Origin: Streptomyces chattanoogensis
GTDB lineage: Bacteria; Actinomycetota; Actinomycetes; Streptomycetales; Streptomycetaceae
Reading direction: 5' to 3'
DNA length: 64,000 nucleotides
NCBI RefSeq assembly: GCF_001294335.1
Contig: NZ_LGKG01000185.1
Span: forward strand, 1 to 64,000
The stretch's first letter is position 1. Every line of letters begins with the position of its first letter. Below are positions 1 through 64,000 of the stretch, one piece after another. The notes beneath the pieces were generated by a model. That model was not told where the DNA came from. It saw only the letters and a program-made list of their open reading frames with translations, and did no database searches. A program made the position numbers and the translations under genes.

Positions 1-453
1 GGGGGGGGGGGTGGGCCGGGGAAGGCGCAGGGGCCGTTCGGGGACCGGCTTGGGGGGGGGTGGCGCGATATGCCGAGGGGGCGGTGGCGCCGGCCTCGGT
101 GGCGGTGGCGGCGGCTTGGGCGGCGGCTTTGGTGGTGTCGTGGCGCGCGGCCGGGGTGCCGGCGGGTGGGGCCTGGGCGTCGGGGTGGCCGACGTACAGG
201 GAAAGTGCCAGTGGCGGGGCATGGGCCACCCGGTGGGTACGCCGACGGGCGGGCGGGTCCCGGCGTAGGCGCAGTTGTCGCCCCTGCCGTAACTATTGCC
301 GCTGTGGCTGATGAGGGTGCTGTGGTGACTGAGGCGGTCGTGAGCGAGTGCTGACGGGGCGGGGAGCGCCAGTACGGCGATCCCGAACGGCACGGTGAAG
401 GCGGCGGCCGCGAGGCATGCCGCGAACCGGCGTGATCGATCTATTTCCCACAC
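1..453 (-). CDS. Proline-rich secreted protein, 3' end cut off by window edge
   Basis: An uninterrupted minus-strand frame runs from a GTG at 453 to the left edge. The first residues carry positive charge (DRSRR), then a hydrophobic core rich in Ala, Leu, Val and Phe, then a likely signal-peptidase site after PSALA (about residue 39). The exported part begins with a His/Ser-rich stretch and becomes very Pro-rich (PPKPPPKPPPPPPRP and similar), which suggests a wall-spanning or surface stalk. The start is chosen because it directly precedes the charged n-region; its ribosome binding site is weak. The C-terminus, where an anchor or catalytic domain might lie, is outside the window, so no function can be given. 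Extreme C-richness on this strand explains the G-rich look of the first 120 bases. Confidence 0.6.
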   Translation of the reverse strand, partial: MWEIDRSRRFAACLAAAAFTVPFGIAVLALPAPSALAHDRLSHHSTLISHSGNSYGRGDNCAYAGTRPPVGVPTGWPMPRHWHFPCTSATPTPRPHPPAPRPRATTPPKPPPKPPPPPPRPAPPPPRHIAPPPPKPVPERPLRLPRPTPPP

Positions 454-816
454 ATCGGACAGCCTGCACAGGCGCGGCGCGGCTCAGCCGTGGTCTTCCG
501 TCGGTTCGCTCGAAGGTGGTAAGTGCCGTTTGTGCGGGAGAACTTGGTGGTGCGGGTGCGTTTCGCGGGGATTGTCCGGCGGCTTGTGCGGGGCGTCCGT
601 CCGGGTCCTGTGTTGGGCGCCGCCCCGGCGTCAACCTTGCGCGGGTCGCACCACCCCGCGCCAACTGGCCGTTTGGCAGGCGACCCCGCCGGATGAGGCA
701 CAATTCCCGTCCAGGGATGCCAAGTTGATGAGCGCCGCGGCCGGGATGCGAACCGGTCACGGCCAGGACGATCTCGATCACGACGGCGATGACGAGGGTG
801 CGGGGCGGTAGCGGAC
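454..816. other. Divergent intergenic region without a visible gene
   Basis: This 363-base gap lies between the left-edge secreted protein (minus) and the membrane protein at 817 (plus). It should hold both promoters. I see no clear -35/-10 pair, RNA gene or strong hairpin. Open frames on both strands here have unnatural amino-acid composition and are not believed. Confidence 0.5.
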
Positions 817-2097
817 GTGTCTGTTGAGGCGGCGGGCCGGGTGGCCGGAACGGGCGAGCCGGGAGGGGGCGGCGCCTGCCTGTGCGGACAGTGCCCGCAC
901 GGCGCCCGTGCGGGGCACCGGCAGGCGGTCGCCGCGTTTGTCGCGCTGCGCGAGGACTTCGCCGCCGGACGGGGCGTGCCGGCCGGGCTGGCGCACTCCA
1001 CCGGGGCCGCCCGGCAGTGGGTCTCCGATGAACTCACCTTGTCCGCCCGGGCGTTGGCCGAGCGCGCCACCGCCGAGGGGGGTGCCTGGCTGGCGGCCGT
1101 GCCGCGGCGGACCCTGTCGGTGGTGTGGGCCGCGGTGACGGCGCTGCTGCTCGGGCAGGCGCTGACCGCCATCGGGACGGGCTGGACCCTGGCCCGTACG
1201 GCGGGACTGGCCGCCGCCGTCGCGCTCGCCCTCGTCCTGACCGCCGCGGCCTGGCGGCACCGCGCGCACGGCGGCGCGCTGGCCCCGCTGATCGGCGAGG
1301 ACCGGCGGCTGTCCACCTCGCGCGCGGTCGCGGCGGGGTGGGTGACCGTCGTGCTGTACGCGGTGCTGATGGCCTCCGTCCAGCTCGCCGCGGCGGGCCC
1401 CGGCAAGCGCAGCCGCCTCCTCGCCGGACTTGAACTCCCCTACTGCGGCGCCTTGTTGGCGTCACTTTTCCTCGGGTGTGCGGTGGCGGTGTCGGCGCAT
1501 GCCCTGGTGGCCGTACGGGTCCGGGCGGGGCGGCTGCAGAAGGTCCCCGCCGGACGGCCGCGGGCCGCCGATCTGCTGGCGGACGACGCCGGGCGGGGCA
1601 GCTTCCCGGACGCGCAGTATGTGCTGGTGAACGGGGCGGTGGCGGCGTACGCGCTGGTGCGTCTGGCCCGGCGGCCCGAGCAACTGCCGTCTCTGCCTTG
1701 GGGGTTGGTGGCGCTGCTGCTGCTTTCCGGCGTCACCTATCTGGCCGGGAAGGCGGTGTCCGGCGGCCGGCCGGTCATCCTGTCGGTCGTCCGGTCCCGG
1801 GAGCTGGGTGATCTCGCGGCGCCCATCCGTACCGGCGACGACATCGAGATCCGCGGCACCGGCTTCGTCCCGCCGGGCGCGGGGACGCCGGACCGGCTGG
1901 CGCGTACCGTCGTGCGGATCGGGGCGGTGTATGTCCCGGTCCCTCTGGTCCCGGTGGCGGGGGGCTTCGCCAGTCCGGCGGACGATGCGCTGACCGTGCC
2001 GGTGCCGGTCGATGTGGAGCCGGGGCGGGTGGAGGTCCGGGTCGTGACGGCCGCGGGGGTGGAGACGGCCGGATATCCGATCGATGTGCAGGAGTGA
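817..2097 (+). CDS. Multi-pass membrane protein with C-terminal IPT/TIG-like domain
   Basis: The 426-residue product has a soluble N-terminus with a CxxC-containing segment (CLCGQC, residues 21-26). About six predicted membrane segments follow: roughly 99-119, 127-147, 168-190, 205-233, 264-284 and 292-312. The C-terminal 110 residues are soluble and look like an IPT/TIG-type immunoglobulin fold (IRGTGFVPPG, then alternating strands). The start is a GTG at 817 with only a weak upstream purine stretch. No catalytic motif is visible. An envelope role is inferred from topology alone. The downstream DoxX-like gene is about 200 bases away on the same strand, so an operon is possible but not required. 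Confidence 0.7.
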   Translation: MSVEAAGRVAGTGEPGGGGACLCGQCPHGARAGHRQAVAAFVALREDFAAGRGVPAGLAHSTGAARQWVSDELTLSARALAERATAEGGAWLAAVPRRTLSVVWAAVTALLLGQALTAIGTGWTLARTAGLAAAVALALVLTAAAWRHRAHGGALAPLIGEDRRLSTSRAVAAGWVTVVLYAVLMASVQLAAAGPGKRSRLLAGLELPYCGALLASLFLGCAVAVSAHALVAVRVRAGRLQKVPAGRPRAADLLADDAGRGSFPDAQYVLVNGAVAAYALVRLARRPEQLPSLPWGLVALLLLSGVTYLAGKAVSGGRPVILSVVRSRELGDLAAPIRTGDDIEIRGTGFVPPGAGTPDRLARTVVRIGAVYVPVPLVPVAGGFASPADDALTVPVPVDVEPGRVEVRVVTAAGVETAGYPIDVQE

Positions 2098-2304
2098 TCC
2101 GCACGAGTGAGGCAGGCGTTCCGGCGTGGCGTGATGGCCCGTGGGGTCTGCCGTGGGTGTGGTGTCCCTCTGTCGCGCGGCCGGTGGGTGACCAGCGGGC
2201 ATCGATTTGTTGAATCCGGCAGGGATGCGTGTACGTACCTCCCCAGGAGGCGCGGGCGCAGGCACAATCGTCTGCGCTTGGTGGCCAACGGAGAGGCGGA
2301 CGTC

Positions 2305-2850
2305 ATGGTGCACGCGAATCGTACGGTCGGTGCCGATTTGGGAGGTACGGGCGCCGGTGGCCCCGACACCGGGGTGCGGGGGACTCTCGGGCGCCATGCC
2401 CTCCTCCCCTTGCGGCTGTTTCTCGGCGTCACCTTCGTCTATGCGGGGCTCGACAAGCTGACGGACTCCGGCTTCCTGGCCGCCCGGGGGAGCGGCTCGC
2501 TCGGCGGGATGCTGAACCAGGTCCACGACACGGCGGCGCTGCCCGTGCTGGTGGAGCTGGCCCAGAAGAGTCCGGTCGGTTTCGGCTATGCCATCGCCGT
2601 CGGCGAGCTGGCCGTGGGCCTCGGAACGCTCCTCGGTCTGCTGGGACGGCTGGCGGCGTTCGGCGGCGCGCTGATCTCGCTGACGCTGTGGCTCACGGTG
2701 AGCTGGTCGACCACGCCGTACTACTACGGCAACGATCTCGTCTACCTCGTGGCCTGGATCCCGCTGGTGATGGCGGGTGCGCCGAAGTTCTCCCTGGATG
2801 CGGCGCTGCGGAACCGGCGCAACCGGCATGGGGCGCAGTTGTTCGGGTGA
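2305..2850 (+). CDS. DoxX family membrane protein
   Basis: The 181-residue product has four hydrophobic segments and the DoxX-type opening LLPLRLFLGVTFVYAGLDKL, followed by an AVGELAVGLGTLLGLLGR segment and a late segment with VYLVAWIPLVMAG. DoxX proteins are small four-helix membrane proteins linked to thiol and redox homeostasis or electron-transfer complexes; the substrate is not known. The frame is open further upstream, but ATG 2305 is chosen because GGAGAGG (2290-2296) lies at normal spacing and the upstream part reads as arginine-rich noise. It is probably a single gene. Confidence 0.8.
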   Translation: MVHANRTVGADLGGTGAGGPDTGVRGTLGRHALLPLRLFLGVTFVYAGLDKLTDSGFLAARGSGSLGGMLNQVHDTAALPVLVELAQKSPVGFGYAIAVGELAVGLGTLLGLLGRLAAFGGALISLTLWLTVSWSTTPYYYGNDLVYLVAWIPLVMAGAPKFSLDAALRNRRNRHGAQLFG

Positions 2851-2905
2851 GCCGGGCGGTGGCACGGGGCACCCGTCGGGCCGGTGGTCCGGCGGGTGCC
2901 GCCGT

Positions 2906-2933
2906 GTCAGGAGTCGTGGGTCAGGAGTCGTGG
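2906..2933. repeat. Tandem duplication of 14 bp at a gene end
   Basis: The unit gtcaggagtcgtgg occurs twice back to back (2906-2919 and 2920-2933). The second copy contains the stop codon of the small minus-strand membrane protein that follows, so the duplication sits exactly at the 3' end of that gene. It looks like a slippage event. Confidence 0.8.
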
Positions 2934-3127
2934 GTTATATGGCGGCGGGTGGTGGCCCAGACGGCGGCGGTGATGCCCGAGAGGAGCAGGCCCGCGGGGA
3001 TGGCGAAGAAGAGCCAGGGGCCGGGGGCGTGCCAGATGCCGAGGGCGTCGAGGCCGTAGCCCGCCCCCACGGCGATGGCGGTGACGCCCGAGATCAGCCG
3101 GGCCGGTTCGAAGGGGTGGCGCTTCAT
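2921..3127 (-). CDS. Small two-helix membrane protein
   Basis: The 68-residue product starts MKRHPFEPARL and has two hydrophobic segments, about residues 10-30 (ISGVTAIAVGAGYGL) and 37-58 (WLFFAIPAGLLLSGITAAVW). A polar tail follows. Its ATG overlaps the stop of the upstream PspC-domain gene by 4 nt (ATGA), which indicates translational coupling and a joint role. The function is unknown, probably an accessory subunit of the PspC protein. Confidence 0.75.
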   Translation of the reverse strand: MKRHPFEPARLISGVTAIAVGAGYGLDALGIWHAPGPWLFFAIPAGLLLSGITAAVWATTRRHITHDS

Positions 3128-4560
3128 GAGGCGGCTCCCTCGGGGGTGGTCGGTGCGGTGGACGGGACGGCGGGCGGGCGGGGCGGGGCGCGGCGGATGT
3201 CGACCTGCCCGGCACCCACATCGAGCCTCAGCTCCAGCGTGCCGCGCGGTTTCTCGCCCTTCTTCAGGCCGGTGGCGGGCAGGGTGACCGTCCGCTCCCC
3301 GCCGGCGGAGATGTCCACGTCGTTGGGGGCGTCGCCGGGCAGCTGGAGATCACCGAGGCCCAGCGAGACATGAACGGTCGTGGTGACGCCGGGCGGCAGC
3401 GTCACCTGGAGGCGGCCGGCGCCGACGTTCGCGCTGGTGCGGACCGTACGGCCGTCCTTGAGGGCCAGTCCGCCGAGGTCCAGCCTGCCGTCCCCCGAGC
3501 CGAGTGCGTAATGCGGCTCGACGGCGGCGAGAGTGGTGGGGGACCAGACGCGCCGCTGCCAGTCGGCGGTGAGGCTCTTCGGCAGGATGGTCGCGCCCGC
3601 CAGGAGCAGGGCCGTCAGGACGACCATGAAGACCGTGCCGCCGCCCGTCCGGCCGAGCCAGGCGCTGAGGACCAGGCCCAACCCGAAGACCACCAGGGCG
3701 CAGCTCAGGCCCGCTTGGAGCGAGGGCACGAGGGCGTCATGCCGGGAGACGGCGACGGCGGTGCCCGCACCGGCGAACACCGCCAGCAGGAACGTCCAGC
3801 CGCCTATGGGCCGTCCCGTACGGGGTCTGCGGCGCGCGGCGCTCTCGGGGGCGGGCACGGGCGGCCGGGGCACGCCCCCGGCGGGCCCTTCACCTCGCAG
3901 TCCGGCGGCCTTCCCGGGCCGGCCGTGCTGGAATGTGCAGCTGATGTCGAGCGGGCCGGTCTCGGGGCCCCAGAGATAGTCCACCCTCGACAGTGCTTCG
4001 CTGGAGCGCGGGTCCCGCCACCACGACGGACTGTTCGGCGCGGGGGGTGCCTGGGTCTCCGGCGGGGCGTCGGCGACGGCCTGGGCGGTCGCGGCGTCCA
4101 CCGACTCCAGGCCCTCGGTCTCCGCGAGGCGGCGCCGTCGCGACCAGTAGGCGGAACCGGTCGCTGCCAGCGTCAGCATGATGACGAAGGACATCACGCT
4201 GCCCTTGCCCACGGTCGTCAGGAACAGCCCGCAGCCGACCAGCGCGAGCAGCAGGGCCGTCAGCGCCGTGCCCTCGACCCGGCCGGAGAGCAGCCTGCGC
4301 CCCTCGTTCTCCTCCTCGCCGACCAGCGGGATGATCAGCCAGGCGAAGCCGTAGACGATCAGGCCGAGGCCGCCGGAGACGGTGAGGACGGCCAGCACGA
4401 TCCGGAAGATCACCGGATCGAGATCCCACTGGCGGCCCAGCCCGCCGCACACCCCGGCAACCACCTTGTGCCGCCGGCTGCGGCGGAGCGGCGGATGCGG
4501 CGGGGTGGGGCCGGCGGGATCGGAGGGCGCCGGCTCCTCGGCGGGGGCTGCGTCGTTCAT
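3124..4560 (-). CDS. PspC-domain envelope-stress protein with LiaF-like C-terminus
   Basis: The 478-residue product has a short Pro-rich N-terminus and then a PspC domain (KVVAGVCGGLGRQWDLDPV, about residues 31-50, with IVYGFAWLIIPL). Several further membrane helices follow, and a C-terminal region of about 130 residues resembles the beta-rich extracytoplasmic DUF4097/LiaF type (GDGRLDLGGL, GAGRLQVTLPPG). PspC proteins sense membrane stress; LiaF proteins restrain LiaS-type kinases. ATG 4560 is preferred over an upstream start at 4596 because the intervening residues are not PspC-like. It is divergent from a Ser/Thr kinase gene and near a PspC-histidine kinase, so a Lia-like signalling group is inferred. 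Confidence 0.8.
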   Translation of the reverse strand: MNDAAPAEEPAPSDPAGPTPPHPPLRRSRRHKVVAGVCGGLGRQWDLDPVIFRIVLAVLTVSGGLGLIVYGFAWLIIPLVGEEENEGRRLLSGRVEGTALTALLLALVGCGLFLTTVGKGSVMSFVIMLTLAATGSAYWSRRRRLAETEGLESVDAATAQAVADAPPETQAPPAPNSPSWWRDPRSSEALSRVDYLWGPETGPLDISCTFQHGRPGKAAGLRGEGPAGGVPRPPVPAPESAARRRPRTGRPIGGWTFLLAVFAGAGTAVAVSRHDALVPSLQAGLSCALVVFGLGLVLSAWLGRTGGGTVFMVVLTALLLAGATILPKSLTADWQRRVWSPTTLAAVEPHYALGSGDGRLDLGGLALKDGRTVRTSANVGAGRLQVTLPPGVTTTVHVSLGLGDLQLPGDAPNDVDISAGGERTVTLPATGLKKGEKPRGTLELRLDVGAGQVDIRRAPPRPPAVPSTAPTTPEGAAS

Positions 4561-4926
4561 GGACCCATGGTGACAAGGGCGATGGGCTCCCGGCATCCGT
4601 GGAAACCCTGGCAGAACCCTGAGATCGGCCCTGAGGGCGCCCTGACGCGTGGGGTGACGCGTGCGGTGACGTGTGCGGTGACGACGCGCCGGAGGACGGA
4701 GGGAGGCCGGTGGCCGCGTCCGGCGGCCGGTGTGGCCCGCACATTTTCCGGCCCCAGGGTCGGTTTTGCCGCCTCACTTGGGCACGCTCAATATCCGCAT
4801 ATCCCCCCGAGTCCTTCCGGAGCCCGGAAATTGAGGCCGCGACGGGCGGTGGGCAGGGGCCGAACTGTCGCCATCGGAGACTATCGTTGCGCCCGGGATA
4901 CGTACGGGTTTCCGAAGGGGCGTGCG
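4561..4926. other. Divergent intergenic region with a 12-bp tandem repeat
   Basis: This 366-base gap separates the PspC gene (minus) from the kinase gene (plus). At 4644-4679 there are three tandem 12-bp units of the form gacgcgtgcggt with one or two changes each. No promoter could be placed with confidence. The rest shows nothing recognisable. Confidence 0.5.
4644..4679. repeat. Three tandem 12-bp repeats
   Basis: The units gacgcgtggggt, gacgcgtgcggt and gacgtgtgcggt are contiguous (4644-4655, 4656-4667, 4668-4679), and a partial fourth unit follows. They lie about 85 bp upstream of the PspC gene start and could be an operator array or simple slippage. Confidence 0.65.
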
Positions 4927-6612
4927 GTGGCGGAGGCTGCGTCGGTGGACGAGGGGCGACTGGTCGCCGGGCGATACCGCCTGGTCGAACGGATAGGCCA
5001 GGGCGGTATGGGCACCGTCTGGCGGGCCCGGGACGAACTCCTCGGGCGCCAGGTCGCGGTCAAGCGCCTGCATGTCTCGCCCCAGCTGGACCAGGACGAA
5101 CTCGCCACCCGCTACGAGCGCACCACCCGCGAGGCGCAGTCCGCGGCCCGTATCAACCATCCCAACGTGGTGGGCGTGCACGACGTCGTGGACGATGCGG
5201 GGCTGCCGTGCATCGTCATGGAGTACGTCCCCTCCTCGACGCTCGGCGACGCCATCAAGGAGGAGGCGCGGGCGGGCCGTTCGCTCACCCCGCGGGAGGC
5301 CGCACGCATCGGGCGCGGCATGATCGCGGCGCTGCGGGCCGCGCACTCCGCCGGGGTGCTGCACCGCGACGTCAAACCGGGCAATGTGCTGCTCGGCAAG
5401 GACGGCCGGGTCGTGCTCACCGACTTCGGGATCGCGGTCGCCTCCGGGACCTCCACGCTCACCAAGACCGGCGAGCTGGTCGGCTCCATCGACTACTTGG
5501 CGCCCGAGCGGGTCAAGGGCGGTACGCCCGGGCCCGCCTCGGATCTGTGGGCGCTGGGAGCGACGCTCTATCAGGCCGTCGAGGGACGGCCCCCTTTCCG
5601 TAAGCACACCGCGGTGGAGACGGCGTACGCCATCGCGATGGACCCGGTGGAGCCGCCGCGCAACGCCGGGGCGCTCACTCCGCTGATCGAGGCGCTGCTG
5701 GCCAAGGAGCCGGAGGAGCGGCCGACGGCGGACGTCGTGGAGCAGGCGCTGCGGGCGGCGGAGGCGGAAGCGGACACGGCGCTCCTGGGGCGCGGTGCGC
5801 TGTATCCCGGTGGCGGGGCGGGCGGCGCCGAGGCGACGGCGGGTGACGGGACGCGGGTGTCCACCCGTCAGACGCCGCGGCCCGCCGAGTCCGTGCCGGG
5901 TCCCGGGGCGGAGCCCGTACCGGAGTCCCGTACCGAGGAGGTTCCCCGGCCCGCCGCCGGGGGCCGCCGCCGCGCCGTCGTCTGGGGCGTCGTGGGCGCC
6001 CTGGCCGCCATGGCCGTCGCGGGCGGTGTGCTGTACGCGACCGGATACCTCGCTCCGTCGACGGACCAGGCGTCGGGAGACCCGAAAGCCACGACGCGCA
6101 CGCAACATCCCGCCAAGAAACCCAAGCCGGGGCCGAGCCCGAGCAAACTGCCGCCCACGCCGGACGGATATCACCGGGTCACGGAAAAGGAGTTCGACGT
6201 GTCCTTTCCCGTTCCCGACGGGTGGACACGTATCTACAAGCCGCTGCTCCGCGAGGTCGACTACGTCGACCCCACCCGGAAGGTCAACCTGAAGATCAGC
6301 GTGCTGAACTTCGCCAGCGCGAACCAGGTGCGGCACTTCGAGCAGGTCGAGCAGCAGGTGCAGGCGCAGCTGGCCAAGGAAGGCCACCACTACGAGCGGA
6401 TGCGGCTGCAGGACACCACGTTCCGGGGGGAACAGGCGGCCATCTGGGAATACCGGTTCGAGGGTTCGGTCCGCACCTTCCGCGCCATGGACCTGGGATT
6501 CGGGCACGAGGGCGACAAGGAGTACGCGGTCTATCTGTCCGCGCCCGAGGCCCAGTGGCCGCAGTACGAGCCGGTGTTCAACGCGGTGCGGGACGGATTC
6601 AGTTACAAGTAG
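4927..6612 (+). CDS. Membrane-anchored Ser/Thr protein kinase (PknB type)
   Basis: The 561-residue product starts at a GTG with GAAGGGG upstream (4914-4920); the much longer open frame upstream is not coding-like. The kinase domain spans about residues 17-280: glycine loop GQGGMGTVW (24-32), VAVK lysine 46, HRDVKPGNVLL (HRD 146-148), DFGIAV, and LAPE. A Pro/Glu-rich linker follows, then one membrane helix (VVWGVVGALAAMAVAGGVLY) and an extracellular domain of about 160 residues with no PASTA repeat. Such kinases phosphorylate proteins in response to envelope signals. The position beside PspC and two-component genes suggests envelope-stress signalling. Confidence 0.88.
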   Translation: MAEAASVDEGRLVAGRYRLVERIGQGGMGTVWRARDELLGRQVAVKRLHVSPQLDQDELATRYERTTREAQSAARINHPNVVGVHDVVDDAGLPCIVMEYVPSSTLGDAIKEEARAGRSLTPREAARIGRGMIAALRAAHSAGVLHRDVKPGNVLLGKDGRVVLTDFGIAVASGTSTLTKTGELVGSIDYLAPERVKGGTPGPASDLWALGATLYQAVEGRPPFRKHTAVETAYAIAMDPVEPPRNAGALTPLIEALLAKEPEERPTADVVEQALRAAEAEADTALLGRGALYPGGGAGGAEATAGDGTRVSTRQTPRPAESVPGPGAEPVPESRTEEVPRPAAGGRRRAVVWGVVGALAAMAVAGGVLYATGYLAPSTDQASGDPKATTRTQHPAKKPKPGPSPSKLPPTPDGYHRVTEKEFDVSFPVPDGWTRIYKPLLREVDYVDPTRKVNLKISVLNFASANQVRHFEQVEQQVQAQLAKEGHHYERMRLQDTTFRGEQAAIWEYRFEGSVRTFRAMDLGFGHEGDKEYAVYLSAPEAQWPQYEPVFNAVRDGFSYK

Positions 6613-6725
6613 CGCAGGGCCGGGCGGCTGCGGCCCGCTGCCGTACGACCCTGAGGGCGATCTCCGGGTCCGGTCAGGGTCGACCCTGATGTCCCGGGCC
6701 CGCGCGGCGTGTGAACATCGGAGCC

Positions 6726-8009
6726 ATGACCACCGCGCCGCCCCGCGCCGGGACCAGCTACGACCCGGCACCGGACCCCGAAGAACCGCCCGTACGCAGG
6801 CTCTACCGCAGCGCCGACGGGCGGTTGCTCGGTGGTGTCGCGCGCGGGCTCGCCGGGCATCTGGGGCTGCCGGTCTCCTGGGTGCGGATCGTGTTCGTGG
6901 CGCTCTTCATGGCCGACGGCCTGGGCGCCCTGCTCTATGCCGCGTTCTGGTTCTTCGTGCCGCTGGGCGTCGGGGGAGTGGAGGCCCGGAGTCCCGCGGC
7001 GGGCGACAGGAAATGGCGGCGGCCGGTCCGCAGACCGGACAAGGGCCAGGTCTTCGCGCTGATCGCGCTGCTGGCCGGGGCCTCGATCGTCGCCTCCAGA
7101 TTCCAGCTGGGCCGGGCCAACGGCTATCTCTGGCCGGTGCTGCTGATCGGCGCCGGTGTCGCCCTGGTGTGGCGCCAGGCGGACAACTCCCGCCGCGCGC
7201 AGTGGCTGGAGCTCGGCCGCCGCAAGGGCGTGCTGCCGATGGTGCGCGGCGCGGCCGGAGTGGCGCTGGTCGGCGTCGGCGTGACCGGCATCGTCGTGCT
7301 CCAGGGCTCGGTGCGCCATCTCGGCTCGGTGCTGCAGGCCGCGCTCGCCGTCGTCGTCGGCATCGCGCTGCTGGCCGGCCCCTATCTCGTACGGATCATG
7401 CAGGACCTCTCCGAGGAACGGCTGATGCGCATCCGCGCCCAGGAGCGGGCCGAGGTCGCCGCCCATGTCCATGACTCCGTCCTGCACACCCTCACCCTGA
7501 TCCAGCGCAGCGCCGACGACCCCCGGGAGGTGGCCCGGCTGGCCCGCGCCCAGGAGCGCGAGCTGCGCGCCTGGCTCTACAAACCCGAGGGCCGCGGCAA
7601 GGAGGAGGACGAGGAGCCGGGGACCCTGGCGGAGGCGGTGCGCAGAACCGCCGCCGAGGTGGAGGACCACCACGGCGTCCCGATAGAGGTCGTGGTCGTC
7701 GGCGACTGCCCGCTCGACGACGCGCTGGGCGCCCAGATGCAGGCCGCGCGCGAGGCGATGGTCAATGCCGCCAAGTACGGTGGCGAGGGCGGAGCGGTGC
7801 AGGTGTTCGCCGAGGTGGAGGGCCGTACCGTCTTTGTCTCGGTGCGTGACCGCGGCCCGGGATTCGACCTCGACGCGGTCCCCGCCGACCGGATGGGCGT
7901 CCGGGAATCCATCATCGGCCGGATGGAGCGGAACGGCGGTACGGCCAGACTGCGCGCGGCGCCCGACGGCGGCACGGTCGTCGAGCTGGAGATGGAGCGC
8001 AGGGAGTGA
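6726..8009 (+). CDS. PspC-domain sensor histidine kinase (LiaS/NarX-like)
   Basis: The 427-residue product has an N-terminal PspC domain (LLGGVARGLAGHLGLPVSWVRIVFVALF, continuing to FWFFVPLG), then several membrane helices. The kinase core has the HisKA_3-type phospho-acceptor segment AHVHDSVLHTLTLIQ and an HATPase domain with EAMVNAAKYG, RDRGPGFDLDAVP and GGTVVELE. It would autophosphorylate on His and pass phosphate to the LuxR-type regulator encoded 160 bases downstream. ATG 6726 with GGAG just upstream is chosen; a GTG at 6711 in the same frame is an alternative. The spacing to the kinase at 4927 also allows co-transcription. Confidence 0.85.
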   Translation: MTTAPPRAGTSYDPAPDPEEPPVRRLYRSADGRLLGGVARGLAGHLGLPVSWVRIVFVALFMADGLGALLYAAFWFFVPLGVGGVEARSPAAGDRKWRRPVRRPDKGQVFALIALLAGASIVASRFQLGRANGYLWPVLLIGAGVALVWRQADNSRRAQWLELGRRKGVLPMVRGAAGVALVGVGVTGIVVLQGSVRHLGSVLQAALAVVVGIALLAGPYLVRIMQDLSEERLMRIRAQERAEVAAHVHDSVLHTLTLIQRSADDPREVARLARAQERELRAWLYKPEGRGKEEDEEPGTLAEAVRRTAAEVEDHHGVPIEVVVVGDCPLDDALGAQMQAAREAMVNAAKYGGEGGAVQVFAEVEGRTVFVSVRDRGPGFDLDAVPADRMGVRESIIGRMERNGGTARLRAAPDGGTVVELEMERRE

Positions 8010-8168
8010 GACGGGGCGCGGGGAGCGGGACGGGCGGTACAGGGGGCGTCGGGACGGCGCGTAACGGATCATGCCTGAGGCGACGGGCGTGACGAGCACG
8101 GTGCGCACGACGGCCATGACGGGCATGACGGCCACGACGGAACAGACAACGAGGGACGGACGGACGAT

Positions 8169-8900
8169 ATGAGCAGCGACGATGCCCGGCAGGGCGGCGC
8201 GGAGCGGGGCGAGGCCGACGGCGGGGCCGCGGACGAGGAGCGGACCGTACGGGTGGTACTGGTCGACGACCACCGGATGTTCCGTACGGGCGTCCAGGCG
8301 GAGATCGGCCAGACCGACCGGACCCGCGTCGAGGTGGTCGGCGAGGCGGCCGACGTCGACCAGGCGATCACGGTCATCACCGCCACCCGCCCCGAGGTCG
8401 TCCTCCTGGACGTTCACCTCCCCGGTGGCGGCGGCGTCGAGGTGCTGCGCCGCAGCGCCACGATGATGGCCGACCCCGCGCGCCCGGTGCGCTTCCTCGC
8501 GCTGTCCGTCTCCGATGCGGCCGAGGACGTCATCGGCGTCATCCGGGGCGGCGCCCGCGGCTATGTGACCAAGACCATCACCGGCACGGACCTGGTCAGC
8601 GCGATCTTCCGGGTCGCCGACGGCGATGCGGTCTTCTCCCCGCGGCTGGCCGGCTTCGTCCTGGACGCCTTCGCCAACAGCGACACCCTCCCGGCCGACG
8701 AGGAAATGGACCTCCTCACCCAGCGCGAGCGCGAGGTGCTGCGGCTGATCGCCCGCGGATACGCGTACAAGGAGGTCTCCAAGCAGCTGTTCATCTCCGT
8801 GAAGACCGTCGAATCGCATGTCTCGGCGGTGCTCAGAAAGCTTCAGCTGTCCAACCGGACCGAGCTCACCCGCTGGGCGGCGGCCCGCCGCCTGGTCTGA
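8169..8900 (+). CDS. LuxR/NarL-family response regulator
   Basis: The 243-residue product has an acidic, low-complexity N-terminus of about 25 residues. The receiver domain follows (VVLVDDHRMFRTGVQAEI, phospho-acceptor Asp in VVLLDVHLPGGGG, conserved Lys in VTKTITG). The C-terminal LuxR-type HTH carries LTQREREVLRLIARGYAYKEV and ISVKTVESHVSAVLRKL. It is the likely partner of the PspC-histidine kinase just upstream and probably controls the neighbouring PspC genes. Start ATG 8169 has AGGGACGGA upstream. The 159-bp gap before it contains no gene. Confidence 0.88.
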   Translation: MSSDDARQGGAERGEADGGAADEERTVRVVLVDDHRMFRTGVQAEIGQTDRTRVEVVGEAADVDQAITVITATRPEVVLLDVHLPGGGGVEVLRRSATMMADPARPVRFLALSVSDAAEDVIGVIRGGARGYVTKTITGTDLVSAIFRVADGDAVFSPRLAGFVLDAFANSDTLPADEEMDLLTQREREVLRLIARGYAYKEVSKQLFISVKTVESHVSAVLRKLQLSNRTELTRWAAARRLV

Positions 8901-9148
8901 GCCGGGGGCGGCGGCCCGACGCCGCGCGCACGCAAGCACCGGGAAGGGCCGAAGAGGGATCAAAGGGGAAGGTGCAAGGAAGGTCCAAAGAAGGAGGAAA
9001 CAAGGACCAAAGACGGGCAACCAGGACTGCGCGGATCACCATCTAAGGGCGCGGAGAGGCTCGCTGCCGGAGGCGGGGCCAGAACCACGGGGCGCCGGCG
9101 CGCCCCGCCCCACGTCCTTCGCGTAGATGTCCTGGAATCGAGATCTTG

Positions 9149-10279
9149 ATGAGCCTGACGGGCACGCCCTTCTTCCTCACCTCCATCGCGCTTCTGATAG
9201 TCGCCGTCGTCCTGCCCCTCGGCCTGTGGGGACGGATAGCCGGGCCGCGCCTGGTGCGTACCCTCGCCCGGCTGCTGATGCTGCTGTTCGCGCAGGTCAC
9301 CGCCATCACCGTGGTCTTCGTCCTGGTCAACAACGCCAACAACCTCTACGACACCTGGGGCGATCTGCTCGGCACCGACAGCCATGTCCAGGCGGCCCAG
9401 GACCTCGGCCCGGACGGTATGGGCGGCCGGAAGATCAAGGACGAGCCCAAGCAGATCCAGCACTTCCGTCCGGCGGACGATCCGAGGATGGGCACCGGCG
9501 TCCGGATGACCGATCTCCAGGGCCGGATCTCCGGCGTCAGCGGCGAGGTGTACGTCTGGCTGCCGCCGCAGTACGACGACCCCGCCTACCGCCACACGAA
9601 GTTCCCCGTGGTCGAGCTGCTGCCCGGCTACCCCGGTTCGGCCAAGGCCTGGTTCGGCTCGCTGCACGCGGGCGAGCAGCTGCGGCCGCTGATGCAGCGC
9701 GGTGAGATCAAGCCGTTCATCCTGGTCTCGGCGCGGACGAACCTCCTCACCGGCGCCGACACCGGATGCGTCAACATCCCCGGCAAGGTCAACGCCGACA
9801 GCTGGCTCACCGTCGACGTCCGCAAGATGGTCATCGACAACTTCCGGGCCGGCGACAAGCCGGACTCCTGGGCGCTGGCCGGCTATTCCGCGGGAGCCCA
9901 CTGCGCCGCCAAGCTCGCGCTGTCCCACCCGGACCGCTACCGCGCCGCCGTCGCCATGTCCGGCTACAACGACCCGGCGCTCGAGCCCGACTCCCTCGCC
10001 GGAAAGGACCCCCAGCTGCGCGTCCGGTCCAACCCGATGCACATCCTGCAGACCGCCAACGCCGCCGGGCGCCCGCCGCGTACCGCCCTGTACGTCTCGG
10101 GCGCGGCGGGCGACGGCTACCAGGCGGGCATCGGCCTCCGGCAGCTGGCGAAGAGGCCGACGACGGTGACGGTGCAGCAGATCTCGGCGAACGCGGGCGG
10201 GCACACCACGGCGGTGTGGCGCAACCAGGTGCCGGAGATCTTCCGGTGGCTGGGCAGGCAGGTCCGGGTCACCCCGTAG
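9149..10279 (+). CDS. Membrane-anchored alpha/beta-hydrolase esterase
   Basis: The 376-residue product starts with two hydrophobic segments (about residues 8-28 and 36-60) that anchor it. A hydrolase domain of the esterase D/mycolyltransferase-like type follows: GEVYVWLPPQYDD, VVELLPGYPGS, the nucleophile motif GYSAG (Ser in ALAGYSAGAHCAAKLAL), and late Asp and His candidates (GAAGDG and NAGGHTTAVW). It would hydrolyse an ester outside the membrane; the substrate is unknown. ATG 9149 is preferred over the adjacent in-frame TTG 9146. A purine-rich gap of about 250 bases precedes it. Confidence 0.8.
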   Translation: MSLTGTPFFLTSIALLIVAVVLPLGLWGRIAGPRLVRTLARLLMLLFAQVTAITVVFVLVNNANNLYDTWGDLLGTDSHVQAAQDLGPDGMGGRKIKDEPKQIQHFRPADDPRMGTGVRMTDLQGRISGVSGEVYVWLPPQYDDPAYRHTKFPVVELLPGYPGSAKAWFGSLHAGEQLRPLMQRGEIKPFILVSARTNLLTGADTGCVNIPGKVNADSWLTVDVRKMVIDNFRAGDKPDSWALAGYSAGAHCAAKLALSHPDRYRAAVAMSGYNDPALEPDSLAGKDPQLRVRSNPMHILQTANAAGRPPRTALYVSGAAGDGYQAGIGLRQLAKRPTTVTVQQISANAGGHTTAVWRNQVPEIFRWLGRQVRVTP

Positions 10280-10305
10280 TGCCCGCTGCGTGCGGCCGTA
10301 CGGGC

Positions 10306-11343
10306 CTACGCCGGCCGCGTCGCCGCCGCGAACGGCATCTCGTCGACGGGCGCGATCCGCACCGGTGCGCCCGGGTGCGGGGCGTGGATCATCTTGCCGT
10401 CGCCGATGTAGAGGCCCACATGGCTGATGCCGGAGTAGAAGAACACAAGGTCTCCGGGGGCGAGTTCGGACCGGTCGATGCGCGGGCCGGAGCCGATCTG
10501 GGTGTAGGTGGTCCGGGGCAGCGAGACGCCGCCGGACTTCCACGCGGCCTGGGTCAGGCCCGAGCAGTCGAACGCCGAGGGGCCGGTCGCGCCCCAGACG
10601 TACGGTTTGCCGAGCGCGGCGTAGGCGAACGAAACGGCGCGTGCGGCACGGGAGCTGGGGGCCTGGGCGCCGGAGCGGGCCGGGTCCTCGGGTGCGGCGG
10701 CGGGCCCGGCCCCGGGCGACATCTGCCGCCGCTGCTCGTCCGTCAGCCGGTCCAGCAGCGCCTCGGCGGCGTCCAGTTTCCGCACGATCGTGACCCGCTG
10801 CCGCTTCAGGGCGGCCTCGCTGCGCTCCAGCCGCTCCGCGGTGGTCCTGGCGCGGTCGCGGACCTGGCGGACGCTGCCGAGCCGGCGCGCGTAACCGGCC
10901 ACCGCGTTCGCCTGGTGGCTGCCCGCGCGCTCCAGGACCGTGGCGCCGTCCAGATAGCGCTGGGGGTCGGCGGACATCATCAGCCGTACGGTCGGGTCCA
11001 CGCCGCCCGAGCGGTACTGACGTCCGGCCATGGTGCCCAGCTCGGCCTTGGCGGCGTTCAGTTTCTGCGTCCGGCGGACCGCCTCGTCCTGGAGCCGGGC
11101 CAGCTCCGCGCGTGCGGCGCCGGCCTCTTCCCTGGCGCCGTTGTAGTGCTGCGTCGCCACCTCTGCCTCCTGGTACAGCGCGTCGACCCGGCCCTTGACC
11201 TGGGCGGGGGTGGGGTGGGGAGCGGCCTGGCCGGTGCCGTCGAAGGCGGTGGCGCCGGCGGCGCCCGCGAGGGCCAGGGTCATGGCCTTGAGGGCTTTCG
11301 GGTGCTGCCTGGTCTTGCGGTGCGACGCCACGGGGGTCGTCAC
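10306..11343 (-). CDS. Secreted NlpC/P60 cell-wall endopeptidase
   Basis: The 345-residue product starts at GTG 11343 with AGGGAAGGA upstream. It has a signal peptide (KALKAMTLALAGAAGATAF), an N-terminal coiled coil (about residues 45-210) and a C-terminal NlpC/P60 domain. The catalytic Cys lies in AFDCSGLTQAAW, His in SGISHVGLYIG and the third polar residue in MIHAPHPG. These enzymes cleave D-Glu-to-diaminopimelate links in peptidoglycan, as in RipA-type hydrolases. A paralogue of the same architecture lies at 12107-13252. Unlike that one, I find no c-di-AMP riboswitch in its leader. It is convergent with the esterase gene. Confidence 0.9.
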   Translation of the reverse strand: MTTPVASHRKTRQHPKALKAMTLALAGAAGATAFDGTGQAAPHPTPAQVKGRVDALYQEAEVATQHYNGAREEAGAARAELARLQDEAVRRTQKLNAAKAELGTMAGRQYRSGGVDPTVRLMMSADPQRYLDGATVLERAGSHQANAVAGYARRLGSVRQVRDRARTTAERLERSEAALKRQRVTIVRKLDAAEALLDRLTDEQRRQMSPGAGPAAAPEDPARSGAQAPSSRAARAVSFAYAALGKPYVWGATGPSAFDCSGLTQAAWKSGGVSLPRTTYTQIGSGPRIDRSELAPGDLVFFYSGISHVGLYIGDGKMIHAPHPGAPVRIAPVDEMPFAAATRPA

Positions 11344-11562
11344 TTCCTTCCCTACGGGCCGGGGCCGACGCGAGGACGCTAAACCTGGCGGTCACGGCCC
11401 GGCGGCCAGATGCCCGTAATTGGCCGCTTTCGACCGGGGGTGACTCCCGGATGAGCGAGCCCTCACCGCGTACGCGCCGGGAGCGGTCTGCCCTGACCGA
11501 TGCGGCGATCACGGGCGCCCTGCCGAAGGGTGCGTGATATGCGGCGGATACGATCCCGCACT

Positions 11563-11916
11563 ATGGACGTAGTAACCAGTATCTTCGTCGGCCTGCACAT
11601 CATCGGTATCGCCTCCCTGCTGGGCGGCTTTCTGACGCAGATGAAGGCGATGAGTGCGGGTACGGCCCGCTTTGTGCCGGCCATGCTGCACGGCGCGCTG
11701 ACGATGCTGGTCACCGGCATCGTGCTGGTCGGGCTGAACCAGGCCCAGGACCACACGCTCAACAACATCAAGCTCGGCATCAAGATGGCCGTTCTGGTGG
11801 TGATCCTGGCGTTGGTCTACGTCAAGCGGGACGAGGAGCAGGTGGCCAAGCCGCTGTTCGGCGCGGTCGGCGGGCTCACGGTCGCCAACATCTTCATCGC
11901 GGTGCTCTGGACCTGA
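11563..11916 (+). CDS. Small four-helix membrane protein
   Basis: The 117-residue product starts MDVVTSIFVGLHIIG and has about four hydrophobic segments: 4-22, 36-56, 68-86 and 96-116. A positively charged turn, VKRDEEQ, sits before the last helix. No catalytic motif is seen, and the function is unknown. ATG 11563 has no clear ribosome binding site. A TACGAT box (11549-11554) lies nine bases upstream, so the message may be leaderless. It stands alone between two minus-strand hydrolase genes and ends at a strong terminator. Confidence 0.75.
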   Translation: MDVVTSIFVGLHIIGIASLLGGFLTQMKAMSAGTARFVPAMLHGALTMLVTGIVLVGLNQAQDHTLNNIKLGIKMAVLVVILALVYVKRDEEQVAKPLFGAVGGLTVANIFIAVLWT

Positions 11917-11957
11917 GGCCCGAAACCCGGCGCCGGTCCCGCCCGTACCTACGGCTC

Positions 11958-11993
11958 ACCGCGCGGTCGTCCCCGAGAGGACGACCGCGCGGT
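11958..11993. terminator. Strong hairpin, probably bidirectional terminator
   Basis: The arms accgcgcggtcgtcc (11958-11972) and ggacgaccgcgcggt (11979-11993) pair perfectly over 15 bp with a 6-nt loop. It follows the gene ending at 11916 and faces the 3' end of the minus-strand NlpC/P60 gene at 12107. No T-run follows, as is common in Streptomyces. Confidence 0.85.
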
Positions 11994-12106
11994 GGCGTGT
12001 GGGGGGTGGTGTGTGGGGGGTGGGTCTGGGGCAGCCATGCGGCAGGGGTGCTCGCGACCCTTGGGGGTTCCCCTTGAGGGAAAGCGCCGGCGCCGGCCGC
12101 GCCGGA

Positions 12107-13252
12107 TCAGCCGGGCCGGACGCTCCCGTAGATCGGCATGTAGTAGATCGACTCCTCGCGGACGTTGGCGCCCGGGTGCGGTGCGTGGATCATCTTGCCG
12201 TTGCCTATGTACATGCCGACGTGGCTGATGTCGTCGTAGAAGAAGACGAGGTCACCGGGCTGGAGATCCTTGGTGGCCACCCGCTCGCCGACCTTGACCT
12301 GGTCCCAGGTCGTACGGGGCAGATCGACCCCGGCCGCCTTCCACGCCGCCTGGGTCAGGCCCGAGCAGTCGTAGGAGCTGGGTCCGGTCGCGCCCCAGAC
12401 GTAGGGCTTGCCTATCTGGGCGCGGGCGAAGGCGAGGGCCTTCTCGGCCTGGGTGGACTGCGAGCCGCCGGTGGAGTCGCCGCCCGTCTGGCCGCCCGTC
12501 TGACCGCCGGTGGAGCCGCCGCCGTCCTGCTGCCGCTGGCGCTCGCGCTCCTGCTGCTTACGCGCCTCCTCCTCGGCCCGCCGCTTGGCCGCCGCCTCCC
12601 GCTCGCGCTCCAGCTGCGCGAGCCGCGCCTTCTCCTGCGCGGTCAGCCGGGACAGCAGCTGGCGGGCTTCGGCCAGCTTGTTCTGGACGGACTCCTTGGA
12701 CTGCTGCAGCGAGGTCTTGGTGTCCTGCAGCCGGTCCAGGCTCCGGGCCGCCTCGGCCCGCTGCCGGGCGGCCTGCGCAGCCTGCGCCTGGTAGTCGGTG
12801 ACCGCCTGCTTCTGCCGGCCGGTCAGCCGCTCCATCAGGTGCGTACGGTCGAAGAAGTCCTGCGGGTCCTTGGCGAGCATCAGCTGCGCGGTCGGGTTCA
12901 TGCCGCCGGTGCGGTACTGCGCCGAGGCGAAGGTGCCCAGCTCGCGACGGGACTCGTTCATCTTCTCCGCGCGCTTGGCGGCGGCGTCGAGAAGGTGGTT
13001 GACGGTGGCGCGCTGGTGGTCGACGTGCTCCTTGGCGGCGTTGTACTTCTGGGTGGCCACTTCGGCCTGGCGGTAGAGCCCGTCGACCTTCTGCTTGACC
13101 TCTTCGATGCTCGCCTTGGGCGCCCTGGGGGCGGCCTGGGCGGACTGCGAGAGCAGTGTGACCGAGGCGAGGGCGGCGGTGGTGAGCCCGGCCGCCGTAC
13201 GGCTTCCGGACGTGGTGAGAACGCGGGTGCGCGGCTTGCGATGCGACGCCAA
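12107..13252 (-). CDS. Secreted NlpC/P60 cell-wall endopeptidase, riboswitch-controlled
   Basis: The 381-residue product most likely starts at TTG 13252, nine bases after GGAAGGAG; the longer frame upstream crosses the riboswitch. It has a signal peptide (TTAALASVTLLSQSAQA), a long coiled coil (about residues 50-225) that becomes charged (KRRAEEEARKQQER), a Gly/Ser/Thr/Gln linker (GGQTGGQTGG) and an NlpC/P60 domain. The domain has the Cys motif YDCSGLTQAAW, His in DDISHVGMYIG and MIHAPHPG. It cleaves peptidoglycan peptides outside the membrane. Its domain order matches the paralogue at 10306-11343, with a longer linker. Confidence 0.9.
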   Translation of the reverse strand: MASHRKPRTRVLTTSGSRTAAGLTTAALASVTLLSQSAQAAPRAPKASIEEVKQKVDGLYRQAEVATQKYNAAKEHVDHQRATVNHLLDAAAKRAEKMNESRRELGTFASAQYRTGGMNPTAQLMLAKDPQDFFDRTHLMERLTGRQKQAVTDYQAQAAQAARQRAEAARSLDRLQDTKTSLQQSKESVQNKLAEARQLLSRLTAQEKARLAQLEREREAAAKRRAEEEARKQQERERQRQQDGGGSTGGQTGGQTGGDSTGGSQSTQAEKALAFARAQIGKPYVWGATGPSSYDCSGLTQAAWKAAGVDLPRTTWDQVKVGERVATKDLQPGDLVFFYDDISHVGMYIGNGKMIHAPHPGANVREESIYYMPIYGSVRPG

Positions 13253-13269
13253 GACCGGCAACTCCTTCC

Positions 13270-13440
13270 GTGGACCGCCTACCGGGTTAGCTGTCGGGTT
13301 CGGGCGGTGTCGCAGACGGAAGGCTTGCCCTACGGTCCGTACGTCCGCCCCTGGCGGCCGCACCGATCGATTCACCCCGGTGGTGCTGGTGGGTCCCCGG
13401 CTCCGGGTGCCTGGGGGCAGGGCCGGACTCGGCGGGGGCG
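13270..13440 (-). promoter_or_regulatory. c-di-AMP riboswitch (ydaO/yuaA type) before NlpC/P60 gene
   Basis: Read on the minus strand, the leader contains the core blocks of the ydaO class in order. These are GGGGACCCACC (13398-13388), GGGGTGAATCGATCGGTG (13378-13361) and CCGAACCCGACAGCTAACCC (13303-13284) followed by GGTAGGCGG. A CCGCC near 13430 can pair with the final GGCGG to form P1. This class binds cyclic di-AMP and is known to switch off wall hydrolase genes in actinobacteria. The boundaries are approximate. It ends about 20 bases before the TTG start. Confidence 0.85.
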
Positions 13441-13746
13441 GCCCGTGCGCACGCTGTCGTCCGCGGGGAGGCGGGCTGCCCGAGCAGGCACGGTAGCCAA
13501 CTCGTGTGGCCCCTGTGAAGGCTGATGTTCGATATGCCCGAAACCTTTTCGTTATCTGAAGGGCGCGGGGTCCAACGGCGGCCGGTGGGGACACTGCTGG
13601 CTGCTCGATGTCACGGGGCGCCTCCCCACAGTTCCTGTCGAAAACCTTGTGGAGCCCGCCCGACGCCGAAGCCCGCACGTCAAAGCCCGGACGACGAAGC
13701 CCGGAAGCCGGGCCCCGGCCGCCGGATCAGCAGACGTGGCCGCACG

Positions 13747-13769
13747 CTGTCAGTCCGGCGGCCTAGACT
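13747..13769 (+). promoter_or_regulatory. RecA_NDp-like DNA-damage promoter of pcrA
   Basis: CTGTCAGTC (13747-13755), an 8-base spacer and TAGACT (13764-13769) match the actinobacterial RecA_NDp pattern TTGTCAGTG-N8-TAnnnT at 7 of 9 and 3 of 3 positions. This pattern is recognised with PafBC in mycobacteria. The predicted transcription start falls at or just before ATG 13779, so pcrA is probably leaderless. Confidence 0.65.
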
Positions 13770-13778
13770 CGGTGGGCG

Positions 13779-16277
13779 ATGAGCAGCCTCTTTGACGACA
13801 GCTTCCTGGCGGACCTCGGCCCCAAGGGCGAGGACGAGCACCCGCCGCCGCCCGAGGACGAGCACGGCCCGGCCCCGGAGGAGATCCCCGCCGACCTCTT
13901 CGGCGGGAGGTTCGACGCGCCGGTGCCCCGCGAGGCGTACTACCGCGACGGCGCCGCCCGCCCCGCCGTCGACCCGGCCGCGCTGCTCGAGGGGCTCAAC
14001 GACGAGCAGAAGGCCGCCGTGGTGCATCACGGCAGCCCGCTGCTGATCGTCGCCGGCGCCGGCTCCGGCAAGACCCGGGTGCTCACCCACCGCATCGCTC
14101 ATCTGCTCGCCGAGCGCCATGTCCACCCCGGCCAGATCCTCGCGATCACGTTCACGAACAAGGCCGCGGGCGAGATGAAGGAGCGCGTGGAGGAGCTCGT
14201 CGGCCCGCGCGCCCACGCCATGTGGGTCTCCACCTTCCACAGCGCCTGCGTCCGCATCCTCCGCCGGGAAAGCAAGAAGCTGGGCTTCACCTCGTCCTTC
14301 TCGATCTACGACGCAGCCGACTCCAAGCGCCTGATGGCCCTGGTCTGCCGCGACCTCGACCTGGACCCCAAGCGCTTCCCGCCCAAGTCCTTCAGCGCCA
14401 AGATCTCCAACCTCAAGAACGAGCTCATCGACGAGGAGACCTTCGCCGGGACGGCCGCCGACGGTTTCGAGAAGACCCTGGCCGAGGCGTATGCGATGTA
14501 CCAGTCGCGGCTGCGCGAGGCCAACGCCCTGGACTTCGACGACATCATCATGACGACGGTCAATCTGCTCCAGGCCTTCCCGGATGTCGCCGAGCACTAC
14601 CGCCGCCGCTTCCGCCATGTCCTCGTCGACGAGTACCAGGACACCAACCACGCCCAGTACACCCTCGTCCGCGAACTGGTCGGCCCGGGGACCGCCGAGG
14701 TGCCCGCCGCCGAGCTGTGCGTCGTCGGCGACGCCGACCAGTCGATCTACGCCTTCCGCGGTGCCACGATCCGTAACATCCTCCAGTTCGAGGAGGACTA
14801 CCCGGACGCGACCACGATCCTGCTGGAGCAGAACTACCGCTCCAGCCAGACGATCCTGTCCGCCGCCAACGCCGTCATCGAGCGCAACGAGAACCGCCGC
14901 CCCAAGAACCTCTGGACGGACGCCGGCGCCGGCCCCAAGATCACCGGCTATGTCGCGGACACCGAGCACGACGAGGCGCAGTTCGTCGCCGACGAGATCG
15001 ACCGGCTGACGGACGCGGGCGACGCCAAGGCCGGCGAGGTCGCCGTCTTCTACCGCACCAACGCCCAGTCCCGTGTCTTCGAAGAGATCTTCATCCGGGT
15101 CGGGCTCCCGTACAAGGTCGTCGGCGGGGTGCGCTTCTACGAGCGCAAGGAGGTCCGCGACGTCCTCGCGTATCTGCGGGTGCTCGCCAACCCCGAGGAC
15201 TCCGTCCCGCTGCGCCGGATCCTCAACGTCCCCAAGCGCGGCATCGGCGAGCGTGCCGAGGCCATGATCGACGCCCTCTCCTCCCGCGAGAAGATCACCT
15301 TCCCGCAGGCGCTGCGCCGGGTCGACGAGGCGTACGGCATGGCCGCCCGCTCCGCCAACGCCGTCAAGCGCTTCAACGTCCTGATGGAGGAGCTGCGCAC
15401 GATCGTGGAGTCCGGCGCCGGGCCCGCCACGGTCCTGGAGGCCGTCCTGGAGCGTACGGGCTATCTCGCCGAGCTCCAGTCCTCCACCGACCCCCAGGAC
15501 GAGACCCGGATCGAGAACCTCCAGGAACTCGCCTCGGTGGCCCTGGAGTTCGAGCAGGAGCGGGGCGAGGCTGCGGCAGAGGGGGCTGCCGCCCCGGGTC
15601 CGGGCACGCTCTCGGAATTCCTCGAGCAGGTCGCGCTGGTCGCCGACTCCGACCAGATCCCCGACGACGACGAGGACGGCACGGGCGTCATCACGCTCAT
15701 GACGCTGCACACCGCCAAGGGCCTGGAATTCCCGGTCGTCTTCCTGACCGGCATGGAGGACGGCGTCTTCCCGCATATGCGCGCCCTGGGGCAGACCAAG
15801 GAGCTGGAGGAGGAGCGCCGGCTGGCCTATGTGGGCATCACGCGCGCCCGCGAGCGGCTGTACGTCACCCGCTCGACGATGCGCAGCGCCTGGGGCCAGC
15901 CCTCGTACAACCCGCCCTCCCGGTTCCTGGAGGAGATCCCGGACGGCTACGTGGAGTGGAAGCGTACGGGCCCGGCGACACCGTCCGCGTCCATGGGCGG
16001 GCTGTCGTCGCGCGGTGGGGGAGGCTTCGGCGGGGGCATCGGGGCCACGCTGTCGTCGGCCCGCTCGAAGGGCCCCAGCGGCTTCGCCACGCGCCGCGCC
16101 GGGGACCGCCAGGCGGTCTCGCTGGCCGTCGGCGACCGCGTCACCCACGACAGCTTCGGCCTGGGTACGGTCGTCGGCGTCAAGGGCAGCGGTGACAACG
16201 CCGAGGCGACCATCGACTTCGGCGGCGAGAAGCCCAAGCGGCTGCTGCTGCGGTATGCGCCGGTGGAGAAGCTGTAG
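13779..16277 (+). CDS. pcrA: ATP-dependent DNA helicase PcrA/UvrD
   Basis: The 832-residue product is a superfamily 1A helicase that unwinds DNA 3'-to-5' in repair and clears stalled complexes. Residues 1-60 are an acidic, Pro-rich extension. Motifs are in order: LNDEQKAAV (Q-motif region), Walker A GAGSGKTR, TFTNKAAGEMKER, DEYQDTNHAQY (motif II), GDADQSIYAFRGA (III), QNYRSSQ (IV), TLHTAKGLEFPVVFLTGMEDG (V) and VGITRARERLYVTRS (VI). The C-terminus has a Gly-rich linker and a Tudor-like module (VGDRVTHDSFGLGTVVGV) used by PcrA to bind RNA polymerase. Length is typical. A RecA_NDp-like promoter overlaps its start region. Confidence 0.96.
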   Translation: MSSLFDDSFLADLGPKGEDEHPPPPEDEHGPAPEEIPADLFGGRFDAPVPREAYYRDGAARPAVDPAALLEGLNDEQKAAVVHHGSPLLIVAGAGSGKTRVLTHRIAHLLAERHVHPGQILAITFTNKAAGEMKERVEELVGPRAHAMWVSTFHSACVRILRRESKKLGFTSSFSIYDAADSKRLMALVCRDLDLDPKRFPPKSFSAKISNLKNELIDEETFAGTAADGFEKTLAEAYAMYQSRLREANALDFDDIIMTTVNLLQAFPDVAEHYRRRFRHVLVDEYQDTNHAQYTLVRELVGPGTAEVPAAELCVVGDADQSIYAFRGATIRNILQFEEDYPDATTILLEQNYRSSQTILSAANAVIERNENRRPKNLWTDAGAGPKITGYVADTEHDEAQFVADEIDRLTDAGDAKAGEVAVFYRTNAQSRVFEEIFIRVGLPYKVVGGVRFYERKEVRDVLAYLRVLANPEDSVPLRRILNVPKRGIGERAEAMIDALSSREKITFPQALRRVDEAYGMAARSANAVKRFNVLMEELRTIVESGAGPATVLEAVLERTGYLAELQSSTDPQDETRIENLQELASVALEFEQERGEAAAEGAAAPGPGTLSEFLEQVALVADSDQIPDDDEDGTGVITLMTLHTAKGLEFPVVFLTGMEDGVFPHMRALGQTKELEEERRLAYVGITRARERLYVTRSTMRSAWGQPSYNPPSRFLEEIPDGYVEWKRTGPATPSASMGGLSSRGGGGFGGGIGATLSSARSKGPSGFATRRAGDRQAVSLAVGDRVTHDSFGLGTVVGVKGSGDNAEATIDFGGEKPKRLLLRYAPVEKL

Positions 16278-16318
16278 CGGTACAGCCCGCCCGACAAGGG
16301 GCGGGGCGGGGGCGGCGG

Positions 16319-17926
16319 TCAGTTCGGGTTGAGGCCGTGGCTGCGCAGCCACGGGATCGGGTCTATGGCCTCGTCCCCGCCGGGCCGCACCTCGAAGTGC
16401 AGATGCGGGCCGGTGGAGTTTCCGGAGTTGCCCGAGTAGGCAATGGTGTCACCGGCCTTGATCGAACCGGAACGGATCTTGGTGCTGCTGAGATGGCAGT
16501 ACCAGGTCTCCGTGCCGTCGGGCGACGTCACGATCGCCATGTTGCCGTAGGCGGAGTTCCACTGGGTGCGGATGGTGCCGTCGGTGGCGGCCATCACGGG
16601 GGTGCCGTAGCTGACCGGGAAGTCGATTCCGGTGTGGACGGACATCCAGTTCACACCGGCCTGGCCGAAGAGCGCGCTCAGGCCGTGCTCGGTGACCGGC
16701 AGCACGAACTTGGGCCGCAGGGCCTCCTTGCGGGCCGCCTCCTCCGCCGCGCGCTTCTTCTCGAGGGCCTGGCGTTCCTTGAGGTCGATCCGCTCCTGGG
16801 TGCGGTTCGCCCGGTCGCCGAAGTCCCGGGCGTCCGCGCTGAGTCCGGCGAGCTGGCTGTCGAGCCTCTTGTTGACCGCGGACGCCTTGACCGACGCCTC
16901 GTCCCCTGCGGCCTGGGTGGTCTTCTCGTCCTTCTTGTCGTCCCCGACGAACCCGGTGACGGAGGCGGCCGCGGCCGCGCACACGCCCATGGCGGCGACG
17001 GACGGCACCGCGACGGTCAGCAGCGCCGAGCGCTTGGCGGTACGGCGCCGGCCCCGGCCCCGTACGGCCTTCCCGGCCGCCGGTCCGACGACCCGCCGGG
17101 GCTCGGGGGCGGCGGCGGTGACCGGCATGGCCTGGGTCATCGCCTCGGCCACGGAGACGGCTTCGTCGGTAGTGCCGGCGGCGGGGTGGTCGCCGGCGGG
17201 CTCGGCGGGGGAGCCGGCCTCGAACCCGGCCGTCTCGAACTGGGCCGTCTCGAACTGGGCCGTCTCGAACCCGGCGTTTTCGTACGGCGAGGGGCCGGCC
17301 TGCGTGGGGATGTCGGCGAGCAGGTCCTGGTCCACGGTCGACCAGACCGCGGTGGCGTCATGGCCGGCGGTGTCGTAGGCGCCGGTGGCGTACGTGCCCG
17401 TGTCGTAGCTGCCGGGGTCGTAGCCGCCGAGGTCGTAGGTACCGGTGCCGTACGCGAGCTGCCCTTGCGGCTCGTACTGCTCGTACTGCTGGTACTGCTG
17501 CTCGGGACCGGAGGCCTCGTATGCGGTGTGGGCGTACGGGTCGGAGACGTCGTAGGCACCGGTGTCGTACGCGCCCGTCGTGGCGTAGCTTCCGGTGTCG
17601 TACGCACCGGTGCCGTCGTATGCGGTGGTGGCGTACGCACCCGTCTCGTAGCCGCCGTTGGCGTACGTGCCCGTGGCATACGTACCTGTGTCGTAGGTAC
17701 CCGCGTCATACGCGCCGGTCGCATACGTACCGGTGCCGTATGTATCGGCACCCGAGTCGTATTGACCCGTTGCGTATTGACCCGTTGCGTACTGGCCCGT
17801 TTCGTGCGAGCCGGGAAGTGAGCCGAAGAGAGGGTCGCCGTCGCCGTACTCGCCGTAGCCGGACGCGGAGTGCTGCTGCCCGTAGGCGTCATAGGTCGGG
17901 TAGCCCGATGGGTGACGGTCGTTCAC
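16319..17926 (-). CDS. M23-family peptidase with repeat-rich cytoplasmic arm
   Basis: The 535-residue product starts at GTG 17926. Residues 1 to about 250 are low-complexity and presumably cytoplasmic. They carry tandem TGTYATGAYD-like repeats (about 45-170) and an ETAQF triplet repeat. A basic stretch (GRGRRRTAKR), one membrane helix (SALLTVAVPSVAAMGVCAAAAASV), a coiled coil and a C-terminal M23 domain follow. Zinc ligands are visible in HTGIDFPV and in HLHFEVRPGG, with the extra HLSSTKI segment. M23 enzymes cut peptidoglycan cross-links or act as LytM regulators of other hydrolases. It is convergent with pcrA, only 41 bases away. No riboswitch is seen in its leader. Confidence 0.88.
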   Translation of the reverse strand: MNDRHPSGYPTYDAYGQQHSASGYGEYGDGDPLFGSLPGSHETGQYATGQYATGQYDSGADTYGTGTYATGAYDAGTYDTGTYATGTYANGGYETGAYATTAYDGTGAYDTGSYATTGAYDTGAYDVSDPYAHTAYEASGPEQQYQQYEQYEPQGQLAYGTGTYDLGGYDPGSYDTGTYATGAYDTAGHDATAVWSTVDQDLLADIPTQAGPSPYENAGFETAQFETAQFETAGFEAGSPAEPAGDHPAAGTTDEAVSVAEAMTQAMPVTAAAPEPRRVVGPAAGKAVRGRGRRRTAKRSALLTVAVPSVAAMGVCAAAAASVTGFVGDDKKDEKTTQAAGDEASVKASAVNKRLDSQLAGLSADARDFGDRANRTQERIDLKERQALEKKRAAEEAARKEALRPKFVLPVTEHGLSALFGQAGVNWMSVHTGIDFPVSYGTPVMAATDGTIRTQWNSAYGNMAIVTSPDGTETWYCHLSSTKIRSGSIKAGDTIAYSGNSGNSTGPHLHFEVRPGGDEAIDPIPWLRSHGLNPN

Positions 17927-18150
17927 CAACTTCTCTTTCGCCTCGGCAGCAGGAGAATTAGCGGCGACTGTACCCGGCGGTACGCGACGTCGACAATCTT
18001 CCAGAGGTTTCCGTCTCGGGGAGAACGGGCATTTGGCCGCCTTTCGGGAGCCCACATGCGAGTTTTTGGCGCGTCGTTCGAGATCTGTTCGAGGAAAAGT
18101 CGAGATCAGGTCATGAACTCCGGGCGGCCGCGGCGTGGCGTGCGATGCAT

Positions 18151-18972
18151 TCAGGCCACCGAAATGGCGCTTTCTGCGTCTTCCGCGGTGTGTGCCGAGG
18201 TCAATGCGCGACGTATTCCGGCCGCGACGGTGGAGTTGACCGGTAGCGCGAGATGTCCGACACCGGAGACATGCACGTTGTCCGCGAGCAAATCCGGGTG
18301 ATCGATCCGGGCCGTGTCGGCGGGCACCATCACCTGGTCCGTATCGCTCCAGAAAGCGACGAACCGGGTCCGGCAGTGCGGCGCCGGCAGCGACAGCTCC
18401 GCTATCACCCGGGAATCCGGCCGCATCTGGCGGACGAGCGGATGCGCCGACATCAGGGGCGCGACACGGGTGCCGGAGTGCGGCGTGCCGAGAGTGACCA
18501 GGGTGCGGACGCGGGCGTCGCCGCCGAGGCGCTGGACGTAATAGCGGGCGATGAGCCCGCCGAGGCTGTGGCCCACGATGTCCACCCGGCGGTGACCGGT
18601 CCGGGCGCACACCTCTTCCACATGGCGGCCGAGGAGCTCGGCGGCCCTGCGCAGATCGCAGGTCAGCGGGGAGTAGTTGAGCGCCTCGAGATGGCGCCAG
18701 CCGTGCCGGCGCAGCGAGCGGCGCAGCAGGACGAAGACGGAACGGTTGTCGATGAAGCCGTGGAGCAGGAGGACGGGCGGGTGGGCGCGGCCCTCCGTCG
18801 GGAGGACGGCCGGGGCTCCGGGGGTGGCGGGCCTGGGGTGCGGGATGGGCTGCTCCTGGGTGATGCCGGTGGGGTAGAGGAGCAGATGGCCGGCGAGGAC
18901 CATCAGATCCATGGCGGTGCTGCGCAGGAGGAGCGGGAGGGAGGAGACACGGGTGAGCAGAGGGGACTGCAT
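18151..18972 (-). CDS. Lipase-like alpha/beta hydrolase
   Basis: The 273-residue product starts at ATG 18972 behind GGGAGG. A hydrophobic N-terminal segment ([14 protein letters not shown]) may be an uncleaved anchor or signal. The hydrolase core shows [15 protein letters not shown], the nucleophile elbow [24 protein letters not shown], an Asp near FWSDTDQVM and a His in [12 protein letters not shown]. This is the usual Ser-Asp-His order of bacterial lipases. The substrate is probably a lipid ester at the membrane. It is divergent from icmB across 303 bases. Confidence 0.85.
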
Positions 18973-19275
18973 GGTCGACCTCCCGGAGGGCATGCGGGAG
19001 GCGCACCAAACGGCGCGATGGCCCGGCTGCGGCTTCCCGTGCGCCCGTCTCCGCGTGCACCCTGCCGTCCCGTGGCGGTGCGATACGCGGGACGCGGCGC
19101 CTGGCGGATGGGTCCCGTGTGTGATTTCCCCCTCGCCGCATGTCACGAAACGGCTGGGTACGCGATGCTGGAGATAACGTTCGTTCACGCTCGTGGCCGC
19201 CGATCGTGGCCGCGCGATCGATTGTCGGCTCGGCGGCACCGTACGGCGGGTGCCGTACTTGGCTTGGAGGCAGTG
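18973..19275. other. Divergent intergenic region, nothing recognised
   Basis: The 303-base gap between the lipase and icmB must contain both promoters. I see no clear promoter boxes, riboswitch or stable hairpin beyond short GC-rich dyads. Confidence 0.5.
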
Positions 19276-19734
19276 ATGAGTGTGGCTCGGCACGACGGAG
19301 CGCAGGCGCAGAGCCAGGGCGCGGCGGGCAGGCCGGGGCCGATCCGGGTCGTGGTGGCCAAGCCGGGGCTGGACGGCCACGACCGCGGCGCCAAGGTGAT
19401 CGCACGGGCGCTGCGCGACGCCGGTATGGAGGTCATCTACACCGGTCTGCACCAGACGCCGGAGCAGATCGTCGACACCGCCATCCAGGAGGATGCCGAC
19501 GCGATCGGGCTGTCGATCCTCTCGGGCGCGCACAACACGCTGTTCGCGAAGGTGATCGCCCTGCTGGAGGAGCGCGACGCGGCGGACATCAAGGTCTTCG
19601 GCGGCGGCATCATCCCGGAGGCGGACATCGCTCCGCTCAAGGCGCAGGGCGTCGCGGAGATCTTCACGCCGGGCGCGACGACCACCTCGATCGTGGAGTG
19701 GGTCAACGCCAACGTACGGCCGCCGGCCGCCTGA
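19276..19734 (+). CDS. icmB: B12-binding small subunit of isobutyryl-CoA mutase
   Basis: The 152-residue product is a stand-alone cobalamin-binding domain. The lower-axial His ligand lies in [11 protein letters not shown] (DxHxxG motif), followed by [11 protein letters not shown] and [13 protein letters not shown], which line the dimethylbenzimidazole tail. It has an N-terminal extension of about 22 residues. In streptomycetes a protein of this size pairs with a large catalytic chain encoded elsewhere to interconvert isobutyryl-CoA and n-butyryl-CoA. A partner in another acyl-CoA mutase such as methylmalonyl-CoA mutase is the alternative. ATG 19276 follows GGAGG at 19266-19270. No large subunit gene is in the window. 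Confidence 0.85.
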
Positions 19735-19823
19735 GGCCGCGGCGCGGGGAGGGCGCACGGGGGCCGCGCGGTGGTGCGGGTTCCGTGCCGGTGCCGGTGG
19801 CCTGGGCGGTCGTGGGCGGGCGG

Positions 19824-21524
19824 TCATGATGCGGCCGGTGCGGCTGCGCCGGTCCCGTTTCCGGTTCCGTCGGCGGTGTCGGCGGGACCGGTGAGTTCGG
19901 CGTGCATGGTGGCGCGCAGGCGCAGCGTGCCGACCAGGCGCTGGAAGGCCTCGGACCAGTAGCCGCCGGAGCCCGGGGAGGCGCCTTCGGGCTCGTCGGT
20001 GACGGCGGTGAGCATGTCGAGACGGTCCGCGGCGGCCGGGTCCAGACAGCGCTCGGCCAGGCCCATCACCCCGCTGAAGCTCCACGGATAGCTGCCCGCG
20101 TCCCGGGCGATGTCCAGTGCGTCGACGACCGACCGGCCCAGCGGCTCGGCCCAGGGGACGGCGCAGACGCCCAGCATCCGGAAGGCGTCCGAGAGGCCGT
20201 GTGCGGCGATGAACTCCGCCACCCACAGGGCGCGTTCGTCCTCGGGCAGTACGGACAGCAGCTTGGCCAGATCGCGGGACGAGCCGGGCGGCGCCACCTC
20301 GGTGGCCCGGTCCGCGGTGGCGGGCGCGCCCAGCAGTGCCCGCGCCCAGTCGGCGTCCCGCTGGCGCACGGCGGCGCGGCACCAGGCGTCGTGCAGCTCC
20401 GTCCGCCAGTTGTCGGCCACCGGCAGGGCGATGATCTCGGCCGGGGTGCGGCCGTCGAACCGGTCGCGCCAGGCGTCCAGCGGGGCCGCCTCCAGCAACT
20501 GGCTCAGCCACCAGGCGCCCTGGCCGCGCCCGGAGGGCGGCTTGGGTGCCACGCCGTCCCGCTGCATCCCCGCATCGCACTCCTGGGGCGCCTCGACGGT
20601 GATCACCGGGCCGGAGGTGCGGCCCAGGCCGACGTGGGCGTGGGCGCGCTCCGCCATGCGGGCGGCGAGCGCCGAGCCGGGCAGCGCGGAGAGCAGTTCG
20701 GCGGCCGTGGCGCGGACATTGCGGCTGCGGTCGGACAGTGCCTGCTCGAGGAAGGGCTCATCGGCGGCGGAGAGGCCCTCGCGCAGCGCGTCGAGGAACA
20801 TCAGACGGTCCTCGGCGCGCTCGGTGGCCCAGGTGGTGCCGAGGAGGGCGAGGCCGGCCGCCGGGTCCCGGCGGCGCAGCGCCGTCAGCAGGGTGACGCG
20901 CTCGGCGAACAGGCCCTCCTCCCACAGGCGCCGTACGCCCTCGGGGTCCTCGGTGCCCGGCACGGCCGCGGGGCCTGTGGTGCCGCGCAGCGCGAACGCC
21001 CAGTCGTCGTTGAGCCGGGCCAGCCACAGGGCGCGCGGGCCCGCCAGGGCGAGCGCGGCGGGCCGCAGGTCCGTACGGGCGCGGGCGGCGTCGAGCAGCG
21101 CGGGCAGCAGCGCCCCGGGGGCGCGATAGCCGTACTCCTGGGCGGCGGTGAGCCACTGGGGCAGCAGCTCGGTGAGGTCGGGGGCGGCGCCGCGGCGGCT
21201 GCCGTCGCCGGTGCCGCCGCGGTCGGCGAGCAGCAGGGACAGCCGGTGGCGCGCGGCGGCCGGCAGCGGGGGCCGCGGGTCGGCCGGCGCCGGGGCGGGC
21301 CGCTCCCCGGCCAGGGCCGGGCGCAGCGCGGCGCGGCGGCGGACCGTGCTCACGGCGGCCGCGTCCAGCAGCGCGGCCGCCGGGCTCCGGACGGACCGCA
21401 GCGGCACCGGTGGCATCCGCCGCTCCGTGCCGAGCAGGGCGGCGGTGACCAGATCCTCCCAGGCGGGAGTGGTATGCGGTGGGGCGGTCGGCTGCGGTGC
21501 GGTCTTCGGCGATGTGCTCGTCAT
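19824..21524 (-). CDS. DUF5691 family protein
   Basis: The 566-residue product is a helical, Ala/Leu/Arg-rich soluble protein that opens with TPAWEDLVTAALLGTERR, the typical start of DUF5691. HEAT-like helical segments run through the middle (LFAERVTLLTALRRRDPAAGLALL). No catalytic motif is seen. It follows the SWIM-domain gene by 55 bases on the same strand, with GGAGAG before its ATG. Genes of this family are usually found with SWIM, MoxR, DUF5682 and VWA genes, and all five are present here. A scaffold or adaptor role is inferred. Confidence 0.82.
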   Translation of the reverse strand: MTSTSPKTAPQPTAPPHTTPAWEDLVTAALLGTERRMPPVPLRSVRSPAAALLDAAAVSTVRRRAALRPALAGERPAPAPADPRPPLPAAARHRLSLLLADRGGTGDGSRRGAAPDLTELLPQWLTAAQEYGYRAPGALLPALLDAARARTDLRPAALALAGPRALWLARLNDDWAFALRGTTGPAAVPGTEDPEGVRRLWEEGLFAERVTLLTALRRRDPAAGLALLGTTWATERAEDRLMFLDALREGLSAADEPFLEQALSDRSRNVRATAAELLSALPGSALAARMAERAHAHVGLGRTSGPVITVEAPQECDAGMQRDGVAPKPPSGRGQGAWWLSQLLEAAPLDAWRDRFDGRTPAEIIALPVADNWRTELHDAWCRAAVRQRDADWARALLGAPATADRATEVAPPGSSRDLAKLLSVLPEDERALWVAEFIAAHGLSDAFRMLGVCAVPWAEPLGRSVVDALDIARDAGSYPWSFSGVMGLAERCLDPAAADRLDMLTAVTDEPEGASPGSGGYWSEAFQRLVGTLRLRATMHAELTGPADTADGTGNGTGAAAPAAS

Positions 21525-21579
21525 GGGGTCTCTCCGGATGTCGGGCGGCGGTGGGCAGGGGTGCCGGCGGCGCGGCGGG

Positions 21580-22941
21580 TCACAGGGACACCGGCGTGGG
21601 GTCCCAGGCGGTCAGCGGCAGGAAGCCGCGGTGGCCGCATTCGCCGAAGACCGTGATCGGTGCACCGCCCGATATGGCGGCCAGCTGCCACAGGCCCGTA
21701 CGGCCCGAGGCGCGCGGGTCCAGCGGGAGCGCCGACTCCCCGTCCGCGTCGGCCAGTTGCCAGCCCGCGCCGTCCCGGGGCGGGACCGGGGTGACATCGG
21801 CGAGCACCACCGGCCAGGAGTCCAGCCAGGGGTCGTCGCGCAGCGCGTCGCCGTACGCGGCCAGGGCGGCGTCGATACCGCAGCCGGGCGGCACCGGGCC
21901 GGGGGCGGCCGGGGCGTGCCGCTCGCCCAGGGCGGCGCGCAGCGGGCGGGCGCCCGGGTAGTAGGCCAGATCCGCGTCGAGCACCAGACCCGGCGGCAGG
22001 GCCAGGTCCAAGGGGCGGCCCGCACCGCCGAAGGAGAGATGCAGCGCCATCCGGCCCGTGCGCTCGCCGCGCAGAAAAATGCGGCGGCTGGTCAGCTTGC
22101 CGTCGTCGCTGTCCTCCTGGGCGAGCACCAGCCAGCGGTCCCGGACCGTCACCGCATCGGGCCCGGCCAATACGTCGGCCGCGTCCGTGGTCAGGCCGAC
22201 GCGCGAGCGCACCGTCGCGGCGAGCGCGGCCGGCAGCCGCTCCCTCCCCAGGAATCCCTGGTCGAGGAGATGCAGCAGCGCGCACTCCTCCAGCATCCGG
22301 GCCGGCCAGTTCGCCCCCGAGGCCACCACCGACCCCAACTCCCGTACGCGGGAGGCGAGTCCGGGAGCCTGGGCGTCGACCATCCGCGCGGCCGTCTCGT
22401 CCCAGGCGCTGTAGCCGGCGCCTTCGGCCGCCGTCAGGCCCGTGCGCAGCAGGTCCTCCAGGCGCTGCTCCAGCTCCGTGGCGCCGGCGTCGATCCGCTG
22501 CAGCCGGCGCTCCGCCCGCCGCCTGGCCGCCTCCGGATCGGCCGGCGTGCGCGCCGCCGCGCTGCCTCCGGCCGCCGCGCCCGCGGCCCGCTCAGCCCTC
22601 TCCCGGCGCCCCGCCAGCCATTCCCCTGCCCACTGCGGCGGCTCCCCGGCCGGCACCTCCCCCGGGTCGCCCGCCCAGAGCAGCAGCAGGCCCAGCGCGT
22701 GCTTGCACGGAAACTTGCGGCTCGGGCAACTGCACTTGAATGCAGGCCCGGTGACGTCGATGACGGCTTGATACGGCTTCTTGCCGCTGCCCTTGCACTG
22801 GCCCCACACCGCGCCGCCGTCCGCGCCCGTCTCCGACCACGGTCCGGGCGCGGCGAGCTTCCCGCCCGCCTTGCGTGAGGCATCGTCAGGCGCCATCGCG
22901 AGCACCTGATCCGTCGTCCAGCGTTCCCCCTGCGGATTCAT
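21580..22941 (-). CDS. SWIM zinc-finger protein
   Basis: The 453-residue product has the SWIM motif CSCPSRKFPCKHALGLLLLW at about residues 69-88. CxC plus CxH ligands bind zinc in DNA- or protein-binding proteins. The rest is helical and charged (ERAERAAGAAAG, ARRRAERRLQRID), with a C-terminal region conserved in this gene context but without a known fold. ATG 22941 has GGAG at close range and lies 7 nt after a TAGCGT -10 box, so the transcript may be leaderless. It is the first gene of the minus-strand half of a divergent MoxR/VWA module. Confidence 0.88.
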   Translation of the reverse strand: MNPQGERWTTDQVLAMAPDDASRKAGGKLAAPGPWSETGADGGAVWGQCKGSGKKPYQAVIDVTGPAFKCSCPSRKFPCKHALGLLLLWAGDPGEVPAGEPPQWAGEWLAGRRERAERAAGAAAGGSAAARTPADPEAARRRAERRLQRIDAGATELEQRLEDLLRTGLTAAEGAGYSAWDETAARMVDAQAPGLASRVRELGSVVASGANWPARMLEECALLHLLDQGFLGRERLPAALAATVRSRVGLTTDAADVLAGPDAVTVRDRWLVLAQEDSDDGKLTSRRIFLRGERTGRMALHLSFGGAGRPLDLALPPGLVLDADLAYYPGARPLRAALGERHAPAAPGPVPPGCGIDAALAAYGDALRDDPWLDSWPVVLADVTPVPPRDGAGWQLADADGESALPLDPRASGRTGLWQLAAISGGAPITVFGECGHRGFLPLTAWDPTPVSL

Positions 22942-22948
22942 GTCTCCG

Positions 22949-22971
22949 ACGCTACGACCCGCCACTGACAA
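22949..22971 (-). promoter_or_regulatory. RecA_NDp-like promoter for the SWIM-DUF5691 operon
   Basis: On the minus strand, TTGTCAGTG (22971-22963), eight bases and TAGCGT (22954-22949) match the DNA-damage pattern TTGTCAGTG-N8-TAnnnT perfectly. The following GC after TTGTCAGTG also fits the streptomycete version TTGTCAGTGGC-N6-TAG. In mycobacteria this pattern is activated by PafBC, independent of LexA. Confidence 0.8.
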
Positions 22972-23020
22972 TCGCCGTTCCGCACAGTGAAGTAGCAGGC
23001 CAGAGACGGTTTTCGGGGCG

Positions 23021-23043
23021 TTGTCAGTGGTCTGGTGCAGGCT
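23021..23043 (+). promoter_or_regulatory. RecA_NDp-like promoter for the MoxR operon
   Basis: TTGTCAGTG (23021-23029), eight bases and CAGGCT (23038-23043) mirror the minus-strand site. The -35 element is perfect and the -10 deviates at its first base. The ten-base TTGTCAGTGG copies form a perfect inverted pair 49 bp apart, so one regulator probably serves both operons. The start codon lies 80 bases downstream. Confidence 0.65.
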
Positions 23044-23123
23044 TGTTCTCCAGCAGGCGGCCGGTGCGGATTCCGCGGCGTGCCGCAGGCGTTGCCACGG
23101 CATTTCTGCGACGAGGGGGAGCC

Positions 23124-24242
23124 ATGTCGGCCAAGTCCGAGACCAGCACCACGACAGCGAACGACCAGGCGCTGCGGCCGCACGCGGAGGACACCTTCGC
23201 GCACGAACTCAAGGCCCTCGCCGCGGCCGACGACCGGCCGCGGCCCGAGCGCTGGCGGCTCTCGCCGTGGGCGGTCGCCACCTACCTGCTCGGCGGCACG
23301 CTCGCCGACGGCACGGTCATCACACCCAAATACGTGGGCCCGCGGCGGATCGTCGAGGTCGCCGTGACCACCCTCGCCACGGACCGCGCACTGCTGCTGC
23401 TCGGCGTCCCCGGCACCGCCAAGACCTGGGTGTCCGAGCATCTGGCGGCGGCGGTCAGCGGCGACTCCACCCTGCTGGTCCAGGGCACCGCCGGCACCCC
23501 CGAAGAGGCGATCCGCTACGGCTGGAACTACGCCCAGCTGCTCGCCAACGGCCCCAGCCGCGAGGCGCTGGTGCCCAGCCCCGTGATGCGGGCGATGGCA
23601 CAGGGCATGACCGCGCGGGTCGAGGAGCTCACCCGCATCCCGGCCGACGTCCAGGACACCCTCATCACCGTCCTGTCGGAGAAGACCCTCCCCATCCCGG
23701 AGCTGGGACAGGAGGTGCAGGCCGTCCGCGGCTTCAATCTGATTGCCACGGCCAACGACCGCGACCGCGGCGTCAACGACCTCTCCAGCGCGCTGCGCCG
23801 CCGCTTCAACACCGTGGTGCTGCCGCTGCCCGCGACACCGGACGAAGAGGTGGACATCGTCTCGCGGCGGGTCGAGCAGATAGGGCGTTCGCTGGATCTG
23901 CCGGCCGGCCCGGAGGGCATGGACGAGATCCGCCGGGTCGTCACGGTCTTCCGCGAACTGCGCGACGGCGTCACCGCCGACGGCCGGACCAAGGTCAAGT
24001 CGCCGTCCGGCACGCTGTCGACGGCGGAGGCCATCTCGGTGGTGACCAACGGCCTGGCGCTGGCCGCGCACTTCGGGGACGGCGTGCTCCGCCCCGGCGA
24101 CGTGGCCGCGGGCATCCTGGGCGCGGTCGTCCGCGATCCGGCCGCCGACCGGGTCGTATGGCAGGAGTATCTGGAGGCCGTGGTGCGCGAGCGCGCCGGC
24201 TGGAAGGACTTCTACCGCGCCTGCCGCGAGGTGAGCGCATGA
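23124..24242 (+). CDS. MoxR-family AAA+ ATPase
   Basis: The 372-residue product has Walker A LLGVPGTAKTW, the insertion and sensor segments of MoxR proteins (QGTAGTPEEAIRYGWNY, ADVQDTLITVLSEKTLPIPE), sensor 1 in FNLIATANDRDRGVNDL and the Arg-finger region SSALRRRFNTVVLPLP. MoxR ATPases remodel partner complexes together with VWA-domain proteins. ATG 23124 follows GAGGGGGA. Its stop overlaps the next ATG by 4 nt, and a VWA gene is third in the operon, which fits the MoxR-VWA pairing. Confidence 0.92.
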   Translation: MSAKSETSTTTANDQALRPHAEDTFAHELKALAAADDRPRPERWRLSPWAVATYLLGGTLADGTVITPKYVGPRRIVEVAVTTLATDRALLLLGVPGTAKTWVSEHLAAAVSGDSTLLVQGTAGTPEEAIRYGWNYAQLLANGPSREALVPSPVMRAMAQGMTARVEELTRIPADVQDTLITVLSEKTLPIPELGQEVQAVRGFNLIATANDRDRGVNDLSSALRRRFNTVVLPLPATPDEEVDIVSRRVEQIGRSLDLPAGPEGMDEIRRVVTVFRELRDGVTADGRTKVKSPSGTLSTAEAISVVTNGLALAAHFGDGVLRPGDVAAGILGAVVRDPAADRVVWQEYLEAVVRERAGWKDFYRACREVSA

Positions 24243-26734
24243 CCACCAGGAGCACGGGGGAGCCGGTGCTGCTCGGCGTGCGGCACCACGGTCCCGGCTC
24301 GGCCCGCGCGGTGCGGGCCGCGCTGGAGCAGGCCGCGCCCGATGCGGTGCTGATCGAGGGCCCGCCGGAGGCGGACGAGCTGCTGCCGCTGGCCCTGCAC
24401 AAGGACATGCGGCCACCGGTGGCGCTGCTCGCCCATGTGCTGGACGACCCCGGGCGCGCGGCGTTCTGGCCGCTGGCCGAGTTCTCCCCGGAGTGGGTGG
24501 CGCTGCGCTGGGCGCTCGAGCGCGAGGTCCCGGTCCGCTTCATCGATCTGCCCGCAGCGCACTCCCTGGCCATGACGGCGGAGGAGGAGAAGACGGAGGA
24601 GGAGAAGACGGAGGAGGGGAAGACGGAGGGGGGGAAGACGGAGGGGGGGAAGACGGAGGGGGAGAAGGCCGAGCGGGAGGCTGATGAGGCCGAGGCCCCC
24701 GATGTCCGGATCGACCCCCTCGGCGTCCTGGCCAGAACCGCCGGTTACGACGACCCCGAGCGCTGGTGGGAGGACGTCGTCGAGCACCGCGGGGCCGGGA
24801 GCGGGGAGGGCGCGGACGCCCTGGCCCCGTTCGCGGCGCTGGCGGAGGCGATGGGCGCGCTGCGCGAGGCGTACGGCGACGGCGGCCACGACCGGGATCC
24901 GGTGCGCGAGGCCCATATGCGGCTCCGGCTGCGCGACGCACGGCGGGAGTTCGGCGACAACATCGCCGTGGTGTGCGGGGCCTGGCACGTCCCGGCGCTG
25001 GCCCGCCGCAGCACCGTGACCGCCGACCGGCAGCTGCTCAAGGGGCTGCCCAAGGTGAAGGCGGCGGTGACCTGGGTGCCGTGGACCCACCGCCGGCTCT
25101 CCCGGCGCAGCGGCTACGGCGCCGGAATCGCCTCGCCCGGCTGGTACGGCCATCTCTTCAGCTCCCCCGACCGCCCCGTCGAACGCTGGATGACCAAGGT
25201 CGCCGGGGTGCTGCGGGACGAGGACTACGCCGTGTCGTCGGCGCATGTCATCGAGGCGGTGCGGCTCGCCGAGGGGCTGGCCACGGTGCGCGGTCGCCCG
25301 CTGGCGGGGCTCACAGAGGCCGATGACGCGATCCGGGCCGTCATGGGCGACGGCTCCGACGCCCCGTCCCTGCTGATCCACGACCGGCTGGTGGTCGGGG
25401 AGTTGCTGGGCGAGGTGCCCGAGGACGCCCCCGCGGTGCCGTTGCAGCGGGATCTCGCCCGCAGCCAGCGGACGCTGCGCCTCAAGCCGCAGGCGCTGGA
25501 ACGGGAACTGGAGCTGGACCTGCGCAAGGAGACCGACGCCGGACGCAGCCGCCTGCTGCACCGGCTGCGGCTGCTCGGCATCCCCTGGGGCGAGCCCACC
25601 CGCTCTCGGGGCAGCACCGGCACCTTCCGGGAGACCTGGCTGCTGCGCTGGGAGCCCGAGCTGTCGGTGCGGGTCGCCGAGGCCGGTATCTGGGGCACCA
25701 CCGTCCTGTCGGCGGCCACTGCCAAGGCGGCGTCCGAGGCGGTCGGTGCGGCCTCGCTCGCCGAGGTGACGGCGCTCGCCGAGCAGTGCCTGCTCGCCGA
25801 ACTCCCCGACGCCCTCCCGGTGGTGATGCGTGCCCTGTCCGACCGCGCGGCGCTGGACGCGGACGTGGGCCATCTCGCGCAGGCGCTGCCCGCCCTCGTC
25901 CGCTCCGTGCGATACGGCGATGTGCGCGGCACGGACGGCGCGGTGCTGCGCGATGTGGCGCTGGGCCTGGCCGAGCGGGTCTTCGTCGGACTGCCGCCGG
26001 CCTGCACCGGGCTGGACGACGACGGCGCCGCGGAGATGCGCGGCCATCTCGACGCCACCCATCAGGCCGTCGGCCTGCTCGGCCAGCTCGAGGCCGGCGC
26101 CCGGCCCGAGGACGGGACACCGGAGCTGCGGTCCCGGTGGGCCGGGGTGCTGCGGGCGCTGAGCAGACGGGACGACGCCGTCCCCGGCCTGATCCGCGGC
26201 CGGGCCGCGCGACTCCTCCTGGACGACGGCCAGTTGGACGACGGGGAAGCCGAGCGGCTGATGGGCCTCGCCCTCTCGCCGGGCACCCCGCCCGCCGACG
26301 CCGCCGGATGGATCGAGGGCTTCGTCGGCGGCGGGGACGGCGGCATGCTGCTGGTCCACGACGAACGGCTGCTCGCACTGGTCGACGGCTGGCTGACGAG
26401 CGTGCCGGACGCCGCGTTCACGGACGTGCTGCCGCTGCTGCGCCGCACCTTCGCCGAGTACGAGTCCGGGGTGCGGCGCACCCTGGGCGAGCTGGTCCGG
26501 CGCGGGCCCGCGGCCACCACCCGCGATCCGGCCGGCGGGGCCAGCGGGACCAGTGAGGCCGGTGGGACCGGTGGGGAAGCCGCCGCCCCCGGCTTCGGTC
26601 CCGGCCTGGACCGCGACCGGGCCGCGGCCGTACTCCCCACGCTGCGCCTGCTGCTGGGGACGGACCAGGACGGCGACCCGGCCCGCCCCACCGCCCGACG
26701 ACCGGATTCCGACCTCACGGGGGCACGCCCATGA
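24239..26734 (+). CDS. DUF5682 family protein
   Basis: The 831-residue product opens with EPVLLGVRHHGPGSARAVRAAL, characteristic of DUF5682, and continues with VLIEGPPEADELL and FIDLPAAHS, resembling the ChaN/TraB-type fold with His and Glu residues. Residues 115-144 are an acidic-basic insert made of six 5-residue repeats (EEEKT type) coded by a 15-bp tandem array. The last 500 residues are helical with two LRKET- and LRRTFAEY-type segments. The molecular activity is unknown. It is translationally coupled at both ends (ATGA overlaps) to the MoxR and VWA genes. Confidence 0.88.
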   Translation: MTTRSTGEPVLLGVRHHGPGSARAVRAALEQAAPDAVLIEGPPEADELLPLALHKDMRPPVALLAHVLDDPGRAAFWPLAEFSPEWVALRWALEREVPVRFIDLPAAHSLAMTAEEEKTEEEKTEEGKTEGGKTEGGKTEGEKAEREADEAEAPDVRIDPLGVLARTAGYDDPERWWEDVVEHRGAGSGEGADALAPFAALAEAMGALREAYGDGGHDRDPVREAHMRLRLRDARREFGDNIAVVCGAWHVPALARRSTVTADRQLLKGLPKVKAAVTWVPWTHRRLSRRSGYGAGIASPGWYGHLFSSPDRPVERWMTKVAGVLRDEDYAVSSAHVIEAVRLAEGLATVRGRPLAGLTEADDAIRAVMGDGSDAPSLLIHDRLVVGELLGEVPEDAPAVPLQRDLARSQRTLRLKPQALERELELDLRKETDAGRSRLLHRLRLLGIPWGEPTRSRGSTGTFRETWLLRWEPELSVRVAEAGIWGTTVLSAATAKAASEAVGAASLAEVTALAEQCLLAELPDALPVVMRALSDRAALDADVGHLAQALPALVRSVRYGDVRGTDGAVLRDVALGLAERVFVGLPPACTGLDDDGAAEMRGHLDATHQAVGLLGQLEAGARPEDGTPELRSRWAGVLRALSRRDDAVPGLIRGRAARLLLDDGQLDDGEAERLMGLALSPGTPPADAAGWIEGFVGGGDGGMLLVHDERLLALVDGWLTSVPDAAFTDVLPLLRRTFAEYESGVRRTLGELVRRGPAATTRDPAGGASGTSEAGGTGGEAAAPGFGPGLDRDRAAAVLPTLRLLLGTDQDGDPARPTARRPDSDLTGARP
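24581..24670 (+). repeat. Six in-frame 15-bp repeats inside the DUF5682 gene
   Basis: Units of gaggaggagaagacg occur six times with purine changes, for example gaggaggggaagacg and gagggggggaagacg. They encode EEEKT, EEGKT and EGGKT. The array adds 30 charged residues and is likely variable between strains by slippage. Confidence 0.9.
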
Positions 26735-27972
26735 CCACGACGACGCCCGATCCCGCAGCGTCCGATCCCGCAGCGTCCGATCCCGCGATGCCCGGCCCGG
26801 CGGCCGCCGAGGCCGAGCGTCTGCGCCGCTGGCGGCTGGTGCTCGGAGGCGGTGCGGCGGACGGCACCGGATGCGAGCTGCGGGGCCGGGATGCCGCGAT
26901 GGACGGGGCACTTGCCTCGCTCTACGGCCACGGCAGCAGCGGCAAGAGCGGCAAGGGGGCCGACGGCGGCCGGCGTTCGGCCGGGCTCGGCGCCTCGGCC
27001 CCCTCCGTGGCCCGCTGGCTCGGCGACATCCGTACGTACTTCCCCTCCTCCGTCGTGCAGGTGATGCAGCGCGACGCCATCGACCGGCTCGGCCTGAACT
27101 CCCTCCTGCTGGAACCGGAGATGCTCGAGGCCGTGGAGCCGGACGTGCATCTGGTGGGCACCCTGCTCTCGCTCAACAGGGTCATGCCGGAGACCACCAA
27201 GGAGACCGCGCGGGCCGTGGTCCGCAAGGTCGTCGAGCAGCTGGAGAAGCGGCTGGCGACCCGCACCCGCGCCACCCTCACCGGTGCGCTGGACCGCTCC
27301 GCGCGGATCAACCGCCCCCGTCACCGCGACATCGACTGGGACCGCACCATCCGGGCGAACCTCAAGAACTACCTCCCCGAGTACCGCACGGTCGTGCCCG
27401 AGCGGCTGATCGGCTACGGCCGGGCCGCCCAGTCCGTGAAGAAGGAAGTGGTGCTCTGCATCGACCAGTCCGGTTCGATGGCCGCCTCGGTCGTCTACGC
27501 CTCGGTGTTCGGCGCCGTACTGGCCTCGATGCGGGCCATCGACACCCGCCTGGTCGTCTTCGACACCGCCGTGGTCGATCTGACGGACCAGCTGGAAGAC
27601 CCGGTCGATGTCCTCTTCGGCACCCAGCTCGGCGGCGGCACGGACATCAACCGCGCGCTCGCCTACTGCCAGTCCCGGATCACCCGCCCCGCCGAGACCG
27701 TCGTCGTCCTGATCAGCGACCTCTACGAGGGCGGCATCCGCGACGAGATGCTCAAGCGGGTCGCCGCGATGAAGGCGGCCGGGGTGCAGTTCGTGACGCT
27801 GCTCGCGCTCTCCGACGAAGGGGCGCCGGCCTACGACCGGGAGCATGCCGCGGCGCTGGCGGCCCTGGGCGCACCGGCGTTCGCGTGCACGCCGGACCTC
27901 TTCCCGGAGGTGATGGCCGCCGCCATCGAGAAACGACCGCTGCCCATACCGGACATGGCGGAGCAACGGTGA
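26731..27972 (+). CDS. VWA (von Willebrand factor A) domain protein
   Basis: The 413-residue product has a Ser/Pro/Ala N-terminus, a helical middle and a C-terminal VWA domain. The MIDAS motif is complete: CIDQSGSM (DxSxS), the GGGTDINRAL threonine and ISDLYEGG. It binds a divalent metal and protein partners and is the expected partner of the MoxR ATPase. Its ATG overlaps the DUF5682 stop by 4 nt. In known MoxR-VWA systems the pair acts as a chaperone that activates or disassembles a target complex; the target here is unknown. Confidence 0.92.
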   Translation: MTTTTPDPAASDPAASDPAMPGPAAAEAERLRRWRLVLGGGAADGTGCELRGRDAAMDGALASLYGHGSSGKSGKGADGGRRSAGLGASAPSVARWLGDIRTYFPSSVVQVMQRDAIDRLGLNSLLLEPEMLEAVEPDVHLVGTLLSLNRVMPETTKETARAVVRKVVEQLEKRLATRTRATLTGALDRSARINRPRHRDIDWDRTIRANLKNYLPEYRTVVPERLIGYGRAAQSVKKEVVLCIDQSGSMAASVVYASVFGAVLASMRAIDTRLVVFDTAVVDLTDQLEDPVDVLFGTQLGGGTDINRALAYCQSRITRPAETVVVLISDLYEGGIRDEMLKRVAAMKAAGVQFVTLLALSDEGAPAYDREHAAALAALGAPAFACTPDLFPEVMAAAIEKRPLPIPDMAEQR

Positions 27973-28115
27973 CAGGACCACCTGGGGGACTTGCCAGACA
28001 CCTGGCTGTTCGTGCAAGGATCAACCCATCGCTCGATCGCCCGCGACGAGAGTGACACCGGCCACGCGCGCCCGCGCGTTCCGGGTGTCCCCGTCCGTAT
28101 GGGAAGGTCCCCTTC

Positions 28116-28955
28116 TTGTCTGCTGTGTTCGCCCTGCCTGCCGCCGTGCGCCTGCCGCGCACGGTGGCCGTGCGGCGTGCGCTGCTGGCGGGGCTCTTCC
28201 TGGTGGCCTTCGCCGCTCTCGGCTTCCTCTTCGGTCCCGGCGCACACGCCGCCGACCGTACGGGCACGCAGCCCGTGTCCAGGGAAGCCGCGCTGGCCGC
28301 CCCGCACGGGGCGGCGGAAGGGCTGTCCGGCTCCGAGGGCGAGTTCGCCCAGGAGGGCAAGGCGGCAGGCGAACGGTTCAACCGGCGCAGTGACGACGCC
28401 TCCACGGCGGTCACCGAGGCCGTACGGCCCGCCGCCGAGCGGCTCGCTCCGGTCACCGACCCGGTCACCCGGCCGGTGACCGGCGTCGTACAGGAGGTCG
28501 GCTCCACCGTCGGCGTCACGCCGCCCGTGCGGCTGCCCTCCGGTGAGCACACGGGACGGCCCGGCGACGGCACCGCCCCGGAGCACGGCAAGCGGCAGCA
28601 CGGCGACCGGCCGGCCGGATCGCGGACCGTCGGCCAGGCCGATGCCGCCTCCGCCGCCACGCCGCACCCGGCGCACTGCACCGGCGGCCTGCACCGGGCC
28701 TCCCAGCACCCCCGTCCCGCCCTGCACCAGCAGCGGAACCAGGGACATCACGGCCTGCCGGGACAGTTCCCGCAGGGCCCCGTGGCGCCCGCCTCGCAGA
28801 GCGCGGGCGACGGCCACGGCCCCCGTGGCGGGGATCTGCACGCCGCCACCCCGGCACCCTTCACGCCGTTCCGGCTGCTGCCCGGTGGCGTCCGTACCGC
28901 CGATGGCGCCCCGACGCGCCGCCGTGCCGAAGACATCCTCGAATTCCCCGGCTAG
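28116..28955 (+). CDS. Secreted protein of unknown function
   Basis: The 279-residue product has a signal peptide (VRRALLAGLFLVAFAALGFLFGPGAHA, cleavage after about residue 45). The mature part is polar and rich in His, Gly, Pro and Ala, with a segment EAVRPAAERLAPVTDPVTRPVTG. No known domain is recognised. The start is a TTG at 28116 behind GGAAGG; GTG 28125 in frame is an alternative. It precedes another secreted-protein gene by 92 bases and has the same VTxxV-type segments. An envelope role is a guess. Confidence 0.6.
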   Translation: MSAVFALPAAVRLPRTVAVRRALLAGLFLVAFAALGFLFGPGAHAADRTGTQPVSREAALAAPHGAAEGLSGSEGEFAQEGKAAGERFNRRSDDASTAVTEAVRPAAERLAPVTDPVTRPVTGVVQEVGSTVGVTPPVRLPSGEHTGRPGDGTAPEHGKRQHGDRPAGSRTVGQADAASAATPHPAHCTGGLHRASQHPRPALHQQRNQGHHGLPGQFPQGPVAPASQSAGDGHGPRGGDLHAATPAPFTPFRLLPGGVRTADGAPTRRRAEDILEFPG

Positions 28956-29047
28956 GGCAGACCGCTCCGCGTCTGTACCACCGACCTGCCGCGCGGGGGC
29001 GAGACAGGTCTGCCCTACCACTCCTGAATTCGAAGGACTTCACCACC

Positions 29048-30157
29048 ATGCGCTCGAACATTCGTCGTTCCATCGTCGTTGCCGCCGCTGCCACGGGCCT
29101 GTGGGCCCTGGGCTCCGTGGCCGCCAACGCCGCCGAGCTGCCGGCGACCCCGGACCTGGGCACGGTGACCGACACGAAGAGCCTGCCCACCGGCGACGTG
29201 ACCGGCACCGTGACCAAGACCGTCAACGGCGTCACCACCACCGCCAAGACCACGGTCGGCGGCGCGGCCGGCAAGGCGAAGCTGCCGCAGCTCGGTGACG
29301 TGAGCGGCGCCGCGGACGGCGCGAAGAAGCTGCTGGGCGGCGCCGGTCTGCCGGACGTCAACGCCGGTGACCTGCAGAAGAAGGCCGATGTCAAGAAGGC
29401 GGAGAAGGCCGCCAAGAAGGCCGCGAAGAAGGCCAAGAAGGCCGCCAAGGGCGCCAAGCTCCCCCACGTCGCGCTGCCCGCCGTCCCGAACCTGCCCGGC
29501 ACCCCGAACCTGCCCGGCGCCCCGTCGCTGCCCGCCACCCCGGGTGTCCCCGCCGCCGACGTCGACGGCCTGACCAAGGGTCTGCCCAAGGCTCCCGCGC
29601 TGCCCAAGGCCCCCGGCTCGGTCGACAACCTGCTGGCCGCCCTCGCCGGTGCCGGTCTGCGTCCCGAGCAGCTGACCAGCCAGGCTCAGGCCGCCCTGGC
29701 CGCCGCCCGTCCGACCGTCGACAACACCGCCGCCGATGTGCTGCCGCCCGTCGCCCAGCGCGCCGTCGTCAAGATCGTGCCGGTCGCCCAGAACGCCGTC
29801 GGCAACACCGGCCTGCTCGCCACCGACGCGGCCGGCAAGGCGAAGCCGTTCGCGGCCTCGATCGGCAGCCGTGCGCAGGTGCTCGTGGCGGGCGTGACCG
29901 CCCAGGCGACGCCGTTCGCGCAGGGTGTGGCGACCGACGCCAAGCCGTTCGCGCAGGGCCTGGTCACCGTCGTCGTGGCGGACGGTCGCAAGACCGCCGC
30001 TGACGCCGCCGCCGGTGCGCAGGGCCTGGCCCCGGTCAAGGCCGTCCCGGCCGTGCCCGCCGACCTGACCGACGCCGCCAACATCCCGGCCGTGCCGGCC
30101 GTTCCCGCCGTCCCGGCGGCGCCGGCCGTGCCGCACCTGCCCGTCCAGGGCATCTGA
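29048..30157 (+). CDS. Secreted cationic Ala/Pro/Lys-rich protein
   Basis: The 369-residue product has a clear signal peptide ending ANAAELP (residues 1-28). The mature part has three zones: a Thr/Val/Gly-rich zone (TGTVTKTVNGVTTTAKT), a Lys/Ala helix with KKAEKAAKKAAKKAKKAAK (about 113-133), then Pro-rich LPGTPNLPGAPSLPATPG repeats and an Ala/Val-rich tail ending in VPAVPAVPAVPAAPAVP. The Lys/Ala run resembles histone H1-like tails and could bind anionic wall polymers or DNA. ATG 29048 follows GAAGGA. No catalytic motif. A strong terminator follows. Confidence 0.75.
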   Translation: MRSNIRRSIVVAAAATGLWALGSVAANAAELPATPDLGTVTDTKSLPTGDVTGTVTKTVNGVTTTAKTTVGGAAGKAKLPQLGDVSGAADGAKKLLGGAGLPDVNAGDLQKKADVKKAEKAAKKAAKKAKKAAKGAKLPHVALPAVPNLPGTPNLPGAPSLPATPGVPAADVDGLTKGLPKAPALPKAPGSVDNLLAALAGAGLRPEQLTSQAQAALAAARPTVDNTAADVLPPVAQRAVVKIVPVAQNAVGNTGLLATDAAGKAKPFAASIGSRAQVLVAGVTAQATPFAQGVATDAKPFAQGLVTVVVADGRKTAADAAAGAQGLAPVKAVPAVPADLTDAANIPAVPAVPAVPAAPAVPHLPVQGI

Positions 30158-30265
30158 TCCCCTCCGGCCGGTGACCCCGGCCGGCAGGTAGCCCCGGCCG
30201 TCCGTTTCGGCGGAGACGGACAGCCGGGCCGGGCCACGCCGGATCATCTCCGGCGCCCATGAACG

Positions 30266-30306
30266 GCCGGGCGGTTCTCTGTGGGGGAGAGCCGCCCGGC
30301 TTTTTT
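30266..30306 (+). terminator. Intrinsic terminator with T-run
   Basis: GCCGGGCGG (30266-30274) pairs with CCGCCCGGC (30292-30300), and the stem is extended by TCTC/GAGA with a 6-7 nt loop. A run of six T follows (30301-30306). It ends the secreted-protein transcript and insulates it from the convergent eCIS operon. Confidence 0.92.
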
Positions 30307-30312
30307 CTGTGC

Positions 30313-30354
30313 GAAGGCCCATCAACGAAGGCCCATCAACGAAGGCCCATCAAC
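30313..30354. repeat. Three perfect tandem 14-bp repeats
   Basis: The unit gaaggcccatcaac occurs at 30313-30326, 30327-30340 and 30341-30354. The array lies between the terminator and the stop codon of the amidase gene, so it is in the 3' region of the eCIS operon. No function is known. Confidence 0.9.
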
Positions 30355-30371
30355 GAAAACCCTTCAACTGC

Positions 30372-31331
30372 CTATGAGTTGGGTACCCGCAGCCGTTCCC
30401 AGCTGGCCTTCCCCGGCACCCCGTCCGCATCCTTGCCCGAGAACCCGAGCTTGCGCTGCCAGGCGGCGTACGACTTGCGGTGGGCCTCGTTCCAGTCCGG
30501 GCCGGGCCGCCCGCTCCGGTAGTGGCCGCAGCCTTCGGCGATCAGGCGCTCGCCCATCGCCGCGATCACCGCACTGCGTTCGCCCGAGCGGAAGAAGCCG
30601 CTGCCGGGGAACGGTTCGTACGGCGGGTACTCCGGCTTCGGCGGCACCGGCCGGCCGCCGGACCCGTCGCCGCCCGCGCCGCCGCCTGCGTTGCCGCCCG
30701 TGTCCCCGCCGCCCCCGCCCCCCGGCGGCCCCTCCGGATCCATCGCCAGCCGCCGCCTGATCCGTTCCCGCATGCCGTCCATCGTGAATCCGCGCGGATC
30801 GACCTTCCCCGGCTGCCACTCCTTGTGGCCGATCACCGAGCGCTCGCTCCACCGGTGCGCCCGGCAGAGCGCCGCCGCGACCTTCTCGATCGCCCGCTTC
30901 TGCTCCTCCGGCCAGGGGTCGCCGCCGTTGCCGAGGTTGATGCACTCGAAGCCGTAGAAGTGCCGGTTGCCGTCGGCGTCGGCGGCGTCGTCCCGGGGCA
31001 GTGGCGTCTCGTCGATGACCGCCTGCAGTACATCGCGGTCGCCGAGCCCGGCGTGATTGGCCCGGCCGTTGCCGACGAGATGCACCTCGCCCTGCTTGTC
31101 GATCACGCCGTGGCACAGCGGCCCCGGCAGATCGGCATGGCCGTCGTAACACAGATCCACGGAGGCCTCGGTGCCCTGGGTGACGGTGTGATGGATCATC
31201 ACTCCGTGCACCGGCCCCCACCGGCCCTTGGTATTCCGGTTGTGCCGACGCCAGTTGCGCACCTCGTGGACGACCAGCCCCTCGTCGCGCAGCGCTTTGA
31301 GCAGCTGGGACGCGGTCAGCGGGGTGGCCAT
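30372..31331 (-). CDS. eCIS-linked N-acetylmuramoyl-L-alanine amidase, no signal peptide
   Basis: The 319-residue product has an amidase_2/PGRP-type domain (about residues 25-185). Likely zinc ligands and active residues lie in VMIHHTVTQGT, CHGVIDKQGEVHLVG, FECINLGNGGDPW and VIGHKEWQPGKVDPRG. A Gly-rich linker (GGGGGGDTGGNAGGGAGG) follows, then a C-terminal region like a peptidoglycan-binding fold (SYAAWQRKLGFSGKDADGVPG). It would cleave the amide between muramic acid and the stem peptide. There is no signal peptide. ATG 31331 overlaps the stop of the upstream gene by one base. It is the last gene of the eCIS operon, so it may be cargo or act after lysis. Confidence 0.85.
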   Translation of the reverse strand: MATPLTASQLLKALRDEGLVVHEVRNWRRHNRNTKGRWGPVHGVMIHHTVTQGTEASVDLCYDGHADLPGPLCHGVIDKQGEVHLVGNGRANHAGLGDRDVLQAVIDETPLPRDDAADADGNRHFYGFECINLGNGGDPWPEEQKRAIEKVAAALCRAHRWSERSVIGHKEWQPGKVDPRGFTMDGMRERIRRRLAMDPEGPPGGGGGGDTGGNAGGGAGGDGSGGRPVPPKPEYPPYEPFPGSGFFRSGERSAVIAAMGERLIAEGCGHYRSGRPGPDWNEAHRKSYAAWQRKLGFSGKDADGVPGKASWERLRVPNS

Positions 31332-33022
31332 CAGCCCACACCCCCCGCTTCGCCCGGCCCGCCGTCCGCCGCGCCGTCCGCCCTGTCGACCGCCGCCTCG
31401 GCCGCGGCGGTCGTCTGCGACCTGCTCGCGGGGGGCGCGGCCGGACCGCCCTGCGTTCCGAGGCCGCCGGGCTCGCCGGTCTCGCCATACGTTTCCTCGT
31501 CCCGCGCCTGTTCCTCGGCCGCCACCGCCGCATCGTCCGCCGCCGGGATGTCCGCCGCCAGCGGCCGGAACGCCAGCCGCAGATCGGGCACCGTCTGCTC
31601 GCCGTGCACCCAGGCCAGCGGCGCGAAGTGCACGGCGATCCCGGCCGGGTGCCGGAGCAGCGGCCGCCGGGCCGCGTCCGTCGGCCACTCCACGCTCCCG
31701 GTGGCCGTACGGGCCGGGATCAGCCAGTAGTCGCCGGTGCGGTAGCTGCCGCCCGCCGCGAAGTACACCTCGACGCCGTCCTCCAGCGGCAGCCAGCCGC
31801 CTTCCTCGACCGGCAGCGCACCGTGCCTGAGCCGCCCGTCCCTGCCGCCCCGCCGGACCGTCTGCCGGGCGCCGCCCTCGCGGTGGTCCCAGCGCCGCAG
31901 ATACGGATGCAGCTCGGGCCGCCGCCCGGCACCCCCCGCGGGCTCGTCCGAGAGGCGCACCCGCCGCCCGGGCAGATCCAGCTCCTCGACCCGCAGCAGC
32001 GGCAGCGCCTCGCCCCGGCTCGTAGCGGCGGTGTCCACGAACTCGACCCGGTCGCCGACGTTCAGATCCAGCTTGTCGTCACCGCCGAGGGTCGCCAACT
32101 CGACCCAGGTGCCGTCCAGTTCATCGACGGGGAAGGTGACGGACCCGTTCTCCCGGGACCATTTGAAGGTGGCGGTCTTCGCGTCGCCGCCGTCGTGCAC
32201 CTCGACCCGGTAGAGCTGGTTCTCCGGGCCCCGGTACCGCGCGTCCGGCCTGACCAGGCAGGGGTCGTCGTCCGCGTGGTCCGGCCGCTCGCTGCGCGCC
32301 GCGAGCCGGGAGCGGGGGGCGGACTGCTGCTGCGCCCACGTGTCGAACGCCTTGCGGATCTCGGAGACCGGCGGGTTGTCGCCCTCCAGCCCGAGCGCCG
32401 TGCCCGGCAGCGGCAGCACCTGCCACACCACCTTGGTGCGCGCCGCGGTGTCCGGCAGCGCGGATCCCAGCGCGACCTCGCGCAGCGCCGGGTCCTCCGC
32501 CGCGGTGACCAGGCGCTCCCACACCTTCAGATAGGCCAGATACGGGAACTCGCTGGGCAGCCGGTCCTCGGGGCGCTCCGGATCGCGGAAGCCGTCGGGC
32601 TGGTCCCAGTACGTCCAGGTGGCGGGCGGGGCGTCCGGCTCGGCCGCCGCCTCGGCGTCGTGCTCCCCCGCTTCGCCCTGTTCGCTCCGTTCCTCTCCGG
32701 CTGCTCCCGCCGCGGAAACCGCCTCTCCGGGCTGCGGCCGGGTCGCATCGAGCAGGATGCCGTCCACGTAGTAGCGGCCGCCGCCGATGATCAGGTCGTC
32801 CAGTGTGCCGCTGCTGCCCTTCAGGTCGATCTTGAAGCCGTTGGCGTCGCTCGGCCCGCCGTGCCGCCCGATCAGATCGGCGGCGAGCGTACGGGCCTGG
32901 AACAGCTGGATCGCGGTCTGCTCATTGGCGTCGGCGTCCAGCTGGACGCGGCCCTGCTGGGCGACCACGCCGGAGTAGTGCCGCTCCGGGCGGTGGGTGA
33001 GGCGCGAGAGATCAGCGTGCAT
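31331..33022 (-). CDS. DUF6519 protein, eCIS fibre- or baseplate-associated
   Basis: The 563-residue product begins MHADLSRLTHRPERHYSGVVAQQGRVQLDADANEQ, a beginning seen in DUF6519 proteins coded in eCIS clusters. It is beta-rich with GGGRYYVDGILLDA, YLAYLKVWERLVT and FKWSRENGSVTFPVDE. A low-complexity acidic insert lies near residues 100-135 and a disordered tail at the C-terminus. It probably decorates the baseplate or acts as a fibre or target-binding part. The precise role is unknown. It precedes the amidase with a one-base overlap. Confidence 0.75.
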   Translation of the reverse strand: MHADLSRLTHRPERHYSGVVAQQGRVQLDADANEQTAIQLFQARTLAADLIGRHGGPSDANGFKIDLKGSSGTLDDLIIGGGRYYVDGILLDATRPQPGEAVSAAGAAGEERSEQGEAGEHDAEAAAEPDAPPATWTYWDQPDGFRDPERPEDRLPSEFPYLAYLKVWERLVTAAEDPALREVALGSALPDTAARTKVVWQVLPLPGTALGLEGDNPPVSEIRKAFDTWAQQQSAPRSRLAARSERPDHADDDPCLVRPDARYRGPENQLYRVEVHDGGDAKTATFKWSRENGSVTFPVDELDGTWVELATLGGDDKLDLNVGDRVEFVDTAATSRGEALPLLRVEELDLPGRRVRLSDEPAGGAGRRPELHPYLRRWDHREGGARQTVRRGGRDGRLRHGALPVEEGGWLPLEDGVEVYFAAGGSYRTGDYWLIPARTATGSVEWPTDAARRPLLRHPAGIAVHFAPLAWVHGEQTVPDLRLAFRPLAADIPAADDAAVAAEEQARDEETYGETGEPGGLGTQGGPAAPPASRSQTTAAAEAAVDRADGAADGGPGEAGGVG

Positions 33023-33103
33023 GGAAGAAGTCCCCCTCGTTCGGGATGCTCATCGGGTCGGGAGTCGGACGGGCAGGGCCGGGCATCGCCACGGTCGGCG
33101 GGC

Positions 33104-35287
33104 TCATGTCACGAACACGATCCCCGCGTCGGTCCCGGCCGGGGTGTACTCCGCGAGCCGGGCCCGCAGACTGTCCTCACGCTGCGGCTGATAGAGGTCG
33201 TGATACGCGCCCATCTCCGCGCCGTCCTCCGCACCGCGCCGGATCTCCTCGGCGCAGCCCGCCGCCAACTGCCCGTACCAGGGCGTCCCGTAGCGCTCGC
33301 CGCGCAGCAGCGGCCGCACACGCGCCGCGTCCGCGGGCCCTGCCAGGTCCGGTTGGCAGCGGTGGCGGCGCGGGGTGCGCGAGCCCGGCGGTACGTAACT
33401 GAAGCGCAGACAGCCGATGCCGCGCCGGGCGACATGCATCCGACCGGTGAAGATGCTGTTCTCGGCCAGCTGTACGGCGTGGGCGTGCACTTCACCGATG
33501 ACGGTGGTCCGGTGTGCGTACAGCACCGCATGCGCATGCCGGCAGTCGGGAGCCGACAGCGCCTCGCGGTCGTGACCGGTGGCGTCCAGGACCGAGTCGC
33601 GGAGGTGGATCGCCAGCGGGTCCTCGCCCACCTCGTCGCCGATGACCTCGATCGTGCCCAGGACCGTCCGGTCGATCTCCACGCAGGCGGTCGTCCGGTC
33701 CAGCACCAGGCTCGGCTCCTCGGGGGAGTGCGGAGCGCACTCCGGCTCCAGCGACCAGCCCGGCACCAGGGTGCAGTGCCGCAGCACGAGGGAGCCCATC
33801 GGCCCGGTGACATTGAGCCCGCGGCCGGTCACCAGCATCCCGTCCAGCACCATCCGCGGCCGCTCGCCGGACGGGCAAGCGGCGTCCCTGGCACGGATGT
33901 TGAGTGCGTCCGGCCGGTTGCTGTACCAGTCCAGCAGCCGGATGACCGGCCGGGTGCCCTCGGCGGCGCGCAGCTCCAGCCGGTCCCCGGGGTCCAGATC
34001 GAAGTCCAGCTGCTCCTGATAGGCGCCGCTGTGGGTGATCTCGATGATGCCGTCGGGTCCGCACCGCCCGGCGCGGCGGTCGTGCTGCCACGCCCCGTAC
34101 GCATCCATGATCCGCTGGTGGGCCTGGCCGGGCCCGACCCGGTAGACGGCGGCATCGCGCGAGGTCTCGCGCTCCCGCGGATACTCCCCGCCGCCGAGCT
34201 CGTCGCCGAACCCGTAGTGGTAGTCCACCCATACGCCCTGCCGGGGCGCGGACCGCGCCCCGAAGGCGAGGCGCCCCAGCTCCGGATCCACCGCCACCTG
34301 CCCCCGCTTGGGCCGGTAGCGCCAGTCGCTCAGATCCGCGACGACGAGGTCGGCCGGCGGCACCGGAACGTCCTCGCCGTCCCGCCGGATGGTGAAGCTC
34401 TTGCCCGGCCCGTAGTAGTCCGCGAGCCGGTCGTGCAGCTGCCGGCGGCGGATCGCGGCCGGGACGTTGTCGATCGTCGCGATATGTGTGGCGGACGGCT
34501 CCGGCTCCGGGCGGGTCACCAGCGGGGTGTCATTGCCCAGGAGGGAGAAGGTGTAGAGGTTGCGGGCCCGGTCGATGCAGTACGCGGGCGCCCGGGTCAC
34601 CGAGTACGGCTTCAGCCGCCAGACGAACAGCCCGACCCCGGCCGGGGTGTAACCCCCTTGTGTGCGAGGAGAGTTGACGCGGCGTACGTCCGCCGATCGC
34701 GCCACCGTGCCGAAGGGCCCGCCGGCCAGATCCAGCGCGGCGCCGTCCCGGACGTCCACCAGGCGGCCCCGGGCGGCCCGCCGCGCGTTCACCGCGGCCG
34801 TCCCCGACCCGTACAGCTTCACCGGCTGCCGGTGTGCCACCAGCCGGGAGAACTCCACCGCCCGCGCGGGCCATCCCGTCACCGACGCCGACAACTCCTC
34901 CAGCAGGGCCAGGGTGCCCTTGCGCCGCCGGTAGCCGACCGTCGCCGCCACATCGCGGCGGGGCGCCAGCGCCTCGGCCAGCCGCCGCCGCGAGGAGTCC
35001 GGCAGCCCGCCGTCCCGCAGCCCGGTGGCCAGCACCCGCTCGTACCCGGGCAGCGGGCGATAGCCCACCAGATCCCCGATGTACGGCAGCACCCACTCGG
35101 CGGCGCTCTCCACGAACCAGTCCTCGTACTGCTGGGCGACCCCGTCGCGTACCCGGTCGACCTGTTCGGCGATCACGGCCAGCAGCGCCCGCAGGGGCTC
35201 GCCGTTCGCGGGGTCCTCGGAATCGCGCAGCCGGTGCCACTGCGGAAGCAGCTCCGCGAGCCCGTCCGGCTCCCTTGTCGTACTCAT
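33104..35287 (-). CDS. Phage tail protein I-like baseplate protein with fibre-like C-terminus
   Basis: The 727-residue product starts at ATG 35287, overlapping the previous stop by 4 nt. Residues 1 to about 150 match the tail protein I type that caps the baseplate wedge in phages and eCIS (LAELLPQWHRLRDSED, YEDWFVESAAEWVLPYIGDLVGYRPL). The remaining 550 residues are beta-rich with many short hydrophobic strands (MVLDGMLVTGRGLNVTG, VLRHCTLVPGW, IEVIGDEVG, AVQLAENSIFTGRM), which suggests a right-handed beta-helix like tail spikes. It may join the baseplate to target binding. No separate Afp13-like fibre gene is seen. Confidence 0.8.
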   Translation of the reverse strand: MSTTREPDGLAELLPQWHRLRDSEDPANGEPLRALLAVIAEQVDRVRDGVAQQYEDWFVESAAEWVLPYIGDLVGYRPLPGYERVLATGLRDGGLPDSSRRRLAEALAPRRDVAATVGYRRRKGTLALLEELSASVTGWPARAVEFSRLVAHRQPVKLYGSGTAAVNARRAARGRLVDVRDGAALDLAGGPFGTVARSADVRRVNSPRTQGGYTPAGVGLFVWRLKPYSVTRAPAYCIDRARNLYTFSLLGNDTPLVTRPEPEPSATHIATIDNVPAAIRRRQLHDRLADYYGPGKSFTIRRDGEDVPVPPADLVVADLSDWRYRPKRGQVAVDPELGRLAFGARSAPRQGVWVDYHYGFGDELGGGEYPRERETSRDAAVYRVGPGQAHQRIMDAYGAWQHDRRAGRCGPDGIIEITHSGAYQEQLDFDLDPGDRLELRAAEGTRPVIRLLDWYSNRPDALNIRARDAACPSGERPRMVLDGMLVTGRGLNVTGPMGSLVLRHCTLVPGWSLEPECAPHSPEEPSLVLDRTTACVEIDRTVLGTIEVIGDEVGEDPLAIHLRDSVLDATGHDREALSAPDCRHAHAVLYAHRTTVIGEVHAHAVQLAENSIFTGRMHVARRGIGCLRFSYVPPGSRTPRRHRCQPDLAGPADAARVRPLLRGERYGTPWYGQLAAGCAEEIRRGAEDGAEMGAYHDLYQPQREDSLRARLAEYTPAGTDAGIVFVT

Positions 35288-38200
35288 CGGGTCACCTCCG
35301 TGAGGATCAGCGTGTCCGCGACCGCCGGCGAGAACAGCGCCAGCTGGGCCGGGCGGATACCGCGGAAGACGCACACCGCGCGGCCCTTCTCCAGGGGCCG
35401 GGTGTCGGTGATGCCGGGGTTGAGGCGGAGCAGTTCGGCGAGCGGAATGCCGTAGCGGGCGGCGATGGCGGTGAGCGTCTCCCCGTCCTTCTCCGTCACC
35501 TCGTGGACGTGTTCGTCGTACATGGCGAGCCGGGCGGGGACGGACGACGGCACAGGGCCGTCGAGCCGCTCGGCCAGCCGGGCGAGTCCGGCCGGGGTGA
35601 CGGAGGCCGGGACCCCGGTGAAGGCGTCCACGTCCACATAGTCCACACCGGGGACGGACTGTGCGGTCGCCAGCACCTCGGACAGCCGGGCCGGCTGCCC
35701 CAACTCCCGTCCGTCGAAGCCGAGTTGACGCAGCAGGGCCGCCCGCACCCGTGGCTCGACCAGCGCCCACGAGTAATCCGGCGCCACCTTCACCTTCGCC
35801 ATGAGCAGCAGCAGAACCGGCTCCCGTACGTCCACCCGCACCGGCAGCCGGGAGTCCCCGTACTCGGCGAGCGAGGCGCGCAGCGCCCGCAGCACCTCGG
35901 CATCCGGCGCGATCGGGATGTCGTCCACCCCGGCCACCGTCAGATGCAGGACCCGGCGCCGCCCGTCGTACAGCTCGCGCGCCGCCGCCCGGCCGATGCC
36001 CGCCCGCGACCGGGCGAAGTCCTCGTAGTCCGGCAGCGACACCAGCCGGTCCAGCGCGGAGACCGCCAGCGGCACGGTGCGGCGGGTCAGCCCCGGCCCG
36101 TCCGCGTCGGCACCCCCCGTGGCGGGCTGCGGATTGGTGACCGCGGTGACGCCCAGCGGCCGGGTGACGGCCTGGGTGATCCGGTCCGCCGCGACATTGG
36201 CGGCCCAGCCGGTGCCGAAGCGGTAACGGGCGCGCACATTGTCGTGGCCGGTCGGCAGCCGGGCGCCGTGCACCCCGTCCCCGAAGGTCACCGTCGCCCT
36301 GCCGTCCCCCGCCACGCCCAGCACATACACCCGCTCCCGCGGACCGCGCCCGGCCAGGCTGTCCACCGCATGCCACAGCAGACCGTCGACCCGCACCTGA
36401 AGCTCCGGTGCCGCGCCCAGCGGACTGTGGTCCGGCAGCCAGGTCAGCGGCGACTGCCAGAGCGCGAACGTCTGGTTCGCCCGTGCGCTGTCCCCGCTGC
36501 CGATCGCCTCGTCCCGGCTCTCGCCCTGCGTGGCGGCCACGACGTTGCCCTGGATGCGGACGCTGTCCCGGCGGTAGCGGTAGGCGAGGTCCGCGGTCAG
36601 GGTGAGCGTGGTGTGGACATGGTCGCCCGGCAGATGGGGATCCAGCCGCTGGTCCACCGCCGCGATCACGGCCAGCTCGGTGGCCCGGAGTCCCGCCGAC
36701 CCCGGGACGCCCGGAATATCGGTGCGTTCACCGGAGACGATCAGATGCCGTCCGGGCCGCAACCCGTCGTACAGCCCGGCCAGTTCGATCTCGTTGCCGT
36801 GGACGTCCTCCCCCAGCGGCTCGTCCGCCATCCGCAGCGGCTGCCCGCCCGCATGCACGGTGGTGTCGCGGATCGCGGAGAGCACCACATCGTGCTCGTC
36901 CAGCCAGGGGTCGGCCAGGGTCAGTTCGGTGCCCCGCCCGGTGATCCCGAAGGAGGTGTAGGCGGCGGTGCGCACCGCCGTCACCCGGGTGGTCACGAAC
37001 GCCAGCTTCTTGTCGCCCGGGATGCCGTCGTTGCCGCCCGCGCCCTTACGGGGCCGCTGGACGACGACCCAGCTGCCGACCGTGATGCCGTCCTGGACCG
37101 AATCCAGCGGCAGCACAGAGCGGTTGGCGGGCGCCGGGACCGTCGCGATGCCGATCTCCACGGCGGGCGGCTCGCTGCCCGGCGTCCGGCGCACCGTGAT
37201 CTCGTACTCGCCGTGCCGGATCTGGTCCTGGTCGCCCGGCCGGAGATGCCAGGACTTCGGCCGGCCGTTGTTCACCGCCACCTCGATCCGTCCCGACTCG
37301 TCCGGGCGGGCCGCGAACAGGGTGCGCTCGGGCAGCCCGGCCAGCAGCCGCGCGGTGACACCGGACTCCTGCGAGTCGGCGGGGCGGCGGCCGAGCCAGC
37401 TCAGATCGTGGTCCTGGCCGGTGCGGGTGGACAGTTCGACCCGCCCGGGACCGAGGTCGAAGGGCTCGTCGGACGGCAGATTGACGGTGTGCTGGACCGT
37501 CCGGCCGGTCTCGATGTGCTCGAACTCCGCCTTCACGGGGACCTTGCCCGCCGTGTCGTACACGATCCGCATGCTGGTCAGCACGCCGCCGGTCAGCGGC
37601 CAGTCGGCCTGCCGGATCACCCGGCCCTGCTCGTCCTGTACGGGCTTGAGCGGCGCATTCGCCCCGAACGGCGCGGCCGTCACCCGCATCGCCAGCAGCT
37701 CGCGCAGCGCGGCGGGCACCTCGGGCGCCGCCTGCCGCCACGCCGCGTACATCCCGTCCGCGAGCCGCGGGTCCAGGGCGGACAGCAGCCGCGCGGTCAG
37801 GTCCGAGCCCGGGCCGAAGAGACGGCCTGGGGTGCGGGAGGCCGCCCCGGTGCCGGACGGGGGGCGGACGACGCTGGTACGGAGGGCGGGGAGCACGGCG
37901 GCCAGGGCGCTCAGGGCGGGGGAGCCGGTGCGGTCCGGCCCGTGCGGCGCGCCGGACACCGCAGGCACCCGATCCAGGTCACCGGCCCGCTCCCGGAGTT
38001 CCCCGACCACCGCCGCCAGCTCCTCGAACCAGGCCGCGACCGCCTCGTACGGCGCGGCCAGCACCTGCGCCTCCGCCAGCCGCTCATGCGGACCGGCCAG
38101 CCGCGCGGCGAAGGCGGCGGGTGTGGTGAGGGCGCCCAGGTCCTTGCGCAGCGGCGCCAGCACCTGGCCGTCGAAGGTCTCGATCAGCTTGCTGACCGGG

Positions 38201-39060
38201 CGGGGGTTGGGCGTCTCGGGCGTCGGCCCCGGCGGATAATCCGGATCGTCCGGATCGCCCGCGCCCTCCGGTTCGGTGATCCACTGCCGCAGCTCGTCCA
38301 CCAGCTCCTTGAGGGTGGGCGGTGCGGACTGCGGCAGCCCGATCGCGGTGAGGTCCTCGTCCCGGTCGATGCGGACCGTGGCCACCGGCAGCAGCAACTG
38401 CTTGCTGCCGAAGTCGAAAAGCAGCTGGTCACCGGTCCCCAGCTGGGTGGACGTCCCGGAGACGAACAGCTCCGACCGCTTGGCCAGATCCTCGGGGACC
38501 AGCAGCGACGGCCGCCGTCGGCGGACCTTCAGCAGATTCCAGTCCCAGCGCGCGGTCAGATCCTCGCTCGTCTCGAAGGTCTGCGACTCCTCCCCGGTGG
38601 CCGCCGGCACGCTGTGGCTGCGCGCGCCGCGCGGGATCACCACCGGCAGGTCCTTGGCGCGCGGGTCCTTGTCGAGGGTGTACGCGAGGTATGTGTCGGC
38701 GGCGACCCCGGGCCGCGGCCGGTGCCCGACCAGCCGCCCGAGCAGCGCCAGCGACCGGTGTTCGTTCGCCGTCCGCAGATATCCCTCGTCCGCGATCCGC
38801 TCACTGTGGAAGGTCAGTGCGTCGCCGAGCACCGCCCAGGCGTCCAGCAGCCCGATCGCCGGGTCGTCCGGGGTCCGCACCGTCAGGCCGCGCAGCGCCG
38901 GATAGGCGGGCGAGGCGAGCCGGTCCAGCATTCCGGCAAGGAATGAGGCGTGGTCGCCGACGCGGTAGGCCAGGGCCGTACGTCCCGGCGGGTTGTAGAG
39001 GGCGTCGGGGGCGCGGCGCTCGTCGCTGCCCCCGCATCCGCATCCGCAGGTGCTGCTCAT
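35284..39060 (-). CDS. cis12: eCIS baseplate wedge protein (baseplate J-like, Afp12 type)
   Basis: The 1258-residue product starts MSSTCGCGCGGSDERR at ATG 39060. It has a wedge-protein N-terminus (ALYNPPGRTALAYRVGDHASFLAGML, DDPAIGLLDAWAVLGDALTFHSERIADEGYL). The C-terminal third is baseplate J-like (RATVTFGDGVHGARLPTG, VSLPDYEDFARSRAGIGRA, VRAALLRQLGFDGRELGQ). The last 55 residues resemble a LysM-type module (GETLTAIAARYGIPLAELLRLNPGI). It forms part of the wedge ring that triggers sheath contraction. It is coupled by 4-nt overlaps to both neighbours. Confidence 0.85.
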   Translation of the reverse strand: MSSTCGCGCGGSDERRAPDALYNPPGRTALAYRVGDHASFLAGMLDRLASPAYPALRGLTVRTPDDPAIGLLDAWAVLGDALTFHSERIADEGYLRTANEHRSLALLGRLVGHRPRPGVAADTYLAYTLDKDPRAKDLPVVIPRGARSHSVPAATGEESQTFETSEDLTARWDWNLLKVRRRRPSLLVPEDLAKRSELFVSGTSTQLGTGDQLLFDFGSKQLLLPVATVRIDRDEDLTAIGLPQSAPPTLKELVDELRQWITEPEGAGDPDDPDYPPGPTPETPNPRPVSKLIETFDGQVLAPLRKDLGALTTPAAFAARLAGPHERLAEAQVLAAPYEAVAAWFEELAAVVGELRERAGDLDRVPAVSGAPHGPDRTGSPALSALAAVLPALRTSVVRPPSGTGAASRTPGRLFGPGSDLTARLLSALDPRLADGMYAAWRQAAPEVPAALRELLAMRVTAAPFGANAPLKPVQDEQGRVIRQADWPLTGGVLTSMRIVYDTAGKVPVKAEFEHIETGRTVQHTVNLPSDEPFDLGPGRVELSTRTGQDHDLSWLGRRPADSQESGVTARLLAGLPERTLFAARPDESGRIEVAVNNGRPKSWHLRPGDQDQIRHGEYEITVRRTPGSEPPAVEIGIATVPAPANRSVLPLDSVQDGITVGSWVVVQRPRKGAGGNDGIPGDKKLAFVTTRVTAVRTAAYTSFGITGRGTELTLADPWLDEHDVVLSAIRDTTVHAGGQPLRMADEPLGEDVHGNEIELAGLYDGLRPGRHLIVSGERTDIPGVPGSAGLRATELAVIAAVDQRLDPHLPGDHVHTTLTLTADLAYRYRRDSVRIQGNVVAATQGESRDEAIGSGDSARANQTFALWQSPLTWLPDHSPLGAAPELQVRVDGLLWHAVDSLAGRGPRERVYVLGVAGDGRATVTFGDGVHGARLPTGHDNVRARYRFGTGWAANVAADRITQAVTRPLGVTAVTNPQPATGGADADGPGLTRRTVPLAVSALDRLVSLPDYEDFARSRAGIGRAAARELYDGRRRVLHLTVAGVDDIPIAPDAEVLRALRASLAEYGDSRLPVRVDVREPVLLLLMAKVKVAPDYSWALVEPRVRAALLRQLGFDGRELGQPARLSEVLATAQSVPGVDYVDVDAFTGVPASVTPAGLARLAERLDGPVPSSVPARLAMYDEHVHEVTEKDGETLTAIAARYGIPLAELLRLNPGITDTRPLEKGRAVCVFRGIRPAQLALFSPAVADTLILTEVTR

Positions 39061-42000
39061 CGGGCACCCCCGGCTTCTCCGTACGGGCCGGCCTCGATGG
39101 CCAGCCGGCCGTTCTCCGGACGCTCCGGGTCGTTGTCGCACCCGGCGATCTCCAGCGGGCCGAGCCGCAGCACACCGTCCTCCAGTTCTCCGTTGTCCTC
39201 GTGGAAGAGCCGTCGCAGCCGGGTCACCCGCACGCCCGCCACGCCCGGCACCGCGGCGGCCACCGCCACCAGACGGCTCAGCCGGACCGGTTCGCCGAAG
39301 GTCAGCGCGTCCGGGTGGAAGAAGCCGAGACCGCCGCCGGGGAGCCGGCGGTTGCCGAGCACCCGGCTCAACTCCGCCAGAATCCGGCCGAGTTGATGGC
39401 CGGGTGTGGCGCAGACCTCCAGCGCGATGTCCAGCGGCACCGTCCGGGCCGGCACGACGACCAGGTCGTGCCCGGTCCGCCGGTAGCCCTCCAGCGCGTA
39501 CGCGACCGCATCCAGCAGCTGCGGCGTCGGCTCACCGGTCCCCGCCGCATCGACGGCCACATGCGCCTCCTGGACGCTGCCGGTCCAGCGGATCTCCGCC
39601 GCCGCGCGCTGTACGCCGGGGAGCGCGGAGGCCAGCTCCGCGTAGTCCTGGGCGGTCACGGCCCGCAGCCGGGTGCGCTTGAGGTCGAGCGGGGCGAGCT
39701 GGCGTACCTGCTCGACGGGCTCGGGCCCGGTGCCGCCGGTCGCGGGGAGGGGGTTGCGGACACCGGCGACGGGCAGCGGCGCGGCGGCCTCCGAGGCTTC
39801 CGGGGCCCGGCTGAGCACCAGGTGGTTGATGGCCTCGGCGCCGACGTTGCCGGACGTGCCGCCGCCGATGCGGTAGTGCAGGGTCAGCCGGCTGCCGGGC
39901 GCCGGACGGGCGCCGTACCGGCCGTCCCCGAACCGCAGCGCGATCCGCCCGTCGTCCCCCAGCTCGCCGACGAAGTGCCGGTCGCGGGGGCCGCTGCGGA
40001 GCAGGTCGCGGCGCGGGGTCCAGGTCCGGTCGCCGTCCTGGAGCCGTACGGCGGGCAGGGCCGCCCGCGGATCGGGGACGAGACCGGCGGCCGGGCCGTG
40101 CAGCACCGGCTCGTCGGGATGCAGCCCCGCCGCATACGCCGGGCCCCAGCTGTGCGCGATCTCCCAGGCGATGTGCCCGTCGAGGACCGTACCCGCGCGG
40201 GCCCGCGCGGTCAGCACGTCCAGCCTGCGCAGCTTGGCGTCCAGCAGCCGGTCGCCGCGGTGCAGCAGCTCCCGCAGGGCCCGTACGGGATGGCGGCGCA
40301 GCTCCAGCCGCTCCAGGACCTTGAGCCCGAAGACCACCGCCAGCTCGGCGATCTCCTCCTCCGCCAGCCCGTCGTGGTCCCGGGCGCTGCGCCACAGCTC
40401 CACCAGGCGCGCCCGCACCTGCTCCCGGATGCCCGCCAGCCGGCCGGCCTGCCCGGCGGCCACCCGGTCGGGCTGCGGGAAGGGGACGGTCTGGGCGACG
40501 GGGGAGCGGTGCAGCACGGGACGGAAGCGCGGGGCGATACCCGGGTAGACGGACTGGGCGAGCAGCGTGCGCAGCGCCTCGGCCTGCGCATACGCCGTAC
40601 CGGGTACGACCCTCTCGCGCCGCTGCCCGGCCAGTTCCAGGCCCAGCCCGGCCCGTACGGTCGCCTCCTCGCCGACGGCGGTGAACAGCTCGCGGATGTC
40701 GTCCGGTGTGAGGGTCTCGTGACAACCGGTCTTGTCCAGAAGGGCGTTGAGGGTGCGGGCCGTGCCGTTCCCGCCGTCCTTCCGGTCCCCGCAGCCGAAG
40801 ACCGGGGGCTCGCAGGACGGGAGAACGGCGGGAACGGGCGGGACGGTGACGGTCTCCGGGACGCCGTCCCCGGCGGTCAGCGACCGGCCGTGGTCGACCA
40901 GGACGACATTGCCGCGGGCCACGCTCACGTCCTCGACGGGGGCGCAGTCCGTACCGCCCCGGGTGGACAGGCAGAGCGGGAAGGCGAGCGCGTCCTCCGG
41001 CGCCCAGGTGACCTCCAGCACCGGCTGCCCGTCGAGCCGGTCGACGGCCGGGGTGACGGAGGTGAGGCGGACCGGCTGCCGGTGCGTGGGGTCCTGGTCG
41101 CCGGGCGTTCCCGTACGCGGCCCCTTGACCTCCTCGAAGAGCAGCAGGTCACCGGGGTTCAGCCGGAGCGCACGGGTCTCGCAGGCCTCGTCCGCCCACG
41201 CGTCCCGCAGCGTCGCACCGGTGGCCCCCTTCGGCAGGACACAGACCTCGTCGCCCCAGGTCCACAGCCGGATGGCGTTGTGCTCGGGCCGCAGCGCGAG
41301 CGGCGCGCCGGTGACCGGCTCGAAGACCTCCACCGTGCCGCGCTCGTCCAGTACGGCCAGATCCCGGTCGTCGATGACGGTCCCGGTCTCCGGCCGGTCC
41401 CGCGGGCCGTACGTCCTGCCGTCCACGGCGGCGAAGCGGAACTCGCCCGGCAGCAGCGTCAGTTCCGCCACGACCTCGAGTGAGACGAAGGCGCGGGCGC
41501 TGCACCCGTCATGCATCGGATAGTCGATCAGCCGCACATGGCGGCGTACCGAAACCCGTCGCCGCGCCGTGTCGAGATAGGCCTCCGCGGCGACCGCGTC
41601 CTGCTGACAGCTGATCTGGTCGGCGGTGTGGGCGAGCAGCTCGACCAGCGTCATCCCCAGGTCGGCGGGGTTCCGCTCGGTCCAGTCGGGGGTGGTCAGC
41701 CGCATCCGGTCCAGGACGGCCTGGCGGAGCGTGTCGTAGTCGCGCGCGGTGTAGTCGACGACCGGGGAGGGGACCGCGGGACCGGCCTGGAACGTCTCCG
41801 GGCGCCCGCCGCCCGCCACCGCGTCGTCCCCGCAGTCGAACGGGCTGGGACAGTCGACCCGGAACACGAAATCCGCACCGTGATACCGCTGGTCGAACCC
41901 CTCGTACGGTTCGGTGCCGGGCCGCCCGTAGGGATCGGTGGTGACGACCGACAGCCGGTACCGGGACGTGTCGCCGGTGCGGTCCAGCACGACATGCAGC

Positions 42001-42272
42001 CGGTCGTCGAGCTCGGGGTCCTCCTCCCGCTCGACGGAGATCTCCACCGCCTCGAGACCGGTGCTCCGGCGCCCGCCGTCGATCCGGATGTTCTCCGGCC
42101 GCAGCCCGTGCGGCGCCTTGCCGAGAAAGGTGACCGTCAGCGTCACCCCGTCGTCCGCGGCCTCGACCGCGTCGATGCCGTTCAGCCGCGCCGCCCTGAT
42201 CCGGCCCCGCCGCCGGTCCGTGCGGCACAGCAACTCACCCGCACCGCCGCCTCGCTGCTCCACCGGCCTCAT
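39057..42272 (-). CDS. cis11: eCIS baseplate wedge protein (gp6/baseplate J-like, Afp11 type)
   Basis: The 1071-residue product starts at ATG 42272, which overlaps the gp25 stop by 4 nt. The N-terminal region has DYTARDYDTLRQAVLDRM, NPADLGMTLVELLAHTADQISCQQD and VAAEAYLDTARRRVSVRRH, typical of eCIS gp6-like wedge proteins. The C-terminal part has IALRFGDGRYGARPAPG, TAQDYAELASALPGVQRA and VRLSRLVAVAAAVPGVAGV of the baseplate J fold. It should dimerise around gp25 to build the wedge ring. Several Cys pairs occur in the middle (SCEPPVFGCGD), possibly metal binding. Confidence 0.87.
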   Translation of the reverse strand: MRPVEQRGGGAGELLCRTDRRRGRIRAARLNGIDAVEAADDGVTLTVTFLGKAPHGLRPENIRIDGGRRSTGLEAVEISVEREEDPELDDRLHVVLDRTGDTSRYRLSVVTTDPYGRPGTEPYEGFDQRYHGADFVFRVDCPSPFDCGDDAVAGGGRPETFQAGPAVPSPVVDYTARDYDTLRQAVLDRMRLTTPDWTERNPADLGMTLVELLAHTADQISCQQDAVAAEAYLDTARRRVSVRRHVRLIDYPMHDGCSARAFVSLEVVAELTLLPGEFRFAAVDGRTYGPRDRPETGTVIDDRDLAVLDERGTVEVFEPVTGAPLALRPEHNAIRLWTWGDEVCVLPKGATGATLRDAWADEACETRALRLNPGDLLLFEEVKGPRTGTPGDQDPTHRQPVRLTSVTPAVDRLDGQPVLEVTWAPEDALAFPLCLSTRGGTDCAPVEDVSVARGNVVLVDHGRSLTAGDGVPETVTVPPVPAVLPSCEPPVFGCGDRKDGGNGTARTLNALLDKTGCHETLTPDDIRELFTAVGEEATVRAGLGLELAGQRRERVVPGTAYAQAEALRTLLAQSVYPGIAPRFRPVLHRSPVAQTVPFPQPDRVAAGQAGRLAGIREQVRARLVELWRSARDHDGLAEEEIAELAVVFGLKVLERLELRRHPVRALRELLHRGDRLLDAKLRRLDVLTARARAGTVLDGHIAWEIAHSWGPAYAAGLHPDEPVLHGPAAGLVPDPRAALPAVRLQDGDRTWTPRRDLLRSGPRDRHFVGELGDDGRIALRFGDGRYGARPAPGSRLTLHYRIGGGTSGNVGAEAINHLVLSRAPEASEAAAPLPVAGVRNPLPATGGTGPEPVEQVRQLAPLDLKRTRLRAVTAQDYAELASALPGVQRAAAEIRWTGSVQEAHVAVDAAGTGEPTPQLLDAVAYALEGYRRTGHDLVVVPARTVPLDIALEVCATPGHQLGRILAELSRVLGNRRLPGGGLGFFHPDALTFGEPVRLSRLVAVAAAVPGVAGVRVTRLRRLFHEDNGELEDGVLRLGPLEIAGCDNDPERPENGRLAIEAGPYGEAGGAR

Positions 42273-42655
42273 ATCTCCCCCCGTCCCTCGAACACCTCGT
42301 CGCGCCGACTGGCGGTGGTACGCACCACGTAGCGCAGATGGACCCGTACGACGTTGTCCTCGCTGACGACATCCAGGGACTCGACCTCGATCACATCCCC
42401 CAGCCAGCGCTGCAGCGACGCCTGCACCGAAAGCTCCACGGCGGAGGCCAGTTCCGGACTGTTCGGCGTGAACACCAGGTCCAGCAGCCCGCACCCGAAT
42501 TCCGGGCGCATCACCCGCTCGCCCGGACTGGTGAACAGCAACTGCTCGATCAGATCCCGCACATGGTCGTCGTGATCCGCATGCGCGGTCCGCCCCCGCC
42601 GGTCGACCCGGAACGGAAACGCGACCTCGGTCCGTACCTTCCGCTCAGCCTTCAT
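42269..42655 (-). CDS. cis9: eCIS gp25-like baseplate wedge subunit
   Basis: The 128-residue product is the size of T4 gp25 family proteins and shows their core (HVRDLIEQLLFTSPGERVMRPEFGCGLLDLVF, and LQRWLGDVIEVESLDV). gp25 links the baseplate to the first sheath ring and is essential for sheath assembly. It starts at ATG 42655 with a 4-nt overlap with the PAAR-like gene and ends overlapping the next wedge gene by 4 nt. Confidence 0.93.
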   Translation of the reverse strand: MKAERKVRTEVAFPFRVDRRGRTAHADHDDHVRDLIEQLLFTSPGERVMRPEFGCGLLDLVFTPNSPELASAVELSVQASLQRWLGDVIEVESLDVVSEDNVVRVHLRYVVRTTASRRDEVFEGRGEI

Positions 42656-43059
42656 CGGCTGGACACCCCCTGCCGGGCCTGGTGGCCCTGACCTCGGCCC
42701 CGGCCCTGGCGGACCTGGTCGGCCTGGTGGACGGACGCCACGACCGGCGGGCCCTGCGGCACCGGCCCGGCGCTGAAACACATCGCCGCGGCGGTGTCGA
42801 GCAGCACCGGCACCCCGTCGACCCGTACGGCGTCCTCTCCCGCGGTCGGCGTCCAGCGGATGCTGGTGCAGGGCACAGGGCGATGCCCCACGGTGTGCGG
42901 ACATCCGCTGACCGTGAAGAGGTCCGCGGTGGTGGCCACCGGAGCGCCGTCGATCCGCACACCGCCGCCGCCCGTTCCTGTGGACCCGGCGGACAACGCG
43001 CGCCCTCCATGCGGGCAACTGATCACCGCACCCCCGTGCACGAGGTTCCCGGTCATCAT
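42652..43059 (-). CDS. cis10: PAAR-like spike tip protein
   Basis: The 135-residue product is rich in Gly, Cys and His (VISCPHGGRAL, VSGCPHTVGHRPVPCTSIRW, VLLDTAAAMCFSAG). This fits the metal-binding cone of PAAR/DUF4280-like tips that sharpen the spike. It starts with two ATG codons (43059 and 43056) behind a GGGGGGAG stretch, so either can serve. The last 20 residues are Gly/Gln/Arg-rich and probably disordered. It sits between the spike and gp25 genes as in other eCIS loci. Confidence 0.8.
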   Translation of the reverse strand: MMTGNLVHGGAVISCPHGGRALSAGSTGTGGGGVRIDGAPVATTADLFTVSGCPHTVGHRPVPCTSIRWTPTAGEDAVRVDGVPVLLDTAAAMCFSAGPVPQGPPVVASVHQADQVRQGRGRGQGHQARQGVSSR

Positions 43060-43084
43060 GCAGAACTCACTCCCCCCGCTCCGG

Positions 43085-43609
43085 CTAACGTTTCCTGGGC
43101 ACGGTCAACCGGCCCTCGTTGATGTCGACCTGATCCCCGGCCAGCGAAATCGAAGCGCCGTGCCCGTTGTTGATGTGCACACCCGTTGCATCGATCTTCA
43201 CGTAGGCGCCGCCCGGGGCTTCCAGCAAAATCCCGTCCGTCGGCACGTCCGACATCACGATCTTGTGCTTCTTCGGCGTCTGGATCACGACGGGCCGGGA
43301 CTCCGGCGGCTGCACCCGCGCATCCTCCGGAAGTTCCTCCCGGCTCCCGTACCAGCACCCCACCCAGATCGGGTAACTGGGCTCTCCCTGCTCGAATTCC
43401 ACCCACACACCTGCCCCGACCGACGGCACGACCACCTGCCCCGCCTCCGGGCCGGTGAACGGAAAGCAGGGCAGTGCCCACGTGGACGGTTCCTCACCGA
43501 GCACGTCCGGGACCTGGACGATCAGCCGCCCGCGTCCTGTCGGGTCGTTGTTGTTCACCACCCGGCCGCGGAACTTGCCGAGAAAGCGGTTGTTGGGTGT
43601 GCCGGCCAT
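43085..43609 (-). CDS. cis8: gpV/VgrG-like central spike protein
   Basis: The 174-residue product has an OB-fold N-terminus (FRGRVVNNNDPTGRGRLIVQVPDVLG, WALPCFPFTGPEAGQVVVPSVGAGVWVEFEQGEPSYPIWVGCWY). A short beta-helix-like C-terminus follows (ILLEAPGGAYVKIDATGVHINNG). This is the spike tip half of VgrG or phage gpV/gp5. It is separate from the gpD-like hub coded just upstream, so VgrG is split in two here, as in some eCIS. It starts at ATG 43609; the preceding 70 bases hold a short repeat array. Confidence 0.88.
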   Translation of the reverse strand: MAGTPNNRFLGKFRGRVVNNNDPTGRGRLIVQVPDVLGEEPSTWALPCFPFTGPEAGQVVVPSVGAGVWVEFEQGEPSYPIWVGCWYGSREELPEDARVQPPESRPVVIQTPKKHKIVMSDVPTDGILLEAPGGAYVKIDATGVHINNGHGASISLAGDQVDINEGRLTVPRKR

Positions 43610-43641
43610 CTGCGTACATCTCCTGGATCTCCTGAGCGCTG

Positions 43642-43698
43642 CTATGGACGTGCGGTCCCGCTGTGGACGTGCGGTGGCGCTACGGACGTACGGTGTCG
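43642..43698. repeat. Three tandem 19-bp repeats at the hub-spike gene junction
   Basis: Units are ctatggacgtgcggtcccg (43642-43660), ctgtggacgtgcggtggcg (43661-43679) and ctacggacgtacggtgtcg (43680-43698), with two to five changes. The last overlaps the end of the hub gene, supplying its TAG stop. The array fills most of one of the few sizeable gaps inside the operon. Confidence 0.85.
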
Positions 43699-44822
43699 CT
43701 GCGGGCGATGAGCCCTTCCCTCGACAGCGTGAAGTTCTGCTGGTACGAGCCCGGCCGGAGATTGGTCGTCACGCTCTTCACGTAATAGTCGCCGTCATAC
43801 GTGACACCGGCCCCGCGCACCCCGACCAACTCCCGCGGCCGCAGCACATATCCATGCCGATTGACGTCCAGCTGCCCCGACCCCGAAATGGCATCGGCGG
43901 ACGTCGCCGCTCTTCCCAGCGCCTCCGCCTTCGCAATGGCCTCATCCCGCTTCGCGGTCCCGCTCAGCGTCTTCCGCTTGAGCGCCGGCGAAGCCCGCAG
44001 CCCCAGCGGCGGCCGCAACGGACTGATATCCGGCTGGGCGAGCAACGGCGCCCGCCGCGTCACCGGATCCTGCACCCGCGCCTGCGGCTCTTCCCGGGCG
44101 GTCCCGTCATACGCAAACGTCAACTGGTCCACGGTCGAGTTCACATCCATATTCACATTCAGCGCATGCTGCCGCTGCCCCAGCCGCTGCTCCGGACCCC
44201 AGAAAGCCGTCGACCGCCCCGGCACCGGCCCCGGATCCAGATAGAACGTGTACCCGTTGGCCCTCGCCAGCTCATTCAGGTACTGCAGATCCGTCCCCAC
44301 CTGGTAATCGACCCGCTGCTGCTCCCGCGGCGGCTGCGGAATCTGCTCACCGATGATCCGCGCGTCGATCCCGTAATCCGCGTACTTCCCCAGAATCCGC
44401 TCGACCCGCTGCGAAGGCGCCAGATTGGGATACCGATCCGTCCGCTCCTCCAGATCCATCAGCAACGACAGATCTTCCCCGGTCACGGTCAGCGTGCTCT
44501 GCCCCGGCTGATTGCTGGCCCCCACCTCCTGCCGCACGATCAACCCGTCCAGCAGCACAAACGGCGTCCCCTTGATCGCCACCGCGACAATCACCCGGGT
44601 CTTGGGATCGAAGAACCCCTCGGGCAGCAACCGATGAACAAGCGGGCCCTTCTTGGTCAGATCGAACGCGATCTGAAACCCGCTCCGCTCACCCGCCGTA
44701 CTCGTGATCTGCGCCGACAGCAGCGCCTCGGTCACTTCCGGCGGCACCGGCCGGGCCAGCTTCGGCCCCATGTACATCGACACATGAATCGGACCCCGCC
44801 CGACCGGCTGCTCATCCCCCAT
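43680..44822 (-). CDS. gpD-like hub protein (VgrG N-terminal half)
   Basis: The 380-residue product matches phage late-control protein D/VgrG N-terminal hub. Characteristic segments are FDPKTRVIVAVAIKG, VLLDGLIVRQEV, LTVTGEDLSLLMDLEER, VERILGKYADYGIDARI and VDYQVGTDLQYLNELARANGYTFYLDPG. It forms the trimeric hub below the tube and carries the spike encoded next. ATG 44822 overlaps the LysM gene end by 11 nt. The C-terminus ends in a GYVLRPRELVGVRG and YVKSVTTNLRPGSYQQNFTLSREG segment typical of the class. Confidence 0.88.
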   Translation of the reverse strand: MGDEQPVGRGPIHVSMYMGPKLARPVPPEVTEALLSAQITSTAGERSGFQIAFDLTKKGPLVHRLLPEGFFDPKTRVIVAVAIKGTPFVLLDGLIVRQEVGASNQPGQSTLTVTGEDLSLLMDLEERTDRYPNLAPSQRVERILGKYADYGIDARIIGEQIPQPPREQQRVDYQVGTDLQYLNELARANGYTFYLDPGPVPGRSTAFWGPEQRLGQRQHALNVNMDVNSTVDQLTFAYDGTAREEPQARVQDPVTRRAPLLAQPDISPLRPPLGLRASPALKRKTLSGTAKRDEAIAKAEALGRAATSADAISGSGQLDVNRHGYVLRPRELVGVRGAGVTYDGDYYVKSVTTNLRPGSYQQNFTLSREGLIARSDTVRP

Positions 44823-45195
44823 TCCGCACCCCCGGCCCGCCCACGCCGCCAGGGAATCCCCCCGGCAACGGAATGGCTATCTCTTCCCCCGCCTCATCCG
44901 TCAACTCCCGTGGATCCAGCACCGGATTGGCGTCGGCGATCCTCCACCACTGCCCCGGATCACCGAAGTACCGCTGCCCGAGCTGATCCGCCCGCTCACC
45001 GGCACCGACGGTATGCGGCACGCTCTCCTCGGCGGCATCCGAAAGCCGGGGAAGCAACCGCCTCTTCGCATACCTCACCTCGGTGCCATCGGCGGCCCGG
45101 TGCACCCCGATCTCCACCTCGTGATACCGACTGCTCCGCGGATACGGATGCGCACCGGGAACGTCGTCCAACGCCCGCTCATACGGCTCGATCAC
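44812..45195 (-). CDS. LysM-domain protein of the baseplate
   Basis: The 127-residue product has a polar N-terminus (YHEVEIGVHRAADGTEVRYAKRR) and a LysM-like domain (VPHTVGAGERADQLGQRYFGDPGQWWRIADANPVLDP...IAIPLPGG), about residues 60-112. In eCIS and phages small LysM proteins of the gp53 or gpX type hold the baseplate to the tube. The start is GTG 45195, three bases after the stop of the tube-adaptor gene, and the end overlaps the hub gene by 11 nt. Confidence 0.87.
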   Translation of the reverse strand: MIEPYERALDDVPGAHPYPRSSRYHEVEIGVHRAADGTEVRYAKRRLLPRLSDAAEESVPHTVGAGERADQLGQRYFGDPGQWWRIADANPVLDPRELTDEAGEEIAIPLPGGFPGGVGGPGVRNGG

Positions 45196-45198
45196 GCC

Positions 45199-45864
45199 TC
45201 AGATCCCCCTCCCGAGCCCCAGCCCCGCAAAACTCCCGCCCCACGCCGCCCGCGCCAGCTGCTCCTTCTGCGCCAGGTGCGCGAGATAGAGCTCGGCTCC
45301 CGGATGCCCCGGCGGCAGATCACTCACCGTCAGCACCTTGAGCCCCAGACTGAGCGAAGCCCGTATCGGATTCAGATACACATCGAAGGCGGATTCATTG
45401 ATCGACAGCTCGGTCAGCCGGACCGGCATCACCCGCTTGCTCCCCCACGTGAAGAGAGTGAGCGGCGTCTCGATGGGACTGATCTCAATGGTCCCCTTCT
45501 TGCTGAGATGCGACGCCGCCCGCAACTGCGCCGTCGTCGGCTGCACCAGCATCTCCAGCACCGCCAACTGCGGATGAATCCCGTCCGGCGCCGCCACATC
45601 CAGCTGATCCGTGCCATCGATCTCCGCGGTGAACTTCCACGTCTCCTGCGCCGGCCCCTTCAACCGCAACGCCTCATTACGGTCACCCCCACTGTCCCCG
45701 CCCCCACCGCCGCCCTCACCTCCGGCGGCCTGCGGCGCCACGGAGCGCTCGAGCGTGTCCGGGTTGAACTGGAGGACGATGAGGCGCTGGGGGGTGCCGC
45801 GTTCGGGATCGACCACGACTATTCCGGAGCGGATGGGTTTGGGGATGTCGGCGTAACGGGTCAC
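45199..45864 (-). CDS. cis7: CIS tube-adaptor protein (Afp7 N-terminal type)
   Basis: The 221-residue product opens with a short polar segment, then RLIVLQFNPDTLERSVAP and LRLKGPAQETWKFTAEIDGTDQLD, the hallmark of the CIS_tube/Afp7 N-terminal domain (T4 gp53- or gp48-like) that joins baseplate to inner tube. A Gly-rich insert occurs at about 48-62. The LysM half of Afp7 is coded separately by the next gene. It starts at GTG 45864, overlapping the candidate immunity gene stop (GTGA), so its translation is coupled to that gene. Confidence 0.86.
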   Translation of the reverse strand: MTRYADIPKPIRSGIVVVDPERGTPQRLIVLQFNPDTLERSVAPQAAGGEGGGGGGDSGGDRNEALRLKGPAQETWKFTAEIDGTDQLDVAAPDGIHPQLAVLEMLVQPTTAQLRAASHLSKKGTIEISPIETPLTLFTWGSKRVMPVRLTELSINESAFDVYLNPIRASLSLGLKVLTVSDLPPGHPGAELYLAHLAQKEQLARAAWGGSFAGLGLGRGI

Positions 45865-46526
45865 AGCCGGGCCTCCAAGCGGGCCGCCAAAGGCGCGTAG
45901 TCGTATTCGGGGAAGAGCTCCGGGAAGACCCGCAGCATGATCCTCAGGCTTTCCAGAGTGGATGCGTACTCTCTGGCGCCGAGCGGCACGTCGGCAAAGA
46001 GGTACTGCCAGCCCGTCACGCCCTTCGTGATGAACAGGTTGTCGAGGTAGTCGCGGTAGTCCAGATCGAGTTGGACGAAGGTGTGGAACCTGTCGAGGAA
46101 CCAGATCTCCGGACTTGATACGCCCGGCAGGAACCTCATGGTGGCCAGTTGTCCGCCGCCGCCCCGCGAGATGTCATCGAGGATCGAGAGTTCCGAGAGC
46201 AGCTTTTCGTCGCTCTTTTCCCAGGCGAAGTCGTGGACGAGGAGGTTGACTTCACTGCTGCTGTCGATGTTCATGACGTTGAACTCGCCGACGAGTGGCA
46301 CATCGGGATCTGCGGCATGCCAGTGCAGCGCCATGTACCGGTAGGGGAAATATGCTTCCTTGAGCCGTTCGGAGAGCGGAAAACCTTCCTCGGCCATCAA
46401 TTCGAAGATCGGCGTCGGGTCCTTCCCCGTCCCACCCGGGCCCTCTTCCTCGTACATGACGTCGAAGAACGGAGATTCGCGCACCTCACGGATGGCCTTG
46501 AACAAACGGCGCTCATACGGAACCAT
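45861..46526 (-). CDS. Candidate immunity protein for the nuclease-ended giant protein
   Basis: The 221-residue product is acidic and rich in Phe, Tyr and Trp (MVPYERRLFKAIREVRESPFFDVMYEEEG, YRYMALHWHAADPDVP, DRFHTFVQLDLDYRDYLDNLFITKGVTGWQYLF). No known domain was recognised with certainty, though this size and composition are usual for SUKH-like and other toxin immunity proteins. It starts seven bases after the stop of the giant gene and overlaps the tube-adaptor gene by 4 nt. Base composition is visibly less GC-rich than its neighbours (some 60-base lines near 53% GC), suggesting transfer with the toxin end. Immunity is inferred from position. Confidence 0.6.
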   Translation of the reverse strand: MVPYERRLFKAIREVRESPFFDVMYEEEGPGGTGKDPTPIFELMAEEGFPLSERLKEAYFPYRYMALHWHAADPDVPLVGEFNVMNIDSSSEVNLLVHDFAWEKSDEKLLSELSILDDISRGGGGQLATMRFLPGVSSPEIWFLDRFHTFVQLDLDYRDYLDNLFITKGVTGWQYLFADVPLGAREYASTLESLRIMLRVFPELFPEYDYAPLAARLEARL

Positions 46527-46533
46527 TCGATCC

Positions 46534-49500
46534 TCACTTTTCCTTGTGGAGCTGGCGCCAGTCGACCAGCTGCGCCGTCTGGAGCATCTTGAGGCGGTCG
46601 ATCGCAATCTCCAGCTGGGGTAGCGACCTTGGTCCCCTGCTCGCCTTCCGGGCGCGCATCGCCGTCGTAAAGTTCCGGATATTGGTGAATTTGTGTCCGG
46701 GTTCATCCAGGCGCTGCTTCACGATGTGCCCCGCCAGACTGCTCTTGATGTTGAGCCAGTCGCTGATCTGCTTGGCCCCGTAGGTGTTGATGTAGAGCTT
46801 GTTCTTCTCGTTGGGCTGCGGCGGTTCGATGTCGAGCCCCAGCGTCTGCTTGCCGGCGCTCAGCCGCTGCCAGTCGCTTCGCTTCGAACCCGTTCCCTTG
46901 ATCTTTTTGTACGGGCCCCAGGTGGTGCGGAAGTAGGTGGGAATGTCGTTGATGGCACCGGAGTTGCCGAACTTCACCCTGGACTCGAACCAGACGGGCT
47001 TGTTCTTCGCGGCGCGCCAAGCGGGCATCTCCACTCCGCGCTCGAGGTCCTTGTTCACGCCGCGGCGGGCCGGCACCAGATTGTTCTCGGCCGCTTGGCC
47101 ACCGAGGCGCTCGGGGAGCAGGTGTGCCCTGACCCAGGCTCCGCCCTCCTGGAGGTTGCGGAGGGGATCCGTGATGTAGTCCCAGCCGGGCGGCCTGACC
47201 GTGCCGGGAGGAGTGCCCCATGGGACGCGTGGCTGGCTGAGGAAGTCAGCGCTGATGGCGCTCGCCCTGCCGCTGTGGAAGCCGGGGAGACTCGGCTTCG
47301 GCAGGTCGTTGGCCGCCGTCGGCGCCCCGGGCGGGTTGGGGTAGGCCGACGGCTCGGACCGGGGCTCCGAATAGTCCCCGCCCAGCACCGGCATGGACGG
47401 GTTCAGGGAGGCCACGACGGTGAACGGATCTCCTCCGACGGGTTCCAGTCCGGTGAGCCGGTAGTGGAGCTTCATGGACTTCAGGAGGCCGAGGAACGGC
47501 GAGCGGGGAATGCCGGGGCGCATCGCCCTGAGCAGCCTGGGCCGGATGCGCGCGACGATCTTGAGCAGCCGCTCTTCCTTCGACTCCTTCTTGTTCTCGT
47601 CCTTCTTCGTCCTGTCCTTGTCCGGCTTGGACTTGGGCCTGCCCGGTCCCCGCCTGTCGGGGCGCCGCTCGGGCTTGCCGGGGCCCTTCTTGCCGTCCTT
47701 GGGCCGGGGCCTGCGCGGGCCGTCCCGGTCCGGCTTCGGTTTGTGCCGACTGTCGCCGTCCTTGCCGTCCTTGCCGTCCTTGGGCTTGGGCTTCTTGCCG
47801 TCGCCTTCCTTGCCGTCGCCCTTCGGCTTGTTCGGGTCCTTCGGCTTGGCGGGGTCCTGCTCCTTCGGCTTGGTGGGGTCCTCGTCCTTGGGCTTGCCCG
47901 GGGCGTCCTTGTCGTCGTTCCTGGGCTTGCCGGGAGTGTCCTTGCCGTCCTTCGGTTTGGTGGTGCCGGGCGTGTCCTGGCCGGTGTCCTTGGGCTTGTC
48001 CGGCACCTGGTCCTTCGGCTTCGGCTTCGCGTCCAGGTTCGGCTTCGGCTGCGGTGTGGGGTCCGGCTTCGGCTTGGGCCTGGGGGCCGGGGTGGGGCGG
48101 GTGTCCGGCCTGTCGCCCGGCCTGTCCTGCTTCGGCTGACCCGGCTTGTCCGTCTCCGGGGGCTTCTTGCCGTCGCCGGGCCTGGCGTCCTTCGGCCTGC
48201 CCGGACTCGTGTCCCTGTCCGGCGTCTTCGTCGTCGGCTTCTTCGGGTCCGTCTTGGGGTCCGTCTTGGAGGCCGGCTTCGCGTTCGGCTTCGTGCCGGG
48301 GCCCGTGCCCTTGCCCGGCTTCGGGAGGTTCGACGAGGGGGGTGGCGGTGCGGAGCCCGTGGTGCCGTCAGGGGCTTCCCTGTTCCCCTTGTCCCCCCTG
48401 TCTCCCCTATCTCCCTTGTCCGCGGTGGAGTCCTTGTCGCCGCCTTTGCCGTCCCCGTGCCCGGCCTTCGGGTTTCCGTCGCCCTTCCCGCCCTTGCCCC
48501 CCTTGCCGAGTTTCGCCGCCACTCCCTTCAAGCGGCGGCCCACCTTCGCGACGTACTTGCCGATTCCGTTCAGGAGGGCCTGGTAGGCGAGTTCGAGAAG
48601 GGCGACGATTCCTGCCGCGACCGCCTTGGCGAAGAGGATGCCGGCGCCGCCCTGGCGGACCGCCTTGAGCCAGTCGAGGACCGCGCCGATCGCGCGCAGG
48701 ATCGCGCCGAGCGCACCGATGGCCGTGCGGATCGCGTCGATGACCGCCATCACCCAGCCCGCGCCGGGGATCAGCTTCGCGATGACCTTCGTGATGACGA
48801 TCTCGCCGATGATGAAGGGGAGCATGGGGACGACCGCGTCCCAGGTCTCCTTCACGATCTTCTCGAGGGTGAAGCCGCCCTTGATGAGCTTGTCGAGGAT
48901 CGCCTTCGGCACCCCGATGATTTCCTCGATCTTGGACTGGAACCACTGCTTGACCGCCGACTGAACCTCGCGGAACAGATGGTGCTTCGCACCGTCCACC
49001 GCGGAGTTCTTCGCGCCGCTCAGCCAGCCGCCCGGGTCGTCCATGAAGTCGATCGCGATCATCATGAAATCGCCGAGTGCACCGAGGAGTTTGGACGCGA
49101 ACTCGAGGACGGTCTTGATCGCGTCCACGACCGCCTTGATGACGTCCATGAGCATCTTCTTCAGGACGTTCAGGATGTCGCTGAGGATTTTCGCGATCCG
49201 GTTGAGCAGGTCCGTGATGATCTTCTTGAGGAGCGCCGCGAGCTTCGTGACGAGGGCGATCGCCGCCGCGATCAGGTCCGTGATGAACTTCCGGATCCGG
49301 TTGGCCAGTTCGATGATGGCCTTGACCATGTTCTTGGCGAACTCGATCAAGTCGTTGATGAGGTTCTTGATCGTGTCGACGATGAACTTGCGGGCCTCGT
49401 TGATCCAGCGCTCGACGTTCTCCTTGAAGTTCTTGATGAAGTTGACGACCGCGTCACGCGCCTCCCGGATGATCCGGACAATCGCGTTCTTGATCTCGAT

Positions 49501-52500
49501 GACCTTCTCTTTGATCCAGTCGAAGGCCTTCGTGAGCCAGTTGCCCGAGTCGTTCGCGGCGGTGTCGGTCTTCTTCTTGGAGTCCGTCTCCGCCTGAGTG
49601 GCCTTGTCCTGGATCTTCTTGTCGCTGCCCTCCTTCTCCTTCTTGGTGTCGTCGTCGGTCTTCTTTTCCCTGTCCTCGACGTCTTTACGGACCTTTTCGT
49701 GACGCTCCGTCTTCTTGGTGCCCAGCTTCTTGAGTTCCGCGTCCTGTTCCTTGCGCCAGCCGGTGCGCTGCGACGTGACGTCGTTCTGGGCCTTCGCGCG
49801 CTCGCCCGCCTGCTCCGCGGTGTTCTTCGCAACCGTGTCGCCGACCTGCTGCTTGTGCTTCTGCTGCGACTCCCGGAAGTCCTTGTCCTTGGTCTGGCGG
49901 CCCTCGGACATGCCCTTCTGGCCCTTGCTGAACGCTGCCTGGAACTGCGGGCCCCGGTCGTGCTCCGCCACCGTGGAGGCCGCATCCGCGGGCACCGCGC
50001 CCGTCGACGCCTTGCCCGTCTGCACCCCTCCCTTGCCGCCCTCGCGGCTGGGCACCTTGGCCTTCAGCTGTTCCTTGGGGGCATTGGGGTAGACCTGGTC
50101 CTCGCCCATGGGGCGCCCGGCGTCGTCACGGGCCGTCGTGCCCGTCTCCTCGCCCTTGGTGTCGACCGCCCGGCCCTGTTCGTCGGACTTCTGGTCGGCG
50201 GCACCCTGCATCTGCACACCCGGTGCGTTGCCCGCCCGGGCCTTCTTGAGCGCCTCGTCCTTGGTCGGCAGACCGGCGAACTTGGCGGCCAGCTCCTGCT
50301 TGTCCACCTTGAAGCCGAGCTTCTCCGCGAGCCAGCCGATGCCAAAGCCCAGGGCCATCTTGAAGGTGTCCCAGCCGCCCGGCTCCTCCGCCTTCTCCGC
50401 CTCGATCTGACCCTCGGGCTTCTGCTCGCCCTTGACCTCGGCCTTCTCCTGTTCGGGCGCATCGGACTGCTTCGCGGGGTCCTGCGAGTAGGCCGCCGGG
50501 GCGTCGGCCTTCGGCTTGCCCTCAAGGGTCTGCGGTGCGCCTGCCGGGCGCTGCATGCTCGGCGGTGCCGACGCGAGCTGCTTGTGCTCGTCGCCGACCG
50601 TGCGGTCCACCGAGCCGCCCACCCCGCCCATGGCCTGAAGTGCCTTGTGGGGCTTGAGCTTCGCCGCCGACGACAGGCCCGCCTCGGGGGACATCTGTGA
50701 CAGGTTCGGGGCCGGGCCCGTGTCGTTCTTCCTGCCCTTGGCCGGCGCGGCCCCCTTGCCGCTTCCGCCCTCCTGGGCTCCGCCACCGCGCGGCGTCCTG
50801 GGCGCGGGGGCCTCCTTGGGAGCGGCGGCCGGCTCCTCCTTCGTGGCCTTCGCAGGCTGCGAGGCCTGCTTCGGCGCGGGTGCGGACTCCTTCACCGGTT
50901 CCTTGGGTCCCGGTTCCTTCGTGCCCTCTGCGGACGCTCTCCGGCCGCCCTCTTCCGTCTGCGACGTGTCGCTCCGGTCCCCGGAGGACGCCTCGTTGCT
51001 CGCACCCCCAGGCGTGTCCGCGTGCGAGCCGCCCGAGACGTGCGCATCCCGCGCGGGTGACGGGGACGTGCTGTCCTGGCCCTTCTCGCCGCCCTTGCCC
51101 GCGGTGTCGCCGTCGCCCTTGCCCGAGGCGGCCGGTTCGGTCTTCTTCTGGCCGTCGTTCTTCTGCTCGTCCTTCTTCGGTTCCCCGCCCTTGCCCGCGG
51201 TCTCGGGGGCCGCCGCCCTGCCGCCCGCCGCCTGCGGGGACCCCTTCTCCTGGGCGCCTGTGGCCTTGTCGCCCGCGGCCTTGGTGTCCTTCTCCTCCTT
51301 GGCGGCGGGCTCCTTCGCCTCGCCGCCGCCCTCCGTCCTGCCCGCGGACTCCTGCACTGTCTTCTGCGCGGCGACGGGACCCGCCTTCGGGTCGTCCCCG
51401 CTCTTCGGGTCCTTCGACGATGCGCCCGCCCCCGGCCGGGACTCGGTGGCCCGCTCCGCCTCCAGGCCGTCGGAGAGCGCGTCGCCGGGCCCGCCCTCGG
51501 TCTCCACCGACGGCCCGGACTCCAGGGGCGCCTCGGCCGCCGCCTCCTGCGGCTCGGCCTCGGCCTCCTCGTCCTCGGCGTCCTCCGCGTCCCGCTCGGC
51601 CTGCACCCTGTCGGCCTTCGTCGGCGGGGGAGCGGGGAAGGAGGGCACGGCCTGAGCGGTGGACGGGTCGAGCGTCTCGGCCGCCGGCACCCCGGAAACA
51701 TCGATGTCCTGCTCGGGCAGGAAGTCGTCCGGCTGCAGCGGGGTGTCCCAGGCGCTCTTCTCGGCGCCGCCGACCTCGACCTCCGACTCGCTGCCGGAGC
51801 CGAACGGGTCCTCGTCGTCCTTCTCCTCCGGCCCGTCGAGGTCCTGGTTCCGTACGCCGTCGAGCGTGCTCAGCGGGCCGGGCGCCGGCGCCTCGGCGCC
51901 CGTCCGTGCCGGTGAACCCGAGGGCTTCTCCTGCCCGCGCCTGTCCTGCGGCTTCGGCTGCTGACCGGCCACCAGCGAATCGGCCGCGCCCGGACGGTTC
52001 TTGGCCGCGGACTCCTCCTTGCTCGCGGCCGGGGTGCCCTTCTGGTCCGCGCCCTCCTTGCCGCCCTCGGCGCCGGACTTCTTCTCGCCGCCCTGCTGCC
52101 CTGCCCCCGGCTTCCCGTCCGAGGACTTCCCGTCGGGGCCCTTCTCACCCCCGGACTTCTCACCCCCCGTCTTCTCGCCCCCGGCCTGCTCGCCCTTGCC
52201 CGCACTCCCGGCCGGGGACCGCCCTTCCCCGGACCGGCCTTCCCCGGACCGCTCTTCCCCGGACCGGCCTTCCCCGGACCGCTCTTCCCCGGACCGCCCA
52301 CCCGCCGCCGAAGACGACTGCTGCTGCGGTGCGGCGGCCGGTCCCCCCTGCGGTGTGCTCCCGTCCTCCCGGGTCCCCCCGTTGCGCGGTGTGCTCCCGG
52401 CGGCCCCCTCCGCCCCGAGCCGTTCCTTCTCCGGCCCCGGCGCCACCGCCGGCTCCCGCTCCTCCGCGCGCCGCTCCTCGGCCGTCCGCCGCTCGCTCTC

Positions 52501-53376
52501 GCGCTCGTACCGCAGCGCCTCGGCCGCATCGGGCTCGATGAACGGGGCACCGAGCGAGTTCTGCTCCAGGCCGTCGCCCCAGAGGCCGTCGTCGGCCCCG
52601 GCCTCGTCCACCAGGTCCAGCACCCGCTCGAGTTCCGGGCTGAGCAGCCTGTTCTCCAGGCGTGCGAGAACGGCGTCCTGCAACTCCTCGGGCAGCCGGG
52701 CCAGTTGCATACGGGTGCGCTTCGACCGGTCCTCCGGGTCCCCGCGTACCGAGCGCACGACCGAGTTCGCCAGCCGGTCCACCAGGGTCGCCGGATCCAG
52801 CAGCTCCATGCGCCGCCGGTCGGCGTCCACCGTCGCATACCGCAGCCATCCGGGCGTCGCCTGCCCCGGCACGGCCTCCGCCTCCCCATCGGACCGCAGG
52901 GAGCCGAGCATCGCCGCCCGCACCGTCTCCTGCGCCGCCGACTCCGCCTCCCGCTCGATCCCCTCCTGCGGAAGGCTGACCGACCCCAGATCGCGGCCCG
53001 CCCGCAACGCACCCAGCCCGTGGGGATTCTGGACGGTGTGCAGCAGCTCATGCGCCAGCAGCCGCTGCCCGTCCGCCGTGCCGGGGCGGTACGTCCCCTC
53101 GCGGAAGAAGATGTCCTGGCCGACGGCGAACGCATCCGCGCCCATCGTCTCCGCCAGCTGCCCCGAGTCCCGGTCGGTGTGCAGCCGGACCTGGCTGAAG
53201 TCGTGGCCGAGCTGCTCCTCCAGCTCACGCCGTACGCTCAGATCGAGCGGCTGGCCCGCGCCGCTGACGATGTCCTTGGGCTCGGGTGCCCGGGACACGG
53301 CGCGCTCCTTGCGCTTGCGCCGCTTCTCCTCACGGGCCGCCCGGGTCTCCTGGGCCGAAGCCTGCGCCGCACTCAC
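46534..53376 (-). CDS. Giant DUF4157 protein with helical core and C-terminal nuclease-like domain
   Basis: The 2280-residue product starts at GTG 53376, overlapping the previous stop (GTGA). Residues 40-120 are DUF4157 (eCIS core) with a zinc-type HELLH (109-113). About 290-1240 is disordered and charged, with GEERS/GEGRS repeats near 370-390. About 1285-1615 is a long chain of amphipathic and hydrophobic helices (AIVRIIREARDAVVNFIK and many similar). About 1625-1940 is Lys/Pro/Asp-rich. The last 300 residues carry a His-Me finger-like core, RAHLLPERLGG with NNLVPARRGVN (His2085, Asn2099, Asn2108). It is probably a toxic effector loaded into the particle; DUF4157 proteins are known eCIS cargo. 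A tape-measure role is possible. Confidence 0.82.
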   Translation of the reverse strand: MSAAQASAQETRAAREEKRRKRKERAVSRAPEPKDIVSGAGQPLDLSVRRELEEQLGHDFSQVRLHTDRDSGQLAETMGADAFAVGQDIFFREGTYRPGTADGQRLLAHELLHTVQNPHGLGALRAGRDLGSVSLPQEGIEREAESAAQETVRAAMLGSLRSDGEAEAVPGQATPGWLRYATVDADRRRMELLDPATLVDRLANSVVRSVRGDPEDRSKRTRMQLARLPEELQDAVLARLENRLLSPELERVLDLVDEAGADDGLWGDGLEQNSLGAPFIEPDAAEALRYERESERRTAEERRAEEREPAVAPGPEKERLGAEGAAGSTPRNGGTREDGSTPQGGPAAAPQQQSSSAAGGRSGEERSGEGRSGEERSGEGRSGEGRSPAGSAGKGEQAGGEKTGGEKSGGEKGPDGKSSDGKPGAGQQGGEKKSGAEGGKEGADQKGTPAASKEESAAKNRPGAADSLVAGQQPKPQDRRGQEKPSGSPARTGAEAPAPGPLSTLDGVRNQDLDGPEEKDDEDPFGSGSESEVEVGGAEKSAWDTPLQPDDFLPEQDIDVSGVPAAETLDPSTAQAVPSFPAPPPTKADRVQAERDAEDAEDEEAEAEPQEAAAEAPLESGPSVETEGGPGDALSDGLEAERATESRPGAGASSKDPKSGDDPKAGPVAAQKTVQESAGRTEGGGEAKEPAAKEEKDTKAAGDKATGAQEKGSPQAAGGRAAAPETAGKGGEPKKDEQKNDGQKKTEPAASGKGDGDTAGKGGEKGQDSTSPSPARDAHVSGGSHADTPGGASNEASSGDRSDTSQTEEGGRRASAEGTKEPGPKEPVKESAPAPKQASQPAKATKEEPAAAPKEAPAPRTPRGGGAQEGGSGKGAAPAKGRKNDTGPAPNLSQMSPEAGLSSAAKLKPHKALQAMGGVGGSVDRTVGDEHKQLASAPPSMQRPAGAPQTLEGKPKADAPAAYSQDPAKQSDAPEQEKAEVKGEQKPEGQIEAEKAEEPGGWDTFKMALGFGIGWLAEKLGFKVDKQELAAKFAGLPTKDEALKKARAGNAPGVQMQGAADQKSDEQGRAVDTKGEETGTTARDDAGRPMGEDQVYPNAPKEQLKAKVPSREGGKGGVQTGKASTGAVPADAASTVAEHDRGPQFQAAFSKGQKGMSEGRQTKDKDFRESQQKHKQQVGDTVAKNTAEQAGERAKAQNDVTSQRTGWRKEQDAELKKLGTKKTERHEKVRKDVEDREKKTDDDTKKEKEGSDKKIQDKATQAETDSKKKTDTAANDSGNWLTKAFDWIKEKVIEIKNAIVRIIREARDAVVNFIKNFKENVERWINEARKFIVDTIKNLINDLIEFAKNMVKAIIELANRIRKFITDLIAAAIALVTKLAALLKKIITDLLNRIAKILSDILNVLKKMLMDVIKAVVDAIKTVLEFASKLLGALGDFMMIAIDFMDDPGGWLSGAKNSAVDGAKHHLFREVQSAVKQWFQSKIEEIIGVPKAILDKLIKGGFTLEKIVKETWDAVVPMLPFIIGEIVITKVIAKLIPGAGWVMAVIDAIRTAIGALGAILRAIGAVLDWLKAVRQGGAGILFAKAVAAGIVALLELAYQALLNGIGKYVAKVGRRLKGVAAKLGKGGKGGKGDGNPKAGHGDGKGGDKDSTADKGDRGDRGDKGNREAPDGTTGSAPPPPSSNLPKPGKGTGPGTKPNAKPASKTDPKTDPKKPTTKTPDRDTSPGRPKDARPGDGKKPPETDKPGQPKQDRPGDRPDTRPTPAPRPKPKPDPTPQPKPNLDAKPKPKDQVPDKPKDTGQDTPGTTKPKDGKDTPGKPRNDDKDAPGKPKDEDPTKPKEQDPAKPKDPNKPKGDGKEGDGKKPKPKDGKDGKDGDSRHKPKPDRDGPRRPRPKDGKKGPGKPERRPDRRGPGRPKSKPDKDRTKKDENKKESKEERLLKIVARIRPRLLRAMRPGIPRSPFLGLLKSMKLHYRLTGLEPVGGDPFTVVASLNPSMPVLGGDYSEPRSEPSAYPNPPGAPTAANDLPKPSLPGFHSGRASAISADFLSQPRVPWGTPPGTVRPPGWDYITDPLRNLQEGGAWVRAHLLPERLGGQAAENNLVPARRGVNKDLERGVEMPAWRAAKNKPVWFESRVKFGNSGAINDIPTYFRTTWGPYKKIKGTGSKRSDWQRLSAGKQTLGLDIEPPQPNEKNKLYINTYGAKQISDWLNIKSSLAGHIVKQRLDEPGHKFTNIRNFTTAMRARKASRGPRSLPQLEIAIDRLKMLQTAQLVDWRQLHKEK

Positions 53377-53683
53377 CGGGCCTCACCCCGTCCCGTCAGC
53401 CCCGCGTGCACCGCGCGGGCCAGCGCCTCGCCGATCCGCACGGGGGAGGCGGTGGCCGGCAGCGGCGGCAGACCGGAGAGCTCCTCCAGCGACCGCCCGG
53501 AACCGTCCGCCGCGAGCGGCACCCCGCGCTCCCGTACGAGCCGGGCCAACTCGTGCTGGAACGCGGCCGATACGCGGTCCGGGTCGACCCGTGCGTCGAA
53601 GCCGTCCAGGACCAGCTCGCCGATATCGATACGGAAGGACTGCGGCGCGCCCGTCTCCCCGGCACCGCGGTGACCGACCTCGT

Positions 53684-53693
<10 letters not shown>
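53373..53693 (-). CDS. Small conserved eCIS protein of unknown function
   Basis: The 106-residue product reads MGLNEVGHRGAGETGAPQS, then FRIDIGELVLDGFDARVDPDRVSAAFQHELARLVRERG and a Ser/Pro/Leu-rich part ending RIGEALARAVHAGLTGRGEAR. The central segment resembles small proteins that often sit between the ATPase and DUF4157 genes in eCIS clusters. The ATG overlaps the ATPase gene end by 10 nt, and the stop overlaps the next GTG. Its position suggests a chaperone or loader for the giant cargo. Confidence 0.7.
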
Positions 53694-55678
<1,985 letters not shown>

Positions 55679-55711
55679 GTCCTTCTCCGCCCCCGTTCCG
55701 CCCACCGCGCC

Positions 55712-56551
55712 TCAGCTCTCCTTGGCGTCGTTGCTGTCGTTGCTGCGGGTCGTCGCCTTCCGGGTACGGGTACGGGTACGCGCGGGCGCCGCCTTCTTCG
55801 CGGGCCTGGCGGGCTTCTCCTCGGCGGTCCCGGCCCCGGCGGTCTTCTCCGGCCCGGTCTCGGCGGGTGCGGCGGGCTCCCGCTTCGGAGCCTCCGGCGC
55901 CCCCTGCGCTCCCGGCGTCCCCTCCGCCCCCTCCGCCTGCTCCGCCCCGAACGTCACCACCGTCACCTCCGGCCGCTCCACCGGCTTCGCCGGCTTCGGC
56001 TTCTGATGGCCGTCCAGCAGCACCAGCGACGCCTGGTACACCACCGACAGCGCATACGGCGTGTTGTGGAGCATCCCCCAGAGCTTCGACGTCTCGTCGA
56101 TGTCCATCTGGGCCGGCGTGAAGCGGACCTTCTGGAGCGACTCGGCGAGATCGCTGCCCTCCAGATACGGCCGCTGCACCGCCTCCTCGATCAACTCCTT
56201 CGGCAGCACCGGAATTTCGTGCAGGGTGCGCACGACACTGCCGATCAGCCGCTGCCCGACCAGCTCCGTCTCCTCCCCGTACGCGCTGATCAGGAAGTGC
56301 AGATCGACGGCGGCGGCGGGCCGCTTGAGCAGCGTCCCGTCGGAGGCCCGGGTCACCAGGTCGTTGTTGCGCATCGACGGGTTGTGGGTGACCTGGTAGA
56401 GGAAGACCGTGACCGTCGGATCCGTCGGGGGATCGGACGGCGGCTTACGGGTCTCCACCGAGACGGCCATGTCGATCTCGGGGTGCAGATTGTGCTCGAT
56501 CAGCAGCGCAAGGGCCTGGGTGACCGTCGCGAGGGCGAGTGCGTTGCTCAT
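55712..56551 (-). CDS. cis16: DUF4255 (Pvc16/Afp16-type) tail-terminator cap protein
   Basis: The 279-residue product has the DUF4255 domain in residues 1 to about 190: ALATVTQALALLIEHNL, VTVFLYQVTHNPSMRNNDLVTR, AAVDLHFLISAYGEETELVGQRLIGSVVRTLHE and FTPAQMDIDETSKLWGML. The C-terminal 90 residues are Ala/Pro/Lys-rich and disordered, ending RTRTRKATTRSNDSNDAKES. Homologues cap the distal end of the tube and sheath. It begins six bases after the stop of the preceding gene. Confidence 0.88.
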   Translation of the reverse strand: MSNALALATVTQALALLIEHNLHPEIDMAVSVETRKPPSDPPTDPTVTVFLYQVTHNPSMRNNDLVTRASDGTLLKRPAAAVDLHFLISAYGEETELVGQRLIGSVVRTLHEIPVLPKELIEEAVQRPYLEGSDLAESLQKVRFTPAQMDIDETSKLWGMLHNTPYALSVVYQASLVLLDGHQKPKPAKPVERPEVTVVTFGAEQAEGAEGTPGAQGAPEAPKREPAAPAETGPEKTAGAGTAEEKPARPAKKAAPARTRTRTRKATTRSNDSNDAKES

Positions 56552-56557
56552 GACGTC

Positions 56558-57340
56558 TCAGTTCCTCTTCTCGTCGCGGGAGAGGTAGTCCGCGAGGCTC
56601 AGCGACGGCCCCCGGCGCTCCGTGCGCTCCGGCCGGGCGGCCGTTCCCCGGGCGGGCCGCTCCGCCCCCGCCGCGCTGACCTCCAGCCGCCCGATCTGCA
56701 CATGCACCACCCGCTCGGCCGGGCGCTGCCCCCGCCGAGCGGCCGCCGCGGCCCGGGCGGCGTCACGGGGCGCCGGCACCTCGTCCGTACGCGGCCGCAG
56801 CGCGGCGGCGACGGCACGCGGCGCGGCCTGTGCACCGCGCGGGGCGGGCGACGGCACACCCGGACGCAGCACGGATGCGTCCTCGCCTGCTTCCCCCGCC
56901 CGCCCGCGCGGCCGTACGGCCACGGTCGGAGCGGTACGCGAACCGGGATCCGGGAGCGCAACCGGCCGCAACAACCCCGATTCCACGCGGAGTTGAGGTG
57001 CCGGCCGCTCGGGGCCGTCCGGCGGTCCGGGCCGCGGCATCCGCACCACCGTCTCCCGCTCGGCGACGGTCCGGACCTCCCGCTCGTACCGGACCGGATC
57101 GCCCCCGGCCACCGCCCCCAGGGGCGCCTGCGGGAGCAGCGGCGCCGGATCGTCCGGCCCGGCGGGCGTGTTCCGTAACGCCTCGATGCGCTCGAACGGC
57201 TCCGCCGGCCGCGGCCGGACGAGCACCCTCCCCGTGCTGCCGCCGGGAGGTGCCCCCTGCCCCCCGCCCACCCCCGGGAGGCCGTCCCGGCCCGCCGGCG
57301 CATACCGCGCCAGCAGCCGGCCGAAGTAGTCGTCAGGCAT
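56558..57340 (-). CDS. eCIS protein of unknown function carrying a TTA codon
   Basis: The 260-residue product starts MPDDYFGRLLARYAPA, is Pro/Arg/Ala-rich and mostly disordered, and ends in a conserved-looking block (VVHVQIGRLEVSA, then PSLSLADYLSRDEKRN). Proteins with this last block are frequent beside DUF4255 genes in eCIS loci, but no function is known. Leu55 is coded by TTA (57178-57176 on the minus strand), the only TTA codon I found in any CDS of the window. Its ATG overlaps the baseplate gene stop by 8 nt. Confidence 0.72.
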   Translation of the reverse strand: MPDDYFGRLLARYAPAGRDGLPGVGGGQGAPPGGSTGRVLVRPRPAEPFERIEALRNTPAGPDDPAPLLPQAPLGAVAGGDPVRYEREVRTVAERETVVRMPRPGPPDGPERPAPQLRVESGLLRPVALPDPGSRTAPTVAVRPRGRAGEAGEDASVLRPGVPSPAPRGAQAAPRAVAAALRPRTDEVPAPRDAARAAAAARRGQRPAERVVHVQIGRLEVSAAGAERPARGTAARPERTERRGPSLSLADYLSRDEKRN

Positions 57341-58088
57341 CCGCGCACAGCTCCAGGTAGTAGCGGCGCCGCAGCGGGCTGAGCGCCAGGATCCGGTCCT
57401 CGCTCCAGCCGTAGGCCGAGGCGAGCAGATGGACATCGAGGAGTACGTCCCGGGCCCAGGCATCGAGCTCGGTCCACAGGTAGGCCGCGATGTCCAGCTC
57501 GGCCGGGGTGGCCGCGCCGCACTCGGGGCAGGCGATGTTCAGGGTCAGCTCGGCCGCCGGGTCGGCCCGTTCGGCCTCCGCGGCGAACCGCTTCAGTACG
57601 GCGTCGGGCAGCGCCGCGATCTCCTCCTCCGTGGCCTCCCGCCCGCCCCGCACCGCCGAGCGCAGGCACCGCGCCCCCAGCAGCCGCCGGGCGTCCTCCG
57701 GGCCCACGGCGGCGGCCGAGACCGCGGCCAGGTCGGCGGGTGCGGGCAGCCGGAACCGCACCGCCCACTCGCCCTCCTCGACCCGCAGCCCGCCCTCCGG
57801 CACCTGCGGCCGGGCGGCGCCCAGCGCGCCCGCGTCGAGCTCGAACTCCATCGCCGCGCCGCAGTCCGCGTCCGCGCAGTCGGCCCGGACCTCCATCCGG
57901 TCGCCGAACAGCGCCCGGCGCAGCGCGAACAGATCGGCCGCCCGCTCCCCGAGCGGCACTGACAGCAGCTCGTCGGTGCCGGCCCCGGGGCGGGCCGCGC
58001 GGTGCAGCAGCAGGGCCCGGCCGCTGCCCTGCCGGGCCAGCCCGGCCTCCCAGGTGGCCAGCAGTTCAGCGGGCCCGGTGACCGCCAT
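57333..58088 (-). CDS. T4 gp26-like baseplate protein with zinc-ribbon
   Basis: The 251-residue product begins with a helix (PAELLATWEAGLAR). It then has GERAADLFALRRALFGDRMEVRADCADADCGAAMEFELD, and two CxxC-like pairs (CADADC, CPECG) suggesting a zinc-ribbon. The end is DIAAYLWTELDAWARDVLLDVHLLASAYGWSEDRILALSPLRRRYYLELC, typical of phage baseplate gp26-like or tail assembly chaperone proteins in eCIS. It follows the tube gene and overlaps the next gene by 8 nt. A role in early baseplate assembly is inferred. Confidence 0.78.
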   Translation of the reverse strand: MAVTGPAELLATWEAGLARQGSGRALLLHRAARPGAGTDELLSVPLGERAADLFALRRALFGDRMEVRADCADADCGAAMEFELDAGALGAARPQVPEGGLRVEEGEWAVRFRLPAPADLAAVSAAAVGPEDARRLLGARCLRSAVRGGREATEEEIAALPDAVLKRFAAEAERADPAAELTLNIACPECGAATPAELDIAAYLWTELDAWARDVLLDVHLLASAYGWSEDRILALSPLRRRYYLELCADA

Positions 58089-58156
58089 TCCTCACCTCGT
58101 CCGGTGCACGAAGGATGCCGCTGGGTACGGATGCGGGGACCGGCGCGGGGACCGGT

Positions 58157-58681
58157 TCACGCCGGATGCGTGAACGACGGTTCCTCCGGCTCCGGCACCT
58201 CGTAGTCCCGCTCCCAGCCCTCGCACTCCAGCTTCAGGCTCTGGATGGCGACGGCGTTGGCGTTGGCGTCCATCTCGCCCAGGACCTGGTACTCGCTCGG
58301 CCAGGACCGGTAGATCTTGTGCGAGACGGCGACCTGCCCGGCCTCGTTGAGGACCTGGATGACGAGGTCCTTGCGGAAGTCGGCCAGCGAGACCTCGGAG
58401 CCGAGACCGGCGCCGACCTGCCAGACCTTGTTCGCCCAGCGGTCGAACTCCGGGTCGTGGGTGACCCCGCGCTCCAGGGTGATGCCCTCGAACTCCGAGC
58501 GGCCCGGGGACTTGCGCGGCGAGCTGGGGTCCCCGCCGTTGCGGTGCTTGACAACCTCGGTGGTGCGCTTCAGCGGGCTGATCTTGCTGACCCCCGCGAC
58601 CGTACGGCCGTCCCACAGGACCAGGAACTTGAAGTTCTTGTACGGGTCGAAGCGATGGGCGTTGATCTGGAACTCAGCCAT
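58157..58681 (-). CDS. cis1: eCIS inner tube protein (Hcp/gp19-like)
   Basis: The 174-residue product is the T4 tube (gp19) type: FDPYKNFKFLVLWDGRTVAGVSKISPLKRTTEVVKHRNGGDPSSPRKSPG, FEGITLERGVTHDPEFDRWANKVW, and VAVSHKIYRSWPSEYQVLGEMDANANAVAIQSLKLECEGW. Hexamers stack to form the tube that carries cargo. It is downstream of the sheath gene by 42 bases, and the start ATG follows GAAAGGAGAGG. Only one tube paralogue is present, whereas some eCIS have two or three. Confidence 0.95.
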   Translation of the reverse strand: MAEFQINAHRFDPYKNFKFLVLWDGRTVAGVSKISPLKRTTEVVKHRNGGDPSSPRKSPGRSEFEGITLERGVTHDPEFDRWANKVWQVGAGLGSEVSLADFRKDLVIQVLNEAGQVAVSHKIYRSWPSEYQVLGEMDANANAVAIQSLKLECEGWERDYEVPEPEEPSFTHPA

Positions 58682-58723
58682 CGGATTCCCTCACCTCTCC
58701 TTTCCTGCACGTCATGCCGCTGG

Positions 58724-60574
58724 TCACCGGAGGTCGAACTGACCGGCCATCTGCTGGATCTTGACGATCACGAACTCCGCCGGCTTGACGGGCGCGATGC
58801 CGACCACGACATTCACGATCCCGTTCTCGATGTCCGCCGCGGTCGTGGTGTCCTTGTCGCACTTGACGAAGTACGCCTGGCGCGGAGTGCCGCCCTTGAA
58901 CGCGCCCTTCTCGAAGAGCGAGTGCAGATAGGCCGAGGCATTGAGGCGGATCTGCTGCCAGAGCTGTTCGTTGTTGGGCTCGAAGACCACCCACTGCAGG
59001 CCGCGCAGCAAACTCTCCTCGATGTGCAGAGCCAGGCGCCGGACCGGCACGTACTTCCACTCGCTGTCGAGCGCGTCCGCGCCCTCGAGCGTACGGGCGC
59101 CCCAGACCAGGGGGCCGAGCACCGGGAAGGTCCGCAGGCAGTTGATGCCCAGCGGGTTCAGCAGGCCGTTCTCCCGGTCCGTCAGCCGGACGGTGAGCGA
59201 GTGCACGCCCGCCAGCCGCGCCTCGGTCCCCGCCGGCGCCTTCCACACGCCCCGCTCGCCGTCCGTACGGGCGATCACCCCTGCCAGGGCGCCGGACGGC
59301 GGGAAGGAGCGCAGCCGGCCGGAGAGCGGGTCGGTGAGCTGGAGGTGCGGGAAGTAGAGACCGGAGTGGTTGCTGCGGACCGGATCGAAGGCGGCGATGC
59401 CGGCACGGGCGGCGTCCACGCTGCCCCAGGCGGCGGGGGCGTCGACGAGGAGGAAGATCCGGCGCTCCTGGCACAGGCGCCCGGCCGCGGACAGCACCGT
59501 GACCGCGTCCTCGACCTTCTCGTACCCGGCCAGCTCGGGCAGGGCGAGGAGGTTGACGTCGTCGACGTCGCGCAGGGCCTGCAGGCCGCTCTTGCGGGAC
59601 TCGCTGCCGATGAGGTCGCGGGGGCCGGGCGCCTCGCCGTCCTCGCCGCCGCACAGCGGGAAGACGGGCGGGTTGACGGAGGCCTCCAGCCCCAGGTCGT
59701 TGGCGCACTCACCGAGGAAGCGGACCGTGTCACCGGGGTCCAGGGAACCGGCCACGACCTGGATGCGGCGGCCGAACGCGGTGACCTCGGCCCCCGCGAA
59801 GGCGTGCTTCCCGGGGGCGTCCGGCAGGGAGCGGAGCTTGTGCTCCAGGAGGAGGGCGAGTTCGGTGACGTTGCACGGCGGCTCGCCGTCGCAGTCCGGG
59901 TCGTAGAGCGTGAACTCGCGCTCCACCTCGCCGATCTTGACCGTCAGATCGACGTTCAGATCGGGCAGTTCGTGGTGGAAGGCCTTGGAGACGGTGCCGG
60001 ACGGGTCCGGGCGGCCCTCGCCGACGACCTCGACGCGGATCAGCGCGGAGCCGGCGTTGATCACCGTCTCGGCGTACCGGCCGTGGCAGGAGTCCATGGA
60101 CAGACCGGAGAAGGACTCGCGGGCGGTGCCGTGCGCGTCGAGGACGTGGAGGTTGAAGGTCTCCTCGGGACACGGACTGTCGTGGTCGACCGCGACCCGC
60201 AGACCGTCGCCCCAGACGCCGGGCTCCTTGGCGTGCACCTCCAGCACCGGGCACTGGCTGTGGCCCTCGGTGGACTCCAGGGTGACGTGGGCGGCCTTGC
60301 CGCTGCCGGCCCTGGCTACCCGAACGATCACGGCGACCGTGCCGCCGTTGCCGAAGAACTGGTGGACGGCGTACGCGACCGGGCTCTGCGAGGTCAGACC
60401 GCCGAAGCGGCGCTCGAAGTCGGCGAAGCTGGTGATCCGTACCGGCTGGTTGAGCGGGCCGCGCCGGGTGTGACCGACGAACGCGGTCACCGATGTCGTA
60501 ACGGTGGTGATGCTGCGGATGCTGCTGGGAAGCTCTTCGACATAGACGCCGGGATAGGTCGTATGTGTCGGCAT
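58724..60574 (-). CDS. cis2: eCIS contractile sheath protein
   Basis: The 616-residue product has the sheath signature at its start (MPTHTTYPGVYVEELPSSIRSI, TSVTAFVGHTRRGPLNQPVRITSFADFERRFGG, AVHQFFGNGGTVAVIVRV). Its conserved C-terminal domain has EWKYVPVRRLALHIEESLLRGLQWVVFEPNNEQLWQQIRLN, FVKCDKDTT and VGIAPVKPAEFVIVKIQQMAGQ. Subunits wrap the tube and contract on firing. A large mid-domain insertion is usual. ATG 60574 follows GGAGGGGGA; an in-frame ATG at 60616 lies further upstream. It is the first gene of the operon, facing a 746-bp intergenic region. Confidence 0.95.
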   Translation of the reverse strand: MPTHTTYPGVYVEELPSSIRSITTVTTSVTAFVGHTRRGPLNQPVRITSFADFERRFGGLTSQSPVAYAVHQFFGNGGTVAVIVRVARAGSGKAAHVTLESTEGHSQCPVLEVHAKEPGVWGDGLRVAVDHDSPCPEETFNLHVLDAHGTARESFSGLSMDSCHGRYAETVINAGSALIRVEVVGEGRPDPSGTVSKAFHHELPDLNVDLTVKIGEVEREFTLYDPDCDGEPPCNVTELALLLEHKLRSLPDAPGKHAFAGAEVTAFGRRIQVVAGSLDPGDTVRFLGECANDLGLEASVNPPVFPLCGGEDGEAPGPRDLIGSESRKSGLQALRDVDDVNLLALPELAGYEKVEDAVTVLSAAGRLCQERRIFLLVDAPAAWGSVDAARAGIAAFDPVRSNHSGLYFPHLQLTDPLSGRLRSFPPSGALAGVIARTDGERGVWKAPAGTEARLAGVHSLTVRLTDRENGLLNPLGINCLRTFPVLGPLVWGARTLEGADALDSEWKYVPVRRLALHIEESLLRGLQWVVFEPNNEQLWQQIRLNASAYLHSLFEKGAFKGGTPRQAYFVKCDKDTTTAADIENGIVNVVVGIAPVKPAEFVIVKIQQMAGQFDLR

Positions 60575-60837
60575 TCCCCCTCCAATCCCTTCAGGCACCG
60601 AGTGTGAGGACACCAAGAAATCGAGAGAGAAGGGGGAGGGAAGGCGGGAGCGGAAGAGCCCACGGCCACGGCGCAGCGCTCCGCCCGCGGTCGTGCATTC
60701 CCCCCACTACCCATCAAGTTCCCCCGTCTGCACCCGGTGCGGAACGATCTGCCGACCGACCAGCACGGGACCAAGCCCGAAACGCACGACAGCGCATGAC
60801 CGTGCACGACTTCGGCTTGTGACTCCTGATGCGTAAG

Positions 60838-60853
60838 TGCTCAACTGCTCAAC
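60838..60853. repeat. Direct repeat inside an inverted repeat
   Basis: TGCTCAAC occurs twice in tandem (60838-60845, 60846-60853), inside the gatgcgt/acgcatc dyad (60828-60858). It lies about 265 bases upstream of the sheath start and is a candidate operator. Confidence 0.5.
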
Positions 60854-61094
60854 GCATCCTCCGCTGCGGGGAGTTGAGGGGTCAAGAGGGCTTTCCGGAC
60901 ACCGTTTGAGGGGGTGTTGTGCGGGTGCTTTTCCGGGTCCCCGCAAACGGAATCCCGGACCGGCCCCGGAGCACCCCGGTCCGGCGGAGCCACCGGCCGA
61001 ATCGCCGCCGGAATCGCCAGGGAAGGGGCGCACCGGGGGAAACGGGTCAGTTCCCGGACGGCGTCCGGGTGTCGCCGGGCGTTCGGCCAAACGA

Positions 61095-61124
61095 TCTGTG
61101 ACCGTTATCTCTGTGACCGTAATC
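61095..61124. repeat. Two tandem 15-bp repeats with TGTGA cores
   Basis: TCTGTGACCGTTATC (61095-61109) and TCTGTGACCGTAATC (61110-61124) differ at one base. GTGACCGTAATCAC is a partial palindrome resembling a CRP-type half-site pair. A further TCTGTGATTT follows at about 61140. This could be a regulator site for sucC or the eCIS operon. Confidence 0.5.
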
Positions 61125-61320
61125 ACCGCCGGAGTGTGATCTGTGATTTAGGGAGCCAGGTGCAGCGGCGATAACCTGCGGGACGGACATGCCGCGTATT
61201 CGGACACCGTGTACGCCTCCCCTGTGACAGCGCCGTCACGTTGCCCTTCGCGGCACGCCCATCGCAGACAACGAACCGCGATCACTACGGCGATTCTGAG
61301 AAGACAAGGGACGGACGCGC

Positions 61321-62499
61321 GTGGACCTGTTCGAGTACCAGGCGAGGGACCTCTTCGCCAAGCACGGTGTACCGGTGCTGGCCGGTGAAGTCATCGACAC
61401 GCCTGAGGCGGCCCGCGAGGCGACCGAGCGGCTGGGCGGCAAGTCCGTCGTCAAGGCCCAGGTGAAGGTCGGCGGCCGCGGCAAGGCCGGCGGCGTCAAG
61501 CTGGCCGCCACCCCGGACGAGGCCGTCGCCCGCGCGACGGACATCCTCGGCATGGACATCAAGGGCCACACGGTCCACAAGGTGATGATCGCCGAGACCG
61601 CTCCGGAGATCGCCGAGGAGTACTACGTCTCGTACCTCCTCGACCGCACCAACCGCACCTTCCTGGCCATGGCCTCGGTCGCCGGCGGCATGGACATCGA
61701 GGAGGTCGCCGCGACGACCCCCGAGAAGCTCGCCAAGGTGCCGGTCGACGCCAACGAGGGCGTCTCGATCGAGAAGGCCCGCGAGATCGTCGCCCAGGCG
61801 CAGTTCCCGGCCGAGGTCGCCGAGAAGGTGGCCGAGGTCCTGGTCACCCTGTGGAAGACCTTCATCGCCGAGGACGCGCTCCTGGTCGAGGTCAACCCGC
61901 TCGCCAAGGTCGCCAGCGGTGACGTCCTCGCCCTCGACGGCAAGGTCTCCCTGGACGCCAACGCCGAGTTCCGCCAGGCCGAGCACGCGGCCCTCGAGGA
62001 CAAGGACGCAGCCAACCCGCTCGAGGCTGCGGCCAAGGCCAAGGGCCTCAACTACGTCAAGCTCGACGGCCAGGTCGGCATCATCGGCAACGGCGCGGGT
62101 CTCGTCATGAGCACCCTGGACGTCGTCGCCTACGCCGGTGAGAACCACGGCGGCGTCAAGCCCGCCAACTTCCTCGACATCGGCGGCGGCGCCTCCGCCG
62201 AGGTCATGGCGAACGGCCTGGAGATCATCCTCGGCGACCCGGACGTCAAGTCCGTGTTCGTCAACGTCTTCGGCGGCATCACCGCCTGCGACGAGGTCGC
62301 CAAGGGCATCGTCCAGGCCCTGGAGCTGCTCAAGTCCAAGGGCGAGGACGTCACCAAGCCGCTGGTCGTGCGCCTCGACGGCAACAACGCGGAGCTGGGT
62401 CGCAAGATCCTCTCGGACGCGAACCACCCGCTGGTGCAGCGCGTGGACACGATGGATGGCGCGGCCGACAAGGCCGCCGAGCTGGCCGCGGCCAAGTAA
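61321..62499 (+). CDS. sucC: Succinyl-CoA synthetase beta subunit
   Basis: The 392-residue product starts at GTG 61321 behind AAGGGAC and reads [23 protein letters not shown], the usual SucC N-terminus. The ATP-grasp domain has [19 protein letters not shown], and [21 protein letters not shown]. The C-terminal CoA-ligase part has [43 protein letters not shown] and [19 protein letters not shown]. With SucD it converts succinyl-CoA, ADP or GDP and phosphate to succinate and NTP in the TCA cycle. Length is typical. Confidence 0.97.
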
Positions 62500-62520
62500 G
62501 GGACGAGGGACTCCAACACC

Positions 62521-63405
62521 ATGGCTATCTTCCTCACCAAGGACAGCAAGGTCATCGTCCAGGGGATGACCGGCGCCACCGGCATGAAGCACACCAAGCT
62601 GATGCTCGGTGACGGCACCAACATCGTCGGCGGTGTGAACCCCCGCAAGGCCGGCACGTCCGTCGACTTCGACGGCACCGAGGTCCCGGTCTTCGGCACG
62701 GTCGCCGAGGCGATGGAGAAGACGGGCGCCAACGTCTCCGTCCTCTTCGTGCCGCCGGCCTTCGCCAAGGCCGCCGTCGTCGAGGCCATCGACGCCGAGA
62801 TCCCGCTCGCCGTCGTCATCACCGAGGGCATCGCCGTCCACGACTCCGCCGCCTTCTGGGCGTACGCGAAGTCCAAGGGCAACAAGACCCGCATCATCGG
62901 CCCGAACTGCCCCGGCCTGATCACCCCGGGTCAGTCCAACGCCGGCATCATCCCGGGCGACATCACCAAGCCCGGCCGCATCGGCCTGGTCTCGAAGTCC
63001 GGCACGCTGACCTACCAGATGATGTACGAGCTTCGTGACATCGGCTTCTCCTCGGCCGTCGGCATCGGTGGCGACCCGGTCATCGGCACCACGCACATCG
63101 ACGCCCTCGAGGCGTTCCAGGCCGACCCCGACACCGACCTGATCGTGATGATCGGCGAGATCGGCGGCGACGCCGAGGAGCGCGCGGCCGACTACATCAA
63201 GGCCAACGTCACCAAGCCGGTCGTCGGCTACGTCGCGGGCTTCACCGCGCCCGAGGGCAAGACCATGGGCCACGCCGGCGCCATCGTCTCCGGCTCCTCC
63301 GGCACCGCCCAGGCGAAGAAGGAGGCCCTCGAGGCCGCCGGCGTCAAGGTCGGCAAGACCCCGTCGGAGACCGCGCGGCTGGCCCGCCAGGTCCTCGGCG
63401 GCTGA
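62521..63405 (+). CDS. sucD: Succinyl-CoA synthetase alpha subunit
   Basis: The 294-residue product begins [28 protein letters not shown], the CoA-binding Rossmann start. Further motifs are [56 protein letters not shown] and the phospho-His segment [20 protein letters not shown]. His is phosphorylated during catalysis. It follows sucC by 21 bases with GGGACGAGGGA upstream, so the two subunits are made together. Confidence 0.97.
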
Positions 63406-63487
63406 CGGCCCGTCCGATCACCCGGCCGATCACCCCGTCGACAGTCAGCCGCTCGCCCGGCTGATCGCGTCGCCCGGCAACGGCCTG

Positions 63488-63523
63488 CCGTGGGCCCGTA
63501 CCCCTGTGGGTGCGGGCCCACGG
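63488..63523 (+). terminator. Hairpin terminator after sucD
   Basis: CCGTGGGCCCG (63488-63498) pairs with CGGGCCCACGG (63513-63523). The stem is extended by a wobble pair and four more pairs to a four-base loop (63504-63507). It ends the sucCD operon and may also serve the convergent gene on the minus strand. Confidence 0.85.
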
Positions 63524-63570
63524 CCGTTCGCGGACACGTGCCGCACACGGCGGATGGCGCCGGACAGGCC

Positions 63571-64000
63571 CTAACGAAGACCGGGCGTCAGGCGGGCCTC
63601 GGCGGGAACGTGGAGGCGGCCACCGCGGCCCTTCCGTACGGACGGCGGCCTGCGTACGCCCTCGCGCTCGGCCTGCACGGCGGGCGTGGCGGACCGCGTG
63701 ACCGTGGCCGTCGCCGGTCGGGTGGCCGTGGCCGACTGCGCGGCGGGCCGTCGCGGCGGCGGGGCGGAGCGGTCCGGGGCGGTGAGCACCGTCAGTACGG
63801 TCGCGGCCGTGATCAGCCCCGTCAGACCGAGCGCCGCGCCGGTGGTCCACCGGACGGTGCGCGCGCTCCCGGTCCGTACGGCGCGCGGGGCGGGCACCGT
63901 GACCTCGTGCGCGGCCGCCAGCCGGCTGAGCCGCGCCTGCAGCATCTGGCCCTGCCGGACCGGCGATTGACCGGCCAGCCCCAGCTCCGGCAGCTCCCCG
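63571..64000 (-). CDS. Single-pass membrane protein, 5' end outside the window
   Basis: The minus-strand frame is open from the right edge to a TAG at 63571, so at least 142 residues are visible. The visible part begins ELPELGLAGQSPVRQGQM, has a polar helix (LQARLSRLAAAHEV), one membrane helix (WTTGAALGLTGLITAATVLTVLTA) and an outside tail rich in Pro, Ala and Thr that ends VPAEARLTPGLR. An ATG at 63945 could be read as a start, but the frame upstream looks equally coding-like. The function is unknown. Confidence 0.6.
   Translation of the reverse strand, partial: GELPELGLAGQSPVRQGQMLQARLSRLAAAHEVTVPAPRAVRTGSARTVRWTTGAALGLTGLITAATVLTVLTAPDRSAPPPRRPAAQSATATRPATATVTRSATPAVQAEREGVRRPPSVRKGRGGRLHVPAEARLTPGLR

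Follow-up and report, generated by a model that had tools for sequence, protein, structure and literature searches.

The window (the whole stretch of 64,000 nucleotides that was analysed) carries a contractile injection system (CIS) operon of 20 genes, all on the minus strand, that runs from 60574 to 30372 as judged by open reading frames, codon composition and Pfam matches. It begins with the sheath gene (58724..60574, 616 aa; Phage_sheath_1C 6e-11, PDB sheath chains to 1e-81), whose start is adjoined by sucC on the opposite strand. The gp19-like inner tube (58157..58681; Phage_T4_gp19 3e-38), a gp26-like baseplate protein (57333..58088; T4_baseplate 1e-5), the Pvc16/DUF4255 cap protein (55712..56551; Pvc16_N 8e-44) and a Pvc15-like AAA+ ATPase (53684..55705; AAA 9e-23, WHD 4e-17) follow, and then a Tme-like cargo of 2280 aa (46534..53376). 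Three genes of this half were missing from the gene list of the first-pass annotation. Two have no assigned role and are conserved in position: a 260-aa protein (56558..57340), which is fast-evolving (40-49%), and a 106-aa protein (53373..53693). The third and most important, here called I0 (45861..46505, 214 aa), is a putative cognate immunity gene and lies between the cargo and the tube initiator.

The second half of the operon encodes the baseplate and the distal parts. The tube initiator or adaptor (45199..45864; PDB 9rce_H 3e-4) is CIS_tube-like, with a match (1e-4) that lies below the cut-off. The gene at 44812..45195 had been described as a separate small LysM protein. No LysM match was obtained for it; it is a small baseplate protein (PHROG 7145 baseplate wedge, 7e-7), and the LysM domain (3e-7) belongs to the second baseplate J protein (35284..39066; Baseplate_J 3e-5). 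The proposed split VgrG holds for the OB part, a gp5/VgrG OB-domain spike (43085..43609; Phage_base_V 2e-23), but the match of the N-part-like hub (43680..44822) is weak (VgrG_rel 0.007, far below the cut-off) and the gene is named by its position. The PAAR-like tip (42652..43059) is likewise named by position, its match being only suggestive (DUF4280 0.04, below the cut-off). The gp25 wedge (42269..42655; GPW_gp25 1e-20) and baseplate J protein 1 (39057..42278; Baseplate_J 6e-7) lie next to it, and the DUF6519 protein (31331..33022; DUF6519 4e-72) and an amidase (30372..31331; Amidase_2 1e-21) complete the operon. The gene formerly labelled 'tail protein I/fibre' encodes a 727-aa tail protein with no assigned family (33104..35287), for which no match was found in Pfam, PHROGs or PDB sequences. 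It is 75-82% identical in all nine comparison genomes. An NCBIfam scan of genes with no assigned role was not decisive.

Apart from these corrections, the Pfam matches and the ORF coordinates confirm a complete eCIS operon on one strand in the order first given; the sheath, tube, gp26-like, DUF4255, ATPase, DUF4157, gp25, two Baseplate_J, DUF6519 and amidase genes all have Pfam support. The genes mostly overlap or are separated by fewer than 50 bases, and the largest gaps are of about 70-80 bases, as described earlier. Nothing was found against a single unit. Terminator scans of both strands gave 7 and 3 sites, compared with shuffled means of 7.6 and 2.5. One predicted minus-strand site falls inside the operon (43481, in the gp5-like gene) and another ahead of the sheath gene (60970). 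The earlier suggestion of a soluble particle is supported to the extent that no separate membrane-anchor gene was recognised; on the other hand, hydropathy shows four hydrophobic stretches between residues 1364 and 1606 of the cargo.

Cargo, toxin domain and partner gene

The cargo starts with a DUF4157/eCIS_core domain (1e-28) with HExxH at residue 109. By composition and PHROGs matches (tape measure, to 5e-9), its middle consists of low-complexity linkers and then a tape-measure-like region at residues ~1265-1653. The C-terminal toxin domain, T0 (46537..47244, minus strand), is an EndA/Sda1/NucA-like nuclease followed by a ComEA-like helix-hairpin-helix tail. Predicted-fold matches were to Sda1, NucA and EndA. 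When PDB sequences were searched with the T0 profile, the top row (1.5e-5) was a helix-hairpin-helix protein, and none of the 12 rows listed was EndA. A nuclease scan of the genome contigs gave one relative, in S. spongiae. Moreover, T0 also ends a second, different carrier of 1,169 aa (1.6e-26), and the profile of another toxin cluster, T3, matches an Rhs-family protein (1.6e-4); toxin modules are thus found on other carriers.

In 295 Streptomyces genomes, 79 of which have the tube initiator, 33 of 35 I0 matches adjoin a tube-initiator gene, and one of the other two lies directly behind the 1,169-aa carrier that ends in T0. With the best seven first-look candidates scored per genome, I0 was found in two of 396 genomes across the phylum, both Streptomyces and one of them its own genome. 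Related proteins occur in Saccharopolyspora, Actinomadura, Nonomuraea, Plantactinospora and Micromonospora. None of 56 I0 members matched a SUKH family in Pfam (E up to 5), and nothing was found for I0 among PDB sequences. With regard to a SUKH fold, Foldseek gave E 0.2. Among the folds that VIA lists, the top rows for I0 had modest Z values (2prv 5.8, 3d5p 5.5, 2icg 5.4, 4iqn 4.1, 8fzz 4.0, next 2.8); one of the entries is SMI1/KNR4 and one is an effector-immunity protein. It may be noted that some I0 relatives carry the UniRef label SMI1/KNR4.

Class and genomic site

The layout is that of the S. davawensis CIS. There, as here, a giant DUF4157 cargo (Tme) with transmembrane helices and tape-measure similarity ends in an EndA-like nuclease, and the genes for the tube initiator, the VgrG-like and the PAAR-like proteins have locus tags above that of Tme (BN159_7576; PMC11126660). 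The catalytic histidine of Tme stands 196 residues before the C-terminus (2051 of 2247; PMC11126660), and His2085 of the present cargo 195 residues before it. By locus-tag numbering BN159_7577 would occupy the slot of I0; Tme itself was compared by its published description. For this S. davawensis homologue of the cargo, association with the CIS, nuclease activity and toxicity in E. coli have been published, and self-protection was attributed to low activity, sequestration and multinuclearity (PMC11126660). As far as its main text was covered, that paper does not mention a partner gene, polymorphism of the toxin or exchange of cassettes.

The first-pass annotation had implied a standard resident CIS of the S. 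coelicolor/SLP class, which is highly improbable. The structural genes are broadly the same, and so is the genus. However, DUF4157, the tape-measure region and the nuclease form one chain here, encoded between the ATPase and the baseplate genes, whereas SLP-type carriers are without DUF4157 and lie upstream of the sheath (PMC13277306). A separate tape-measure-like effector with a DUF4157 partner was not found just upstream of the sheath, where sucC lies on the other strand, and the class was rejected. A separate SLP-like locus is present in the same genome, with a second eCIS_core gene directly before an apparent sheath gene (identified by eye). The link to cell death and development made earlier had been borrowed from the S. 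coelicolor class. The present operon is laid out as in the S. davawensis class, and the phenotypes reported there concern eDNA release and sporulation (PMC11126660).

Residence at this site was also rejected. The segment from ~28-29 kb to 61.1 kb (27952..61109) is missing from the same place in all four other Streptomyces compared, and sucC was not found within 39 kb around the operon in nine of nine other genomes. Three of the four sites have no insert; the fourth (L148) has ~2.3 kb there, with a 233-base match to 28932-29137. The insertion edges have only a 10-base word in common, and no tRNA lies beside the locus. In line with the earlier description, no integrase match came up in the scanned genes between 23.1 and 63.4 kb. 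In the nine genomes, which were selected by the authors among operon carriers (eight with T0 and one, G007, with T14), 19 of the 20 operon proteins were present with their order kept, and I0 was present in eight.

Toxin-partner pairing across loci

We compared 81 regions, namely the window and 80 from 90 listed places. Left out were eight divergent or partial places (G017:C708, G030:C35, G249, G280, two of G165, G088, G011), together with the remaining half of a match that L101 already covers. To count as a cargo, a frame had to span 1,100 bases or more and to end 300-1,400 bases before the tube initiator. L100 had no cargo by this rule and was excluded, as were L102-L112 (11 loci of another CIS type, tube identity 39-48%), leaving 69 loci, in several of which the cargo is disrupted or truncated where the contig ends. 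One excluded locus, L108, has a DUF4157 cargo, 56 bases and then the tube gene, with no partner.

A main ORF on the same strand filled the partner slot in all 69 Streptomyces loci. The cargo C-termini fell into 17 clusters at 1e-4 and 14 at 1e-2. Among 526 pairs of loci with the same toxin cluster (465 within T0), the partner cluster agreed in 525; shuffling gave a mean of 150 and a maximum of 242. The sole mismatch was a wrong ORF call, the right ORF being 47% identical (E 7e-42). The toxin cluster was common to the nearest tube neighbour in 20 of the 69 loci, the chance expectation being 15.5. The partner families have no detectable relation to each other. The scanned member of the I4 partner cluster is a Pfam SUKH-4 immunity protein (4e-17), and hhalign gave no relation between I0 and this SUKH-4 cluster. 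One partner cluster, I1, is paired with eight toxin clusters. Under looser clustering (1e-2, last 260 aa) one link ties T12/I1 to the T0/I0 cluster, and it was taken for a chance link.

The distances of T0 and I0 in 28 of the 31 T0 loci (L101, L052 and L069 omitted) were correlated with r = 0.84, and the partial correlation given the tube initiator was also 0.84 (0/5000 permutations). In the 24 T0 loci that have both control genes, toxin and partner correlated at 0.87. There, both correlated with the tube initiator, the small baseplate gene and the cargo N-terminus at only 0.05-0.16 (I0 alone at 0.07-0.10), whereas these three operon parts correlated mutually at 0.34-0.61. The I1 group showed the same pattern in 20 loci (partial 0.81, 0/5000 permutations).

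Thirteen pairs of loci with different toxins were aligned (11 of the 12 closest listed pairs, L081/L056 being omitted, and two with the window), and in all 13 DNA homology set in again between -24 and +1 relative to the start codon of the tube initiator. In the window, homology to L033, which belongs to another toxin cluster, is lost over 45865..47534, the putative exchange cassette formed by the cargo 3' end and I0. From such comparisons, the toxin end and the partner gene appear to be swapped together, with the remaining machine much the same.

A candidate immunity gene in a proposed polymorphic toxin system

In Rhs, CDI and LXG/T7SS polymorphic toxins, a constant delivery part bears a variable C-terminal toxin with an adjacent cognate immunity gene; cassette exchange and SUKH-type immunity are also known from these systems. 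In the present loci, variable C-termini stand on a constant carrier, and the adjacent partner co-varies with the toxin and not with the backbone. Unlike in Rhs, CDI and LXG systems, the delivery part here would be a CIS carrier that has DUF4157 and a tape-measure region, and Streptomyces CIS are thought to act inside the producer. Because of the cluster agreement, the toxin-partner co-variation, the cassette edges and the SUKH-4 member, we conclude that the cargos of Tme-type CIS belong to the polymorphic toxins and that toxin and immunity gene are exchanged as a cassette. The locus in the window is probably a CIS of this S. davawensis type, with I0 as the cognate immunity gene of its cassette.

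The giant cargo would then join a carrier, made up of DUF4157, low-complexity linkers and the tape-measure/transmembrane region, to a terminal toxin that can be exchanged; in this strain the toxin would be an EndA-like nuclease with a fused ComEA-like DNA-binding domain. By binding the nuclease, I0 would keep it inhibited in the producer up to the loading and firing of the cargo. Between strains, the toxin end would travel with the immunity gene as one cassette, with one limit within the cargo and the other at the start codon of the tube initiator. We infer that I0 neutralises T0, and that swapping is driven by antagonism or kin discrimination between strains.

The main rival reading makes the partner a cognate chaperone or loading adaptor that keeps the C-terminal domain unfolded or threads it into the tube, and not an inhibitor. 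A cargo must thread into a narrow tube, the gene sits between cargo and tube initiator, the same co-variation with the toxin domain would be expected, and a general adaptor could explain the eight toxin clusters of I1. We nevertheless consider it unlikely: the scanned member of one partner cluster belongs to a curated immunity family (SUKH-4), the VIA rows of I0 include SMI1/KNR4 and effector-immunity entries, albeit at modest Z, partner families without detectable relation are typical of inhibitors, and I0 stands behind the nuclease in a different carrier too. Still less probable is a purely developmental nuclease that releases eDNA and needs no immunity, with an accessory or structural gene downstream. 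This would agree with the published eDNA and sporulation phenotypes, and the main text of PMC11126660 names no immunity. However, a structural gene is expected to evolve with structural genes, and the low correlations of I0 with the three operon parts stand against 0.87 with the toxin; moreover, the partner switches family with the toxin in most clusters. A structural role was therefore rejected, as I0 follows the toxin and not the operon backbone.

Comparable arrangements are published for other CIS. Like the present cargo, Sle1 and Sle2 of SLP-type CIS are tape-measure-like carriers with variable C-termini, and in Micromonospora eburnea the protein downstream of an effector relieves its toxicity (RS14790/RS14785, an effector-immunity pair; PMC13277306). 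As far as the available part of that paper goes, one pair was tested, systematic pairing and cassette edges were not treated, and no immunity was found for Sle1 itself. Some toxin-immunity pairs lie beside eCIS operons, and one rescues E. coli (PMC8213781). In the section available, Geller et al. called the missing immunity genes of most antibacterial eCIS effectors an 'intriguing mystery' (PMC8213781). In contrast to those toxins, mostly without an immunity gene, a partner is present in every locus counted in one CIS class; together with cassette exchange, this would be a simple answer to the puzzle for this class.

A wider reading, to which we give slightly less than an even chance, is that Tme-type CIS are polymorphic, cassette-swapping weapons or kin-recognition systems and that I0 founds a new family of immunity proteins against EndA-like nucleases. 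If so, the same particle that reportedly releases eDNA would carry a strain-specific toxin and antidote, so that firing or release in mixed mycelium would spare siblings and harm strains with another cassette. Whether the producer survives or digests itself would then depend on titration of I0 by the cargo. The data suggest that a CIS studied for its part in development is under between-strain selection. The 17 toxin clusters come with candidate antidotes, most of which, where scanned, have no assigned family.

The CIS operon and its cargo

Twenty minus-strand genes run through the window from sheath (60574) to amidase (30372). The first-pass annotation had claimed a contractile injection system (CIS) gene set on one strand, and the core CIS parts were indeed identified by Pfam; the sheath matched solved sheath structures in a PDB sequence search (best 1e-81). 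Internal terminators splitting the set had been named as grounds for refutation; terminator scans yielded no more sites than shuffled sequence did. Between the amidase gene and the convergent gene 29117-30157, a strong hairpin occupies 30265-30301.

Nine further Streptomyces genomes, each in 1-3 contigs, were compared: 19 of the 20 proteins were found in the same gene order in all nine, and the twentieth, the partner I0, in eight. Protein identities outside the cargo and I0 were 40-95%. The toxin end of the cargo was 24-50% identical in eight genomes and unmatched in one. The middle part of the cargo was 57-75% identical in six genomes and only 32-40% in three (G273, G285 and G159; residues 1000-1700), and this tape-measure/TM part may be a second variable region. 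With a threshold of E ≤ 1e-10, the tube-initiator (45199-45864, minus strand) was detected in 79 of the 295 Streptomyces genomes, with an identity of at least 69% in 69 of them. Such particles are thus common among Streptomyces; it is the cassette described below that adds interest.

The cargo (46534-53376, minus strand) is a protein of 2,280 aa with an eCIS_core/DUF4157 domain containing HExxH, long low-complexity stretches and a C-terminal nuclease. Residues of about 1265-1653 are tape-measure-like (PHROG tape measure families, to 5e-9) and include hydrophobic stretches by hydropathy. S. davawensis Tme has this same architecture. Counted from the C-terminus, the catalytic His is 195 residues away in the window cargo and 196 in Tme. 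For Tme, PMC11126660 describes association with the CIS, toxicity in E. coli that depends on the His, degradation of DNA, and changes in eDNA and in sporulation.

Two other layouts were observed. On contig C163 of the same genome (L145), another eCIS_core gene, with a 602-aa product, directly precedes a sheath-like gene (read by eye), followed by tube- and baseplate-like genes; this second CIS-like locus resembles the SLP layout (S. coelicolor/SLP class) as described in PMC13277306. A divergent CIS type (L108) has a 1,066-aa DUF4157 cargo, with the tube gene 56 bases on and without a partner gene.

A partner gene that co-varies with the toxin end

The earlier gene list had passed over the partner gene (45861-46505, minus strand) between cargo and tube-initiator. 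We found 55 proteins related to I0, some labelled SMI1/KNR4 by UniRef. Regions around the tube-initiator (80) were fetched from other Streptomyces. In 68 of these and in the window, a gap of 400-1,296 bases separates the end of a cargo frame from the tube-initiator, and a main same-strand ORF occupies it.

Across these 69 loci, the last 170 cargo residues fell into 17 clusters and the downstream proteins into 11. Of the 526 pairs of loci sharing a toxin cluster, 525 also had the same partner cluster (465 of these within T0), compared with a mean of 150 and a maximum of 242 in the shuffled control. The sole miss was due to a wrong ORF taken in L042, the right one being 47% identical to its counterpart. 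The partner does not predict the toxin, since eight toxin clusters were paired with I1 (20 loci). T0/I0, to which the window belongs, accounted for 31 of the 69 loci.

For 28 T0/I0 loci, mean identity was 28% for toxin domains, 33% for partners and 88% for tube-initiators. Toxin and partner distances were correlated (r = 0.84, partial 0.84, 0/5000 permutations). With more controls (24 loci) this correlation was 0.87; those of toxin and partner with the tube-initiator, the small baseplate gene and even the cargo's own N-terminal core were 0.05-0.16, and the three controls correlated mutually at 0.34-0.61. The I1 group (20 loci) gave a partial correlation of 0.81 (0/5000 permutations), and the I2 group (5 loci) 0.97, yet the latter was reached by 33/5000 permutations. 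The nearest tube-initiator neighbour carried the same toxin cluster in 20 of the 69 loci (about 15.5 by chance), and toxin clusters differed even in pairs with 98-99% identical tube-initiators.

The edges of the putative cassette were examined in 13 locus pairs whose toxins differ, in which the adjoining long blocks showed 79-93% DNA homology. Downstream, homology resumed in all 13, at positions -24 to +1 relative to the start codon of the tube-initiator. Upstream, it continued through the cargo and ended about 1.6-2.3 kb before the downstream edge in nine; in the remaining four it was patchy or missing within the stretch compared. Between the window and L033, homology was lost over 45865-47534.

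On their CIS carrier, the toxin end and its partner show the behaviour of a polymorphic toxin-immunity cassette. The simplest reading of the partner is that of a putative immunity protein, and the main rival is that it is a putative cognate chaperone. The CIS class, its nuclease and one effector-immunity pair in another CIS class are already known; a partner for Tme, Tme-partner co-variation and the cassette edges were not found in the literature searched.

GC content is 65-69% over 42000-50000, a stretch spanning the cargo 3' half, the partner and adjoining baseplate genes, versus 70-78% in most of the remaining window.

I0 and T0 outside the usual slot

Matches to I0 number 35 and come from 32 of the 295 Streptomyces genomes; by coordinates, 33 of the matches adjoin a tube-initiator. 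Of the two exceptions, G149:C1 immediately follows a 1,169-aa protein ending in a T0 nuclease (1.6e-26). By tblastn, no DUF4157 core was found within or beside this protein, and it matched the tape-measure part of the cargo weakly only (21%, 6.5e-5). The CIS slot of the same genome (L047) holds a different pair, T11/I1. The other exception, G120:C217, stands alone; L146:4342-5160 is an isolated, distant I0 homologue, possibly an orphan immunity gene, and the CIS of its genome has T0/I0. In G165, an I0 match lies beside a tube fragment, and no cargo was found there. In L052 (G001), two I0-type ORFs, the second partial, stand in tandem in the gap before the tube gene, possibly a duplicated putative immunity gene.

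Genomic site

AAA_5/MoxR-like, DUF5682 and VWA/CoxE genes stand in a row at 23124-27972, adjoining the putative insertion edge. In four other Streptomyces, this stretch adjoins sucC (from 61,321 in the window) without a CIS there. About 110-290 bases separate the VWA-side and sucC matches in three of them (L147, L149, L150), and about 2.3 kb in the fourth (L148, G129). Neither sucCD nor the VWA gene was found within the fetched 39 kb around any of nine other operons. The CIS-free site and these operons together indicate that about 31-33 kb entered at the window site, or was lost elsewhere; both observations leave the description of a resident locus unsupported. The edges of the CIS segment show no tRNA, no long repeat and, among the genes scanned at 23.1-63.4 kb, no integrase match.

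Two plus-strand genes (28125-30157) separate the VWA gene from the CIS. They had no Pfam match and no match at three of the four CIS-free sites, and gene 29117-30157 was not found beside the nine other CIS operons. The L148 interval includes a 233-base, 66% match to 28932-29137; part of the two genes may therefore be native to the site.

Elsewhere in the window, at 13260-13429 on the minus strand, a c-di-AMP riboswitch was detected; its score against Rfam RF00379, 47 bits, exceeds the gathering score, and the minus-strand gene 12107-13261 lies directly downstream of it.
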